A stretch of DNA of 42,459 nt, from assembly GCA_002010075.1 (NCBI GenBank), contig MTMG01000022.1:1-42459 (forward strand). The letters are read 5' to 3'. Under the pieces are notes generated by a model. That model did no database searches. It was not told where the DNA came from and saw only the letters and a list, made by a program, of their open reading frames with translations. Made by a program: the position numbers and the translations under genes. This document shows, one piece after another, positions 1 through 42,459 of this stretch; within the stretch, counting starts at the first letter, position 1, and each line of letters starts with the position of its first letter. Origin of the DNA: Methanomicrobia archaeon JdFR-19. Its GTDB lineage: Archaea; Halobacteriota; Methanosarcinia; DSM-18856; Methermicoccaceae.

Positions 1-3000
1 TATGTGGTGTAGGTGTGGCTCACAACCTCTCCAGTGTCGGTGTTGCCATCTCCGAAGTCCCATTCATACGAGACAATGGAACCATCTGGGTCGTAGGAAT
101 CAGACGCATCAAAGTCCACTGGTGCATACACATTATTCACTGTATGGGTCATGCTGAAATCGGCGACTGGTGGTGTGTTCTCAACAGTAACAACAGCCCC
201 ACTCGTTGTCAGTGGTATTGCATCACCGGATACATCGTACAGATTTGCACTCACGAATGCTATGTTGTAGTCTCCACTTGCTGCTCCGCCCTTCACTCTG
301 AATTCGACGGAAGCAAGCACACCACTTCCACTGATTCCATCAGTTGCATTCCTTGTCTCACTGTACATTGCGTTATTGTCATCATAGGTGTTGATCAGAA
401 CGATCGTCTCAGCACCATCAGATGAGAGGAAATCTCCCTGAGTCTGGGATATTGCCTCGAAGACAGATGGGTCAAAGGAGATTGTGTATTCGGCCTGATA
501 CACCGAATAATCACCAGAGTCCACAGTTATGTCCAGAACGAACTCGTCCCCCTGTCTAACACTCGTCAACGATGGCTCTATCGTCATGGTTGCTGGAATG
601 AACTCGACCACTTCCACACTTCCGTTCACCAATACTGTGTCTATGGGCTGGGCGGTTGGGCTTGAAACATTACACTCATCAGCCACAAACTCGAGAACAT
701 AACTACCGGTTGTTGCATTGTCCTTCACCCTGAACTCAATCGAAGCAAGTACGCCATCACCACTCACCCCAGTACTTGTATCACTTCTACACTCTGCATA
801 CCAGACACTATCATCATCCCAATTGTTTGCATATATTGTCGTAAGAGCGCCATCAGATGAGAGGAATGTCCCCTTACTCTGACTCACAACCTCAAACACT
901 GCTGGGTCAAAGGAGATTGTGTACTGTGCACCATACACTTCTGCAACCGAGGAAATCCTGACATCTATTGTGAATGTATCACCTATCTTCGCAGTCGTGG
1001 TTGATGGAGAGACGTACATGGTGGCTGTGTTGCTCACCTCAACTTCTATTCCCTCACTTCTCACATATCCCTCCTTCTCAGCTTTCAATGTGTGAGTGCC
1101 ATCTGAAAGAGTAAGTGATATGTTTCCATCAACATTGGTCGTACCTGAGGCCGGGATGCCATCCACAAGCACCGTTGCACCTTCGAGTGGTAGCCACTGA
1201 GATGAAGTGTCGTTATAGTAATACACAGTTGCATTGAATGGACATGCTGTTGGAGATGGTGCAACAATCTTTGTTGGATAATATGGCCAGTAGTTTCCTG
1301 TGCCGAACAGCACATATTCATCACCATTCAGTACATACTGGTCAGCTCCTACCCATGGCATCGTGTAGTTCACCCAGTAATAGACATAAGAATCCCCGTT
1401 AATGTCAGAGATGTATAGTCCCCAACTCGAATTCGTTACGTTGTATGTGAATCCTCCAAGCTGAGAAGCTTTGTCAAGAGCCCCGAGAGCGGTTGGCTGG
1501 GTGAAGTTGTGTGGAGTTCCATCTGTATCATATATTGTGTACTCATAAGGAACATCAATCACCGCATCGAACAAGGTGGTTGTGTTGGATTCTACTCTGA
1601 CATGGGCTGGAACAAACGTTGGTGTCTGCTCCTGAACCTCCACATCGACTTTCTCACTTCTTATTACTTGTGTCCAATCACCACCTGGATACTCTGTGGT
1701 CTGTTCCCCAGCAGACCAGAGCTTGTGTGTGCCCGTGGAGGCTATTGTCACATCCACTTCGCCGTTCGCATCGGTTGGTCCAGCAATTGGAGAGCCGTCC
1801 ATCCATACATACGCGCCCTCGAGTGGTTGCCACTGGGATGCGGTGTTGTTATAGTATTCCACAAGTGCTGTGAAGGACTCATTCACAGTCACAGTTGATG
1901 GGACGATTAGTCTGCTGAGTTTTGCATTCCAAGCTCCGTAATACCAGAGAACTTCATCACTTTCCCCGAGGATATAATCCCCTGCTCCTACACTTGGACT
2001 CTCGTAGTTCACAACATACAGCCAGCCATATGCTCCTTGTGCAAACTCCCCTCCAATCGCTTTTACATAGTAGTTTCCATACTCATCACTTGCATACACA
2101 CTTACGCCCGAGATATCCTCCATAGTCTCAACTTGAACCGCCACCTTCGGTCCCACAAATGTTGGGAAGTTATTCCCGCTGTTGTCTGCAGTTGCTATGT
2201 ATGGTGCGGTATAGAACACAGACCCATTGAACAGAGTCTCATTCTTGCCTTCAACCCTGAGAGAGTTCTTAAAGCCATGCTGTGGGTAGAACTTTCCCGT
2301 GAGAGCAACCACAGCATCTGGAGTTGCATCGAGAGTTGAACCGCTCATCCAAGCGAAACCACCATCAGCCCTCTGGAGACTGAGCAAATGGTCGATTGGT
2401 GAGGGTGAGGTTCCATTCTGAGTCCAAGTTGTTGGGTCTCCACCTGTTGCTCTGATTGCCATTATACCATAGGCGTCAGAATTCGCATTCGAATCTGTAT
2501 CGGATGGACTCCATCCAAACCCACCATCATCATTCTGGGTCGTTTGCAGAAATGCAAGAGCATCCTGAATGCACTGCGAAGATGGGTCTTCTCCAGCCAC
2601 CATTAGAGCGAGAATTGCTGCTGCTGTGTCATCTGTATCACTATCACCACCAACAGCCCAGCTCCATCCACCATCTGCGTTCTGGTTGTTCTTTATGAAG
2701 GTTGTAATGTTCTGTATCATCTCGCTTGTTGGAGGGACGCCAGCACATACAAGAGCCATAACTCCAAATGTATCATCATTTAATAGGGTCGAGTCCCCCA
2801 TCTGAGTACCATCATAAAAAGCTACAAGGTCTGCTGTGTAATTGTGCCCTCCAAAGTTGTTGGGGTCTTCGCCAGCTGCGCACACCGACATTATATACCT
2901 CTCGTAGTCTGTTGCACTTGATAACTGATCTCCGTTATCTCGCAGATAATCAACAACCGAAGGATTCGAAGGGGATGTTCTCACATCATGCGGGTCAATG

Positions 3001-3197
3001 TCTGCTGAAGCAAGAGCCATCGTCGCCCAGCTTGAGGCTCCGAACGATCGAATCATTCCGGTGTCATCCTGTGTCGAATTCAGATAGTCTGTGGCATTGT
3101 GTATCACATCGGTTGTTGGGTCGTAGGGATACGCATACGCCGGCAAAGCCATCAAAACCATCGTAAATAACACGATGGCGAGCCAGTATTTTTTCAT
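1..3197 (-). CDS. Secreted multidomain surface protein (toroid repeats, DUF4430-like, two cohesins, PKD); C-terminus off window
   Basis: The frame stays open from the ATG at 3197 to the window edge, 1065 codons without any stop. A signal peptide ends near residue 22 (hydrophobic core, then PAYA). Residues about 40-300 hold prenyltransferase/squalene-cyclase-like toroid repeats with DGGW/DGGF motifs near 170, 225 and 280. DUF4430-like segments lie near 350-425 and 525-640, each followed by an Ig-like segment. Two cohesin-like domains follow (about 725-855 and 865-1003), then a PKD domain with a WDFGDG core near the edge. This architecture is typical of archaeal cell-surface proteins, often anchored by a PGF-CTERM signal, but the C-terminus is not visible. 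A strong Shine-Dalgarno sequence sits 8 nt before the ATG. The function is probably adhesion or an outer protein scaffold, inferred from domains only. Confidence 0.88.
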   Translation of the reverse strand, partial: MKKYWLAIVLFTMVLMALPAYAYPYDPTTDVIHNATDYLNSTQDDTGMIRSFGASSWATMALASADIDPHDVRTSPSNPSVVDYLRDNGDQLSSATDYERYIMSVCAAGEDPNNFGGHNYTADLVAFYDGTQMGDSTLLNDDTFGVMALVCAGVPPTSEMIQNITTFIKNNQNADGGWSWAVGGDSDTDDTAAAILALMVAGEDPSSQCIQDALAFLQTTQNDDGGFGWSPSDTDSNANSDAYGIMAIRATGGDPTTWTQNGTSPSPIDHLLSLQRADGGFAWMSGSTLDATPDAVVALTGKFYPQHGFKNSLRVEGKNETLFNGSVFYTAPYIATADNSGNNFPTFVGPKVAVQVETMEDISGVSVYASDEYGNYYVKAIGGEFAQGAYGWLYVVNYESPSVGAGDYILGESDEVLWYYGAWNAKLSRLIVPSTVTVNESFTALVEYYNNTASQWQPLEGAYVWMDGSPIAGPTDANGEVDVTIASTGTHKLWSAGEQTTEYPGGDWTQVIRSEKVDVEVQEQTPTFVPAHVRVESNTTTLFDAVIDVPYEYTIYDTDGTPHNFTQPTALGALDKASQLGGFTYNVTNSSWGLYISDINGDSYVYYWVNYTMPWVGADQYVLNGDEYVLFGTGNYWPYYPTKIVAPSPTACPFNATVYYYNDTSSQWLPLEGATVLVDGIPASGTTNVDGNISLTLSDGTHTLKAEKEGYVRSEGIEVEVSNTATMYVSPSTTTAKIGDTFTIDVRISSVAEVYGAQYTISFDPAVFEVVSQSKGTFLSSDGALTTIYANNWDDDSVWYAECRSDTSTGVSGDGVLASIEFRVKDNATTGSYVLEFVADECNVSSPTAQPIDTVLVNGSVEVVEFIPATMTIEPSLTSVRQGDEFVLDITVDSGDYSVYQAEYTISFDPSVFEAISQTQGDFLSSDGAETIVLINTYDDNNAMYSETRNATDGISGSGVLASVEFRVKGGAASGDYNIAFVSANLYDVSGDAIPLTTSGAVVTVENTPPVADFSMTHTVNNVYAPVDFDASDSYDPDGSIVSYEWDFGDGNTDTGEVVSHTYTT
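180..1020 (-). repeat. Tandem duplication encoding two cohesin-like domains
   Basis: The DNA around 411-505 and around 846-938 is an imperfect direct repeat about 435 bp apart. Shared blocks include the stretch coding for FLSSDGA and the one coding for YTISFDP. Each unit encodes one cohesin-like domain, so the pair probably arose by internal duplication within the surface protein gene. Confidence 0.7.
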
Positions 3198-3205
3198 CTC
3201 ACTTT

Positions 3206-3214
3206 TCACCTCCT
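3206..3214 (-). promoter_or_regulatory. Shine-Dalgarno site of the surface protein
   Basis: AGGAGGTGA on the minus strand, 8 nt before the ATG at 3197. It fixes this start. A TATA-like run (TTTTTAAATAAG, about 3261-3274) lies upstream, which would give a leader of roughly 40 nt. This contrasts with the mostly leaderless genes elsewhere in the window. Confidence 0.7.
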
Positions 3215-3371
3215 CACAAATATTTTACGTAAGTAAAAATTGTTTGTCAATATAATAGTACTTATTTAAAAATTTTTTGATTTAGAGGGTTTTTCAAATC
3301 TGTTTGAATTTTAAAACAATGAATTCTAAAGCGGTAAATAAATCTTTAAGTTAGTATTACTTTTTTCAATT

Positions 3372-4094
3372 ATGCAACAATTTGTTGAGGAGTGTTGTGC
3401 ATGGATCAAGGATAGGGTCAAAGATGCTGGAGCAGAGGGGGTCGTAGTTGGGATGAGTGGAGGATTGGACTCTTCCGTCACAGCTGTCCTCTGCAAGAAA
3501 GCTCTCCCCAAAGCCACTCTCGGCTTGATAATACCCATACAGAGTAGCCCTGTTGATACAGAACATGCTCTTCTTGTATCGAAGAGGTTTGACATAGATG
3601 TCAGGATTCTGAACCTCGAAAGGCCATTTTATGAGATGCTTGCTATACTTGAAAGCACTGAGGACAAAATTCCGGTTGGAAATCTGAAGAGTAGATTGAG
3701 AATGTGTGTGTTGTATTACTATGCGAACAGAGATAATCTGCTTGTTGCAGGAACCTCAAACAAGAGTGAGATTGGAGTGGGTTATTTCACAAAATATGGA
3801 GACGGGGCATCTGACATATTGCCGATAGGGTCTCTTCTGAAAAGCGAGGTAAGAAAGTTGGGAGAATATCTTGGAGTACCTGAACCCATACTAAAGAAGC
3901 CGCCTTCTTCGGGTCTTTGGCCCGGTCACAAAGATGAAGAGGAGATGGGAATTACGTATGATGAGATTGACGCATACCTCTCAGGTGAGGAGGTTGATGA
4001 GGATGCTAAGAAAAGAATAGAAGACATGATGAAAAGGAACAGACACAAACTTGAGTCGCCATATATTTTTATTCCTTCCGCTTCTCCCATCTGA
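3372..4094 (+). CDS. nadE: NH3-dependent NAD+ synthetase
   Basis: NadE makes NAD+ from deamido-NAD+, ATP and ammonia. The 240-residue protein has the PP-loop SGGLDSS near residues 30-36, the ammonia-dependent core around TSNKSE and the C-terminal PSSGLWPGHKDE segment. It is a normal length for an archaeal, glutaminase-free NadE. The gene is divergent from the surface protein. Its last 26 bp overlap the convergent end of the HPS-RraA gene. The ATG at 3372 is preceded by an AT-rich stretch with a weak TATA-like TTTAAG near 3345, consistent with a leaderless start. Confidence 0.95.
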   Translation: MQQFVEECCAWIKDRVKDAGAEGVVVGMSGGLDSSVTAVLCKKALPKATLGLIIPIQSSPVDTEHALLVSKRFDIDVRILNLERPFYEMLAILESTEDKIPVGNLKSRLRMCVLYYYANRDNLLVAGTSNKSEIGVGYFTKYGDGASDILPIGSLLKSEVRKLGEYLGVPEPILKKPPSSGLWPGHKDEEEMGITYDEIDAYLSGEEVDEDAKKRIEDMMKRNRHKLESPYIFIPSASPI

Positions 4095-5349
4095 GGAGTT
4101 GAGCGACCTCTGAAAGTGTCTTGCCTTCTTCTATTTCAGCCTTCAATCTCTCCTCAAGTTTTGCAACCTCCAAAGCTCTCTTTGCAGCCTCATACGCCTC
4201 TTCCCTCGGTACAAACACGACTCCATTCTCATCACCAAGCACATAGTCTCCTGTCTTCACTGTCTGTCCCTCTATCACTATCTCAACACCAATCTCCCCA
4301 AATCCCTTAGGGTCTCCCGCATTCGAGACAACCTTCCTCGCAAAGACTGGGAAACACAGCTTCTTTATCTCCTCTACATCCCTCACAGCTCCATGAACAA
4401 CCACACCCCCCAGCCCCTTCTTCATAGCACTCAGAGTTGCAAGTTCTCCCCACACAGCCACATCATCCTGCGATGCTATCACAATAACATCTCCCTTCTC
4501 TGCCATATCTATGGCCTCAACAGGCTTTGCCCAGTCTCCCCCGTACGTGGCAACTGTCAAAACTCTTCCTGCCATCTTACACGGAGTTATTGGTCTGACA
4601 TGTATTGCCGGTTTTCTATGGAGAGCATCTGAAAGATTTGGTGTGGTGACCTTGCATAGAATTTCCAAAATTTCATCTTCTTTTCTCTTTTTTATAGTGT
4701 TTTTTCTCCTTATTTTTTTCATAGCCTCTTTTATCTTGAGAGTTGCTTTTCTCGGGTCTTTCGTCCGAGTGATGGCACTTCCCACTATCACAATATCAAC
4801 ACCTGCGCCCACCACTGCTCCAACTTTATCTGCATCAAGCCCACCTGCAACCGCAACCACCACACCTTCTTCCTTCAACCTCTCAATCACATCCAACCCG
4901 ATTTCCTCCCCCCTCATCTGCTGGTCTATTCCAACATGCACATTTATGATGTCAACGCCCATCGAGGCAAGCTCAAGTCCCCTCTCGATTGGATTCTCAA
5001 CCCCAATCAAATCACCCATCAGCTTAACACCATAACGTCTTGCTGAACGGAGTGCGTCTCTTATCGTTGAGTTATCAGCTTCTCCTAACACACACACAAC
5101 ATCAGCTCCAGACTTTGCAGCTATCTCAACCTCAACCGCCCCCGCATCCATTGTCTTCATGTCTGCAACCACAACATGATTCGGGAATTCCCTTCTGAAT
5201 GTCCTAACCGCCTCCATCCCCTCGCTCTTTATAAGGGGTGTGCCAACCTCTATCCAGTCAGCTCCGCCCATCACACTCTCCCTTGCAATCTTGACAGCTC
5301 TCTCAAGTTCTGTGAGGTCAAGGGCAACTTGAAGATAAGTTTCCATCAT
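4069..5349 (-). CDS. Fused 3-hexulose-6-phosphate synthase / RraA-like protein
   Basis: Residues 1 to about 210 are a hexulose-6-phosphate synthase of the orotidine-decarboxylase barrel family, with the DMKTMD catalytic motif. It condenses ribulose 5-phosphate with formaldehyde, or in archaea without an oxidative pentose phosphate pathway runs in reverse to make pentoses. Residues about 225-426 are an RraA / HMG-aldolase-like domain with GDVIV, GGVVVHGAVRD and GDYVLGDENGVV. The fusion is known in methanogens; the role of the RraA half is not settled. The start overlaps the stop of the HD gene by ATGA, so it ends the TFE - HD - HPS/RraA operon. A second ATG directly follows the first. Confidence 0.92.
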   Translation of the reverse strand: MMETYLQVALDLTELERAVKIARESVMGGADWIEVGTPLIKSEGMEAVRTFRREFPNHVVVADMKTMDAGAVEVEIAAKSGADVVCVLGEADNSTIRDALRSARRYGVKLMGDLIGVENPIERGLELASMGVDIINVHVGIDQQMRGEEIGLDVIERLKEEGVVVAVAGGLDADKVGAVVGAGVDIVIVGSAITRTKDPRKATLKIKEAMKKIRRKNTIKKRKEDEILEILCKVTTPNLSDALHRKPAIHVRPITPCKMAGRVLTVATYGGDWAKPVEAIDMAEKGDVIVIASQDDVAVWGELATLSAMKKGLGGVVVHGAVRDVEEIKKLCFPVFARKVVSNAGDPKGFGEIGVEIVIEGQTVKTGDYVLGDENGVVFVPREEAYEAAKRALEVAKLEERLKAEIEEGKTLSEVAQLLRWEKRKE

Positions 5350-5852
5350 CTTTTCCTCCTGAGCTCTTCAATCTCTCTTCCGAGTCTCTCCACCTTCTCT
5401 ACCACATGTCTCGGAACATTTTTCTTCATGTTCTCAAGTGCCTCGTCAAGTGTCACTCTTCTGCAGTCCTCTATTAGGTTGTCTGCATGAGCTACTATTT
5501 TTTCCTCTAAGGTGCGGGGCATATAATCTCCAGGGGGCAATCCAAGTTTCTAAGCTTCTTCGCTGTCAATTCCCCCTCCTATGTGTCTTTCTATGATAAG
5601 GCAAACTTCCTATGGAAAACCAAACCTGCGAGCGACACATGAGCCAACAATACCATGGGCAATCGAGTGGGTATAACCCCTCCCAATATCATGGAGAACT
5701 GCACCAACGCTCACAAGCTCAACATCGACTTGATGGTCTATTTCGTTTGCAATCTCAACAGCCACCTTCTCAACAGCGATACAATGTCTCACAACACCCT
5801 CGGGACAAACTCTTTTGAGAACCTGAAGAGCCTAATTTCTATCGGATTTCAC
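5346..5852 (-). CDS. TIGR00295-type HD-domain protein with three in-frame TAG codons
   Basis: One continuous frame of 168 residues from a GTG overlapping the TFE stop (GTGA) to a TGA overlapping the next start (ATGA). It is interrupted only by TAG at residues 7 (5832-5834), 81 (5610-5612) and 101 (5550-5552). HD-phosphohydrolase landmarks are spread over all pieces: RHC at 22-24, HDIG at 54-57, H66, ERHIGGG with H90, and AHADN with D124. A functional metal site therefore needs readthrough of all the TAGs. No frameshift and no TAA or TGA occurs. Both junctions keep 4-bp overlaps as in an intact operon, so I call it a recoded gene (UAG probably pyrrolysine), not a pseudogene. Substrate unknown. 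Confidence 0.85.
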
Positions 5853-6352
5853 GAGAATCCCTTCCTCAGCTCTGAAATCCTCTTCTCGATCACCTCAATA
5901 ATTTGCTGATTGTCCCAATGAACCATCATATCCCCGCAATTGGGACATAAAAAGTTTATATCCATCGCCTCTTCAAAAGGAATTCTTATCCCACACTCCC
6001 CACACACATAGAATACTTTCTCCCTCTCGTATTCCAGTCTCCTCTCAAGTTTTCTTAAAAGCTTTCTTCTTTCCCTCTCCAGATACCTCGGGAAATTCTC
6101 AAAACTCAGTCTCCAGTAGTACGTAAGCCAGCCACTTTCCTCGTCCTTCTCCCTCCTGTAAACAGCCAGCTTGTTTTCATACAAGATGAACAGGGTTCTT
6201 CTTACAATGTTCAAGTCAGTATGGGTCATTTCAGCTATCTGCTCGTCTGTGAATTCACCTTCTCTTATTCCCTTGACTACCTCGTATCCGTCTTTTCCGA
6301 GCAATCTCAGTAGAACCTGCTCGACCACCCATTCAAACCCGTCATTAACCAT
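5849..6352 (-). CDS. tfe: Transcription initiation factor E, alpha subunit
   Basis: TFE helps promoter opening by the archaeal RNA polymerase with TBP and TFB. The 167-residue protein has an N-terminal winged helix (about 1-90), a basic linker rich in R and K (about 90-112) and a C-terminal zinc ribbon with C117, C120, C136 and C139 (CGEC and CPNC). It is the first gene of an operon with the HD protein and HPS-RraA. A TATA box at 6378-6387 lies 26-35 bp before its ATG, so the transcript is leaderless or nearly so. Confidence 0.95.
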   Translation of the reverse strand: MVNDGFEWVVEQVLLRLLGKDGYEVVKGIREGEFTDEQIAEMTHTDLNIVRRTLFILYENKLAVYRREKDEESGWLTYYWRLSFENFPRYLERERRKLLRKLERRLEYEREKVFYVCGECGIRIPFEEAMDINFLCPNCGDMMVHWDNQQIIEVIEKRISELRKGFS

Positions 6353-6377
6353 AAACGATAATTAATATCGGGTTTCA

Positions 6378-6387
6378 ATATATATAT
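6378..6387 (-). promoter_or_regulatory. TATA box of the tfe operon
   Basis: ATATATATAT centred about 30 bp before the tfe ATG at 6352. It shares a 74-bp divergent intergenic region with the next TATA box at 6406-6413. Confidence 0.55.
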
Positions 6388-6405
6388 CAATTTTCACTAT
6401 ACACT

Positions 6406-6413
6406 TTTATATA
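6406..6413 (+). promoter_or_regulatory. TATA box of the isocitrate/isopropylmalate-type dehydrogenase
   Basis: TTTATATA, 23-30 bp before the ATG at 6436. The spacing predicts a leaderless transcript starting at that ATG and argues against the upstream in-frame TTG at 6427. Confidence 0.65.
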
Positions 6414-6435
6414 TGAGCCTCTTCTATTGGGCAAC

Positions 6436-7455
6436 ATGAAGAAGCTTGCAGTGATAAAGGGGGACGGAGTTGGACCTGAACTCATAGAGCATGCTCTTGA
6501 TGTTATGGAACAGACAGAACCAAATGTGGAGATAATCGTGTGTGATGCGGGATACGAGTGGTGGCAAAGACATGGTGGAAAGGCTTTGATACCTGATGAG
6601 ACGTGGGACATACTCAAAGAATCGGATGCTTGCTTCAAAGGTGCAACCACAACGCCCCCGGATGTAGATGCACCAAAGTCTGTTGCTGTTTCGATAAGAC
6701 AGAGCTTCGATTTGTATGCGAACGTGAGACCCATAAGGAGTTTTCCAAACACAAAAGCACCACTCGGGGAGGTGGAGTTTGTATGTGTGAGAGAGGCAAC
6801 TGAGGGATTGTATTTTGGAGAGGAGTTCTATGTATCTGACGATGTTGCACTTGCTATTCGAAAGGTATCCAGAAAAGCTTGTGAGAAGGTAAGCACATAT
6901 GCATTTTCCCTCGCCCAAAGGAAAGGGTGGGACACTGTTGTCGCAATTCACAAAAGCAACATCCTCAAAAGAACATGCGGCCTGTTTCTTGAGACCGTCA
7001 AAAACGTCAAGGAATACTTCCCAGAAGTTGACCTGTGGGAGTACCATGTGGACAATGTGGCTCAACAGATCATAAAGAATCCCCAGCTCTTCAATCAGAA
7101 GGTATTGTTATCAACCAACCTCTTCATGGACATAATATCTGAGGAGTGTTCTGCGCTCGTTGGCAGTATCGGAATGGTGTACAGTGGAAACTTCGGAGAC
7201 TCGTATGCGATGTTTGAAGCAGCACACGGCTCAGCTCCAAAGTACAAAGGGCAGGATAAGGTCAACCCGACCGCCACCATACTCGCAGGTGCATGGGCTC
7301 TCGAGTATTTGGGAGAGCAAGAAGCTTCAGAGGCGATATTCAAGGCGGTTGAAGGTGTGATAGCCGAGGGGAAATATACAACGTATGACCTTGGAGGCTC
7401 TGCAAAGACATCTGAAATGGTTGAGGCAATCAAGGCAAGGTTGAAAAATCAATGA
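6436..7455 (+). CDS. Isocitrate/isopropylmalate-family NAD(P) dehydrogenase
   Basis: A 339-residue beta-decarboxylating dehydrogenase with GDGVGPE at the N-terminus, DLYANVRP near residue 95, the catalytic Lys in HKSNI and the metal-binding GNFGDSYAMFEAAHGSAP region. The substrate loop reads SVAVSIRQSFDLYANVRP, closer to isocitrate dehydrogenases (Ser at the first position) than to isopropylmalate dehydrogenases (Glu-rich loop). Isocitrate is my first guess; 3-isopropylmalate or homoisocitrate remain possible. No leu or aks genes are adjacent. The last 26 bp overlap the convergent HIT gene. Confidence 0.85.
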   Translation: MKKLAVIKGDGVGPELIEHALDVMEQTEPNVEIIVCDAGYEWWQRHGGKALIPDETWDILKESDACFKGATTTPPDVDAPKSVAVSIRQSFDLYANVRPIRSFPNTKAPLGEVEFVCVREATEGLYFGEEFYVSDDVALAIRKVSRKACEKVSTYAFSLAQRKGWDTVVAIHKSNILKRTCGLFLETVKNVKEYFPEVDLWEYHVDNVAQQIIKNPQLFNQKVLLSTNLFMDIISEECSALVGSIGMVYSGNFGDSYAMFEAAHGSAPKYKGQDKVNPTATILAGAWALEYLGEQEASEAIFKAVEGVIAEGKYTTYDLGGSAKTSEMVEAIKARLKNQ

Positions 7456-7858
7456 GTCCCTTTGGCATATTCTTAACTTTCTCACTCAGTTCCTCGTCTA
7501 TTGGGAATGCCGACTCAAATCCCTTCCCTTCATCTCCATAGCGGGGGAGGATGTGAACATGCACATGTTCTATGAGCTGTCCAGCTGAGCGTCCGTTGTT
7601 CAGACCAATGTTGAAGCCGGTCGCCCCCAACTTTTTCATCAACAACTCTGCACACTTTTTAACATCTCTGAACAGCTCACACACCTCCTCATCACTCAGC
7701 TCAATCAGGCTCGATACATGTCTCTTCGGAACAACAAGGGTGTGTCCTCTTGTTCTTGGGTTAATGTCGAGAAAGGCAATCACGCCTTCATCCTCATATA
7801 CTATGGATGATGGAATGTTTTTGTTTATGATCTCACAGAATATGCACTTCATAAACAT
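7430..7858 (-). CDS. HIT-family nucleotide hydrolase
   Basis: A 142-residue histidine-triad protein with CIFCEI at the N-terminus, the FLDINPRTRGHTLV segment and the triad HVHVH near residue 117. HIT proteins hydrolyse adenylylated or dinucleotide substrates. The extra N-terminal Cys pair suggests a bound zinc, as in many HIT proteins. A TATA box at 7875-7884 lies inside the lysA-HIT gap, so it probably has its own transcript. The start could be the first ATG or the ATG two codons later. Confidence 0.93.
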   Translation of the reverse strand: MFMKCIFCEIINKNIPSSIVYEDEGVIAFLDINPRTRGHTLVVPKRHVSSLIELSDEEVCELFRDVKKCAELLMKKLGATGFNIGLNNGRSAGQLIEHVHVHILPRYGDEGKGFESAFPIDEELSEKVKNMPKGLIDFSTLP

Positions 7859-7874
7859 CTGTTATAACGAATTT

Positions 7875-7884
7875 TTTATTTAAA
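7875..7884 (-). promoter_or_regulatory. TATA box of the HIT gene
   Basis: TTTAAATAAA on the minus strand, 17-26 bp before the ATG at 7858. Confidence 0.5.
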
Positions 7885-7894
7885 CTCAATGCAC

Positions 7895-9160
7895 TCAAAG
7901 AAGTCTTTCAGGAATTGTCTGCGTATGTATCAGGTCTGAAAATGTTTCCCTCCTCCTTATGAGTTCTGCCCTCCCATTCTGAACCAGAATCTCAGCACAC
8001 CTTGGCTGTCCGTTGTACTGAGAGCTCATGGCGAATCCATATGCACCTGCATCAAGCACAGCAATCACATCTCCCTTTTCAATCTTTGGCAGTCTTCTGT
8101 CCTTTGCAAGTATGTCTCCGCTCTCGCATATCGGTCCCACTATCATATACGTCTTATCGGGTGGTACATCTGCCTTGTTTGCCACAACCACATGATGATA
8201 TGCATCGTACATCACTGGTCTTATCAGGAGATTGAAACCAGCATCCACAGCCACGAATTTCCCCTTCACGCTGTTCACCCTCGTTAACAGCACAGTGGAA
8301 TCTCCGACCACATACCTCCCCGGTTCAAGTACCAGCTTCGGATATACCCCGTTCTCCTTACACCATTCTTCGAATACTGGAAGGACCGCATCAGCCAATT
8401 CCTGGGGGGTTGGAGCTTTCTTGTCCTTCTCATATGGAATCCCAAGGCCAGAACCCATATCCACAAACTCAAGCTTGATTCCCATGTTCAGAAGTTCCTT
8501 CGCGATGCCAAGCACCTTTTCAAGAGCCTCGGCGAAAGGTGACACTGAGAGTATCTGAGAGCCTATGTGGAAGTGTATTCCCACCGGTACAACACCTGGC
8601 AGTTCAACAGCCCTCTCATACGCATTAACTATCTGCTCTGACGGAATTCCAAATTTCGATGTTCTGAGGCCGGTTGCAATCTTTGGATGGGTTTGGGGAG
8701 ATACATCTGGGTTCACCCTGAACGCAATCCTCACCTCTCTATCCCCTGCTATCGTAGAAAGACTCTCAAGCTCCATCACTGAATCCACTGAAACCATGAC
8801 CCCACTCTCAACTGCTCTCCTCAAATCCTCATCGCTCTTCGAATTCCCATTGAAAAGAATCTTATCTTTCGGAAAGCCAGCAAGCAAAGCCATATAGAGC
8901 TCTCCAGACGAAAAAACATCGGCGCCTGCCCCTTCCTGTGCAATTATTCTCATTATAGCCAGATTTCCATTTGCCTTTACAGCGTATAAAAGTTCAGCGT
9001 TAGGAAATGCCTTCTTTATTGTTCTCAGATTATCTCTTATCCTCTGTTCATGAGTAACATACAGGGGGGTGCCAAACTCTTCTGCAATCTCAACACAATC
9101 AGCCCCCCCTATAAAGAGATGCCCATGCCTGCATTCAAGATGCCCCTCGATTTCGAACAT
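7895..9160 (-). CDS. lysA: Diaminopimelate decarboxylase
   Basis: LysA converts meso-diaminopimelate to lysine, the last step of lysine synthesis. The 421-residue protein has the PLP lysine in YAVKANGN (K62), HIGSQ, EPGRYVVGDS and the CESGD motif of the partner-subunit active site. I chose the ATG at 9160 (MFEIEG) because it aligns with the family N-terminus and has a TATA box 23-36 bp upstream. The open frame further upstream runs into the divergent tRNA-Leu and is not coding. Confidence 0.96.
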   Translation of the reverse strand: MFEIEGHLECRHGHLFIGGADCVEIAEEFGTPLYVTHEQRIRDNLRTIKKAFPNAELLYAVKANGNLAIMRIIAQEGAGADVFSSGELYMALLAGFPKDKILFNGNSKSDEDLRRAVESGVMVSVDSVMELESLSTIAGDREVRIAFRVNPDVSPQTHPKIATGLRTSKFGIPSEQIVNAYERAVELPGVVPVGIHFHIGSQILSVSPFAEALEKVLGIAKELLNMGIKLEFVDMGSGLGIPYEKDKKAPTPQELADAVLPVFEEWCKENGVYPKLVLEPGRYVVGDSTVLLTRVNSVKGKFVAVDAGFNLLIRPVMYDAYHHVVVANKADVPPDKTYMIVGPICESGDILAKDRRLPKIEKGDVIAVLDAGAYGFAMSSQYNGQPRCAEILVQNGRAELIRRRETFSDLIHTQTIPERLL

Positions 9161-9182
9161 GTGATAATGATATGATGAGATG

Positions 9183-9196
9183 TTTTTATATTTAAT
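9183..9196. promoter_or_regulatory. Shared TATA element of lysA (minus) and tRNA-Leu (plus)
   Basis: TTTTTATATTTAAT. It lies 23-36 bp before the lysA ATG on the minus strand and 21-34 bp before the tRNA-Leu 5' end on the plus strand, so one nearly symmetric element can serve both. Confidence 0.5.
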
Positions 9197-9216
9197 TGAT
9201 GTTGATAATAAGATGG

Positions 9217-9298
9217 GCGGGAGTTGCCGAGTGGAAAAGGCGCAGGGTTTAGGTCCCTGTCCCATAGGGGTTCGCAGGTTCGAATCCTGCCTCCCGCA
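9217..9298 (+). tRNA. tRNA-Leu (anticodon UAG)
   Basis: 82-nt class II tRNA with acceptor GCGGGAG / CTCCCGC, discriminator A, a long variable arm and T-loop TTCGAAT. The anticodon loop TTTAGGT gives UAG at 9250-9252, which reads leucine codons CUA/CUN. CCA is not encoded. It does not read the UAG codon. Confidence 0.95.
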
Positions 9299-9410
9299 TG
9301 AACAGGAAAGGTTTTATTTGACTGACTTGATTAACATGCTCACACAGACTCTTCATAATCAATGTTAAATAAGTTTGGTTATTTATAACTTGGTGTTAAT
9401 TTTTAGAAAA

Positions 9411-9420
9411 TTTTTAATAA
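9411..9420 (+). promoter_or_regulatory. TATA box of the CobN-like gene
   Basis: TTTTTAATAA, 23-32 bp before the ATG at 9443, predicting a leaderless mRNA. Confidence 0.45.
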
Positions 9421-9442
9421 TAGTAGTGTAGTATGGGATTTC

Positions 9443-12400
9443 ATGGTGGCACGCAGTTATATCTGTATGCTCATTTTTCTAATGGCAGGGGTGTCTGGCT
9501 TAGTATGTGATTCAGTGCATGGTTCAGAATCTGCACTTGATTTTTCTAACAATTCCACCAACTTTGCATACATCACGGATACCTCTCCTCTCCCCCTTCC
9601 ATCCAACGACACGATAAATGTGAGTGTTTATAACTTGACCGATGTGTTTTCGGGGATGAGTGCAGATATTGTGCTTGTTGATGTGGATGGAAACAACGTC
9701 TCACTTATCCAGAATGCCATAGATAGCGGAAACATCACAGGAGATATTGTACCCCTCACAGAAGATGCAAAATATCTATCAACCGTCGATGATGAAATAC
9801 TGGAAAATGTATCTTCCTACTGGACATACTCCAAAGAGAATCTTAGAAGACTTTTGGTGTATCTCGCTGTTGAACTCGATGGAAGGACTGACTTAAAAGT
9901 TGAGTCTCCTCTCCGAACGTCTATATTGTTGGTAGTACTGCCAAACGCAGACACAATATCAGGTATCATTGATGAGCTTGGTGAGTATGGGGTAGATTGC
10001 AGGTTTGCAAACTTAACAGCTCTCTCGATGGTTGGAAGGAACGAGATGTATGCACAATACGTGATAGACGAGATAGAGAACTTCAACGGAGACATCATAT
10101 TTGAGTACGTTGCCGACAGACAGTATTCCCTATATAAAAACGCCATCGAAGATGCAAGCAATAGAGGTATAAAGGCTCTAGGTATTGGTGGTTTCTCTTC
10201 ACAGCAGATGTATGCCTACAACGTAAACAACTCGTCCACTATTCTAAAAACACTTTTCAGCAGAAGCTCAAAAAGTCCGGGATACTGGAGAACCGTTTTG
10301 CCAGAAAATCTCAAAAGAATGTTCATATACATCGCATGGGCTGTTGATGATAGGACTGACCTCGAGGAGTATGTTAAACCCACAATGGTTGTTCCACCAT
10401 CCGCTCTCTACCATCCAGATGCCCCTTACTGTACCTACATGAACGACTCGTATGACCATCTGTTCCTTTCTTGGGATGATTTCTTCGATTGGTATGTTGA
10501 TAGTGGGCATTACAACCCCGAAGGAAAATGGATTGGCATTGTGATGTATTACAGGGACTATCAGGAAGGCAAGCTCTACACAGAGGATGCCATGATAAGA
10601 ATGCTGGAGGACGATGGTTACAATGCAGTTGCATGTTATGTTCCTTGGGGCAATCCTATAAACACCTTCTTTGTGACAAACAATACATCGAAGGTGGATG
10701 CTATCATTAGTTTCTTGTTCTTCGGGGCAAATGGGCCATGGGAAGTTCTTGACGAGAGTGATGTGCCTGTACTAAAAGCTGTCTCCCTCAGTTATCAGAC
10801 GTATGATGAGTGGCAGAGCAACCCCCATGGTCTTCACGGTCTTGCGATAACATGGAAGGTTGACCAGCCAGAGATGGATGGTGTGATTTGTCCGATTGCC
10901 ACAGAGGCAAGGATGACAGAGGACGACTATATGCGTTATCCTATAAACGATAGACTCAGAAGGATTTTAGGTCAAGCTGAAGCCTACGCAAATCTGAGAC
11001 ATGTGCCAAACTCTGAAAAGAGAGTGGCAATCATATACTTCAACCATCCCCCTGGAAAACAGGATATTGGAGCGAGTTATCTCAACCTCTTCGAGTCTCT
11101 CGAAAATGTGCTGAGTGCTCTGAATTCATCAGGATATGATGTGAAGCCAATGAACTCAACCGAACTCCAAAACACGATATTGGTATATGGACGTAATGTA
11201 GGTTCATGGGCTCCAGGCGAGTTGGAGGAGTTGGCTGACCGGGTTATATTATTGGATGCATCTCTGTACGAGAGATGGTTCTCTGAGCTTCCTCAAGAGG
11301 TACAGGAGGAAGTAATCAATGTATGGGGACAACCTCCCGGCGATATGATGGTTGTTGAAAGAGATGACAGGAAATACATTCTAATTCCAGCCATTCAGCT
11401 TGGGAATGTGCTTCTTGCACCACAACCCGCAAGGGGATGGGAAGAAGACCTCGGGCGCCTCTATCATGACCTGACGATTCCACCCCCCCATCAGTACATA
11501 GCGTTTTATCTCTGGCTACAGAAATCGCCAGATGAGGGGGGATTTGGGGCTCATGCTGTTGTACATATGGGGAGACATGGAACGCTTGAGTGGTTGCCTG
11601 GCAAGATGGTGTGTTTGAATGAGACAAGCTATCCAGATTTGTTGTTGGGCAACATCCCTGACATTTATCCATACATAGTTGATGGAGGTGGGGAGGGGAT
11701 ACAGGCAAAGAGGAGAGGATATGCAACGTTGATTAGTCATCTCACCCCACCAATCGCACACAGCGGTCTATACGGCGAGCTTCAGAACCTCAAGTACAAT
11801 CTTGAACGATATCAACACTACAAAGAAATCGGTTATGCAGAAGGCATGAATCAAACAAGACAGTCAATAATAGAAGTGGTATCTGATATGCATCTTGGCG
11901 AAGAGTTGAACCTCACACTGACAAACAATACGTTCGAGGACGATGTGGAGAGAATTGTGGAATACATAGAGAATATAGCATCTGAGACAATACCCTACGG
12001 AACACACACCCTTGGCGTTGGACCCACTGGAGAGAGAGCTGCAATGTTCATAGAAACCATGTATACAACCGAGCTGATGAATCTTTCATACACACTTCTA
12101 AATATAAGTGAGGTAAGTGAGTTGGAGGGTCTTGAAAATCGTTCAAAGGCTGAGAACATGTCCAAATGGCTTGCAGAGGAGATCGTGAATTGTAGCACTT
12201 TTGAGCAGTTCAAGAATTCTGTTGAGCAAAAGATTAACAAGTCCATTGATGATGAGCTTCTCAACAGTACAATCAGCAATACATTTGAGAACTGCAAGGA
12301 AACCCTTGCTCTGCTCAATGCTTCGGGCGAACTCGAGAATCTGATACAGGCTCTTGATGGGAGATATGTACCACCAAGTGAACAGGGCGACCCTGTACAG

Positions 12401-14107
12401 AATCCTACGGTTCTTCCAACTGGCAGAAACTTCTATGGATTCAATTCTAAGAAGGTACCAGACCCAACAACATGGGAGATTGGTAAGAAGCTTGCAGACC
12501 AGATGCTTGTTGATTATTATAAAGAACATGGGTATTTCCCAGAGAAGATTGCAGTCACGATGTGGTCTGTTGAGACAATGAGACACTATGGTGTGATGGA
12601 GTCGATGGTTCTGAGATTATTAGGGGTTGAGCCAGACTTCAGATATTCACGGGGGGTGTTCAGGAAGGTAGGAAACGACAGAGTAATTGTCACACCCTTG
12701 GATGAGTTGACGGTTGAGATAAACGGTTCCATCGTTAAAAGACCGAGGATTGATGTGGTGATAACTACTTCTGGTCTCTACAGGGACACACTTCAATACC
12801 AGATGAGATTATTGGATGTTGCAATCAGAACTGTTGCAGAGCTAAACGAGAGTGATAACTATGTGTGGAAGCACTCTCTCGAAATATACGATGAGCTGAT
12901 GAATCTCAACGAGAGTGTTCAGCAGGGTATAATGGATGCATATTTGGGCATCAATCCATCCTTTTCTGGAAACTTCAGCGAGCTTGCACTCACACTTTCA
13001 AAACTGAGAATATTTGCTCCACCTCCAGGTGGGTACGGGGTTGGTATTGAGAAGGTGATCGAGGCTGGGGGAGACTGGGACTCACAGACCGCAGGTGAGG
13101 AAATAGGAGAACTCTACATCTTCAGGATGGCAAACCTCTACACAACAGATGAAGAGGGTGCTGTAAAGTATCTGGGCAACTATTACGAGTTATTTGAGGA
13201 TAACTTGGCTGATACAGAAATCGTTTTCAACAGCCGTTCGACCAGTTTATATGGTGTGCTTGATAACGATGACTTCTTCCAGTATGTTGGTGGTCTCTCA
13301 CTCGCCATTTCATATGTCTCTCAACCTCCTGAAATAAAGGTGGTGAATCTGAGGGGGGAGCCAAAAGTTGAGAGTCTTCAACAGTTCCTCGCAAGAGAAC
13401 TGAGGGCAAGAGCACTCAATCCTCTGTATCTGGAGGGGATGGTTGCATCTGGTTATTCTGGCCTGAAGGAGGTTGCAGAACTTCTGGATAACTTCTGGGG
13501 CTGGCAAGTCACCACCCCCACAATCATACAAGACTACATGTGGGAAGACCTCTATCAGACGATTATACAGGACAAGTACAACCTCGGTCTTAAAGATGCT
13601 TTTGAGCAGAACCCCTATGCCTATCAATCCATAACCGCAAGGATGCTTGAAGCAATCAGGAAGGGATATTGGTCTCCATCTGACAGTGTGAAGACTGAGC
13701 TGGTGAATGAGTATATGAAATCGGTTGTGAACAGCGGTATAGCTTGTTGCCATCACACATGTGGAAACATCAGGCTGAACGAGTATATACAGGGAATGTT
13801 GTCCCTGCCAGGGGTGGATGTAAGTCTCTACACACAGTATTTAGAGGTGCTGAAGGATGCTACTGAGGTTGAGGTTGCTTCACAAGTGCAAGTTTCAGAT
13901 GTATCTGAATACGAGTACAATACCACCACCACAGTGCCGGGTGTGAGTGAAAATGCTGTGAGAGGATATGAGATGACAGAGGAGAGTGTGAAGATTCCTG
14001 AGAAGATACCCCTATCATCATCATCGATTCCATTGGAGGGAATGTTGCTCGTGGTTGGGGTGAGTAGCATATTCGCAATGGGATATTTACTGAGAGGGAG
14101 AATATGA
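9443..14107 (+). CDS. Extracytoplasmic, membrane-anchored CobN/magnesium-chelatase H-like protein
   Basis: A 1554-residue CobN/BchH-family protein. An N-terminal signal sequence (hydrophobic to about residue 25) and a single C-terminal membrane helix (about 1530-1550, followed by RGRI) place the body outside the membrane. The family signature MGRHGTLEWLPGK is near residues 707-720. Two N-terminal segments are internally repeated: YW..(S/P)ENL(R/K)R with DRTDL/GRTDL near 125-150 and 279-306. There are many Asn-X-Ser/Thr sites. Cytoplasmic CobN inserts cobalt into hydrogenobyrinate; exported paralogues are known in methanogens but their role is not. No cobS or cobT-like partner is visible here. 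Chelation, porphyrinoid or metal capture at the surface is inference. Confidence 0.9.
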   Translation: MVARSYICMLIFLMAGVSGLVCDSVHGSESALDFSNNSTNFAYITDTSPLPLPSNDTINVSVYNLTDVFSGMSADIVLVDVDGNNVSLIQNAIDSGNITGDIVPLTEDAKYLSTVDDEILENVSSYWTYSKENLRRLLVYLAVELDGRTDLKVESPLRTSILLVVLPNADTISGIIDELGEYGVDCRFANLTALSMVGRNEMYAQYVIDEIENFNGDIIFEYVADRQYSLYKNAIEDASNRGIKALGIGGFSSQQMYAYNVNNSSTILKTLFSRSSKSPGYWRTVLPENLKRMFIYIAWAVDDRTDLEEYVKPTMVVPPSALYHPDAPYCTYMNDSYDHLFLSWDDFFDWYVDSGHYNPEGKWIGIVMYYRDYQEGKLYTEDAMIRMLEDDGYNAVACYVPWGNPINTFFVTNNTSKVDAIISFLFFGANGPWEVLDESDVPVLKAVSLSYQTYDEWQSNPHGLHGLAITWKVDQPEMDGVICPIATEARMTEDDYMRYPINDRLRRILGQAEAYANLRHVPNSEKRVAIIYFNHPPGKQDIGASYLNLFESLENVLSALNSSGYDVKPMNSTELQNTILVYGRNVGSWAPGELEELADRVILLDASLYERWFSELPQEVQEEVINVWGQPPGDMMVVERDDRKYILIPAIQLGNVLLAPQPARGWEEDLGRLYHDLTIPPPHQYIAFYLWLQKSPDEGGFGAHAVVHMGRHGTLEWLPGKMVCLNETSYPDLLLGNIPDIYPYIVDGGGEGIQAKRRGYATLISHLTPPIAHSGLYGELQNLKYNLERYQHYKEIGYAEGMNQTRQSIIEVVSDMHLGEELNLTLTNNTFEDDVERIVEYIENIASETIPYGTHTLGVGPTGERAAMFIETMYTTELMNLSYTLLNISEVSELEGLENRSKAENMSKWLAEEIVNCSTFEQFKNSVEQKINKSIDDELLNSTISNTFENCKETLALLNASGELENLIQALDGRYVPPSEQGDPVQNPTVLPTGRNFYGFNSKKVPDPTTWEIGKKLADQMLVDYYKEHGYFPEKIAVTMWSVETMRHYGVMESMVLRLLGVEPDFRYSRGVFRKVGNDRVIVTPLDELTVEINGSIVKRPRIDVVITTSGLYRDTLQYQMRLLDVAIRTVAELNESDNYVWKHSLEIYDELMNLNESVQQGIMDAYLGINPSFSGNFSELALTLSKLRIFAPPPGGYGVGIEKVIEAGGDWDSQTAGEEIGELYIFRMANLYTTDEEGAVKYLGNYYELFEDNLADTEIVFNSRSTSLYGVLDNDDFFQYVGGLSLAISYVSQPPEIKVVNLRGEPKVESLQQFLARELRARALNPLYLEGMVASGYSGLKEVAELLDNFWGWQVTTPTIIQDYMWEDLYQTIIQDKYNLGLKDAFEQNPYAYQSITARMLEAIRKGYWSPSDSVKTELVNEYMKSVVNSGIACCHHTCGNIRLNEYIQGMLSLPGVDVSLYTQYLEVLKDATEVEVASQVQVSDVSEYEYNTTTTVPGVSENAVRGYEMTEESVKIPEKIPLSSSSIPLEGMLLVVGVSSIFAMGYLLRGRI

Positions 14108-14142
14108 AAAGATTAAAATTATTTTTTAATTTTTAATTTAGC

Positions 14143-15474
14143 ATGTCAGATTTGGATGTTATCAACCCATCCAACGAACAGATAATAACAAGGGTTGAAT
14201 GTGCGACAAAGGATGATGTGAAAAGGATAATCGACGAGGCAAGAGAGTTCTTTGATAATTGCAGGTGGACTGCCAAAGAAAGAAGCAAAATACTCCTCAG
14301 CGTTTCGCATCTCGTAAAAAGACATTCTGAAGAACTTGCAACCCTCGAATCTCTGAATACCGGAATGCCCTTAAAAGAAGCAAGAAAGAGGGTAGAAAGC
14401 TGTAGGAAGTTTCTAAACTACTATGCACGACTTTCATTACTTCCCGATGAAGAGGACGATATAAGATACGAGCCGGTTGGAGTAGTTGGGGCAATAGTGC
14501 CATGGAACTTTCCTCTCCTCATGGCTGTGTGGAAAGTAGCACCATCTCTCGCAGCTGGAAATGCAACCGTCTTAAAACCATCCTCTCATACACCACTCAC
14601 ATCTCTGAAGTTGGTGGAGTTGTTCGAAAAAGCAGGATGTCCGAAAGGTGCTTTAAATGTGATTATCGGGGGGGCAACGGTGGGGAGAGAATTATGCTCT
14701 TCTAAGAACGTAGATAGGATATCATTCACAGGCTCAACAGAAACTGCCAAAGAAATTGTAAAACTCTCATCATCGAACCTGAAGAAACTAACGCTGGAGT
14801 GTGGTGGGAAGTGTGCTTAGATAGTGTTGAACGATGCTGACATCGGCAAGGTGATAGAGGGAGTGATGTTTGCATCGTTCTTCAACACGGGACAGGTGTG
14901 TACTGCTGCTTCACGACTTCTCGTCCCTTCGGAGCTCCATGACAGGATTGCAAAGGAGGTTGGGGAGAGAGCATCAAAATTAAGGTTGGGAGATCCATTC
15001 TCAGACCCGGATCTGGGGCCATTGACAACCAGAGACCAGTTGGAAAAGGTTTCATACTATTCGAGTCTGGGAAGGGATGAAGGAGCTAATCTGGAATGTG
15101 GTGGGTATTAGAAAAAGGAAAAAGGATTTTTCTTCCCGCCCACCGTATTCTCAAATGTAGAGCCTGAGATGAGGATTGCGCAAGAGGAGATATTCGGACC
15201 GGTGCTGTGCATCATCCCGTACGAAGGAGTGGACGAGGCTGTTGAAATCGCAAATGGAACACCCTATGGACTTGCTGCAGGTGTATGCTCAACCAACATC
15301 AAAAAAGCGATGGATGTTGCGAGAAGGTTGAGATGTGGGAGGGTTTGGATAAACACATACCACCTATTTCCACCTGAAGCACCATTTGGTGGATATAAGG
15401 AGAGTGGTATAGGAAGGGAACATGGCATAGTCGGATTTAGAGAGTATCAAGAGATAAAGCACATAATGAAGTGA
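14143..15474 (+). CDS. NAD(P)-dependent aldehyde dehydrogenase with two in-frame TAG codons
   Basis: One 443-residue frame ending at TGA, interrupted only by TAG at residues 226 (14818-14820) and 323 (15109-15111). Family landmarks before the first TAG are VPWNFP, KPSSHTPL, FTGSTETAK and LECGGK with the general-base Glu. The catalytic Cys in NTGQVCTA (residue 253) lies between the TAGs. QEEIFGPVL, GLAAGV and PFGGYKESGIGREHG follow the second. The first TAG falls where most homologues have the Asn or Pro of GGKSPN; the second is in the variable loop before the PTVF segment. Termination at the first TAG would remove the nucleophile. I interpret both as sense codons (probably pyrrolysine). Substrate unknown. 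Confidence 0.88.
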
Positions 15475-15515
15475 TAGGGTAATTGAGGGGTCTTTTTTCA
15501 TCTTCTCTCACAACT

Positions 15516-15525
15516 CTTTTAAATT
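15516..15525 (+). promoter_or_regulatory. TATA box of argS
   Basis: CTTTTAAATT, 21-30 bp before a GTG at 15546. The spacing supports a leaderless GTG start and removes the 21 poorly conserved codons of the longer reading frame. Confidence 0.5.
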
Positions 15526-15545
15526 GGAAAATACAAGATGGTGCC

Positions 15546-17261
15546 GTGTATCTTGAAGTAAAGAGGACTCTAGCAGAGAAGCTGGCAGATATTGTATATG
15601 TGATTACAGGGGAGAGACTCGAGGAGACAATACTCAGGGACTTATCTCCATCTGAGTATGGGGACATATCAACAACCATTGCGTTTAAGCTGGCAAAGAC
15701 CCTCAAAAAGAAACCGATTGAGATTGCCGAATCCATCGAAAAGGAGATTTCTGACTTTGTGAGCTGTTATCCCTACATAGAAAGAATAGACAGAATTGGT
15801 CCCTATCTGAATTTCCATCTCTCCCATGCATACTGCATTGAGATCCTTTCAAGAGCTTTGAAGGAAGGGTGTGAATACAGAAAGGGATTCCTTGGTGAGA
15901 GGGGCAAGGTGATAATAGAACACACATCTGCAAACCCAGATGGTCCTCTTCACATAGGGCATGTAAGGAACTCCGTCATCGGGGACACTCTCTCAAGAAT
16001 ATTCAGATGGGCTGGTTTTGATGTCGAGACACAGTATTATGTGAACGATATGGGAAGACAGATAGCAACTGTTGTCTGGGGTTTGACTCGTTCAGAATTA
16101 AAAATCGAGAACAATATGAAACCAGACCATGCGATTGCAAAAGTGTATATCGAGGCAAACAGAGCTCTCAACAAAGAGGAAGTTGATGAAATCATGAGAA
16201 GAGTGGAGGGGGGAGATAGAGAACTCTTCAGCAAGGTCAGATATGTCGTAGATATGGCTCTGGATGGAATATCAGAGACTCTCGAGAGAATGAATATCAA
16301 AATAGACAGCTATGTAAGAGAGTCTTCATGTATTGAGTGTGGGGCTGTGGATGAGGTTCTGAAGAGGATTGAACAGCTTGATCAGGCATTCATCGAAGAT
16401 GGGGCTTTGATGCTAAACCTGAGTGAGTTCGGGATTGAGAAGCCTCTTGTTCTCAGGAGGGGGGATGGGACATCATTGTACGCTACTCGCGACATAGCAT
16501 ACCACATATGGAAGGGAAGACGGTGCGATAGAATGATAGACGTTCTTGGCTCAGACCACAAACTCATAGCGAGTCAGATAAGGGTTGTTCTAACTTTGTT
16601 GGGGGAGAAGATACCAGAAGTGGTTGTCTTCGAGTTTGTGACACTTCCAGAAGGTTCGATGAGTACCCGTGAGGGTAAGTACATAAGTGCTGATGAGCTA
16701 ATGGACAAGATGGTGAGTAGAGCAAGAGATGAGGTTGAAAAGAGACATCCAGACATGTCAGAAGACATGAAAAAGAGTATTGCAGAGGGAGTTGGTATAG
16801 GGGCGATGAGATACGACATGGTGAAGATATCTCCTGACAAAAATATGGTGTTCAACTGGGAAGACGCGCTCGACCTTGAAAAACTCGGAGCTCCATTCAT
16901 CCAGTACTCACATGCAAGAGCTTGCTCGATACTCAAAAAAGCGTCTGAGTGTGGATATGACGCTTTACATTGCGATACGAATCCATCGTATCTCAAAGAA
17001 GAATGGGAGATTACCCTCATGAAGAAGATGGGTGAACTTGATTCTGTTCTCGACAGATGTCTGTGGGAACTCAAACCACACCATCTTGCCATATATGGAA
17101 GGGAGCTTGCAGAAGCTTTCAATCTCTTCTATCGCTTCTCCTCTGTACTAAAAGCACCAGCTGGGATAAGGGAGAGCAGACTGTCTCTCGTTCAGGGTGC
17201 AAAGAATGTGCTGTATGTTGTTCTGGATTTACTTGGAATAGAGCCACTGGAAAAGATGTGA
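15546..17261 (+). CDS. argS: Arginyl-tRNA synthetase
   Basis: Class I synthetase, 571 residues. It has an N-terminal tRNA D-loop-binding domain, the HIGH motif as HIGHVRNS, a KMSKS-equivalent in the form MSTREGK (the common ArgS variant) and a C-terminal DALR anticodon domain ending LLGIEPLEKM. I chose the GTG at 15546 because a TATA box precedes it at the usual distance and the sequence from YLEVKRTL on looks like a family N-terminus; the frame is open up to a TTG at 15483. Confidence 0.94.
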   Translation: MYLEVKRTLAEKLADIVYVITGERLEETILRDLSPSEYGDISTTIAFKLAKTLKKKPIEIAESIEKEISDFVSCYPYIERIDRIGPYLNFHLSHAYCIEILSRALKEGCEYRKGFLGERGKVIIEHTSANPDGPLHIGHVRNSVIGDTLSRIFRWAGFDVETQYYVNDMGRQIATVVWGLTRSELKIENNMKPDHAIAKVYIEANRALNKEEVDEIMRRVEGGDRELFSKVRYVVDMALDGISETLERMNIKIDSYVRESSCIECGAVDEVLKRIEQLDQAFIEDGALMLNLSEFGIEKPLVLRRGDGTSLYATRDIAYHIWKGRRCDRMIDVLGSDHKLIASQIRVVLTLLGEKIPEVVVFEFVTLPEGSMSTREGKYISADELMDKMVSRARDEVEKRHPDMSEDMKKSIAEGVGIGAMRYDMVKISPDKNMVFNWEDALDLEKLGAPFIQYSHARACSILKKASECGYDALHCDTNPSYLKEEWEITLMKKMGELDSVLDRCLWELKPHHLAIYGRELAEAFNLFYRFSSVLKAPAGIRESRLSLVQGAKNVLYVVLDLLGIEPLEKM

Positions 17262-17263
17262 AT

Positions 17264-17271
17264 ATTTATAT
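17264..17271 (+). promoter_or_regulatory. TATA box of tRNA-Glu
   Basis: ATTTATAT, 28-35 bp before the tRNA 5' end, directly after the argS stop. Confidence 0.5.
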
Positions 17272-17298
17272 AGATGTGTGAAAGGTATTTCCCTTGGA

Positions 17299-17373
17299 GC
17301 TCCGGTAGTGTAGTCCGGCCAATCATGCGGGACTCTCACTCCCGCGACTGGGGTTCAAATCCCCACCGGAGCA
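17299..17373 (+). tRNA. tRNA-Glu (anticodon CUC)
   Basis: 75-nt tRNA with acceptor GCTCCGG / CCGGAGC, discriminator A, anticodon stem CGGGA / TCCCG with loop CTCTCAC (anticodon CUC) and T-loop TTCAAAT. CCA is not encoded. The sequence is the typical euryarchaeal tRNA-Glu form. Confidence 0.95.
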
Positions 17374-17454
17374 TTTCATTGTACTTTCACAAGATTTTCA
17401 AAAGGAGTTTCTTGTATTTTGCAGAGATCCACTATATCCACACCCGATACTTTG

Positions 17455-18723
17455 TTAAAGGTGCGAAGAGAAGTAGCGCTCTACAGTGCGCAGAGCACAG
17501 AAACTCCCGCACATCGTACACCCTCCTCCCGAAGGTGAGAACCTTGCTCTCGCACGCAATCCCCCATCCAACGCAAGCGAAAACTGAGATTCCCAGTTAC
17601 TCCTTGAACGTTCGACAGCCATTTTCTGCTCATCCGCCGAGAGCCCATATTTCATGAGGTCTCCTACATGAGCAGCTATGCGTGTGGCTATGAGTCCATT
17701 TCTAAGCTCTTCTGCAGTTGGCAGTGACAAGTGTTCAGCCGCCGTTATACAGCAGATGTAGTCAGCGCCTGCACCTGATGCCATAGCAGAGCCAATGGCT
17801 GCCGCTATGTGGTCATATCCCACTGCAAGGTCGGTTGGGAGAGGGCCGGCAACGAAAAGTGGTCTGGGACACCTTTTCTTGAAAGTCCTAACTGCAGATG
17901 CAATGCTAGATGGAGGGATGTGTCCACCTAATCCCTCAACTATTACCTGAACTCCTTCTTCATTTGCACGATTGGCGAGTTTTCTGTTTACCTCGAATTC
18001 AAGAAGCTCTGGCGAATCTTTACTCAAATTGAATTTGGCAAAATCCACTACACAGCCACTTCGTAAGGTGTTGCCGAGTACCAGCACACCATCTTCTTTT
18101 CTCAGCAGTTTGATGAACTCATCGAACCACTCGTGGAATGGATTCTCATTGTTAGTATGAATCATGTGGGCAAGTGTCATCGAGCCACCCTTAGACACCA
18201 TGGGCATCGTACGCTTCCTGAGTGCTGGAAGCATTTCACGGGTGAAACCAGCATATAGCACAAGCGAGCAAGCTTCATGTAGCTGTTTTTGTGCTACATC
18301 GATGATAGCATCCACCTCGAGTGATTCGATGCCATTCTCTGACACTGCCTGATAGATTGGAATGGTGGTAAGGGGCAACTGGGCAGCACTATGAACCCGT
18401 TGCCTCATCTCATCCAAGTCTCCTGCCATCGAGAGGTCTGTGATAGTATCGGCACCCAATTCCCTTGCAATGCGTGCCTTCCCTATCTCCTCTATACACG
18501 CCTCAGTTATATCACCAGCATCACTTGCACTCGAGGACGTGCCTACATTTACGTTTACTCTTGTGGGTGCCCCTTCCCCTATCAGTATATTCTCAAACAA
18601 CACCAGTCTTCCATCGGCAACTCGGCTGTGGGCTAATGATATGTCCATATCAACGTCTCTTGCAGCTTTTACAAGCTTCTTTGACTTTCTCCCACTCTTT
18701 ACCTTATCGATGAGCGTTTTCAT
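17455..18723 (-). CDS. thiC: Phosphomethylpyrimidine synthase family (ThiC-like radical SAM)
   Basis: ThiC rearranges aminoimidazole ribotide to HMP phosphate for thiamine. The 422-residue protein shows VNVNVGTSSS, TDLSMAGD, EGLGGHIPP and AGPLPTDLAVGYDHI, all typical of the fold. The C-terminal cluster motif reads CTMCGSFCA, i.e. C-x2-C-x3-C, one residue shorter than the C-x2-C-x4-C of enterobacterial ThiC. The paralogue BzaF, which makes 5-hydroxybenzimidazole for cobamides from the same substrate, is an alternative I cannot exclude. No TPP riboswitch is visible upstream. Start at the ATG at 18723, with weak GAG-rich leader. Confidence 0.85.
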   Translation of the reverse strand: MKTLIDKVKSGRKSKKLVKAARDVDMDISLAHSRVADGRLVLFENILIGEGAPTRVNVNVGTSSSASDAGDITEACIEEIGKARIARELGADTITDLSMAGDLDEMRQRVHSAAQLPLTTIPIYQAVSENGIESLEVDAIIDVAQKQLHEACSLVLYAGFTREMLPALRKRTMPMVSKGGSMTLAHMIHTNNENPFHEWFDEFIKLLRKEDGVLVLGNTLRSGCVVDFAKFNLSKDSPELLEFEVNRKLANRANEEGVQVIVEGLGGHIPPSSIASAVRTFKKRCPRPLFVAGPLPTDLAVGYDHIAAAIGSAMASGAGADYICCITAAEHLSLPTAEELRNGLIATRIAAHVGDLMKYGLSADEQKMAVERSRSNWESQFSLALDGGLRARARFSPSGGGCTMCGSFCALRTVERYFSSHL

Positions 18724-18795
18724 GATTTCTCACACTCAACGCCTTTCAACAACCAATGATTTAGTAGTATCCCTCAAGACCACCAAAGCATTCTT

Positions 18796-20895
18796 ATGAT
18801 GAAATGCAAACGAACACATATGGAAAATGCTCGGCTCAGAATAACTGGCATGAAATGTGCAATGTGTGCAAAGACAATTGAATCCTCACTCACAAAACTG
18901 GATGGAATTGAGAGGGTGAATGTTAATCTTGCAACTGAATATGCACACATAGTTTACGACCCTTTAAAGATAACACTTGACGATATTGTAAAAGAAATTG
19001 AAAAACTTGGTTATGGTGCTGAAATAGAGAAGAGAGCTGACTCACAAGAAAAAAAGGATATCAAGAAATTATTGGTTGCAATCATAGCTGGTTCAGTATT
19101 GTTTGCAGTGCCTCTCCCTTCCACCATCCAGATTTTGATTGCCACACCCACATTGCTCTATGCGGGCATAGACATATTCAGTTCAGCCTTTCGGACTCGA
19201 ACTCTGAACATGGATGTGATGTACTCGATGGGTGTTGGAAGCGCATACATTGCAAGCGTGTTAAGCACACTGAAATTCTTTCCTCCCGAATACACATTCT
19301 ATGATACATCTGTGATTCTGCTTGCATTTCTCCTCATAGGGAGAACACTTGAAGAAAGAGCAAAGGGAAAGACAGGAGAGGCAATAAAGAAACTCATGGA
19401 GCTTCAGGTAAAGAGTGCAACTCTTCTGAGAGATAATAAAGAGGTCAAGGTCAGGGTAGAGGAGGTGAAGGAGGGGGACATTGTAATCGTGAGACCGGGA
19501 GAGAAGATACCAGTTGATGGACTGGTTGTGGGTGGTGTGAGTTATGTTGAGGAGGCGATGATAACAGGTGAGCCGATGCCAAAGCTGAAAGAGATTGGAG
19601 ATGAGGTGTTCGCTGGTACGATTAACAAGAGTGGTGTGCTGAAGATAAGGGCAAGTGGAGAGGAAACTTTGCTATCTCAAATAATAAAAACGGTTGAGGA
19701 GGCTATTGGAAGCAAGCCCCCAATTCAGAGATTTGCAGACAAAATCGTTTCTTATTTCATTCCAGTGGTTCTGAGTATCGCCCTCATATCCTTCGCATAT
19801 TGGTATACAAAAGGAGATACGATGTTCGCATTCACAACACTCATTGCAGTTCTTGTGGTTGCATGTCCATGTGCGTTTGGACTCGCAACACCAACCGCAT
19901 TGACAGTTGGGATGGGAAAAGGAGCAGAGTATGGCATACTCATCAAGAATGGAGAGGTGCTTGAGATAGCAAGAAACGTGAGAACAGTTGTGTTTGATAA
20001 AACAGGAACGCTCACAAAAGGAGAGATTGAAGTGAGTGAGGTAAGAACTTTGGACGAGTCGTATGACGTTCTAAAACTTGCAATGATTGCAGAGAAGAAC
20101 AGTACGCATCCGATTGCTGAGGCTATAATGAGATATGGTAGTAGTCCAAACAAAGTAGAGGAGCCAGAAATGTTTGAAGAGGTGCCCGGAGAGGGTGTGG
20201 TGGCGGTTTATAAGGGGTCAAAAATTGCGGTTGGAAACAAGAGGTTGATGGAGAGAGTTGGAGTAGACATAGAAGGAGAGAATAATGAAAATGAAATAAT
20301 AGTCGCTCTAAATAACAAAGTCATTGGAGTTATTGAGGTAAAGGATGAGGTAAAGGAAAGTGCAAAAGAAGTGGTAGATGAACTCCACAGAATGGGCAAG
20401 AAAGTTGTGATGATAACTGGGGATAGTAGAAAGAATGCCGAATTGGTTGCAAAGGAACTGAACATAGACGAGTTCTTTGCAGAGGTTCTCCCCCACGAAA
20501 AGGCAGAGATAGTTAGAAAGATGGAGGGGGTTGTTGCATTTGTTGGAGATGGCATAAATGATGCTCCAGCACTTGCTCAGGCAGATGTTGGTATAGCCAT
20601 AGGCACCAAGAAAATAGATATTGCGGTTGAGAGTGGAGACATAGTCCTTGTAAGGGACAATCTGAAAGACGTTGTGAGAGCCATAAAACTCAGTGAGAGA
20701 ACCTACAAAAAGATAAAACAAAACATATTCTGGGCTATTGTGTACAACACGATTCTGATACCAGTGGCTGCCGGAATTCTGTATCCATTTTTTGGAATAA
20801 TTTTCAGACCCGAATGGGCTGGAATGGCGATGGCGATGAGCAGTGTGAGCGTTGTCACAAACTCTCTTCTTCTGAGGTGGTCTGATGTACTGTGA
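18796..20895 (+). CDS. copA: Cu(+)-type P1B ATPase with N-terminal HMA domain
   Basis: A heavy-metal translocating ATPase of 699 residues. The HMA domain (about 12-75) has the metal motif GMKCAMC. The membrane motif CPC (VVACPCAFG) marks the P1B-1 Cu+/Ag+ class. DKTGTLT, THP and GDGINDAPALAQADVGIAIG are the phosphorylation and nucleotide motifs. It exports monovalent copper. The ATG at 18820 (MENARLRITG) is an equally good start; the frame is open to 18796. A small HMA protein follows 156 bp downstream and is the likely chaperone. Confidence 0.95.
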   Translation: MMKCKRTHMENARLRITGMKCAMCAKTIESSLTKLDGIERVNVNLATEYAHIVYDPLKITLDDIVKEIEKLGYGAEIEKRADSQEKKDIKKLLVAIIAGSVLFAVPLPSTIQILIATPTLLYAGIDIFSSAFRTRTLNMDVMYSMGVGSAYIASVLSTLKFFPPEYTFYDTSVILLAFLLIGRTLEERAKGKTGEAIKKLMELQVKSATLLRDNKEVKVRVEEVKEGDIVIVRPGEKIPVDGLVVGGVSYVEEAMITGEPMPKLKEIGDEVFAGTINKSGVLKIRASGEETLLSQIIKTVEEAIGSKPPIQRFADKIVSYFIPVVLSIALISFAYWYTKGDTMFAFTTLIAVLVVACPCAFGLATPTALTVGMGKGAEYGILIKNGEVLEIARNVRTVVFDKTGTLTKGEIEVSEVRTLDESYDVLKLAMIAEKNSTHPIAEAIMRYGSSPNKVEEPEMFEEVPGEGVVAVYKGSKIAVGNKRLMERVGVDIEGENNENEIIVALNNKVIGVIEVKDEVKESAKEVVDELHRMGKKVVMITGDSRKNAELVAKELNIDEFFAEVLPHEKAEIVRKMEGVVAFVGDGINDAPALAQADVGIAIGTKKIDIAVESGDIVLVRDNLKDVVRAIKLSERTYKKIKQNIFWAIVYNTILIPVAAGILYPFFGIIFRPEWAGMAMAMSSVSVVTNSLLLRWSDVL

Positions 20896-21028
20896 GTGTG
20901 GTACCAGAGAATCGTTTATTTCAACGAACATGTCTGTTTCAGGAAAGAGATGTAAAGACCATAATCGGAGTCGAAGAAGGGGATGTGCGACTGATTTGTA
21001 TTGCAATATGATAAGGAAGGGGTTGTAA
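20885..21028 (+). CDS. Possible 47-residue cysteine-rich peptide between copA and the HMA protein
   Basis: The 156-bp gap after copA holds an ATG-started frame overlapping the copA end. It encodes C3, C5, C23, H26, C34 and C40, a spacing that could bind metal. A competing frame in the same stretch (GTG at 20892, 39 residues, containing RDVKTIIGVEEGD) has a more ordinary composition. I recognise no family for either and no ribosome site decides between them. Both may be non-coding. Confidence 0.22.
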   Translation: MYCECGTRESFISTNMSVSGKRCKDHNRSRRRGCATDLYCNMIRKGL

Positions 21029-21051
21029 ATGATATCTTGGGAGGTTTGAAC

Positions 21052-21246
21052 ATGAAAATAAAGATTAAATTGAGGGGGTTGTGTTGCAATGGATGTTTGA
21101 GTGTTGTGAAAGCGGCACTTAAAGATGCGGGGGCTGTGGTTGAGGATCTGTCTTTTGATGAGGCTGTGGTTGAGTTCGATGGAGATGCTAACAAACTGGT
21201 GGATGTTATAAAGGAAGTGGGATACGAGGCAGAATTGGTCGAATAA
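21052..21246 (+). CDS. Small HMA-domain metallochaperone (CopZ-like)
   Basis: A 64-residue single heavy-metal-associated domain with the metal motif GLCCNGC near residues 9-15 and a typical beta-alpha-beta end (DVIKEVGYEAELVE). I chose the ATG at 21052 because GGGAGGT lies 6-12 nt before it. The frame is open further up to a TTG at 21001. Placement behind copA suggests it delivers Cu+ to that pump; the Met of the usual MxCxxC is replaced by Cys, so metal preference may differ. Confidence 0.85.
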   Translation: MKIKIKLRGLCCNGCLSVVKAALKDAGAVVEDLSFDEAVVEFDGDANKLVDVIKEVGYEAELVE

Positions 21247-21260
21247 ATTTACCATATATG

Positions 21261-21270
21261 CTTTAAATAA
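21261..21270 (+). promoter_or_regulatory. TATA box of hisB
   Basis: CTTTAAATAA, 22-31 bp before the hisB ATG at 21292. Predicts a leaderless mRNA. Confidence 0.5.
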
Positions 21271-21291
21271 TATGAAGATGTAGTCTGAAAT

Positions 21292-21870
21292 ATGCAGAGA
21301 AGGGCTAAAGTGAAGAGGGAGACCGCTGAAACGTATGTATCTGTTGAAATCAACATAGATGGGAGTGGAAAGTTCGAAATATCAACAGGAATACCATTTT
21401 TCGACCACATGCTGTCCGCCATGGCAAGACATGCAACATTTGATTTAACCGTTGATGCGAGGGGAGATGTTGATGTTGAGGCACATCACACGATTGAGGA
21501 TGTTGCAATTGTTCTTGGGAATGGAATAGCAGAGGCTCTCAAAGATAGAAAAAACATAGTGAGATATGGATATGCACTGGTCCCGATGGACGATAGCTGT
21601 GCGTAGGTTGCAATCGATGCTGGAATGAGAAGCTACCTCGTATTCGATGTATCATTTACATCCCCATACATTGCTGGTATCGAGACACAAATTTTCGAAC
21701 ACTTCTTCGACACTCTGACAAAAAATGCGAAAATGACCCTCCATATGAAAGGATACGGAAAGAGTAATCACCACATCATTGAATCTCTGTTCAAAGCGGT
21801 TGGACTTGCAATGGCGATGGCTTTCAAACAGGACTCTGAGAAAATAATGAGCACAAAGGGTGCACTTTGA
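21292..21870 (+). CDS. hisB: Imidazoleglycerol-phosphate dehydratase with one in-frame TAG codon
   Basis: HisB dehydrates imidazoleglycerol phosphate in histidine synthesis. The frame of 192 residues (the normal monofunctional length) runs from ATG to TGA with a single TAG at residue 105 (21604-21606). The first metal motif EAHHTIED lies before it and the second, NHHIIESLFKA, after it; both are needed for the Mn sites. The TAG lies just after VPMDDSCA and before VAIDAGMRSYLVFD, a region where homologues are continuous (DDxLxxVAIDxxGRxYxVF). Recoding explains this better than decay. The helicase start lies 1 nt past the stop. Confidence 0.92.
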
Positions 21871-21871
21871 G

Positions 21872-24163
21872 ATGGAAAACCTGACTGGAAACTTCCAAGT
21901 ATATCTGTATGAGACATCTAAGAAGGTATGGGTGTATATCGGGAAGAAGAAAATAAACAAAGGAATACTCTGGTTGGAGGACACACCAAAGGGACCAAGA
22001 ATCAAGAAGTTCATGGTTGAAAATCAACCTGTGAACCCGAAGGAGTTTTTGAAACTCATAAAAAACTCGAGAGTGTGCTTGCTTGAAACTGCAAGGAGTG
22101 TCAGCTCTTCTAAACTTGTGCATATGCTTGCAGACTACCAAATTCCATTTGAGACATTGAAAGTTTGCAGGTTCTGTCTGATGAGACATAAAATAACTCC
22201 GAAGTTATCGATCCGCTATATGGGGGAAGAGATTTGCGAGGAATGTGCGAAGAGGGAGTTGAGGAATTATATCGTATCAGAGTACTCTGTAAGAGTCCTG
22301 AGGAAGTGTAAAGACCTTGACCATGTAATAAACCTAATTGAAGGAAAAATAAACAAAGAATTAAAGCAATTTACACTTTTTGATGTAATTTCACCAAAAA
22401 CAGAGACAATCAGTAGAGAAGAGATTCCTGACAGTGAGATTCCTGACTTCGTAAAGAAAAAACTCCCGAAAACACTTCTGCCTGTCCAGACTCTCGCATT
22501 GAAAGCCGGAGTTCTGAGAGGAGAAAATATATTGGTGGTATCAGAAACTGCAAGCGGAAAAACGCTTGTGGGGGAGATGGCTGGAATGAAGATGGTTTTT
22601 GAGGGGAGGGGAGTATTTCTTTATCTTGTTCCCCTCGTCGCACTTGCTCTCCAGAAGTATGAACAGTTCAAGGAGAGGTGGGGTGATATAGTCGGTCTGG
22701 TGATTGGAAGAACGAGAATAAGAACAAAACATACGGAGTATGACATCGGGATGAAGTCTGATGTGAGCAGAAATGTTGTGGTGGGGACGTACGAGGCTGT
22801 TGACCAGCTCATAATGTCTGGATTCAGATTTCAAAAAGTAGGATGTATTGTTGTAGATGAGATACACATGCTCATGGATGACGAAAGGGGACACAGACTC
22901 GATGGACTTATTGCAAGACTGAGATACCTCTTCCCAGATGCGCAATTCATATACCTCTCTGCAACTGTCGGCTTTCCAGAAGAGCTTGCAAAGATGCTTG
23001 GGGCGAGACTTGTTAAGTACGAACACAGACCGATACCGTTGAAGAGGTATGTTGTTCCATGTGTTGCCCGTAGGAAGAGCAGAATCATAAAGAGAATAGT
23101 GGACGAGGCATGGTCAGAAGTTTCTTCCAAAGGCTACAGAGGTCAGACGATAGTATTCACTAACTCAAGGAGGAGGTGTGAGGAACTTGCAAGGGTGGTT
23201 GGTGGAGTTGCATACCACGCTGGGCTATCAAAGGAGAGGAGGAAAGAGGTCCAGAAGAGGTTTGAAGATGGAAAGATAAAATGTGTTGTTACAACATCTG
23301 CACTCGGTGCCGGGGTTGATTTTCCTGCCTCCTGTGTGATATTTGACTCGCTCAGAATGGGAGCTGAAGAACTGACGCAACATGAGTTTAACCAGATGCT
23401 TGGCAGAGCTGGAAGACCAGACTATCATGATGAGGGGAGTGTATTTCTGCTTGTTTCTCCAGAGGAGGAGGAAATTGCTGATGTGCTTCTGCACGGTGGA
23501 GTTGGAAGATGCGATGTGATGTGTGGTGGAGAGAGTGAGGAAGTGCTTGCAATGTGTTCAATAACAGACGATGTGAGTGAGTTGAAGAAGATGTGTTCGA
23601 TGATGGTGAGGTATGTTGATGTGGATAAATCGCTGAGAGAACTGGAGGGTATGGGAATGCTAAAACGGGAGGGGAACTGTGTAAAACTTACCCGCCTTGG
23701 AAGAACTGCTTCTCTCTCCTTCCTTCCCCCATAGCATGTGCTTTGTCTTATGGAGATGAAAGACGAGGATGTTATTGATATTATCTCGACGCTCCTACCC
23801 TTTGAGAATGTGTATGTGTGTGGCTTTCCCATGCTTTCGGGAGTTCTTGACAGGATTTACAGAGGGGAGAGGGAAGATAAGAAGATCTTGAAGTTTGCGA
23901 AAGAGTTTTTGAGCTGTGGGTGCAAGGAGAGTCCATACTGTGGATGCCCCCCTAAGAAGTTGTCAAAACTCATCGTAGAACTGAGAATGGAAGGACTTGA
24001 CCCTGCTGAAATTGTGAAAGAACTTGAAGAATACGGAATAGAGGCATATCAAGCTGACATATTCGACCACCTTACTCAGTGTGTTATACTATTAGAAGCG
24101 TTTGAGAAGTTGGTCGATAGAGAGGATGTGAAAGAGATAAGACAAACCATAGAAGGTCATTAA
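21872..24163 (+). CDS. DUF5814-type archaeal DEAD/DEAH helicase with one in-frame TAG codon
   Basis: A superfamily 2 helicase of 763 residues in one frame to TAA, with TAG at residue 621 (23732-23734). Zinc-finger-like cysteines lie near 99-125 (CRFC, CEEC). Walker A is TASGKT near 226, DEIH near 329, SAT near 366 and GRAGRP near 512. After the TAG comes a conserved-looking tail with a Cys cluster (SCGCKESPYCGC) and EGLDPAEIV..YGIEAYQADIFDHL, which I know as the normal C-terminus of this archaeal helicase family, not a separate gene. No start with a ribosome site is evident between the parts. The GTG at 21860 is an alternative start. Substrate (DNA or RNA) unknown. Confidence 0.85.
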
Positions 24164-26479
24164 TCAACTCAATTTTTTACTCAATGGACCAAGCTTTTTC
24201 AATTCTTCCACGAAATCATTCACCTCTTCCACATATCTCTCGGCTTCGTTCGCAGATATCCAAAGAGTTCTGATTCTTTCAGGCTCAATCCCGTACTCTT
24301 TGAAAATTTCTTTGAGAGCAGAGATTCTTCCAAGACACTGATAGTTTCCAGTATGATAGTGACACTCTCCCAGCTTGCACCCCCCCACCAATACTCCATC
24401 CGCTCCGTGCTTAAAAGCCTCGATTATCATCTGCGGGTCAACCCTTCCAGCACACATAACTCTTATTGCTCTCACATTTGGTGGATGCTTCAGTCTCAAT
24501 ACGCCAGCAAGGTCAACAGCCCTGTACGAACACCAATTACACAGATACGCAACTATCAGAGGATATTCGCTCGTCTTGTCAAGCATTTCAAGCTGGGCAA
24601 ATATCTGTGTATCTGTGAAGTTTTTCTGTGCAATCGCATCTGTGGGACATGACCCTACACATGTACCGCATGCTATACATGTCGTACTCTCAATCTTTGC
24701 CTTTCCGTTGACCAGAAAGATGCTGTTTGAAGGACAGACTTCCTTACATATCCCACATCCCACACACCTCTCCTCATCAACAAAAGCAACGTAAGGCTCA
24801 ATCTCAATGATGCCTCTTGAAAGAAGATTCATCACTTTAGAGGCGCAATCCCCTGCCTGACTTATCGACAGTGGGATTTCTTTTGGTCCAGATGCACATC
24901 CCGCCACCATTATCCCTTTATACACTGTCTCGACAGGCATCATCTTTGGATGTGCTGGCGCTACGAATCCATCATCTCGCAAGGGCAACTTTATCGATGG
25001 TTCTAATGATGGCTCCATTCCAATGGAGAGAACGACCAAATCGTATTCTTCTTCGACCTTTCTCGAATTCAATGTATCCTCATAATACACCTTCACTCCA
25101 TTCCCCATCGGAATCAATTCTCCTGGAAGGCCTCTCACGAACTTTACACCAGCTTTCTGAGCTCTCAGATACATTTCCTCATACCCTTCACCACATGCCC
25201 TTATGTCGATGTAGTGAATGACGACATCCGTATCAGGGTATCTTTCCTTTATCTGAAGGGCGTTCTTTATTGAGACCATACAACATACTCTCGAACAGTA
25301 AAGTTTTCCAACTTGTGCATCCCTCGAACCAACACACTGAATGAAGGCAACCTTCTTCGGTACTTCCATGGTGGATGGCTGAACAAGTCTCCCTTCTGTA
25401 GGGCCAGATGCACACAGCATTCGCTCAAGTTGAAAACTGGTTATTATGTCTCTCCCCTGCTCAAACCTATAGCTCTCCTTTATTTTCGGGTCAAAAGGTT
25501 TGAAGCCAGTTGCGATTATGATTGCCCCAACCACGAATTCAATTATCTCTGTTTTCTGGTCATACACAATGGCATCAAGCGGACATGCAAGCTTGCACAG
25601 ACCACATCCAACACAACTTTCGGGGTCTATGAGAGCATACTCTGGAACCGCCTGAGGAAATGGTTTGTATATTGCATTTCTTCTCGAAAGTCCAAAATCG
25701 AACTCGTTTGGAACTTCGATAGGACACACTGACGAGCAATACTCAATGCAACCTTTACAGTACTCATTTACAAACCTCGGCTTTTTCCTTACTCTAACCC
25801 TGTATTTTCCTGCATGTCCTTCAATGCTTTCGATTTCGGAATAGGTTAGCAACGTGATGTTTGGATGTGTATTCACATCGTTCATCTTTGGAGCAAGCAC
25901 ACATATCGAACAGTCCCCAGTCGGAAACACCTTATCGAGTAGAGCCATTTTGCCTCCGATTGTTGATTCCTTTTCAACAAGATAGACATGGTATCCTGCA
26001 TTTGCAAGCTCAAGCGACGCGGTGATGCCAGCAACACCGCCCCCAACAACAAGCACATCTTTTTTCGCCCTTATTCTTCTAGGTTCAAGAGGCTCAAGAC
26101 TTTTTGCTCTTGCGATTCCCATCTTCACGAGATCACATGCTTTTCTGGTTGCTCCTTCGTAGGTTGGATGAGACCAAGAACATTGCTCTCTTATGTTCAC
26201 GCACTCAACGAGATATGGATTGATGAGTCCTTCGACAGCTTTTCTAAAAGTCTGCTCATGAAGATTTGGTGTGCATGCGGCAACAACCACCCTGTCCAAT
26301 GAATTTTCTTGTATTGCTTCCTTTATCCTCTGCTGTCCATCGCTCGCACATGCGAACTTCAGTTCTTCTGCATGCACAACACCTTCAACAGATAATGCAC
26401 ACTCAATAACTTTGGATGTGTCAAGAAATCCAGCAATGTTCTGACCACAATGACAGACAAACACACCTATCCTAACCAT
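24164..26479 (-). CDS. hdrA: Heterodisulfide reductase subunit A fused to an MvhD domain
   Basis: HdrA carries the bifurcating FAD. The 771-residue protein has an N-terminal region with CHCG and CxxN-type cysteines, the FAD site VVGGGVAG near 144-151, an inserted ferredoxin-like part (CKGCIEYCSSVCP about 240, CVGCGLCKLACP about 290), a thioredoxin-reductase-like second half, two more 4Fe-4S motifs (about 580 and 610), and from about 640 an MvhD/FrhD domain (LCNWCSY, VMCAGR, GGCKLGECHY). The fusion lets electrons from a partner enter HdrA. No hdrB, hdrC, mvhA or frhB gene lies in the window, so its partner is elsewhere. Convergent with the helicase without gap. Confidence 0.95.
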   Translation of the reverse strand: MVRIGVFVCHCGQNIAGFLDTSKVIECALSVEGVVHAEELKFACASDGQQRIKEAIQENSLDRVVVAACTPNLHEQTFRKAVEGLINPYLVECVNIREQCSWSHPTYEGATRKACDLVKMGIARAKSLEPLEPRRIRAKKDVLVVGGGVAGITASLELANAGYHVYLVEKESTIGGKMALLDKVFPTGDCSICVLAPKMNDVNTHPNITLLTYSEIESIEGHAGKYRVRVRKKPRFVNEYCKGCIEYCSSVCPIEVPNEFDFGLSRRNAIYKPFPQAVPEYALIDPESCVGCGLCKLACPLDAIVYDQKTEIIEFVVGAIIIATGFKPFDPKIKESYRFEQGRDIITSFQLERMLCASGPTEGRLVQPSTMEVPKKVAFIQCVGSRDAQVGKLYCSRVCCMVSIKNALQIKERYPDTDVVIHYIDIRACGEGYEEMYLRAQKAGVKFVRGLPGELIPMGNGVKVYYEDTLNSRKVEEEYDLVVLSIGMEPSLEPSIKLPLRDDGFVAPAHPKMMPVETVYKGIMVAGCASGPKEIPLSISQAGDCASKVMNLLSRGIIEIEPYVAFVDEERCVGCGICKEVCPSNSIFLVNGKAKIESTTCIACGTCVGSCPTDAIAQKNFTDTQIFAQLEMLDKTSEYPLIVAYLCNWCSYRAVDLAGVLRLKHPPNVRAIRVMCAGRVDPQMIIEAFKHGADGVLVGGCKLGECHYHTGNYQCLGRISALKEIFKEYGIEPERIRTLWISANEAERYVEEVNDFVEELKKLGPLSKKLS

Positions 26480-26488
26480 AATTTCACC

Positions 26489-27160
26489 TCACGACAGAAA
26501 TGCTGCAAGCACGCCTGTCAGAAATATTCCATCGAAAACACCTGCACCCCCTATACTCACAACACCCGGACCTGTTTTCATAATTTTCCTTAGATTTAAA
26601 ATATCTGCACCGAACAGTGTCCCAAGAACACCAGCACAGAATGCAACCAAACTCGCACTGTGTGGTGAAAGGAGGAGGGCAAACAAAGCAGAGAGTATGG
26701 GGGGTATGAAGGCAGGAATCACTATGCCGAGTCCTGGGATGGGCCTTGCAAGCGTATAACACGCAAGCGTTATCAGTAGAAATGTTATTACAAAGGGATA
26801 AAAGGGTGTTTTCGGTATTAGATACAACGCCATTCCCGTTGGTATGAGTCCCCCTCCCACGTTTATGCAGAGAACTTGCTCTCTCACAACAAGTCTCGGA
26901 TACTCGAATATGCCAAACAATCTGAACACAGGTGAGTACTCCTTCACGATTACCTTTCTTTTCATGACCGGGATGTTTATAAAACTCCCTATGAGAGATA
27001 GAACGAGCATTCCAATAGCCTGATAAGGAGATAGTCCGAGCTTTGAGAATGACTCACCCACCACACCTATGAACACCAGCACGAACAAAGGTAATAACAA
27101 TATTACGAGTATTAGCAGGAGCAAGACTGATAGCGGGCTATATATGAATAGTCTGTTCAT
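26489..27160 (-). CDS. DUF1614 membrane protein
   Basis: About 223 residues with six or more hydrophobic segments. GGGLIPTGMALYLIPKTP, PGLGIVIPAFIPP and the C-terminal GGAGVFDGIFLTGVLA are characteristic of DUF1614 membrane proteins; function unknown. I chose the ATG at 27160 (MNRLFIYSPLS) because a TATA-like element sits 18-27 bp upstream; the frame also allows 27199, which would overlap the proS promoter. It ends 9 bp before the HdrA start, so the two may be cotranscribed. Confidence 0.8.
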   Translation of the reverse strand: MNRLFIYSPLSVLLLLILVILLLPLFVLVFIGVVGESFSKLGLSPYQAIGMLVLSLIGSFINIPVMKRKVIVKEYSPVFRLFGIFEYPRLVVREQVLCINVGGGLIPTGMALYLIPKTPFYPFVITFLLITLACYTLARPIPGLGIVIPAFIPPILSALFALLLSPHSASLVAFCAGVLGTLFGADILNLRKIMKTGPGVVSIGGAGVFDGIFLTGVLAAFLS

Positions 27161-27177
27161 GGATAACATATTAGGAA

Positions 27178-27187
27178 CGTATTTATT
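27178..27187. promoter_or_regulatory. TATA-like element between the DUF1614 gene and proS
   Basis: Near-symmetric CGTATTTATT / AATAAATACG. It is 24-33 bp before the proS ATG at 27211 and 18-27 bp before the DUF1614 ATG at 27160 on the other strand. Confidence 0.35.
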
Positions 27188-27210
27188 GAATGTTTTCATT
27201 AGGGCGGTTT

Positions 27211-28716
27211 ATGAACATGGGAAGGGAAGGTCATTTAGAAGATTTACATAACCCAGAATCAAATGTTCAACAAAATAAAAAGAAAGAACAGCAAAAGGAG
27301 GAGCTTCCACCAAAAAGTGAGTTCTCTGAATGGTACAACGAGATAATAAGAACCGCACAAATAATGGATGTTAGATACCCTGTTAAAGGATTATACGTGT
27401 GGTATCCATTTGGCTTCTCTCTTAGGAATCATGTTTTTTCCATCCTCAAGGAACTTCTGAACAAAGACCATCAAGAAACTCTCTTCCCACTTCTGATACC
27501 AGAGCATGAGTTCATGAAAGAGGCTGAACACATCAAAGGATTTGAGGATGAGGTGTACTGGGTAACACACGGGGGTAGAGATGCGCTGGATGTCAAACTC
27601 GCATTGAGGCCAACAAGTGAGACCGCGATATATCCCATGTTCAAACTGTGGATAAGGTCTCATGCAGATCTTCCCATCAGAATATACCAACTCGTAAATA
27701 CATTCAGATATGAAACAAAGCACACACGACCTCTCATAAGGCTGAGAGAGATAACCTCGTTCAAAGAGGCACACACAGCCCATGAGAGTTGGGAGGATGC
27801 AGAGAGACAGGTTGAGAATGCAATACAGATATACAAAAAATTTTACAGAAGATTGTGTATCCCTGTGATTGTTTCAAAAAGACCTTCTTGGGATAAGTTT
27901 CCGGGGGCAGAATATACTGTCGCCCTCGATGTTCTCATGCCTGATGGAAAAACTCTGCAAGTTGGGACTGTTCACAACCTCGGAACCAACTTTGCAAAAA
28001 CATTTGACATCACATACGAGGATAAAAATGGCGAACAACAGTATGTGAACCAGACTTGCTATGGGATATCCGAGAGATGCATTGCAGCTCTCATATCCAT
28101 ACACGGAGATGATGGAGGGCTTGTCCTCCCCCCTGAAGTTGCACCTGTCCAAGTTGTGGTGGTTCCCATACTCTTCAAACACTCAGAGGATGTTATGGAT
28201 ACTGCCCGAAAACTCAGTGAAAGACTCTCAAAAGAATTCAGGATTGTGCTCGATGACTCTGAGAAGAGACCTGGAGCAAAGTTCTATGAATGGGAACTGA
28301 GAGGAGTTCCAGTCAGACTGGAGCTTGGCCCGAGAGACTTGGAGAAGGGAGAGATTGTGATTGCACCCAGAGTATGGAAAGGGGAGAGGAGGAGGTCTGT
28401 GGATATCAACGCTGTGGAGGAGGAGATAAAAAAGGAATTTGAGAACATAGAAAAAATACTATATGAAAAAGCTCTTTCTTCCCTGAAAAGTGGACTGAAA
28501 CTGTGTTCGACGATTGAGGGGGCAAAGGAGTGGGTGATGAAGGGTATTGCCATTGTTGGATGGTGTGGGGAGGAGGAGTGCGGGCATGTGATAGAGGAAA
28601 AGTGTTCGTGTGATGTGCTTGGAGAACCAATTGGTGATGAGGAGTATGAAATCACAGAGTGCGTTGTTTGTGGAAGAGAGACAGGTCGGTGTGTGTTTCT
28701 GGGAAGACCATACTAA
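27211..28716 (+). CDS. proS: Prolyl-tRNA synthetase (archaeal/eukaryotic type)
   Basis: Class II synthetase of about 501 residues with motif 1/2 regions ([32 protein letters not shown]), motif 3 ([10 protein letters not shown]) and the C-terminal zinc-binding end with CGEEECG and CVVCGRE typical of the archaeal form, ending in Tyr. The family core begins at EFSEWYNEI; the Lys/Glu-rich residues before it are a lineage extension. I chose the ATG at 27211 by TATA spacing; 27190 and 27217 are alternatives. Confidence 0.95.
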
Positions 28717-28763
28717 CATTGAGAAAAGTTTTTACATTCGCAGACCAAGAATCAGAGTTTAGC

Positions 28764-30032
28764 ATGATGGAAATTCTGGCAGATGCAATGGTGGATACTG
28801 TGGAATTGTTGCTCACAGTACACGCATACAACACTCACTCCCTTTCCGAGCATGAGCTACCTCCCCCTATAAGGAGACATTTCTGGAACAAGAAATTGAA
28901 GGGTATTCCAAAGCCGTTGAGGGTGAGGATGGAGGATGTATGTGCGATATATGGACACTCTTCGGAGGACGTCAAGAGAGCTGTGAAATCTCTTCCATTT
29001 GTCGATGTTGCAGACTTTGGATCTCTGAGTTTGACGGTTTTGGATGTTGGACTTGAATGGTACAAGGGGAAGGTTGATGAAGAGAGGATTGTAAAAAATC
29101 CTGCCGTGGCTTACTGTATATCGCCTGAAAAATATGAAAGAGCTCTCAAAGAAGTTCTGCCACTGCATGCAGAAAGACTGTGGATTGATTCCATGATTGA
29201 AGAGCTTAGAAGAGAGTTAGATGAAGAGGCAGAGGAGATGCTGAAGCTCTGCACGATAGTTGCTCCAGATGAGGTGATGCTTAGTTTGGGTGACATCGTC
29301 CTCACGGACGAGCAAAAAGAAAATATCTCGAAGATTGTGGTTGCCCTTGAACATAGGGATTATCTCAGTGAAGTTGGTCTGTACGATGTTGGAAAGGTGT
29401 TGTTTGTTGGTCCTCCCGGTACTGGAAAGACCTCAACAGCAAGAGCCCTTTCAAAACACCTGAAGCTACCACTGCTCGAGGTAAAACTCTCAATGGTAAC
29501 GAACCAGTATCTTGGGGAGACTTCGAAGAACATAGACAGGGTCTTTGAGCTTGCAAAAAGGCTCTCGCCGTGCATACTCTTCATAGATGAGTTTGATTTC
29601 GTTGCAAAGACGAGAACTTCTGATGAGCATGCTGCGATAAAGAGAGCTGTGAATACGTTGCTGAAAGCAATAGACGAGATATCTCTCGTAAGACACGGAG
29701 TTCTTTTGATTTCAGCAACCAACCACCCACAGCTTCTGGATGTTGCAGCATGGAGGAGATTCGACGATGTTGTGTGGTTCCCTCTTCCCAATGAGGAGAT
29801 GAGGAAAGAGATATGGAAGGTGGTATGTAAAAAAATAGATAGAAACCTTGATTTTGATGAACTGGCATCCCTTACAGAGGGATTCTCTGGCTCAGACATC
29901 AGAACCACAGTGAAGGAGGCAGTACTTTCTGCGTTAATGGAAGGGAGGAAGGGACTGACACAAGAGGACTTGGTTGAAGCTGTGAAGGAGTTCAAGAAGA
30001 GACTGAAAATGAAGAAGGAAGAAGGATTATGA
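28764..30032 (+). CDS. AAA+ ATPase with N-terminal helical domain
   Basis: About 422 residues. The N-terminal 200 residues are Glu/Lys-rich and probably helical, without a domain I recognise. The AAA module has Walker A GPPGTGKTS near 215, Walker B LFIDEFD, sensor-1 SATNHPQ and an arginine-rich AAWRRFDD in place of the usual second-region RPGRFD. The GFSGSDI sensor-2 helix is present. It resembles archaeal single-module, CDC48-like ATPases of unknown target. ATGs at 28764 and 28767 are both possible; the open frame upstream overlaps proS. The stop overlaps the SpoIIM start (ATGA). Confidence 0.85.
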   Translation: MMEILADAMVDTVELLLTVHAYNTHSLSEHELPPPIRRHFWNKKLKGIPKPLRVRMEDVCAIYGHSSEDVKRAVKSLPFVDVADFGSLSLTVLDVGLEWYKGKVDEERIVKNPAVAYCISPEKYERALKEVLPLHAERLWIDSMIEELRRELDEEAEEMLKLCTIVAPDEVMLSLGDIVLTDEQKENISKIVVALEHRDYLSEVGLYDVGKVLFVGPPGTGKTSTARALSKHLKLPLLEVKLSMVTNQYLGETSKNIDRVFELAKRLSPCILFIDEFDFVAKTRTSDEHAAIKRAVNTLLKAIDEISLVRHGVLLISATNHPQLLDVAAWRRFDDVVWFPLPNEEMRKEIWKVVCKKIDRNLDFDELASLTEGFSGSDIRTTVKEAVLSALMEGRKGLTQEDLVEAVKEFKKRLKMKKEEGL

Positions 30033-30631
30033 ACAAACACATCAGATATCTTTGGGAAATAAGACTGTACATATTGATAAACACAATTGTGTTCTTATCA
30101 TCCGTCCTGATAGGGTATTACCATGCAGGTTATAATCCATCGGTTGAAAGGATGGTGGTTGAGAGTTTTCAAGATAGAGTTGAGAGCATACTTGGGATTG
30201 TCCCAACAGATTCTGTGCTTTATCCGCTGATGATATCTGTGATGATATTCTTGAACAACTCATTTGTCTCGTTGATTTCGATGTTTTCATCCATACTTCC
30301 CCCGTTCTTCCTCTCTCCTCCGTTCTTGCTTTCTATCAATGGATACGTTGTTGGTGTTGTGATACACTCCACCCCCTCCCCATTCTTTGCCCTCATCACA
30401 ATACTCCCACATGGTGTTCTCGAGGTACCAATGGTGATATTTGCTGTTTCAATGGGGACGAAGATAGGAGTTGAGGTTGTGAAGTTCATATTCAGAAGGA
30501 AGAGCGAGGTCAGAAAGAACATATACCTGTCAATGAGGACGTTTGTGTTCTTACTCCTTCCGCTACTGTTGATAGCTGCCTTCATAGAGGTTTTTGTGAG
30601 TAGTACTCTTGCCTACACCTTAGGAGTTTGA
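30029..30631 (+). CDS. SpoIIM/DUF95 family membrane protein
   Basis: 200 residues with about five hydrophobic segments and the family hallmarks NN(S/A)F in MIFLNNSFVSL, a Gly-Val rich loop after SINGYVVG and LPHGVLEVPMVIFA. This matches stage II sporulation protein M-like (DUF95) proteins, widespread in archaea and unrelated to sporulation there. It is translationally coupled (4-bp overlap) to the AAA+ ATPase, so the two products probably act together at the membrane. Confidence 0.88.
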   Translation: MNKHIRYLWEIRLYILINTIVFLSSVLIGYYHAGYNPSVERMVVESFQDRVESILGIVPTDSVLYPLMISVMIFLNNSFVSLISMFSSILPPFFLSPPFLLSINGYVVGVVIHSTPSPFFALITILPHGVLEVPMVIFAVSMGTKIGVEVVKFIFRRKSEVRKNIYLSMRTFVFLLLPLLLIAAFIEVFVSSTLAYTLGV

Positions 30632-30637
30632 GTAACA

Positions 30638-30645
30638 TTTATATC
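30638..30645 (+). promoter_or_regulatory. TATA box of the trpB2 operon
   Basis: TTTATATC between the SpoIIM stop and trpB2. It predicts a transcript start near 30665-30670, short of the ATG at 30681 and close to in-frame GTGs at 30663 and 30672. Confidence 0.5.
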
Positions 30646-30680
30646 AAAAATTGTTCAACGATGTGCAGAGTGTGAGAATC

Positions 30681-31988
30681 ATGGACAGAAAAAAGTTCTT
30701 GCTCGATGAGAATGAGATGCCAAAGAAGTGGTACAACATATTACCTGACCTTCCAAGACCTCTTGACCCGCCTCTTGACCCTCAGACAAAAGAACCAATA
30801 ACACCAGACCAGCTGTCTGCAATCTTCCCAAAAGCTCTGATTGAACAGGAGATGAGTCCGGAGAGATACATACCCATCCCAAAGGAGGTCATGGATGTTT
30901 ACAGACTGTGGAGACCCACGCCACTTTACAGGGCAGAAAGACTCGAAGAGTATTTGGACACTCCAGCCAAGATATATTACAAATACGAAGGAGTGAGTCC
31001 TCCTGGAAGTCATAAACCAAATACGGCAGTTGCACAGGCTTACTACAATATGAAAGAAGGGATAGAGCGACTTACGACTGAAACAGGTGCCGGACAGTGG
31101 GGAAGTGCTCTTGCATTTGCATGCAACCGCTTTGAAATGGAGTGCATGATATACATGGTAAAGGTCAGCTATGAGCAGAAACCATACAGGAAAACAATGA
31201 TGATGTTATGGGGTGCAGAGGTTATACCATCCCCAAGTACGAGGACGAATTCTGGGAGAGCTATTCTTGAGAAAGACCCCAATAATCCGGGCAGTCTTGG
31301 AATTGCAATCAGTGAGGCAGTTGAGGATGCAGCAACCCATGACAACACAAACTATTCATTGGGAAGTGTTCTTAACCACGTTCTCCTTCACCAGACAATT
31401 GTGGGAGAAGAGGCAAAGCTTCAGCTCGAGATAGCTGGAGATTATCCTGATTATGTGATAGGGTGTTGTGGTGGTGGAAGCAATTATGCTGGGCTTGCTC
31501 TGCCATTTGTGAGAGACCATCTTGAAGGAAAGGAAATAGAGTTCTATGCGGTTGAGCCGACAGCATGCCCAACACTCACGAAAGGAGAATACACATATGA
31601 CTTCGGAGATACAGCTGGACTGACTCCTCTGCTCAAGATGTACACACTCGGTCATGATTTTATCCCACCATCGATACATGCGGGCGGTCTGAGATACCAT
31701 GGAGATGCACCGATAATCAGTGCTCTCAAACATGATGGGATCATGAAGGCTCTTGCATACCGCCAACTCGAATGTTTCGATGCTGGTGCCTTGTTCACCC
31801 GTGTCGAGGGAATTGTGCCAGCCCCCGAAACATCGCATGCTATTAAGGCAGTCATCGATATAGCTCTTGACTGCAAGAAGAAAGGTGAGGAGAAAGTGAT
31901 ACTCTTCAACTTCAGCGGACATGGTCTACTTGATCTTGGCTCATACGAACTTTACCTTGAAGGGAAGTTGAAGGACGTAGACGAATGA
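30681..31988 (+). CDS. trpB: TrpB2-type tryptophan synthase beta chain
   Basis: A PLP enzyme joining indole (or a related acceptor) with serine. The 435-residue protein belongs to the long TrpB2 class, with [13 protein letters not shown] at the N-terminus, PLP Lys112 in [10 protein letters not shown], the glycine loop [11 protein letters not shown] and the C-terminal [11 protein letters not shown]. No trpA or other trp gene is nearby, which is usual for TrpB2; it may salvage indole or act on another substrate. I chose the ATG at 30681 by family N-terminus; the frame is open to a TTG at 30651. It heads a tightly coupled three-gene operon. Confidence 0.93.
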
Positions 31989-32782
31989 AGGTTGAGCCAA
32001 TCGTAGATGAGAGGGCACTTGTTGTTGAAAATACTGAAAAAACGCTTGTAATAGCTGACATCCATATAGGGATAGAATGTGAACTGATGGAGTTGGGGAT
32101 AAGAATACCATCCCAACTCCCTTCTATTCTGGAGAGGGTAAAGAAGATATTGAAAGAGAGAGAAGTGGATAGGATAGTGATAGTCGGGGATGTGAAACAT
32201 TCGATAACACATTCACCGTATCATGAGAGAAAGGATGTCGAACATTTTTTGAGGAAGCTCGTGGATTATGCACCAGTTGACATAGCACTTGGAAACCACG
32301 ATGGCGGGCTTGCAAACATGATTCCAGAAGACATCAGAGACTCTGTATCCATCCATCCTTCTTCAGGATTCGTTCATGACTCTGTTGGATACTTCCATGG
32401 ACATGCATGGATGGATAAATCGTTGCTGGAGAGTGAGCTTCTTATTTGCGGACATAACCACCCACACGTAAGCTTTGTTGATTCCCTCGGATGCACGATT
32501 ACGCTGCCCTGTTGGATAAGGATGTTTGTTGATGTGAAAGGCTTGCAAGAGTGTCCTGATCTCTGTTCTGAAATACCCCTCATAATCGCTCCAGCATTCT
32601 GCACGCTCTCGAAAGGTATATCGTTCAATGACCCAGAAACAAAGCCTCTCGGTCCTATATTTTCTGTGGTCAATTTAGATGATGCGAAGTGTTATCTTCT
32701 GGATGGCACATATCTTGGTACAATAAAGGAGCTGAAAAAGTTCTCAAAACCTGAAAATTTGATGAGCTGGGAAGAGCAATGA
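31985..32782 (+). CDS. Calcineurin-like metallophosphoesterase
   Basis: 265 residues with the metal-binding set ADIHIG, GDVKH, GNHDGG and GHNHPH in order. It matches the archaeal phosphoesterase group also found next to bacterial/archaeal ligase-associated helicases (COG1407), though no such helicase is adjacent. It overlaps trpB2 and the DUF166 gene by ATGA on both sides, so all three are cotranscribed. Substrate unknown. Confidence 0.88.
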
Positions 32783-33411
32783 TTGTTGTATCGAGAGGAA
32801 AATGGGGAGAGAGAACGTATGACACACTGAAGATACTGGGGTTTGACGTGGAGCTTGTGAAGGTTGATGAAAGTCTGCCACCCATTATAGACAACCCATC
32901 CGAGTATCTGCCAGAGTTCAGCGGAGACATCATCTTTTCGTATGCACTCCATCCAGACATCAATCTTGAAGTTGTGAAAAGAGGGGAAGAGGTTGTTATA
33001 GTTGCAGGTGGCTCAAAATATCTGCCTCCTAAAGCTTACGAGATTGGAAAAGAAAAAGGGGTGAAGGTGATAAATCACAGAATATGCTGTATGCTGTGTG
33101 AAAAAGATGTCTCTCCATCATCAGAGACTCTCAAAAAATTGGTAGAAATGGTAGGAAGTCCAAAACTCGAAATCAAGGTTAAGGATGGTATTGTGAAAGA
33201 AGTAAAGGTGATAAGGGGGGCACCATGTGGCTCAACATGGTACATGGCTGAGAATCTCAAGGGAGCGCCTGTGGAAGAGGCACCTTACAGGGGTGCCCTA
33301 CTTGTCTCATACTATCCGTGCAGAGCTCCACGTGGTAAGAGGGATGGAATACACGCATCTGCAGAACTTCACAAGAATGCCATAGAGCGAGGTCTAAAAA
33401 TACTCAAATGA
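32779..33411 (+). CDS. DUF166 family protein
   Basis: 210 residues. I recognise the DUF166 family (COG1810, methanogen-enriched) from SRGKWGERTYDTL at the start, the Cys pair in ICCMLCE, RGAPCGSTW and SYYPCRAPRGK. The six conserved-looking Cys suggest a metal or Fe-S site. The function is unknown. It is coupled to the phosphoesterase by a 4-bp overlap and its last 8 bp overlap the convergent ATPase gene. Confidence 0.82.
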   Translation: MIVVSRGKWGERTYDTLKILGFDVELVKVDESLPPIIDNPSEYLPEFSGDIIFSYALHPDINLEVVKRGEEVVIVAGGSKYLPPKAYEIGKEKGVKVINHRICCMLCEKDVSPSSETLKKLVEMVGSPKLEIKVKDGIVKEVKVIRGAPCGSTWYMAENLKGAPVEEAPYRGALLVSYYPCRAPRGKRDGIHASAELHKNAIERGLKILK

Positions 33412-34471
33412 AAAGCTCCTTCGGAGGCTCTGAACCGGTTTTCTTTATTCTTGAAAGAGCAAGCTCGAAATCTTTCAGACTGACTTCTGTCCTATCCTCA
33501 AGCAGAGCGTTGTGAAGTGCTGTTTTCAGAACCTTCTCAACTATGTCCCTTCCAGACAATCCTTCGCATTTCTCAACAACCATATCAAGTTCAACATCCT
33601 TTCCAATAGGTATCGGGAATGTTTTGATGTTCTTCTCAAGTATCATCTTCCTCTCAGCCTTGTTCGGTAGTGTGAACTCTATTTCCTCCTCGAATCTCGA
33701 CCTGACCGATGGATCTATTATCTCGATTCTGTTGGTTGCTGCAATCGTGCATACACCCTTCCTCTCAAACAAACCATCCATCTCAGTGAGCAAAGCATTC
33801 ACTGTCTCGGACACATCACCCCTTATATCCTGATATCTTCTGTCGAGGGCAATCGCATCAAGCTCATCTATAAACACAATCGAGGGGGCAAGCTCTTCTG
33901 CCCTCTCATAAAGGTTGTGAATCATACGTGCTGAATCACCAACATACTCTCCTATGAGTTGAGTTGCTTTCATTGGGATGAGGGGGACCTCTGCCTCGCT
34001 TGCGAGAGCCTTTGCCATCATGGTCTTGCCTGTTCCAGAAGGTCCATAGAACAACACGTTTCTTGGCATCCATATAGAGTGGTCGATTCCTCCCTTCAGA
34101 AGTCTCTGAATGAGTTTGCACTTCCTCTTCGCCCCTTCCTGCCCCACAACATCACTAAATCTGACCTTTGGTTTGAACTCTGGAAGTGGCTCATCCTTGG
34201 CATTCACCATGATTATGGTCGATTCCCCTATCAGAGAGTCTGGTGGCTCTACATCCACCACCTTAAATGCAAAATCTGGATACATTCTCCTATCGAACAG
34301 GTAGTCTCCCTTTCTAACAGCCTCCCCAAACCACTGCTCTTTTGCATAGTGTTTGAATATGTTCAAATCAGATACTTCTGGATACTCAACATATAGACTC
34401 TTGAAAGGATAACCTACTGGGTCAAGTATCACATACTTTGCTTCCCTTCCACCCCACTCTTTATCTTTCAA
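33404..34471 (-). CDS. CDC48-like single-module AAA ATPase
   Basis: 355 residues. The N-terminal 115 residues form an unrecognised domain; the AAA module starts at VRFSDVVGQEGAK. Walker A is GPSGTGKT (about 143-150), Walker B VFIDELDAI (about 195), sensor 1 ATNR, the arginine-finger segment DPSVRSRFEEE and GLSGRDIVEKV in the lid. It resembles the M. jannaschii proteasome-regulatory-like single AAA proteins. Target not known. Not in an operon with its neighbours. Confidence 0.88.
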   Translation of the reverse strand: MKDKEWGGREAKYVILDPVGYPFKSLYVEYPEVSDLNIFKHYAKEQWFGEAVRKGDYLFDRRMYPDFAFKVVDVEPPDSLIGESTIIMVNAKDEPLPEFKPKVRFSDVVGQEGAKRKCKLIQRLLKGGIDHSIWMPRNVLFYGPSGTGKTMMAKALASEAEVPLIPMKATQLIGEYVGDSARMIHNLYERAEELAPSIVFIDELDAIALDRRYQDIRGDVSETVNALLTEMDGLFERKGVCTIAATNRIEIIDPSVRSRFEEEIEFTLPNKAERKMILEKNIKTFPIPIGKDVELDMVVEKCEGLSGRDIVEKVLKTALHNALLEDRTEVSLKDFELALSRIKKTGSEPPKELFI

Positions 34472-34503
34472 TTCACACCTCCACTCTATTTCTTAACGCA
34501 TTG

Positions 34504-34511
34504 TTTTTAAG
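34504..34511 (+). promoter_or_regulatory. TATA box of the MarC-family gene
   Basis: TTTTTAAG, 24-31 bp before the ATG at 34535. Supports that start over the upstream TTG or ATG at 34517/34523. Confidence 0.4.
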
Positions 34512-34534
34512 CATTTTTGTATATGGTCTTTGTC

Positions 34535-35128
34535 ATGAATCTTGACCTAAACGTAGATATGATATCCATATTGATACATACCTCCTCACTCCTGTTCTTC
34601 GTTTTCGACCCGTTTGCAAGCATTCCAATCTTCATCACTCTCACAAAAGACCTTGACAAAAACGAGAGAAAGAAGAGTGCTAACAGGGCGGTTATGGTCG
34701 CTGGCATTCTCTTCATACTCTTTGTCCTCTTCGGCAATGCCCTACTTTCTTTCTTCGGAATATCTCTTGCAAGTTTCAAAATCGCTGGCGGACTTGTACT
34801 TCTGTTGATGTCACTCGAGATAATTCTTGGTATCAACATGACCCGCTCCCAGAGTGAAGTGGGATGGGTGGTAATAGCAACTCCAATCCTCACGGGACCA
34901 GGAGTGATAACGACTGCCATTGTCCTCACATCTAAGTATGGGTGTGCAACCATACTGGTATCGGGTGCGATAGCTCTATTACTCACATGGATTCTGTTGC
35001 GGAAGTCAGAATTGCTGATACAATTGGTGGGAAAGACTGTAATAGACATTTTCTCCAAGGTTATAGGGCTCTTGATAGGCGCACTTGCTGTCGAGTTCGT
35101 AATGGACGGGATTGTGGAATTCTTGTAA
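34535..35128 (+). CDS. MarC-family integral membrane protein
   Basis: 197 residues with six hydrophobic segments. FVFDPFASIPIFI, FGISLASFKIAGGLVLL and ATPILTGPGVITTAI are diagnostic of the MarC/UPF0056 family; the (D)P-(F)-(A)-(S)-IP and (T)P-(I)-L-(T)-GPG motifs are its inverted repeat signature. The family has no firmly established substrate. The start is set by the TATA box spacing. Confidence 0.9.
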   Translation: MNLDLNVDMISILIHTSSLLFFVFDPFASIPIFITLTKDLDKNERKKSANRAVMVAGILFILFVLFGNALLSFFGISLASFKIAGGLVLLLMSLEIILGINMTRSQSEVGWVVIATPILTGPGVITTAIVLTSKYGCATILVSGAIALLLTWILLRKSELLIQLVGKTVIDIFSKVIGLLIGALAVEFVMDGIVEFL

Positions 35129-35135
35129 TAAAAAG

Positions 35136-35295
35136 TGGGGCTGGTGTGATTTGAACACACGACCTACGGGTCTCCCCGAATCAGCGCTCCAACGGCTCCT
35201 CATGGGCTGTCCCGTCGAACAGCCTTAGTAGACCCGTTGCTCATCATCTTCTATCCGCTGGAGCCCGTCGCCCTTCCTGGCTAGGCTACAGCCCC
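35136..35295 (-). tRNA. tRNA-Trp (anticodon CCA) with an 86-nt intron
   Basis: Exon 1 is 35258-35295 (38 nt) and exon 2 is 35136-35171 (36 nt), giving a 74-nt mature tRNA. Acceptor GGGGCTG / CAGCCCC, discriminator A, anticodon stem ACGGG / CCCGT, loop CTCCAG plus A38 and T-loop TTCAAAT fit. The intron sits after nucleotide 37, the usual archaeal place. CCA is not encoded. The gene ends 8 bp from the convergent MarC stop. Confidence 0.93.
35172..35257 (-). ncRNA. Box C/D guide RNA inside the tRNA-Trp intron
   Basis: Within the intron, in order: box C ATGATGA, guide ACGGGTCT, a D'-like CTAA, a C'-like ATGAGGA, guide CCGTTGGAGC and box D CTGA. The first guide pairs with the 3' splice region so that the fifth position before D' falls on nucleotide 39. 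The second pairs over 10 positions (one G-U) with the anticodon/5' splice region so that the fifth position before D falls on C34. Positions 34 and 39 are the known 2'-O-methylation sites directed by this intron in haloarchaea. Confidence 0.85.
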
Positions 35296-35336
35296 TTATT
35301 TAATTCATATCTGGAAAAATTTAAGAGTTATGGTTA

Positions 35337-35828
35337 TCACTCGAGAGTTGTCTGGATATCCTCGAGTAATGCCTGAAGGTCTTCCTCATGCTCGACTTCG
35401 TCAGTGAGAATTGCCAACGCCATATTGTACGTTATGGGGTCTTTTTCCTTCGTCAAGTTCATCAGATTCTCATATACATCGATAGCACACTGCTCTCCTT
35501 TTATGTTCTGTTCAAGTATCTTCTTGATGCCAAAATCCTCTGGAGCTTCGTATCCACAGTTCGTCATGGCATACCATTCCTCTGGCTTCAGGATGGGTGT
35601 GCCTCCCAACTGGAGTATTCTGTTCACAAGCATATCCGCATGTCTCAGCTCATCGTTTGCATGCTCCAAGAGTTCAGTGACGACCGCTTCCTTCATAATT
35701 CCCTTCACAACCTTTGCTCCAATCCAGTACTGGTAGTAAGCGAGCCACTCATCAGCCAGAGCCTTGTTAAGTAGTTCAATTAGTTCATCCACATTCAAAT
35801 CCACAATTTCTCTACCTTTCGTTCCCAT
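35337..35828 (-). CDS. Ferritin-like/Dps-type diiron protein
   Basis: 163 residues forming a four-helix ferritin-like domain. Glu/His ligand motifs are ADEWLAYYQYW, LLEHANDELRHAD, KGEQCAIDVYENL and DEVEHEEDL. It matches the archaeal DPS-like/bacterioferritin group and probably stores iron or removes peroxide. I chose the ATG at 35828 (MGTKGREIV), which is preceded by GGAG; an in-frame GTG at 35849 is possible. It follows the Bat-type regulator gene by 27 bp on the same strand, so the two may share a transcript. Confidence 0.87.
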   Translation of the reverse strand: MGTKGREIVDLNVDELIELLNKALADEWLAYYQYWIGAKVVKGIMKEAVVTELLEHANDELRHADMLVNRILQLGGTPILKPEEWYAMTNCGYEAPEDFGIKKILEQNIKGEQCAIDVYENLMNLTKEKDPITYNMALAILTDEVEHEEDLQALLEDIQTTLE

Positions 35829-35855
35829 AACCTCAACTCCAACTTTCACCTATAT

Positions 35856-36464
35856 TTACTTTTCTTGTTCGAATCTCGAACCAAAATAGCTCTCAAGAAT
35901 CTTTCTCTCGCCTCTTCGCATGATTTCTGATAGGGTTGATGGTGCTATTCCAAATTCCTCAGCAAGTTCTTCAAGTTTTACCTTTTTTGGAAAGTCAAAA
36001 TAACCTCTCATAAGAGCTATTTGCAGAATCTCCTCTTCTCTGTATGTTATCTTTGATGAACCCTCTGGCTTCCCTTTGTACAGAATCTCAAAGTCTACAC
36101 CTTCCTTCTCCAAATCTCTCACAAGCTTTAGGAATGACTCGTCATCACATACTATGCTCCAAAAAATATCTCTTCCCTGTATCTCAGCATTACTTATCAC
36201 ACATCCAGAATCTATTATGAAATGAGCAACGAGGCAAGTATGCTCCTTTACAAAGACCTTTGCCTCGTGTGGTGAGACTGCCACACCTTCGCATTGAGAC
36301 GGGAGGTCTGAGAGTACCTTTTTTACCTCTCTCGCCTTCACTCTGAACACACCCCTCACACCTTCTTTCATCTTCGTAATCCCTTCAACCCTCATGATAA
36401 TTTCTCTCAGGGTACCGAGGGCGCATGAGCTTGGGATAGGTGTCCTTATCTGGGCCTCAAACAT
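35856..36464 (-). CDS. Bat-type (HTH_10) transcriptional regulator
   Basis: 202 residues. The C-terminal 50 (KLEELAEEFGIAPSTLSEIMRRGERKI) are the bacterio-opsin-activator HTH common in haloarchaea and methanogens. The N-terminal 140 residues are a sensor part without a recognised ligand domain, containing several Cys. I chose the ATG at 36464 because a TATA-like GATTTATTTTTATCC (36486-36500) lies upstream; the longer frame enters the cooS-like gene on the other strand. It is divergent from that gene across 78 bp and upstream of the ferritin-like gene, so control of either or both is likely but unproven. Confidence 0.85.
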   Translation of the reverse strand: MFEAQIRTPIPSSCALGTLREIIMRVEGITKMKEGVRGVFRVKAREVKKVLSDLPSQCEGVAVSPHEAKVFVKEHTCLVAHFIIDSGCVISNAEIQGRDIFWSIVCDDESFLKLVRDLEKEGVDFEILYKGKPEGSSKITYREEEILQIALMRGYFDFPKKVKLEELAEEFGIAPSTLSEIMRRGERKILESYFGSRFEQEK

Positions 36465-36515
36465 GACTACTATGTTGGACAATGAGGATAAAAATAAATC
36501 GAACATATTCGGGTG

Positions 36516-36526
36516 AAATAATATAT
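36516..36526 (+). promoter_or_regulatory. TATA box of the cooS-like gene
   Basis: AAATAATATAT, 17-27 bp before the ATG at 36543 and 23-33 bp before the ATG at 36549. The second is the better fit for a leaderless start. Confidence 0.45.
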
Positions 36527-36542
36527 CATCAAACAGCAATGA

Positions 36543-38399
36543 ATGAATATGGAACCAAGTTATCATGAAAGTATAAATGAGATGTACAAAAAGGTGAGTG
36601 AAGACGGTACGACGAACATCGTTGATAGATTCAACGCACAAGAGAAGACAAGATGTCCCTTCTGTGTGAAAGGCTTGAGCTGTCGACTGTGCTCGATGGG
36701 ACCTTGTAGGATATCTAACAAAAATCCTTATGGGGCTTGTGGTATAGATGCAGCAGGGATGGTGATGAGGAATTTTGTCCATCTCAACATGTTTGGCACA
36801 GAGGCATATACGTATCATGCTGTTGAGGCTGTGAAGACGTTGAAAGCAACAGCAGAAGGCAAAACACCCTTCAATATAGACGAGGAAAAGCTCAGGTGGT
36901 TTGCTTCACAGCTCGGAATCGAAGGAGATGATATCAAAGAACTGGCTATGAAAGTTGCAGATTTTGTTTTGTCCGACTTGAATTCGGTAGAGGAGAGTAA
37001 GCTTGTTGAGATTTTCGCCCCAGAACCGAGGAAAAAACTATGGAGAGAACTCGGAATATTCCCACATGGTGTCTTCCAAGAACTTCTGAGTATGGGAACA
37101 TCAAGCATGACAAACGTCGATTCAAACTATGTGTCGCTTGCGAAGAAGAGCATGAGAATGAGCATATCCACATGTATGGGTGCCCAGATTGCCCTCGAAA
37201 TGATTCAGGACATTCTATTCGGAACGCCAATGCCACACAAGACATATGCTGATATGGGCATCCTTGACCCAGAGTACGTGAATGTGGCTGTGGACGGACA
37301 TGAGCCTTTTGTCGGGGCAGCTCTGATAAAGCTTGCCGAGAACGAAGAGACTCAAAGGCTGGCAAAAGAGGCTGGGGCAAAGGGACTCAGAATCATCGGC
37401 TTCATAGAAACTGGACAAGAACTCTTACAGAGATTCGATTCCCCTGTGTTTGTGGGCATCGTTGGAAATTGGATCGTTCAGGAGTTTGCACTTGCAACCG
37501 GATGTGTGGATGTGTTTGCTGCTGATATGAATTGTGTCCTTCCATCACTCCCAGAATATCAGAAGTATGGCGTAAAAATAGTGCCAGTGAGTGAAGTTGT
37601 CCGTTTGAGAGGAATAGATGAAGGGCTGGACTATGAACCAGAGAAGGTTGAAGAGATAGCAAGGAAGCTCGTTGAAATGGGAATAGAGAATTTCAAAAAG
37701 AGAAGCGGAAAAGGAATCAAGAGAAGTGAAAAGAAGGAGATAGTCGTAGGGTTCTCACCAGAAGCCATAATGAAAGCATTGAATGGAAATCTGAACATTT
37801 TGCTGGATGCGATAAAGAATGGAGACATCAAAGGAGTTGTTGCACTTGTAAGCTGTACTACACTGAAGAATGGACCACAAGATGCGAACACTGTGACGAT
37901 TGCAAAGGAACTCATAAAGAGAGACATCCTCGTTCTCTCAATGGGATGTGGAAATGCAGGAGTTCAAGTTGCAGGACTCACATCGATGGATGCAATTGAG
38001 ATGGCTGGTGAGAGACTTGCAAATGTTTGCAGAGCATTGGGTATTCCACCTGTCTTAAGCTTCGGTACATGCACGGACACAGGCAGGTGTGCGTATCTTG
38101 TAAGGATAATCGCAGATGCTCTCGGCGTTGATATACCGCAGTTGCCAGTTGCGGTAACCGCACCAGAGTACATGGAGCAAAAAGCAACGATAGATGCAGT
38201 CTTTGCTGTAGCATATGGTCTCACCACCCATGTATCACCAGTTCCGAACATAACTGGTAGTGAGGACGTTGTGAAACTTTTGACGAACGATGTGGAAGGA
38301 CTCACTGGTGGGAGAGTCGTGGTTGAGGAGGATCCAGTGGAAGCTGTAAACGTGCTCGAGAAGGTGATTGAGGAAAAGAGGGAAGCTTTAGGGATTTGA
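36543..38399 (+). CDS. cooS: CooS-family protein with a hybrid-cluster-like active site
   Basis: A 618-residue protein over the whole length of anaerobic Ni-CODH (CooS). Canonical C-cluster ligands are kept at H253 (DGHEP), C331, C438, C469 and C510, and the catalytic Lys at K547. The cysteine equivalent to Cys295 of Carboxydothermus CODH-II is absent: GICCTG is here GFIETG, with Glu289. The segment around K547 reads MEQKAT, like the EQKAV of hybrid cluster protein, which also uses His, Glu and Cys at these places. The D-cluster pair is altered too (C38 kept, Ser46 for Cys47, extra C41). CO oxidation is therefore doubtful; a CooS-V-like hydroxylamine reductase is plausible. No cooF or cooC gene is adjacent. 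A divergent Bat-type regulator lies upstream. Confidence 0.88.
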   Translation: MNMEPSYHESINEMYKKVSEDGTTNIVDRFNAQEKTRCPFCVKGLSCRLCSMGPCRISNKNPYGACGIDAAGMVMRNFVHLNMFGTEAYTYHAVEAVKTLKATAEGKTPFNIDEEKLRWFASQLGIEGDDIKELAMKVADFVLSDLNSVEESKLVEIFAPEPRKKLWRELGIFPHGVFQELLSMGTSSMTNVDSNYVSLAKKSMRMSISTCMGAQIALEMIQDILFGTPMPHKTYADMGILDPEYVNVAVDGHEPFVGAALIKLAENEETQRLAKEAGAKGLRIIGFIETGQELLQRFDSPVFVGIVGNWIVQEFALATGCVDVFAADMNCVLPSLPEYQKYGVKIVPVSEVVRLRGIDEGLDYEPEKVEEIARKLVEMGIENFKKRSGKGIKRSEKKEIVVGFSPEAIMKALNGNLNILLDAIKNGDIKGVVALVSCTTLKNGPQDANTVTIAKELIKRDILVLSMGCGNAGVQVAGLTSMDAIEMAGERLANVCRALGIPPVLSFGTCTDTGRCAYLVRIIADALGVDIPQLPVAVTAPEYMEQKATIDAVFAVAYGLTTHVSPVPNITGSEDVVKLLTNDVEGLTGGRVVVEEDPVEAVNVLEKVIEEKREALGI

Positions 38400-38431
38400 A
38401 GTTCGTATTTACAGCCTGAAAACTCAAAAAA

Positions 38432-38503
38432 TGCCCCGACCGGGACTCGAACCCGGATCAAAGGCTCCGCAGGCCTTCAGGATATCCTCTACCCCATCGG
38501 GGC
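38432..38503 (-). tRNA. tRNA-Arg (anticodon GCG)
   Basis: 72 nt with acceptor GCCCCGA / TCGGGGC, discriminator A, anticodon stem AAGGC / GCCTT with loop CTGCGGA (anticodon GCG, codon CGC/CGU) and T-loop TTCGAGT. CCA is not encoded. A run of six T follows the 3' end on the minus strand (38426-38431), a likely termination signal. Confidence 0.93.
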
Positions 38504-38540
38504 ACTTTTTTAATTTTAAGCTTTATACCTTATAAATGAT

Positions 38541-39542
38541 ATGAAGAGAGTCGTTGTAAAGATAGGTTCTGACATTCCCTTGATAGGGTGTATCACATTC
38601 GGCATAATAGACAGAGGAACAAACCTGCTCCAAATCCGACCAATATCTGGATGCAACCTATCTTGTCCATACTGCTCGGTTGATGAGGGGAGAAAATCAA
38701 GAACACGGGTTGGTATGTACGTTGTTGAGCTCGAGCATCTTGTGGAGACTGCAAAAGAGGTTGCATGTTTCAAAGGAGGGGGTGTCGAGATGCACATCGA
38801 CGGATGTGGGGAGCCGATGTTGTATCCTGACATCATAGAGCTTGTTTCTTTGCTGTCTGATATACCTGAAGTGGAAGTTGTTTCCATGCAAACAAATGGC
38901 ACATTGCTCACACACTCTCTGGTAGATGAGCTGAGCGAGAGCGGTCTTACCAGACTTAATCTGTCATTGAATGCACTCAATGAAGAGGTTGCAAAATTAC
39001 TTTCGGGTGTTGAGCATTACGATGTTTGTAGGGTTGTGGAGATTGCATCCTACATCCCATCAACAAACACAGAGCTTCTATTGGCTCCTGTATGGCTTCC
39101 GAACATAAATGACTCTGAGATAGAGCGTATGATAGATTTCTCTGTTGAAATAGGGGCGGGTGGAAGGTTTCCCTCTCTTGGGATACAAAAATACGAGGCT
39201 CACAGATTTGGAAGGAAGATGTGGGGGGTAAGAATACCAACTTGGAAAGAGTTCTACTCATGGCTTGATGTATTAGAGAAGAGACATAAAACAAAGCTGA
39301 TAATCTGCCCTTCTGACTTTGGCATTGTCAAAAAGCCATTTATTCCACTATCGTTTAGACGCTTTGAAAAGGTGAAGGTGAAGGTTGTTGCTCAGGGCTG
39401 GATGAGAAATGAGAAGATAGCGGTCGCAAAGGATAGAGTTATAACGCTGGTAGATGCGAAGAGGATACCTGTAGGCTGTGAGGTGATGGCAAGGATAATA
39501 CATACAAAACACAATATATACATAGCAAAGCCTGTTGGTTGA
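38541..39542 (+). CDS. Radical SAM protein with C-terminal TRAM-like domain
   Basis: 333 residues. The radical SAM cluster motif CNLSCPYC gives C38, C42 and C45. HIDGCGEPMLYP and MQTNGTLL are the SAM-binding strands. The C-terminal 65 residues (VKVKVVAQGWMRNEK..VITLVDAKRIPVGCEVMARI) look like a TRAM-type RNA-binding fold. This arrangement matches the archaeal COG2100 Fe-S oxidoreductases; an RNA substrate is suggested by the TRAM part only. Divergent from tRNA-Arg across 37 bp. Confidence 0.87.
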   Translation: MKRVVVKIGSDIPLIGCITFGIIDRGTNLLQIRPISGCNLSCPYCSVDEGRKSRTRVGMYVVELEHLVETAKEVACFKGGGVEMHIDGCGEPMLYPDIIELVSLLSDIPEVEVVSMQTNGTLLTHSLVDELSESGLTRLNLSLNALNEEVAKLLSGVEHYDVCRVVEIASYIPSTNTELLLAPVWLPNINDSEIERMIDFSVEIGAGGRFPSLGIQKYEAHRFGRKMWGVRIPTWKEFYSWLDVLEKRHKTKLIICPSDFGIVKKPFIPLSFRRFEKVKVKVVAQGWMRNEKIAVAKDRVITLVDAKRIPVGCEVMARIIHTKHNIYIAKPVG

Positions 39543-39555
39543 GTATTATAAAAAA

Positions 39556-40602
39556 TCACACAACAAACCAGCCTCTTGTTCTCTTACATATTTCAACAAG
39601 AAACAACATTATCGGCACTTCAGTCAGGACACCAACCACTGTGGCAAGGGCAGCACCGGAGTTGATTCCGAAAAGGGTTGTGGATACAGCTATGGCAACC
39701 TCGAAGTGGTTGCTCCCAGCTATTATGGCTGTTGGTGCAGCATCTTCATAACCCAGTTTTATGAGACGAGCAATGAAGTATGTGATTATGAAGACTGCAA
39801 TTATATTCACAAATATTGGAATTGTTATCATTCCGATGACGAACGGTAATTCTACTATCTTCTCCCCCTGATACATGAACAGTACTATGAGCGTGATTAA
39901 CAGAGCTACAATGGACATCTTCCCAAGCTTTGGGACCAGTACCTCTTCAAACCATACCACTCCCTTTTTCTCTATCGCTCTCTTTCGTGTGAACCATCCG
40001 AAAATGAGCGGTGTGCATATGTATATCACAACTGCAAGTGCTATTGTCTTCCACGGAATGATTATTCCAGATATCCCCAGAAGGAGGGTGGCAAGTGGAG
40101 CATACAGGGCAACCATTGTCAGAGAGTTAAGGGCAGTCATCACAAGTGTGTGTGCCATGTTCCCTCTTGCAAGATAGCTCCACACAAGCACCATCGCAGT
40201 GCATGGTGCTACACCGAGTAGTATCAGACCAGCCCGATACTGCTCAGGATTGGCGAGAGACTCATGAGGGAGGAATGGATTGAAAATTGCACCAATAAAT
40301 AACCATGCAAAGAAAGCCATCGTGAAAGGCTTTATTGCCCAATTCATGAAGAGTGTTGTTGATATTGGTTTTGGTGATTTAACGGATTTCTTTACATCTT
40401 CAAAACTTATCTGAACCATTATGGGATATATCATGGCGAAAAGTAGAATCGCTATTGGGATGGAGATGTGGGCAACTTCCATTTCCGAAAGAAAGACTGA
40501 AATCTCTGGGAATATCCTCCCCAATATTGTTCCCACAACTATGCAGAGGACAACCCATAACGTGAGATACTTCTCCCAGATACCAAGTTCTCTCTTTTCC
40601 AT
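39556..40602 (-). CDS. acr3: Arsenite efflux permease, Acr3 family
   Basis: 348 residues with about ten membrane segments. The functional Cys of Acr3 is present as GVAPCTAMVLVWS (C134), together with FNPFLP and GSNHFEVAIAVS. It exports arsenite by antiport. No arsR, arsC or arsM gene is adjacent in the window. A short inverted repeat just before the start may be an ArsR-type operator. It converges with the radical SAM gene across 13 bp. Confidence 0.95.
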   Translation of the reverse strand: MEKRELGIWEKYLTLWVVLCIVVGTILGRIFPEISVFLSEMEVAHISIPIAILLFAMIYPIMVQISFEDVKKSVKSPKPISTTLFMNWAIKPFTMAFFAWLFIGAIFNPFLPHESLANPEQYRAGLILLGVAPCTAMVLVWSYLARGNMAHTLVMTALNSLTMVALYAPLATLLLGISGIIIPWKTIALAVVIYICTPLIFGWFTRKRAIEKKGVVWFEEVLVPKLGKMSIVALLITLIVLFMYQGEKIVELPFVIGMITIPIFVNIIAVFIITYFIARLIKLGYEDAAPTAIIAGSNHFEVAIAVSTTLFGINSGAALATVVGVLTEVPIMLFLVEICKRTRGWFVV

Positions 40603-40612
40603 ATCTCCCTAC

Positions 40613-40625
40613 TTAACTACGTTAA
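40613..40625. promoter_or_regulatory. Inverted repeat before acr3
   Basis: TTAAC-TAC-GTTAA, a perfect 5-bp inverted repeat 11-23 bp before the acr3 ATG. A TATA-like TTATAAAGG lies about 45-55 bp before the start on the same strand, so the repeat would sit near the transcription start, a usual place for an archaeal repressor. An arsenic-responsive operator is inference. Confidence 0.35.
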
Positions 40626-40677
40626 CTTATGGCTGGTATTATTCCTTTATAATATTAAAAGTTTTTGCAACCATCAT

Positions 40678-40685
40678 TTTATATA
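40678..40685 (+). promoter_or_regulatory. TATA box of dph5
   Basis: TTTATATA, 22-29 bp before the ATG at 40707, fixing a leaderless start there. Confidence 0.6.
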
Positions 40686-40706
40686 TGGAAAGGAAGAGTA
40701 AAGAAT

Positions 40707-41486
40707 ATGCTCACGTTTGTGGGTCTTGGTCTGTTCGACGAGTTCGACATCACCCTCAAGGGATTGAGAGAGGTGAAGGGTGCAGATGTTGTGTACCTCG
40801 AAACCTATACCTCCCCACTTGTAGGAACAAATGTGGAGAGGCTTGAGAAACTCTATGAAAAGAGTGTTCATGTGTTGTCCAGAGAAGAGGTGGAGGGGGC
40901 ACTAGCTGAAAAGATTCTCATGGAAGCACTTCACAAGAAGGTTGTATTGCTGAGTGGAGGAGACCCGATGGTATCCACCACCCATGTAGGTTTGAGATTG
41001 AGAGCGCATGAAATGGGAGTAAAGACAAAAATAATACATGCACCTTCAATCATGTCTGCAGTTTGTGGTATTACTGGTCTGCAAAACTACAAATTTGGCA
41101 GGTCAGCTACAATCCCATTCCCATACGAGGTTGACGGAAAGAAGGTTGTGTATGAGACCCCGTATGATGTTGTGAAGGAGAATATTCAGAGGGGGCTCCA
41201 CACACTTCTTTACCTAGACGTAGGAGAGAGAATGATGACTATTAATGAGGGTGTGTCTTTACTGTTTGAGATAGCTGAGAAGAAAGGGGATGAAGAATTT
41301 TGTAAATTGCTGGGTGTTGGAATTGCAAGAGCTGGTTCAGATGAAGCATTTGCAAAAGCATCAGAACTCGCACAGCTCATGGAGATAGAATTCCCCGACC
41401 CACCCCATATACTTGTTATAACTGGAAGGCTACACTTCATGGAAAAAGATGCGTTGATTGTGTTCTGTGATGCACAGATTACATAA
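40707..41486 (+). CDS. dph5: Diphthine synthase
   Basis: Dph5 methylates the modified histidine of elongation factor 2 during diphthamide synthesis. The 259-residue protein begins MLTFVGLGLFDEFDITLKG, and has YLETYTS, LSGGDPMVSTTH and HAPSIMSAVCGITGLQNYKFG, all diagnostic of the family. The start is chosen by TATA spacing and by the family N-terminus. The end overlaps the convergent surE by 8 bp. Confidence 0.97.
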   Translation: MLTFVGLGLFDEFDITLKGLREVKGADVVYLETYTSPLVGTNVERLEKLYEKSVHVLSREEVEGALAEKILMEALHKKVVLLSGGDPMVSTTHVGLRLRAHEMGVKTKIIHAPSIMSAVCGITGLQNYKFGRSATIPFPYEVDGKKVVYETPYDVVKENIQRGLHTLLYLDVGERMMTINEGVSLLFEIAEKKGDEEFCKLLGVGIARAGSDEAFAKASELAQLMEIEFPDPPHILVITGRLHFMEKDALIVFCDAQIT

Positions 41487-42267
41487 AAAGGTTGAGTATC
41501 TTGCTCTCCTTGATATCAACACTCATATCGAGGGAAAGAGGTGTGACTGATATACATTTCTTCACGTATATTGCCCAGCAATCTGTTCCTTCTTCACCAT
41601 CTCTTATGATATCGCCAGATATCCAATAATATGGTCTCCCCTTCGGGTCTTGGCGCATCTCGACATCTGTGTTGAATACTTTCCTCGCAAGTCTTGTCAC
41701 AACAACATCTGTATCCTCACCCGCATTACACGGAACGTTTATATTCAGAACATCAACCCCCTCTGGCATCCCCTTCCTCATCACATTGTCGACAACCCTT
41801 TTCAGGATGCGGCCGCATATTTCAAGCCCTTTTTCGTATCCTCTCCCATCTCCAAACTTGTGTTTCTCTTCCTCGACCTGAATGGATATTGCGATTGATG
41901 GAATTCCATACCCTGCCGCCTCGAATGCTGCACCCATAGTTCCAGATGTCATCGCAGAGTCAGTACTGACGTTCTCTCCCACATTTATGCCAGAAACCAT
42001 CACATCGGGTTTCTTCTTTAATAGTGCGAACACACCCAGTATCACACAGTCTGCTGGCGTACCACCCACCGCATATCCCTTTGCACCATAAGGCAGTTTT
42101 ACTTCTGTTATTCTCAATGGCTCAAATATTGATATGGAGCGACCGTACGCACTTCTCTGTAAAACTGGTGCAACAATTGTTACTTCATCCACCTCTTTCA
42201 ACGCCTTCCAAGCTGCCTCGATTCCTGCAGAGTATATCCCATCATCGTTCGTGAGTAGAATGCTCAT
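41479..42267 (-). CDS. surE: 5'/3'-nucleotidase SurE
   Basis: A 262-residue survival protein E homologue, a metal-dependent phosphatase of nucleoside monophosphates. The metal site NDDG (7-10), the conserved S-x-Y/F-G loop (RSAYGRSIS) and VSGINVGENVSTDSAMTSGTMGAA-type segment are present. Length is normal for the archaeal form. Confidence 0.96.
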   Translation of the reverse strand: MSILLTNDDGIYSAGIEAAWKALKEVDEVTIVAPVLQRSAYGRSISIFEPLRITEVKLPYGAKGYAVGGTPADCVILGVFALLKKKPDVMVSGINVGENVSTDSAMTSGTMGAAFEAAGYGIPSIAISIQVEEEKHKFGDGRGYEKGLEICGRILKRVVDNVMRKGMPEGVDVLNINVPCNAGEDTDVVVTRLARKVFNTDVEMRQDPKGRPYYWISGDIIRDGEEGTDCWAIYVKKCISVTPLSLDMSVDIKESKILNLFM

Positions 42268-42376
42268 CTCAACCCATCTTATTCGCTTGTCATATTTGAA
42301 ATCTTTTGTTTCGATGCATGTGGTGTCATCTCAGTAGAGTTTCAAATAGTCCATAAATAAAAAAGAAAGGAAGAAG

Positions 42377-42459
42377 TTATCTTCTTCCAATTCTTCCGAT
42401 CAGGTAGAACACTGCAAGCAGTCCAGCAATTGCGAAGAGTGCCTCAAATCCTGGAGCTT
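42377..42459 (-). CDS. C-terminus of a PGF-CTERM surface protein (cut by the window edge)
   Basis: The last 27 codons of a minus-strand gene, ending in TAA at 42377-42379. The residues are APGF followed by a 16-18 residue hydrophobic helix and GRIGRR. This is the PGF-CTERM signal processed by an archaeosortase (ArtA type), after which the protein is lipid-anchored. The rest of the protein lies beyond the window. The 109 bp between this stop and surE show nothing else I can support. Confidence 0.8.
   Translation of the reverse strand, partial: APGFEALFAIAGLLAVFYLIGRIGRR

Follow-up and report, generated by a model that had tools for sequence, protein, structure and literature searches.

A probable genome-wide pyrrolysine code, with a split pyrrolysyl-tRNA synthetase, in a lineage of the archaeal class Methanosarcinia

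Archaea in which all TAG codons are read as pyrrolysine, a 'Pyl code' confirmed by proteomics, were reportedly described by Kivenson and colleagues in Science in 2025; in the literature that we searched, neither the lineage studied here nor an archaeal 'Pyl code' was found named. Archaeal pyrrolysine (Pyl) is described as nearly confined to methylamine methyltransferases, TAG surviving as an infrequent stop codon (PMC3941956, PMC9723677) whose use as a stop in Pyl archaea stays at <6% (PMC9723677). According to Heinemann et al. 2009, as cited in PMC9723677, pyrrolysine in the tRNA-His guanylyltransferase arose by neutral evolution. For Pyl archaea, the proposed mechanism is that tRNA-Pyl competes with the release factor (PMC8211752). 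The split (sN-group) pyrrolysyl-tRNA synthetase (PylRS), a bacterial form known for example from Desulfitobacterium hafniense, has since been found in some archaea (PMC11467909).

The window (the whole stretch of DNA analysed, 42,459 nucleotides) is contig C12 of a 27-contig assembly of 1,288,683 bases that is 89.75% complete, and its lineage falls in the class Methanosarcinia, forming a separate family within the set of genomes compared. The only close relative among these, G001, belongs to the same genus and was separately assembled (~0.8 Mb, 59% complete); the proteins of the two genomes are ~94% alike, and the other relatives compared, with Methanosarcina-like families, share the class only.

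Genes were called with TAG as a sense codon, independently of the gene list of the preliminary description. Seven TAGs were found in frame in four genes of the window (Table 1), whose read-through frames are free of TAA, TGA and frameshifts, and curated matches, whether to a domain or to a family over its full length, run beyond most of the seven. TIGR00295 matched residues 6-164 of the HD protein with 187 bits (cut-off 172), and Pfam HD was also matched. In the aldehyde dehydrogenase (ALDH), PF00171 (Aldedh) scored 531 bits over residues 4-441, and the alignment with PDB 7kqv is unbroken through both TAG sites. HisB matched NF002111 over residues 2-192 with 257.7 bits (cut-off 231). In the helicase, PF00270 (DEAD) and PF00271 (Helicase_C) lie before the TAG and PF19131 (DUF5814; 98 bits, residues 673-764) lies after it.

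Table 1. Genes of the window that carry in-frame TAG codons, the positions of these codons, and the tRNA-Pyl gene located elsewhere in the genome.
Feature	Position	Strand	Remarks
HD-domain protein (TIGR00295 family)	5346..5852	-	168 aa, three in-frame TAGs
In-frame TAG, HD protein residue 7	5832..5834	-	TAG in G001 too
In-frame TAG, HD protein residue 81	5610..5612	-	G001: GAG (Glu)
In-frame TAG, HD protein residue 101	5550..5552	-	TAG in G001 too
Aldehyde dehydrogenase family protein (ALDH)	14143..15474	+	443 aa, two in-frame TAGs
In-frame TAG, ALDH residue 226	14818..14820	+	Asn in solved homologs
In-frame TAG, ALDH residue 323	15109..15111	+	Arg/Lys in solved homologs
hisB, imidazoleglycerol-phosphate dehydratase	21292..21870	+	192 aa, one in-frame TAG
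In-frame TAG, HisB residue 105	21604..21606	+	Relatives E, D, S or T; G001 TAG
DEAD-box (Hel308/Ski2-like) helicase, C-terminal DUF5814	21860..24163	+	767 aa, one in-frame TAG
In-frame TAG, helicase residue 625	23732..23734	+	TAG in G001 too
pylT, tRNA-Pyl (cta)	L003:946-1016 (contig C6)		ARAGORN

The state in G001 could be read at five of the seven window sites, the ALDH ortholog lying outside the G001 stretches compared, and is TAG at four and GAG at one. The HD protein is 91% identical to its ortholog, with TAG kept at 2/3 sites and GAG at the third; HisB is 96% identical and has the same TAG, which is absent from the HisB matches in 39 relatives outside the genus; and the helicases are 93% identical. 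Past the last TAG, dN/dS against G001 was 0.21 for the HD protein, 0.05 for hisB and 0.23 for the helicase. The claim of the preliminary description that UAG behaves as a sense codon in the window, with homology in each gene continuing after its TAGs, was thus confirmed, and the read-through translations bear out its statement that no TAA, TGA or frameshift accompanies the seven. Its tally of gene ends (23 TGA, 10 TAA and no TAG, n=33) stands as to the absence of TAG and the number of TGA ends, and differs in the TAA count: our call closed 31 genes in the window, 23 with TGA, 8 with TAA and 0 with TAG.

The remainder of the genome encodes a full pyrrolysine set, comprising tRNA-Pyl(CUA), PylSn, PylSc, PylB, PylC and PylD, at three places on two contigs: pylT, pylSn and pylSc stand in a row on C6, pylB-pylC lies ~46 kb away on the same contig, and pylD is on C18. 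The tRNA folds with a 6-bp anticodon stem, a 5-nt D-loop, a 3-nt variable loop, one base between the acceptor and D stems, and a T-loop without TTC, structural hallmarks that are listed for tRNA-Pyl (PMC3941956); an Rfam search at pylT gave no match. All five proteins scored above the curated NCBIfam cut-offs (bits/cut-off: PylSn 91.8/51, PylSc 298/178, PylB 418/348, PylC 335/248, PylD 222/150). The synthetase is split, PylSn having an open frame of 160 aa and PylSc following 14 bases downstream in another frame. Among 247 genomes sampled from the phylum, 37 have PylSn above cut-off, and only the present one has it as a separate protein, the other 36 having fused frames of 406-553 aa. PylSc scored best against that of D. 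hafniense (286 bits, versus 192 bits against M. mazei PylRS) and is 94% identical to a match in Methanosarcinales archaeon isolate B74_G9 (QMVI01). To judge by the motifs 'MLN' and 'VYGE', two residues of M. mazei PylRS, N346 (binding) and Y384 (gate), appear to be retained. No second CUA anticodon was found among the 45 other tRNA genes (Rfam RF00005, typed). Two tRNA candidates were set aside in this survey: an ARAGORN tRNA-Glu with a 7-nt intron is a misread of what by eye is a tRNA-Tyr(GUA) with an intron, and the tRNA-Leu of the window with anticodon UAG (9217-9298) decodes CUA, not UAG, and is irrelevant here.

To count TAG usage genome-wide, we sampled 472,537 bases, namely the window and 22 further stretches, which make up 37% of the genome. 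The 442 genes of this 472 kb sample end in TGA (280) or TAA (142) or remain open (20), and 81 of them (~18%) carry a total of 115 internal TAGs. These are spread along the genes (15, 16, 8, 9, 8, 10, 8, 14, 15 and 12 in successive gene deciles), the first 10 codons holding 7 of them and the last 10 holding 9, and in 57 genes a TAG lies 30 codons or more from either end. The internal TAGs exceed what chance would give: coding signal was strong before as well as after 45 of the 115 in-frame TAGs, as against 9 of 192 TAAs treated by the same procedure, which for TGA gave 43 strong internal sites out of 387, neighbouring genes joined in frame included. Strong internal TAGs were few in the control genomes: 1/13 in G003, a Pyl-containing member of the Methanosarcinaceae, and 4/30 in G006, where no PylSn was found. 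Pfam matches to one and the same domain extend across TAGs in ribonucleotide reductase, 3-dehydroquinate synthase II, a class-III aminotransferase, NAD kinase, an ADP-dependent sugar kinase, a pterin-binding enzyme, a glycosyl transferase family 3 enzyme, an NAD-dependent epimerase and others, and the gene of a Rad50-like SMC protein also carries a TAG. As a terminator, TAG is essentially unused (37% of the genome counted, the genome being ~90% complete). With TAG decoded as an amino acid in numerous everyday genes and all but abandoned as a gene end, the genetic code has genuinely changed here.

In up to about 11 of the 442 genes, what follows the last TAG is low-scoring and no longer than 16 codons. 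These near-terminal TAGs may be genuine stops, and a stop function at them is not excluded. One near-terminal TAG is TAA in G001.

The classical pyrrolysine proteins are also present, with a TAG at codon 202 in the Pyl-type MtmB and one TAG in MttB, next to two more MtmB-like proteins without TAG; pyrrolysine therefore has its usual primary use in this archaeon. These two genes, each with a single TAG, are what would be expected if pyrrolysine were restricted to methylamine methyltransferases and the other in-frame TAGs reflected pseudogenes or assembly errors. That reading is already contradicted and retains next to no credibility. Decay should bring in-frame TAA and TGA along with TAG, as the preliminary description had argued (adding indels), and indeed neither TAA nor TGA has the internal pattern of TAG. 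A genome of the restricted type looks different: in G003, TAG ends 9 of 169 closed genes and is almost never internal. The 9/169 match the published <6%.

Orthology gave the further evidence against decay, a test of TAG flanks by codon usage alone having been noisy and replaced by it. The comparison with 491 kb of G001 covered 44,244 codons in 147 ortholog pairs. TAG is retained there at 43 of its 50 sites (0.86, against an all-codon mean of 0.826). The seven changed sites are CAG (3), GAG (2), TAT (1) and TAA (1) in G001, mostly sense codons one step away, and seven TAGs exist in G001 only, opposite TCG (2), GAG, GAA, AGT, CAG and AAG. At 117 aligned true gene ends, TAA and TGA are exchanged seven times and TAG appears zero times. 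In genes with TAG, dN/dS was 0.145 upstream of the first TAG, 0.159 from one TAG to the next and 0.123 downstream of the last, compared with 0.081 in genes without TAG. The similar and low values before, between and after TAGs indicate that the DNA past a TAG is translated in frame and under selection. Pseudogenes and sequencing errors are thus ruled out by dN/dS, by conservation in G001 and by the lack of in-frame TAA and TGA. TAG sites favour somewhat less constrained proteins. This weaker constraint, together with the varied homolog residues at TAG sites (those of HisB and ALDH in Table 1), suggests, as an inference, that most TAG residues would be tolerated surface substitutions rather than catalytic pyrrolysines.

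That several G001 replacements are CAG (Gln) or GAG (Glu) might speak for reassignment of UAG to a canonical amino acid, such as one of these two, through a mutated tRNA. We attach very little likelihood to this, since the sole CUA tRNA found is tRNA-Pyl, the homolog residues vary from site to site and within HisB, and CAG, GAG, AAG, TCG and TAT are merely the one-step neighbours of TAG. A tRNA with a CUA anticodon, a two-part synthetase, three biosynthesis enzymes, the loss of TAG as a terminator and the upkeep of TAG as an ordinary codon in many housekeeping genes can all be read from the DNA; the residue at TAG is almost certainly pyrrolysine, which is inferred without protein data. The pyrrolysine-code reading of the preliminary description is supported by the complete pyl set and by the loss of TAG as a terminator. 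Its two suggestions for the rest of the genome, to look for pylT, pylS and pylBCD and to count stop codons, have been carried out, the former recovering every gene, with the synthetase as PylSn and PylSc, and the latter extending the near-absence of TAG ends to the 37% sampled. Its placing of the TAGs in housekeeping genes not linked to methylamine use calls for a refinement: with TAG also in MtmB and MttB, the Pyl system is linked to methylamines and has spread beyond the methylamine genes.

The release factor aRF1 is present with its NIKS motif intact, so some termination at UAG is not excluded. Alignment with 23 relatives revealed 29 changes in columns that are conserved elsewhere, which do not clearly cluster at the decoding site; by one of them, the Asp that follows the YHC motif in all 23 aligned relatives has become Ala in this genome and in G001. 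These lineage-specific changes may be simple divergence. Decoding might be ambiguous or conditional, UAG being read as pyrrolysine at times only, or only upon pyl induction, and as a stop otherwise. The retained aRF1 would allow it, conditional Pyl use is known in the bacterium Acetohalobium arabaticum (PMC8211752), and the lower constraint of TAG genes (dN/dS 0.12-0.15 vs 0.08 without TAG) is as expected if TAG is costly. We nevertheless consider it unlikely, because TAG occurs within genes belonging to basic biosynthesis and to replication (hisB, ribonucleotide reductase, 3-dehydroquinate synthase II, NAD kinase, Rad50-like SMC), is gone as a terminator, and never replaces TAA or TGA at gene ends.

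An altered code, with UAG as a pyrrolysine sense codon genome-wide and UGA and UAA as the stops, is the reading that we hold with high confidence, the identity of the residue being inferred in the absence of protein data. Under this altered code, charged tRNA-Pyl would read every UAG by outcompeting aRF1, which would terminate at UAA and UGA, and the residue inserted would be pyrrolysine. New UAG codons would arise by point mutation (from CAG, GAG, AAG, TCG or TAT) at tolerant positions and would be kept or lost by drift. Each of these steps is inferred, and the role left to aRF1 is likewise proposed.

Few routes of code change are as rare as the turning of a stop into sense by gaining an additional amino acid, and a complete system, two genomes ~94% alike and visible gain and loss of TAG make the process measurable here. 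In practice, annotation with the standard code (table 11) cuts proteins at TAG in about one gene per five to six, central biosynthesis enzymes included. The split synthetase and its tRNA-Pyl are candidate tools for genetic code expansion.

Among described systems, the restricted recoding of Methanosarcina and its relatives (Methanosarcinaceae) shares with the present genome the class, the biosynthesis and tRNA families, and TAG in MtmB and MttB. However, TAG stays a low-frequency stop there, and the restricted type is not matched here, where TAG is found in many genes, is essentially unused even as a minor stop, and no fused PylS occurs. The tRNA-His guanylyltransferase likewise has a Pyl codon in a gene unrelated to methylamines, but is a single-gene case, as against ~18% of sampled genes here. 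D. hafniense has PylSn and PylSc as separate proteins too, with the best PylSc score, and its genome keeps TAG as a stop. The archaeal 'Pyl code' agrees in having TAG as sense across many non-methyltransferase genes, no TAG terminator and complete pyl machinery; the present case stands apart from it by its split PylRS, by its pyl genes at three places on two contigs, and by McrA, no match for which turned up in this genome or in G001, both being incomplete. It is possible, though we put it forward only tentatively, that this is a non-methanogenic lineage of the Methanosarcinia (no McrA having been found) which gained a bacterial-type split PylRS cassette separately from the Methanosarcinaceae, after which UAG became a full sense codon, outside the published Pyl-code lineages. 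The altered code itself fits the known archaeal 'Pyl code' kind, only recently described, and stands out within it by its split, bacterial-like PylRS.

In the release factor aRF1, the residue directly after the YHC motif was found to be Ala in both the window's own genome (G000) and G001, a separately assembled genome of the same genus, at a position where Asp is otherwise invariant, and the NIKS motif is intact. A minus-strand gene of G000 (L017:1733-2605) carries a TAG two codons ahead of its TGA, which is TAA in G001, the only TAG-TAA exchange seen between the two genomes; this near-terminal TAG is likely a terminator, former or still functioning. The tRNA-Leu lying beside the window's genes was ruled out as an amber tRNA, as it decodes CUA and not UAG.

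Features of G000 discussed here
Feature	Position in analyzed stretch	Position in contig	Strand	Remark
PylSn and PylSc	L003:834-1313 and 1327-2172	C6, about 52,900-54,225		separate genes, different frames
MtmB-family protein	L067	C14:15182-16522		no in-frame TAG
MtmB-family protein	L069	C9:38669-39991		no in-frame TAG
aRF1	L110	C4:108494-109708
tRNA-Leu	window	9217-9298	+	anticodon UAG

Beside the two TAG-less MtmB-family proteins, one further MtmB of G000 has a TAG at codon 202. Searches of the whole G000 and G001 genomes did not find the methyl-coenzyme M reductase alpha subunit (PF02249), yet MtmB and MttB are present, and the lineage is therefore possibly a non-methanogenic methylamine user.

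HdrB/HdrC-like heterodisulfide reductase genes (L003:2-900, minus strand) directly adjoin pylT-pylSn-pylSc. PylS is split in G000, whereas in the phylum sample the remaining genomes with PylSn (n=36 above cut-off) have it in fused form, and the enzyme nearest to the G000 PylSc is that of the bacterium D. hafniense.

Follow-up and report, generated by a model that had tools for sequence, protein, structure and literature searches.

The hisB gene of Methanomicrobia archaeon JdFR-19 carries an in-frame TAG, which raises the question of whether this organism reads UAG as sense in an ordinary biosynthetic gene and, if so, as which amino acid. The gene lies in a 42,459-nt stretch of DNA (the window), which is contig 12 of a genome of 1,288,683 bases in 27 contigs that is 89.75% complete. 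An earlier note on this stretch had proposed that histidine synthesis depends on reading through the UAG in hisB. We compared JdFR-19 with a second species of the same genus, whose genome is 59% complete, and with other genomes of the class.

The hisB reading frame and selection past its TAG

Translation of the hisB frame gives 104 codons, a TAG, 87 codons and a terminal TGA. Its features, in window coordinates, are as follows.

21292 to 21870, plus strand: hisB, imidazoleglycerol-phosphate dehydratase, 192 amino acids with UAG counted as one residue, ending in TGA
21484 to 21501, plus strand: first HH motif, HHTIED, codons 65-70, 5′ of the TAG
21604 to 21606, plus strand: in-frame TAG, codon 105, most likely encoding pyrrolysine; the same codon in the second species
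21625 to 21627, plus strand: first ATG past the TAG, codon 112, a disfavoured restart candidate
21769 to 21786, plus strand: second HH motif, HHIIES, codons 160-165, 3′ of the TAG

The HH motifs of HisB bind metal, and the UAG at codon 105 does fall between the two, as the earlier note had it. When UAG is read as a residue, the product matches the Pfam IGPD family (PF00475) over the whole profile, with 190.9 bits (1.5e-56); it also covers the NCBIfam HisB model from one end to the other, with 257.7 bits, above the cut-off. Each half also matches IGPD alone (107 and 70.1 bits), and since the two matches cover profile positions 1-73 and 75-144, the TAG occupies exactly one position of the family. 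Just 5′ of hisB, a 64-codon frame (21052-21243, plus strand) resembles a small heavy-metal-binding protein of the HMA type and comes after a heavy-metal P-type ATPase gene (18796-20895); it had no Pfam match at 1e-5.

Outside the shared TAG, the hisB genes of the two species differ at 24 nucleotides, and the proteins are about 97% identical. Of the 104 codons 5′ of the TAG, 8 had changed synonymously and 4 non-synonymously (dN 0.0166, dS 0.128), and of the 87 codons 3′ of it, 9 synonymously and 2 non-synonymously (dN 0.0097, dS 0.211), giving dN/dS values of about 0.13 before and 0.05 after the TAG, both from small counts. To judge from these substitutions, the stretch past the TAG is kept as protein under purifying selection. 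The six codons from the TAG to the next ATG are identical in the two species, and D109 and R113 are each invariant in 108/108 HisB homologues; conserved, unchanged codons between TAG and ATG argue against a restart of translation. The column that holds the TAG varied among the 108 homologues, with Q in 38, S in 19, T in 11, E and L in 10 each, R in 7, D in 6 and A in 2 (the other 5 being unlisted), and in 28 relatives from the class it held E (8), S (8), T (7) or D (5). Such a site is tolerant, and a bulky pyrrolysine could plausibly sit there without having to take part in catalysis. On its own, the shared TAG would be a weak argument, the two genomes being close; the weight would rest on the selection past the TAG and on the core genes described below.

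A PF00475 search found only one hisB in the 89.75% complete JdFR-19 genome, and the 59% complete genome of the second species likewise has one, with its TAG at the same codon. The additional intact copy that the earlier note had named as counting against its proposal was thus found in neither. The note's view that hisB is single-copy in most archaea holds for JdFR-19 and is too broad for the class, where 29 of 60 genomes (one sister family) have two PF00475 matches; the second match scores lower, at about 82-116 bits, and is a possible paralogue. No stop was present in hisB in any of the 58 other class genomes searched, 27 of which have PylS above the cut-off, showing that possession of pyrrolysine is not enough to place a TAG in hisB.

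In-frame TAG in histidine and core genes

Genes with in-frame TAG in JdFR-19 or its relative extend well past hisB. Those referred to below by position are listed here, in window coordinates except for hisA.

5346 to 5852, minus strand: HD-domain protein (TIGR00295), in-frame TAG at codons 7, 81 and 101
14143 to 15474, plus strand: aldehyde dehydrogenase, in-frame TAG at codons 226 and 323
21860 to 24163, plus strand: DEAD helicase, the next gene after hisB, with a DUF5814 domain 3′ of a TAG at codon 625; TAG also in the second species
27190 to 28716, plus strand: prolyl-tRNA synthetase, in which a GAG corresponds to TAG at codon 209 of the stop-to-stop frame of the orthologue in the second species
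L157, 9932 to 10666 (JdFR-19 contig 9), and L139 (second species): hisA with two in-frame TAGs

Absence of the rest of the histidine pathway would also have spoken against the proposal, and all six other his families that we sought (HisD, HisF, HisA, HisG, HisI and HisH) are present in JdFR-19. Family searches placed no TAG within the matches to HisD, HisF, HisG and HisI in both species or to HisH in JdFR-19. The hisA gene has TAG at codons 49 and 74, the same in both species, and so two histidine enzymes, not one, require that UAG be read. Sense decoding would probably be obligatory for hisB, as judged on an assembly that lacks about 10% of the genome. Histidine may nevertheless be imported, and for that reason hisB is not the strongest case for sense decoding of UAG, nor the cleanest argument that the earlier note had taken it to be.

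Better evidence for obligatory sense decoding comes from FtsY, SRP54 and prolyl-tRNA synthetase, which are core genes of every cell. The FtsY gene of JdFR-19 has a TAG inside its profile match, and no stop was found in the FtsY match in 38 genomes outside the genus; by eye, the position of this TAG (L189) is E in one class relative (L183). In SRP54 (L187 and L188), a TAG in the second species stands opposite CAG in JdFR-19, 5′ of the P-loop.

We also sampled about 128 kb of the JdFR-19 genome, from which a greedy choice on length gave 118 frames, all ending in TGA or TAA by construction. TAG was present in 27 of these frames, with 40 TAGs in total, some of which represent noise or lie 5′ of the true start. 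A family profile spans the TAG in 12 of the 27: hisB, hisA, TIGR00295, aldehyde dehydrogenase, homoserine dehydrogenase, dihydropteroate synthase, MtmB, MtbB, a Na+/H+ antiporter, TruD, a PF01877 protein and a PRK12496-type protein. Profiles also span the TAG in CofH and a TraB-family protein, which lie outside the sample. All 118 frames close on TGA or TAA when TAG is read, and because such selection presupposes the code, their number cannot serve to argue that UAG is never a terminator. In three of them (L157:11733-12647, L159:7583-8839 and L159:10973-12451), a TAG lies 1, 1 and 6 codons, respectively, before TGA or TAA, the pattern that would be expected of a former or present stop. A 616-residue frame on the minus strand of contig 6 (L131:8241-10091), with cohesin, PKD and dockerin matches, contains four in-frame TAGs. 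Taken with the histidine and core genes, hisB is, on this showing, one case among a wide use of UAG as a sense codon in JdFR-19.

Pyrrolysine machinery and the release factor

Both species encode a tRNA-Pyl with a CUA anticodon. In JdFR-19, PylSc is on contig 6 (TIGR02367, 298 bits), PylSn is a separate gene just 5′ of it (TIGR03912, 94.3 bits), and tRNA-Pyl lies 5′ of PylSn; the order of tRNA-Pyl, PylSn frame and PylSc is identical in the second species. PylRS thus appears as two genes directly 3′ of tRNA-Pyl (L131:6888-8226 and L132). The family of JdFR-19 shares its class with a presumed Methanosarcinaceae-like family, and in 27 of these relatives the PylS frames run to 406-534 residues, a length that would accommodate the fused form. 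Split, fused and PylSn-less synthetases are the three classes of PylRS given in excerpts of PMC11363022. PylD is on contig 18 of JdFR-19, a different contig from pylS, and the 12 kb around it, the only stretch covered, yielded neither pylB nor pylC; PylD above the cut-off was not found in the 59% complete genome of the second species. The methyltransferases MtmB and MtbB of JdFR-19 have TAG at 202 and 355, respectively, and it is at their TAG that methyltransferases carry pyrrolysine, as far as the consulted part of PMC8211752 reports.

No CUA-anticodon tRNA other than tRNA-Pyl was detected in the parts scanned, 171,405 bases of JdFR-19 and 76,007 of the second species. A tRNA in the window with the anticodon 'tag' (9217-9298) was considered as a decoder of UAG and rejected, as it is a tRNA-Leu that reads CUA. 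Elsewhere in the window, a tRNA-Trp (35135-35295, minus strand) has an 86-base intron-like insertion and was detected only with introns allowed. An mRNA signal 3′ of the hisB TAG, of the PYLIS type, was likewise rejected, because the predicted folding of the 120 bases from the TAG onward does not surpass that of shuffled sequences (z -0.98, with 37 of 200 as good).

One aRF1 above the cut-off was found in JdFR-19, with its NIKS and YxCxxxF motifs retained, which leaves termination at UAG possible and led us to reject an altered release factor. A second aRF1-like match, on contig 5, scored 57 bits, below the cut-off, and was set aside, since by eye it has neither NIKS nor GGQ; it is presumably a relative such as Pelota.

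Readings of the hisB UAG and related systems

These results support a sense reading of the UAG in hisB, in keeping with the main interpretation of the earlier note, and the residue inserted at codon 105 is very probably pyrrolysine under either complete or partial decoding. In the account that we favor, and that we hold to be likely, tRNA-Pyl with the CUA anticodon, charged by a two-piece PylRS (PylSn plus PylSc), would place pyrrolysine at codon 105 and yield full-length HisB, UAG having passed beyond its role as a stop. A sense codon one base away, such as CAG or GAG, would have drifted to TAG after UAG ceased to be a stop. The pyrrolysine would probably be neutral and not catalytic, because the position accepts a wide range of residues (Q, S, T, E, L, R and D), and histidine synthesis would then rely on pyrrolysine at two steps, those of HisA and HisB. 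We infer from sequence the identity of the residue, the full-length product and the rarity or absence of termination at UAG.

The main rival to full reassignment is competition between aRF1 and Pyl-tRNA at the UAG, from which a 104-residue fragment would arise alongside full-length HisB and histidine would track the supply of pyrrolysine (methylamine metabolism). The apparently normal aRF1 and the three of 118 frames with TAG just before another stop are both compatible with such ambiguity, and release-factor competition is described as the likely mode of pyrrolysine insertion in the consulted portion of PMC9499178. However, TAG in SRP54, FtsY and prolyl-tRNA synthetase, and twice in hisA, would then impose constant losses in core functions, and few TAGs (3/118) are at old-stop positions, a weak point given that the frames were defined as closing on TGA or TAA. 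We consider ambiguous decoding unlikely, if still a serious contender. Insertion of a canonical amino acid by some other suppressor tRNA would suit the frequent Q or E in columns opposite TAG, and the tRNA scan covered only parts of the genomes; yet the sole CUA tRNA found in each genome is tRNA-Pyl, beside PylS, and the partial account in PMC8211752 has methyltransferases carrying pyrrolysine at their TAG, which makes this reading very improbable.

The readings in which UAG is not decoded in hisB at all fare worse. Were the TAG to terminate, codons 1-104 and an ATG-restarted segment of codons 112-192 could assemble as a split HisB, and an ATG does lie 18 bases past the TAG, with both halves listed as open reading frames; against this, the stretch from TAG to ATG is part of the conserved core (D109 in 108/108) and is unchanged between the species, and the same device would have to operate in hisA, FtsY, SRP54 and others. 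We give a split enzyme hardly any weight. We give still less to hisB being a decaying pseudogene in a cell that takes up histidine. A small genome (1.29 Mb) and possible import are compatible with decay, but the gene is otherwise intact and under purifying selection past the TAG, all six other his families sought are present, and two species share the TAG. An error of sequencing or assembly is just as improbable as decay: the assembly is a draft in 27 contigs, but the second species has the same TAG despite 24 other nucleotide differences, and many other genes have in-frame TAG.

If full decoding of UAG as pyrrolysine is extended from hisB to the genus, the change from stop to sense would be finished, with UAG specifying pyrrolysine unambiguously and the cell dependent on pyrrolysine for growth itself, in a lineage with split PylRS; we regard this wider proposal as evenly poised between true and false. 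If it is true, targeting by SRP54 and FtsY, charging of prolyl-tRNA and the HisA and HisB steps need pyrrolysine, which becomes a 21st amino acid that is essential whether or not methylamines are used, and the split PylRS sets the lineage apart from its Methanosarcinaceae-like relatives. The physiological consequence of sense decoding would be that histidine synthesis and, more strongly, protein targeting depend on the 22nd amino acid. Essential genes of two related genomes that pair TAG with CAG or GAG show the codon being captured one gene at a time, and both the course and the cost of reassigning a stop codon thereby become testable. Automatic annotation is liable to split or drop genes that contain UAG.

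Proteome-wide pyrrolysine at TAG has reportedly been published for other archaea, and JdFR-19 would be a further member of that group. Kivenson and colleagues (in Science, 2025) reportedly described an archaeal 'Pyl code' in which all TAG codons are pyrrolysine. What that code would have in common with JdFR-19 is UAG as sense in many ordinary genes together with the pyrrolysine machinery. A search of open-licence literature turned up no report of a pyrrolysine-containing HisB. Compared with the HisB/IGPD family (PF00475; solved structures include 4gqu and 4mu0), the JdFR-19 enzyme is likewise full-length with both HH motifs, and differs in that one position is encoded by UAG. The methyltransferases MtmB, MtbB and MttB use the same codon, tRNA and synthetase as hisB, and JdFR-19 itself has MtmB and MtbB with TAG; pyrrolysine is catalytic in those enzymes, whereas the HisB site is variable.

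Among archaea with pyrrolysine, fewer than 6% of stops are UAG, as cited in the consulted part of PMC9723677, and low use of amber stops is noted for the seventh order of methanogens in an excerpt of PMC3941956; in the part of PMC8629427 consulted, 9 archaeal stop codons have an inferred amino acid. The Sifarchaeia, like JdFR-19, are an uncultured lineage with an archaeal Pyl system, and their pattern of UAG usage is the opposite, since PMC9723677 reports MtbB as the only gene with in-frame UAG and 21% of genes as ending in UAG. Also akin to the present case is the tRNA-His guanylyltransferase Thg1 of Methanosarcinales, in which pyrrolysine was found (Heinemann et al., 2009, as cited in passages of PMC8211752 and PMC9723677). 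There, as in JdFR-19, UAG occurs outside the methyltransferases, and the title of that paper speaks of neutral evolution; Thg1 is a single gene, whereas in JdFR-19 and the second species the codon occurs across many core genes, those for two histidine enzymes and the SRP GTPases among them.

Follow-up and report, generated by a model that had tools for sequence, protein, structure and literature searches.

The cooS-V locus

The stretch of DNA analyzed here (the window) comprises 42,459 bp of contig MTMG01000022.1 from the Methanomicrobia archaeon JdFR-19, whose genome assembly measures 1.29 Mb and is about 90% complete. It carries a gene of the CO dehydrogenase (CODH) superfamily, preceded by a divergently oriented regulator gene:

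35337–35849, minus strand: Dps-like ferritin gene adjoining the regulator gene; common only to the 96%-identical relative at locus L034
35856–36464, minus strand: divergent HTH_10-family regulator, 202 amino acids, with four Cys that are invariant among full-length relatives at this position
36500–36513, plus strand: CGAACATATTCGGG, a conserved 14-bp upstream element and putative operator, with 29 nt between its end and the ATG
36543–38399, plus strand: CooS-V-type (Ni-CODH clade D, group D-1) predicted hybrid-cluster protein, 618 amino acids

The regulator gene starts 78 bp upstream of the cooS-V gene, and at the cut-off of the search 11 distinct loci have a member of the HTH_10 family as the immediate upstream neighbor of the D-1 gene, divergent in seven of them and co-directional in four. 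A relaxed form of CGAACATATTCGGG is present at 22 of the 33 loci in the clade of the cooS-V protein of the window, compared with two of 103 loci elsewhere (background 0.012 per region), and several of the 11 clade loci that lack the relaxed form show a weaker version by eye. The element (CGAACATATTCGGG / CGAANATNTTMGGG) has a single match in the 1.29 Mb host genome, the one at the cooS-V gene, which suggests that it is a dedicated control site. A genome-wide regulon of the CGAANATNTTMGGG element was also considered, and this single occurrence gives no list of co-regulated genes.

Downstream of cooS-V lie radical SAM, ACR3, dph5 and surE genes, which look unrelated to it, and no CooF, CooC or ACS gene is found among its annotated neighbors. 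A conserved operon in the window was rejected, as the Dps-like and downstream genes are common only to L034, apart from isolated weak matches. The ACR3-family arsenite efflux transporter gene (39556–40602, minus strand) is among the genes kept in L034, and the Peptococcaceae locus L076 likewise has an ACR3-like gene close to cooS-V.

Cluster ligands and motifs

The positions that define the type of metal cluster are the following (all on the plus strand):

36654–36665: C38-x2-C41, type III [2Fe-2S] D-cluster motif, predicted to bridge the dimer (PMC6344411; PMC9311411)
36681–36740: C47-x2-C50-x4-C55-x10-C66, [4Fe-4S] B-cluster motif
37299–37301: His253 codon, cluster ligand, invariant
37407–37409: Glu289 codon, at the position of Cys295 in CODH-II and Glu295 in CooS-V, invariant in the group
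37533–37535: Cys331 codon, cluster ligand
37854–37856: Cys438 codon, cluster ligand
37947–37949: Cys469 codon, cluster ligand
38070–38072: Cys510 codon, counterpart of the persulfide Cys521 of CooS-V
38175–38183: Glu545-Gln546-Lys547 codons (EQK), with Glu545 corresponding to Glu556 of CooS-V and Glu494 of hybrid cluster protein (HCP)

An earlier note on this DNA had read H253, C331, C438, C469 and C510 as retained ligands, Glu289 as the replacement of Cys295, and an EQK triplet at K547, and all three readings hold. The five ligands are present and invariant among group members, and, with no gap in the alignment, E289 matches both Glu295 of CooS-V and the second Cys of the canonical CCTG motif, which is C295 in CODH-II. 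A substitute for Cys295 was sought between H253 and C331, where the only Cys is the unconserved C321. The E545-Q546-K547 triplet aligns with the EQK of CooS-V, and EQK is present in all 153 Glu-type alignment rows (which represent about 113 distinct loci with enough flanking DNA), whereas the Cys-type rows have SEK, SQK, TEK, AEK or EEQ at the same position; the pairing of Glu289 with EQK is thus far beyond chance. Tyr89 occupies the position of the acid-base His93, and every member has Tyr there. The cysteines of the D-cluster, which had been described as rearranged, are indeed C38 and C41 with Ser46, but this is no peculiarity of the protein; the CxxC arrangement is the type III [2Fe-2S] D-cluster usual throughout the group, and it is also that of the Desulfovibrio vulgaris CODH.

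The resemblance to the HCP ligands that had been proposed needs one refinement. Functional equivalents of the HCP ligands are all there, but pairwise alignment with an HCP places the active-site Glu of that protein (THGEM) on E293, one helical turn from E289. E289 is thus the functional counterpart of HCP Glu268, though not clearly a residue of the same column. This offset fits convergence of the CooS-V-type and HCP hybrid clusters, and the CooS-V cluster is held to have arisen independently of that of HCP (PMC9311411).

Family assignment, structure model and phylogeny

The kinship with CooS-V is borne out by sequence search, predicted structure and phylogeny alike. In a phmmer search of the PDB, CooS-V (7b7q) is the top match over its full length (E = 2.5e-207), with true CODHs at 1e-123 and below. 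The AlphaFold model of the protein, built from 33 homologs, has a mean pLDDT of 92.6, and with it Foldseek ranks CooS-V first and second (TM 0.98, 52% identity), ahead of the D. vulgaris CODH (TM 0.96, 35% identity). The suspicion that the gene is misannotated as a CODH proved justified, in that NCBIfam model TIGR01702 (anaerobic CODH) takes in this CooS-V relative under that name with 871 bits against a cutoff of 478. A genuine HCP is ruled out by its TIGR01703 score, 44.8 bits against a cutoff of 360.8.

The marks by which group D-1 of clade D was defined are Glu in place of Cys295, an additional Glu at the second residue ahead of the Lys, a D-cluster of type III, and Tyr where the acid-base His would be (Inoue 2019; PMC6344411). 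The protein has all four marks (E289, E545-Q-K547, C38/C41 and Y89) and also retains the remaining C-cluster ligands (His and four Cys) that characterize the group; it is a member of D-1 and not a new type of protein. All 78 Glu-type proteins of a 99-protein tree (IQ-TREE, LG+C20) fall into one clade with 100/100 support, which includes both this protein and CooS-V, and the former lies in a subclade dominated by Archaeoglobi. It is 81% identical to a protein from an Archaeoglobales MAG and 96% identical to one from a Methanosarcinales MAG. The host class also holds families f2 and f4, and since their D-1 genes are only about 51–60% identical to that of the window, these comparisons make lateral transfer of the cooS-V gene likely.

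Several observations on the genomes and on the clade may be recorded here. HCP was not found in the host genome (about 90% complete), nor was mcrA, though the class includes Methanosarcinaceae-like families; the only other prismane-family gene of the host is an open frame on contig 4 that, at 787 codons, has the size of CdhA. The protein at L042:8001-9842 (the same protein as at L013) lies inside the Glu clade, yet its D-cluster residues are C38/G41/C46, which breaks the reported Glu295-Cys41 correlation and suggests a return to a D-cluster of the [4Fe-4S] type. Two Glu-type cooS-V copies (L036 and L038) are present in the genome of the Archaeoglobi MAG S5B9_HD70 (G239).

Chemistry of the characterized relative

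CooS-V of Carboxydothermus hydrogenoformans (PDB 7b7q and 7b9a; Jeoung 2022) is free of Ni, has a [4Fe-3S-nO] hybrid cluster and shows no CO chemistry (PMC9311411). The earlier note had invoked its hydroxylamine-reducing activity; the relationship to a Ni-free hybrid-cluster protein stands, but that activity is very slow (kcat 0.13 per s and kcat/KM 20 per M per s, below a true CODH) and NO reduction was not detected (PMC9311411); hydroxylamine is therefore best not regarded as the physiological substrate. The potentials of the CooS-V clusters are about 300 mV more negative than those of HCP, which its authors read as a sign of a physiological function different from that of HCP, and its access channel is open in the reduced state only, from which they infer a reductase (PMC9311411).

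That the protein of the window, despite its altered ligand, still works as a Ni,Fe-CODH is hardly credible. Its scaffold and its TIGR01702 score are those of a CODH, but the changes of Cys295 to Glu and of the acid-base His to Tyr89 are found in all members, the C295A/E variants of CODH-II lose both Ni and CO oxidation, CooS-V as the closest characterized member has neither (PMC9311411), and the annotated neighbors are without the CooF, CooC and ACS genes of a CODH context. For the cooS gene AF1849 of Archaeoglobus fulgidus, no differential expression with CO was reported (PMC4543118), and an eLife survey placed the A. fulgidus CooS in clade D.

Gene neighborhoods of D-1 genes

A 2026 survey of CODH neighborhoods reported clade D to be without a clear pattern (PMC13056359). 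Patterns do appear once the Glu-type loci are split by subclade. Nine redox or regulatory partner families recur, and 64 of the 113 distinct Glu-type loci have one or more of them, as against none of 18 canonical Cys295 CODH loci, a comparison that is partly circular because the nine families were chosen for their recurrence near Glu-type genes (the comparison with HCP below is not); the other 49 of the 113 have none of them. These loci are related by descent and so are not independent, many come from MAGs, and the controls are modest in size. An operon of rubrerythrin, flavodiiron protein, FTR beta (ferredoxin-thioredoxin reductase beta) and cooS genes is found at nine ANME-2/Methanosarcinaceae loci (L063, L065, L066, L070, L071, L074, L081, L084 and L190). 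In bacteria, an Rrf2 (IscR/NsrR-like) regulator gene and/or a 2[4Fe-4S] ferredoxin gene lies directly upstream of cooS; the full order Rrf2, 2[4Fe-4S] ferredoxin, cooS-V occurs at five Armatimonadota/WS1 loci (L077, L086, L090, L094 and L097) and parallels the published hcp-frdX operons. Crp/Fnr regulators accompany five bacterial Glu-type loci, divergent regulators with an ArsR-type HTH and a V4R domain (MsvR-like) accompany nine Thermoplasmata and related loci, and a small cupin gene is present at 18 Glu-type loci. Among the papers searched, none connects D-1 genes with V4R, cupin, rubrerythrin/flavodiiron or MsvR.

Beyond the Glu-type loci, a CooS with EEQ and Tyr (the clade C pattern) at L160 (G122:C19) also has a divergent V4R regulator alongside, so the V4R link may predate the split of clades C and D.

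These neighborhoods bear on two other views of the protein. According to one of them it would act mainly in redox sensing or regulation, its hybrid cluster changing form with the redox state and signaling to partners, and would not be a turnover enzyme. Such roles were proposed for clade D by the 2026 survey (PMC13056359), D-1 genes often adjoin regulator genes, and CooS-V has very low rates and a redox-gated channel (PMC9311411). However, the adjoining regulators possess DNA-binding and sensor domains of their own, several subclades group cooS-V with electron donors and detoxifying enzymes, and opening of the channel in the reduced state only was taken by the CooS-V authors as a reductase trait (PMC9311411), all of which makes a sensor improbable. 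The other view, that of a hybrid-cluster reductase acting on a different, low-potential substrate outside stress, is also unlikely, though a little less so; it agrees with midpoint potentials that lie about 300 mV below the HCP values and with the other function inferred from them (PMC9311411), but does not sit well with partners that D-1 genes have in common with HCP and with the flavodiiron, rubrerythrin and MsvR stress modules.

Shared context with HCP and replacement at one locus

The reading preferred here, a reductase that serves in stress defense as HCP does, is favored by the surroundings of HCP genes themselves. At least one of five D-1 partner families (cupin, ferredoxin, FTR beta, V4R and flavodoxin-type) occurs within 5 kb on either side of the HCP gene at 11 of 20 loci, compared with none of 40 regions drawn at random from the phylum's genomes (p = 5e-7). 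In another set of 30 HCP loci, taken with short flanks, cupin occurs at 16, FTR beta at nine and V4R at three. Published bacterial hcp operons include the ferredoxin-like frdX, and their control lies with HcpR (Crp/Fnr) or NsrR (PMC1274295), the same regulator classes as those beside D-1 genes.

A closer correspondence is seen in family f12, where three of four genomes have a flavodoxin gene followed by an oppositely oriented V4R regulator gene and a divergent HCP gene. The fourth (G029) has the same arrangement with a CooS gene in the place of HCP, its product having Asp at position 295, EQK and Tyr, and HCP was not found in this genome. Across the four loci the V4R regulators are 68–71% and the flavodoxins 51–60% identical. 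The binding site of MsvR, a redox regulator with a V4R domain that represses the F420H2 oxidase gene fpaA, is TTCGTAN4TACGAA (PMC3729527). This box, with at most one mismatch, is present in the promoter of the Asp-CooS gene and in all three f12 HCP promoters, and eight V4R-linked D-1 promoters contain either a near-match to the MsvR box or the related palindrome TACGAANNTTCGTA. The MsvR box is absent from the window, and a V4R regulator of the MsvR-like type is absent from the host genome. The Asp295 protein is sister to the Glu-type clade in the 99-protein tree (support 98/87, on a long branch) and is possibly an intermediate toward the Glu-type hybrid cluster. The replacement was thus seen once, for the Asp295 sister and not for the protein of the window, and no general mutual exclusion of D-1 and HCP was seen across the phylum, as by hand count about 16 of the 64 genomes that have a Glu-type gene also have HCP.

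The gene for the Asp295 homolog lies at L194:3998-5887 on the minus strand (the same gene as in L114, L134 and L298) and its product has a type I-like D-cluster pattern (C, G, C); no further Asp295 homolog was found in the other three genomes of the class of G029 that were searched.

On balance it is somewhat more likely than not that the D-1 "CODHs", together with their Asp295 sister, evolved independently as a second set of stress enzymes with a hybrid cluster and substitute for HCP, with the same redox regulons (MsvR-like V4R, Rrf2, Crp/Fnr and HTH_10) and the same electron-donor and detoxification partners, hcp having been physically replaced at its locus, under the same operator, in one archaeal family.

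Proposed function

The protein of the window is probably an HCP-like hybrid-cluster reductase of redox or nitrosative stress defense that does not oxidize CO and is under a local redox-responsive regulator. Beside its observed fold, family, ligand set and conserved local context, its quaternary structure and cluster chemistry are expected to follow the CooS-V structure: the protein would form a homodimer with a CODH scaffold, in which a [2Fe-2S] D-cluster bridges the subunits, and would have a [4Fe-4S] B-cluster and, in the active site, a Ni-free iron-sulfur-oxo hybrid cluster that changes form with the redox state, held by H253, E289, C331, C438, C469, C510 and E545. Electrons from a low-potential donor would pass through clusters D and B to the hybrid cluster, which in its reduced state would reduce a small reactive oxidant (NO, hydroxylamine, peroxide or the like). 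Gene context points to the physiological role, in which the gene would be switched on under redox or nitrosative stress. Comparison of context among the relatives suggests that the D-1 group as a whole works like HCP in this kind of defense.

The group is widespread in archaea and bacteria and annotated as CO dehydrogenase, and genome surveys are misled when its genes are counted as CO metabolism. D-1 itself has been known since 2019; what is new is the evidence that links it to the partners, regulators and locus of HCP. The shared neighbors, the replacement at the HCP locus and the MsvR-type operators make the question of the role of CooS-V-type proteins testable.

Comparison with known systems

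The canonical CooS-type Ni-CODHs (clades E/F, CODH-II) have in common with the protein of the window their fold (TM 0.95), the B-cluster, five of six C-cluster ligands and Lys563, whereas the latter is without Cys295, the acid-base His and the CODH gene context, and EQK replaces S-E/Q-K. CooS-V is a full-length homolog with the same Glu295/Glu556 ligand set, [2Fe-2S] D-cluster CxxC and fold (TM 0.98); at 52% identity the window protein differs in belonging to an archaeal subclade, dominated by Archaeoglobi, that has an HTH_10 regulator and an upstream element of its own. From group D-1 (PMC6344411) it does not differ, being one of its members. The MsvR system (PMC3729527) has its likeness in the V4R-HTH regulators and TTCGTAN4TACGAA-type boxes that precede related D-1 genes, the gene of the Asp295 relative and HCP genes, whereas the window has an HTH_10 regulator and the CGAANATNTTMGGG element and no MsvR parts. 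HCP (TIGR01703) has a functionally equivalent ligand set of His, Glu, four Cys and Glu and an EQKA motif; the scaffold of the window protein is of the CODH type (45 bits against a cutoff of 361), but neighbors of HCP are common to several D-1 subclades, and the Asp295 sister occupies the same locus behind the same operator.
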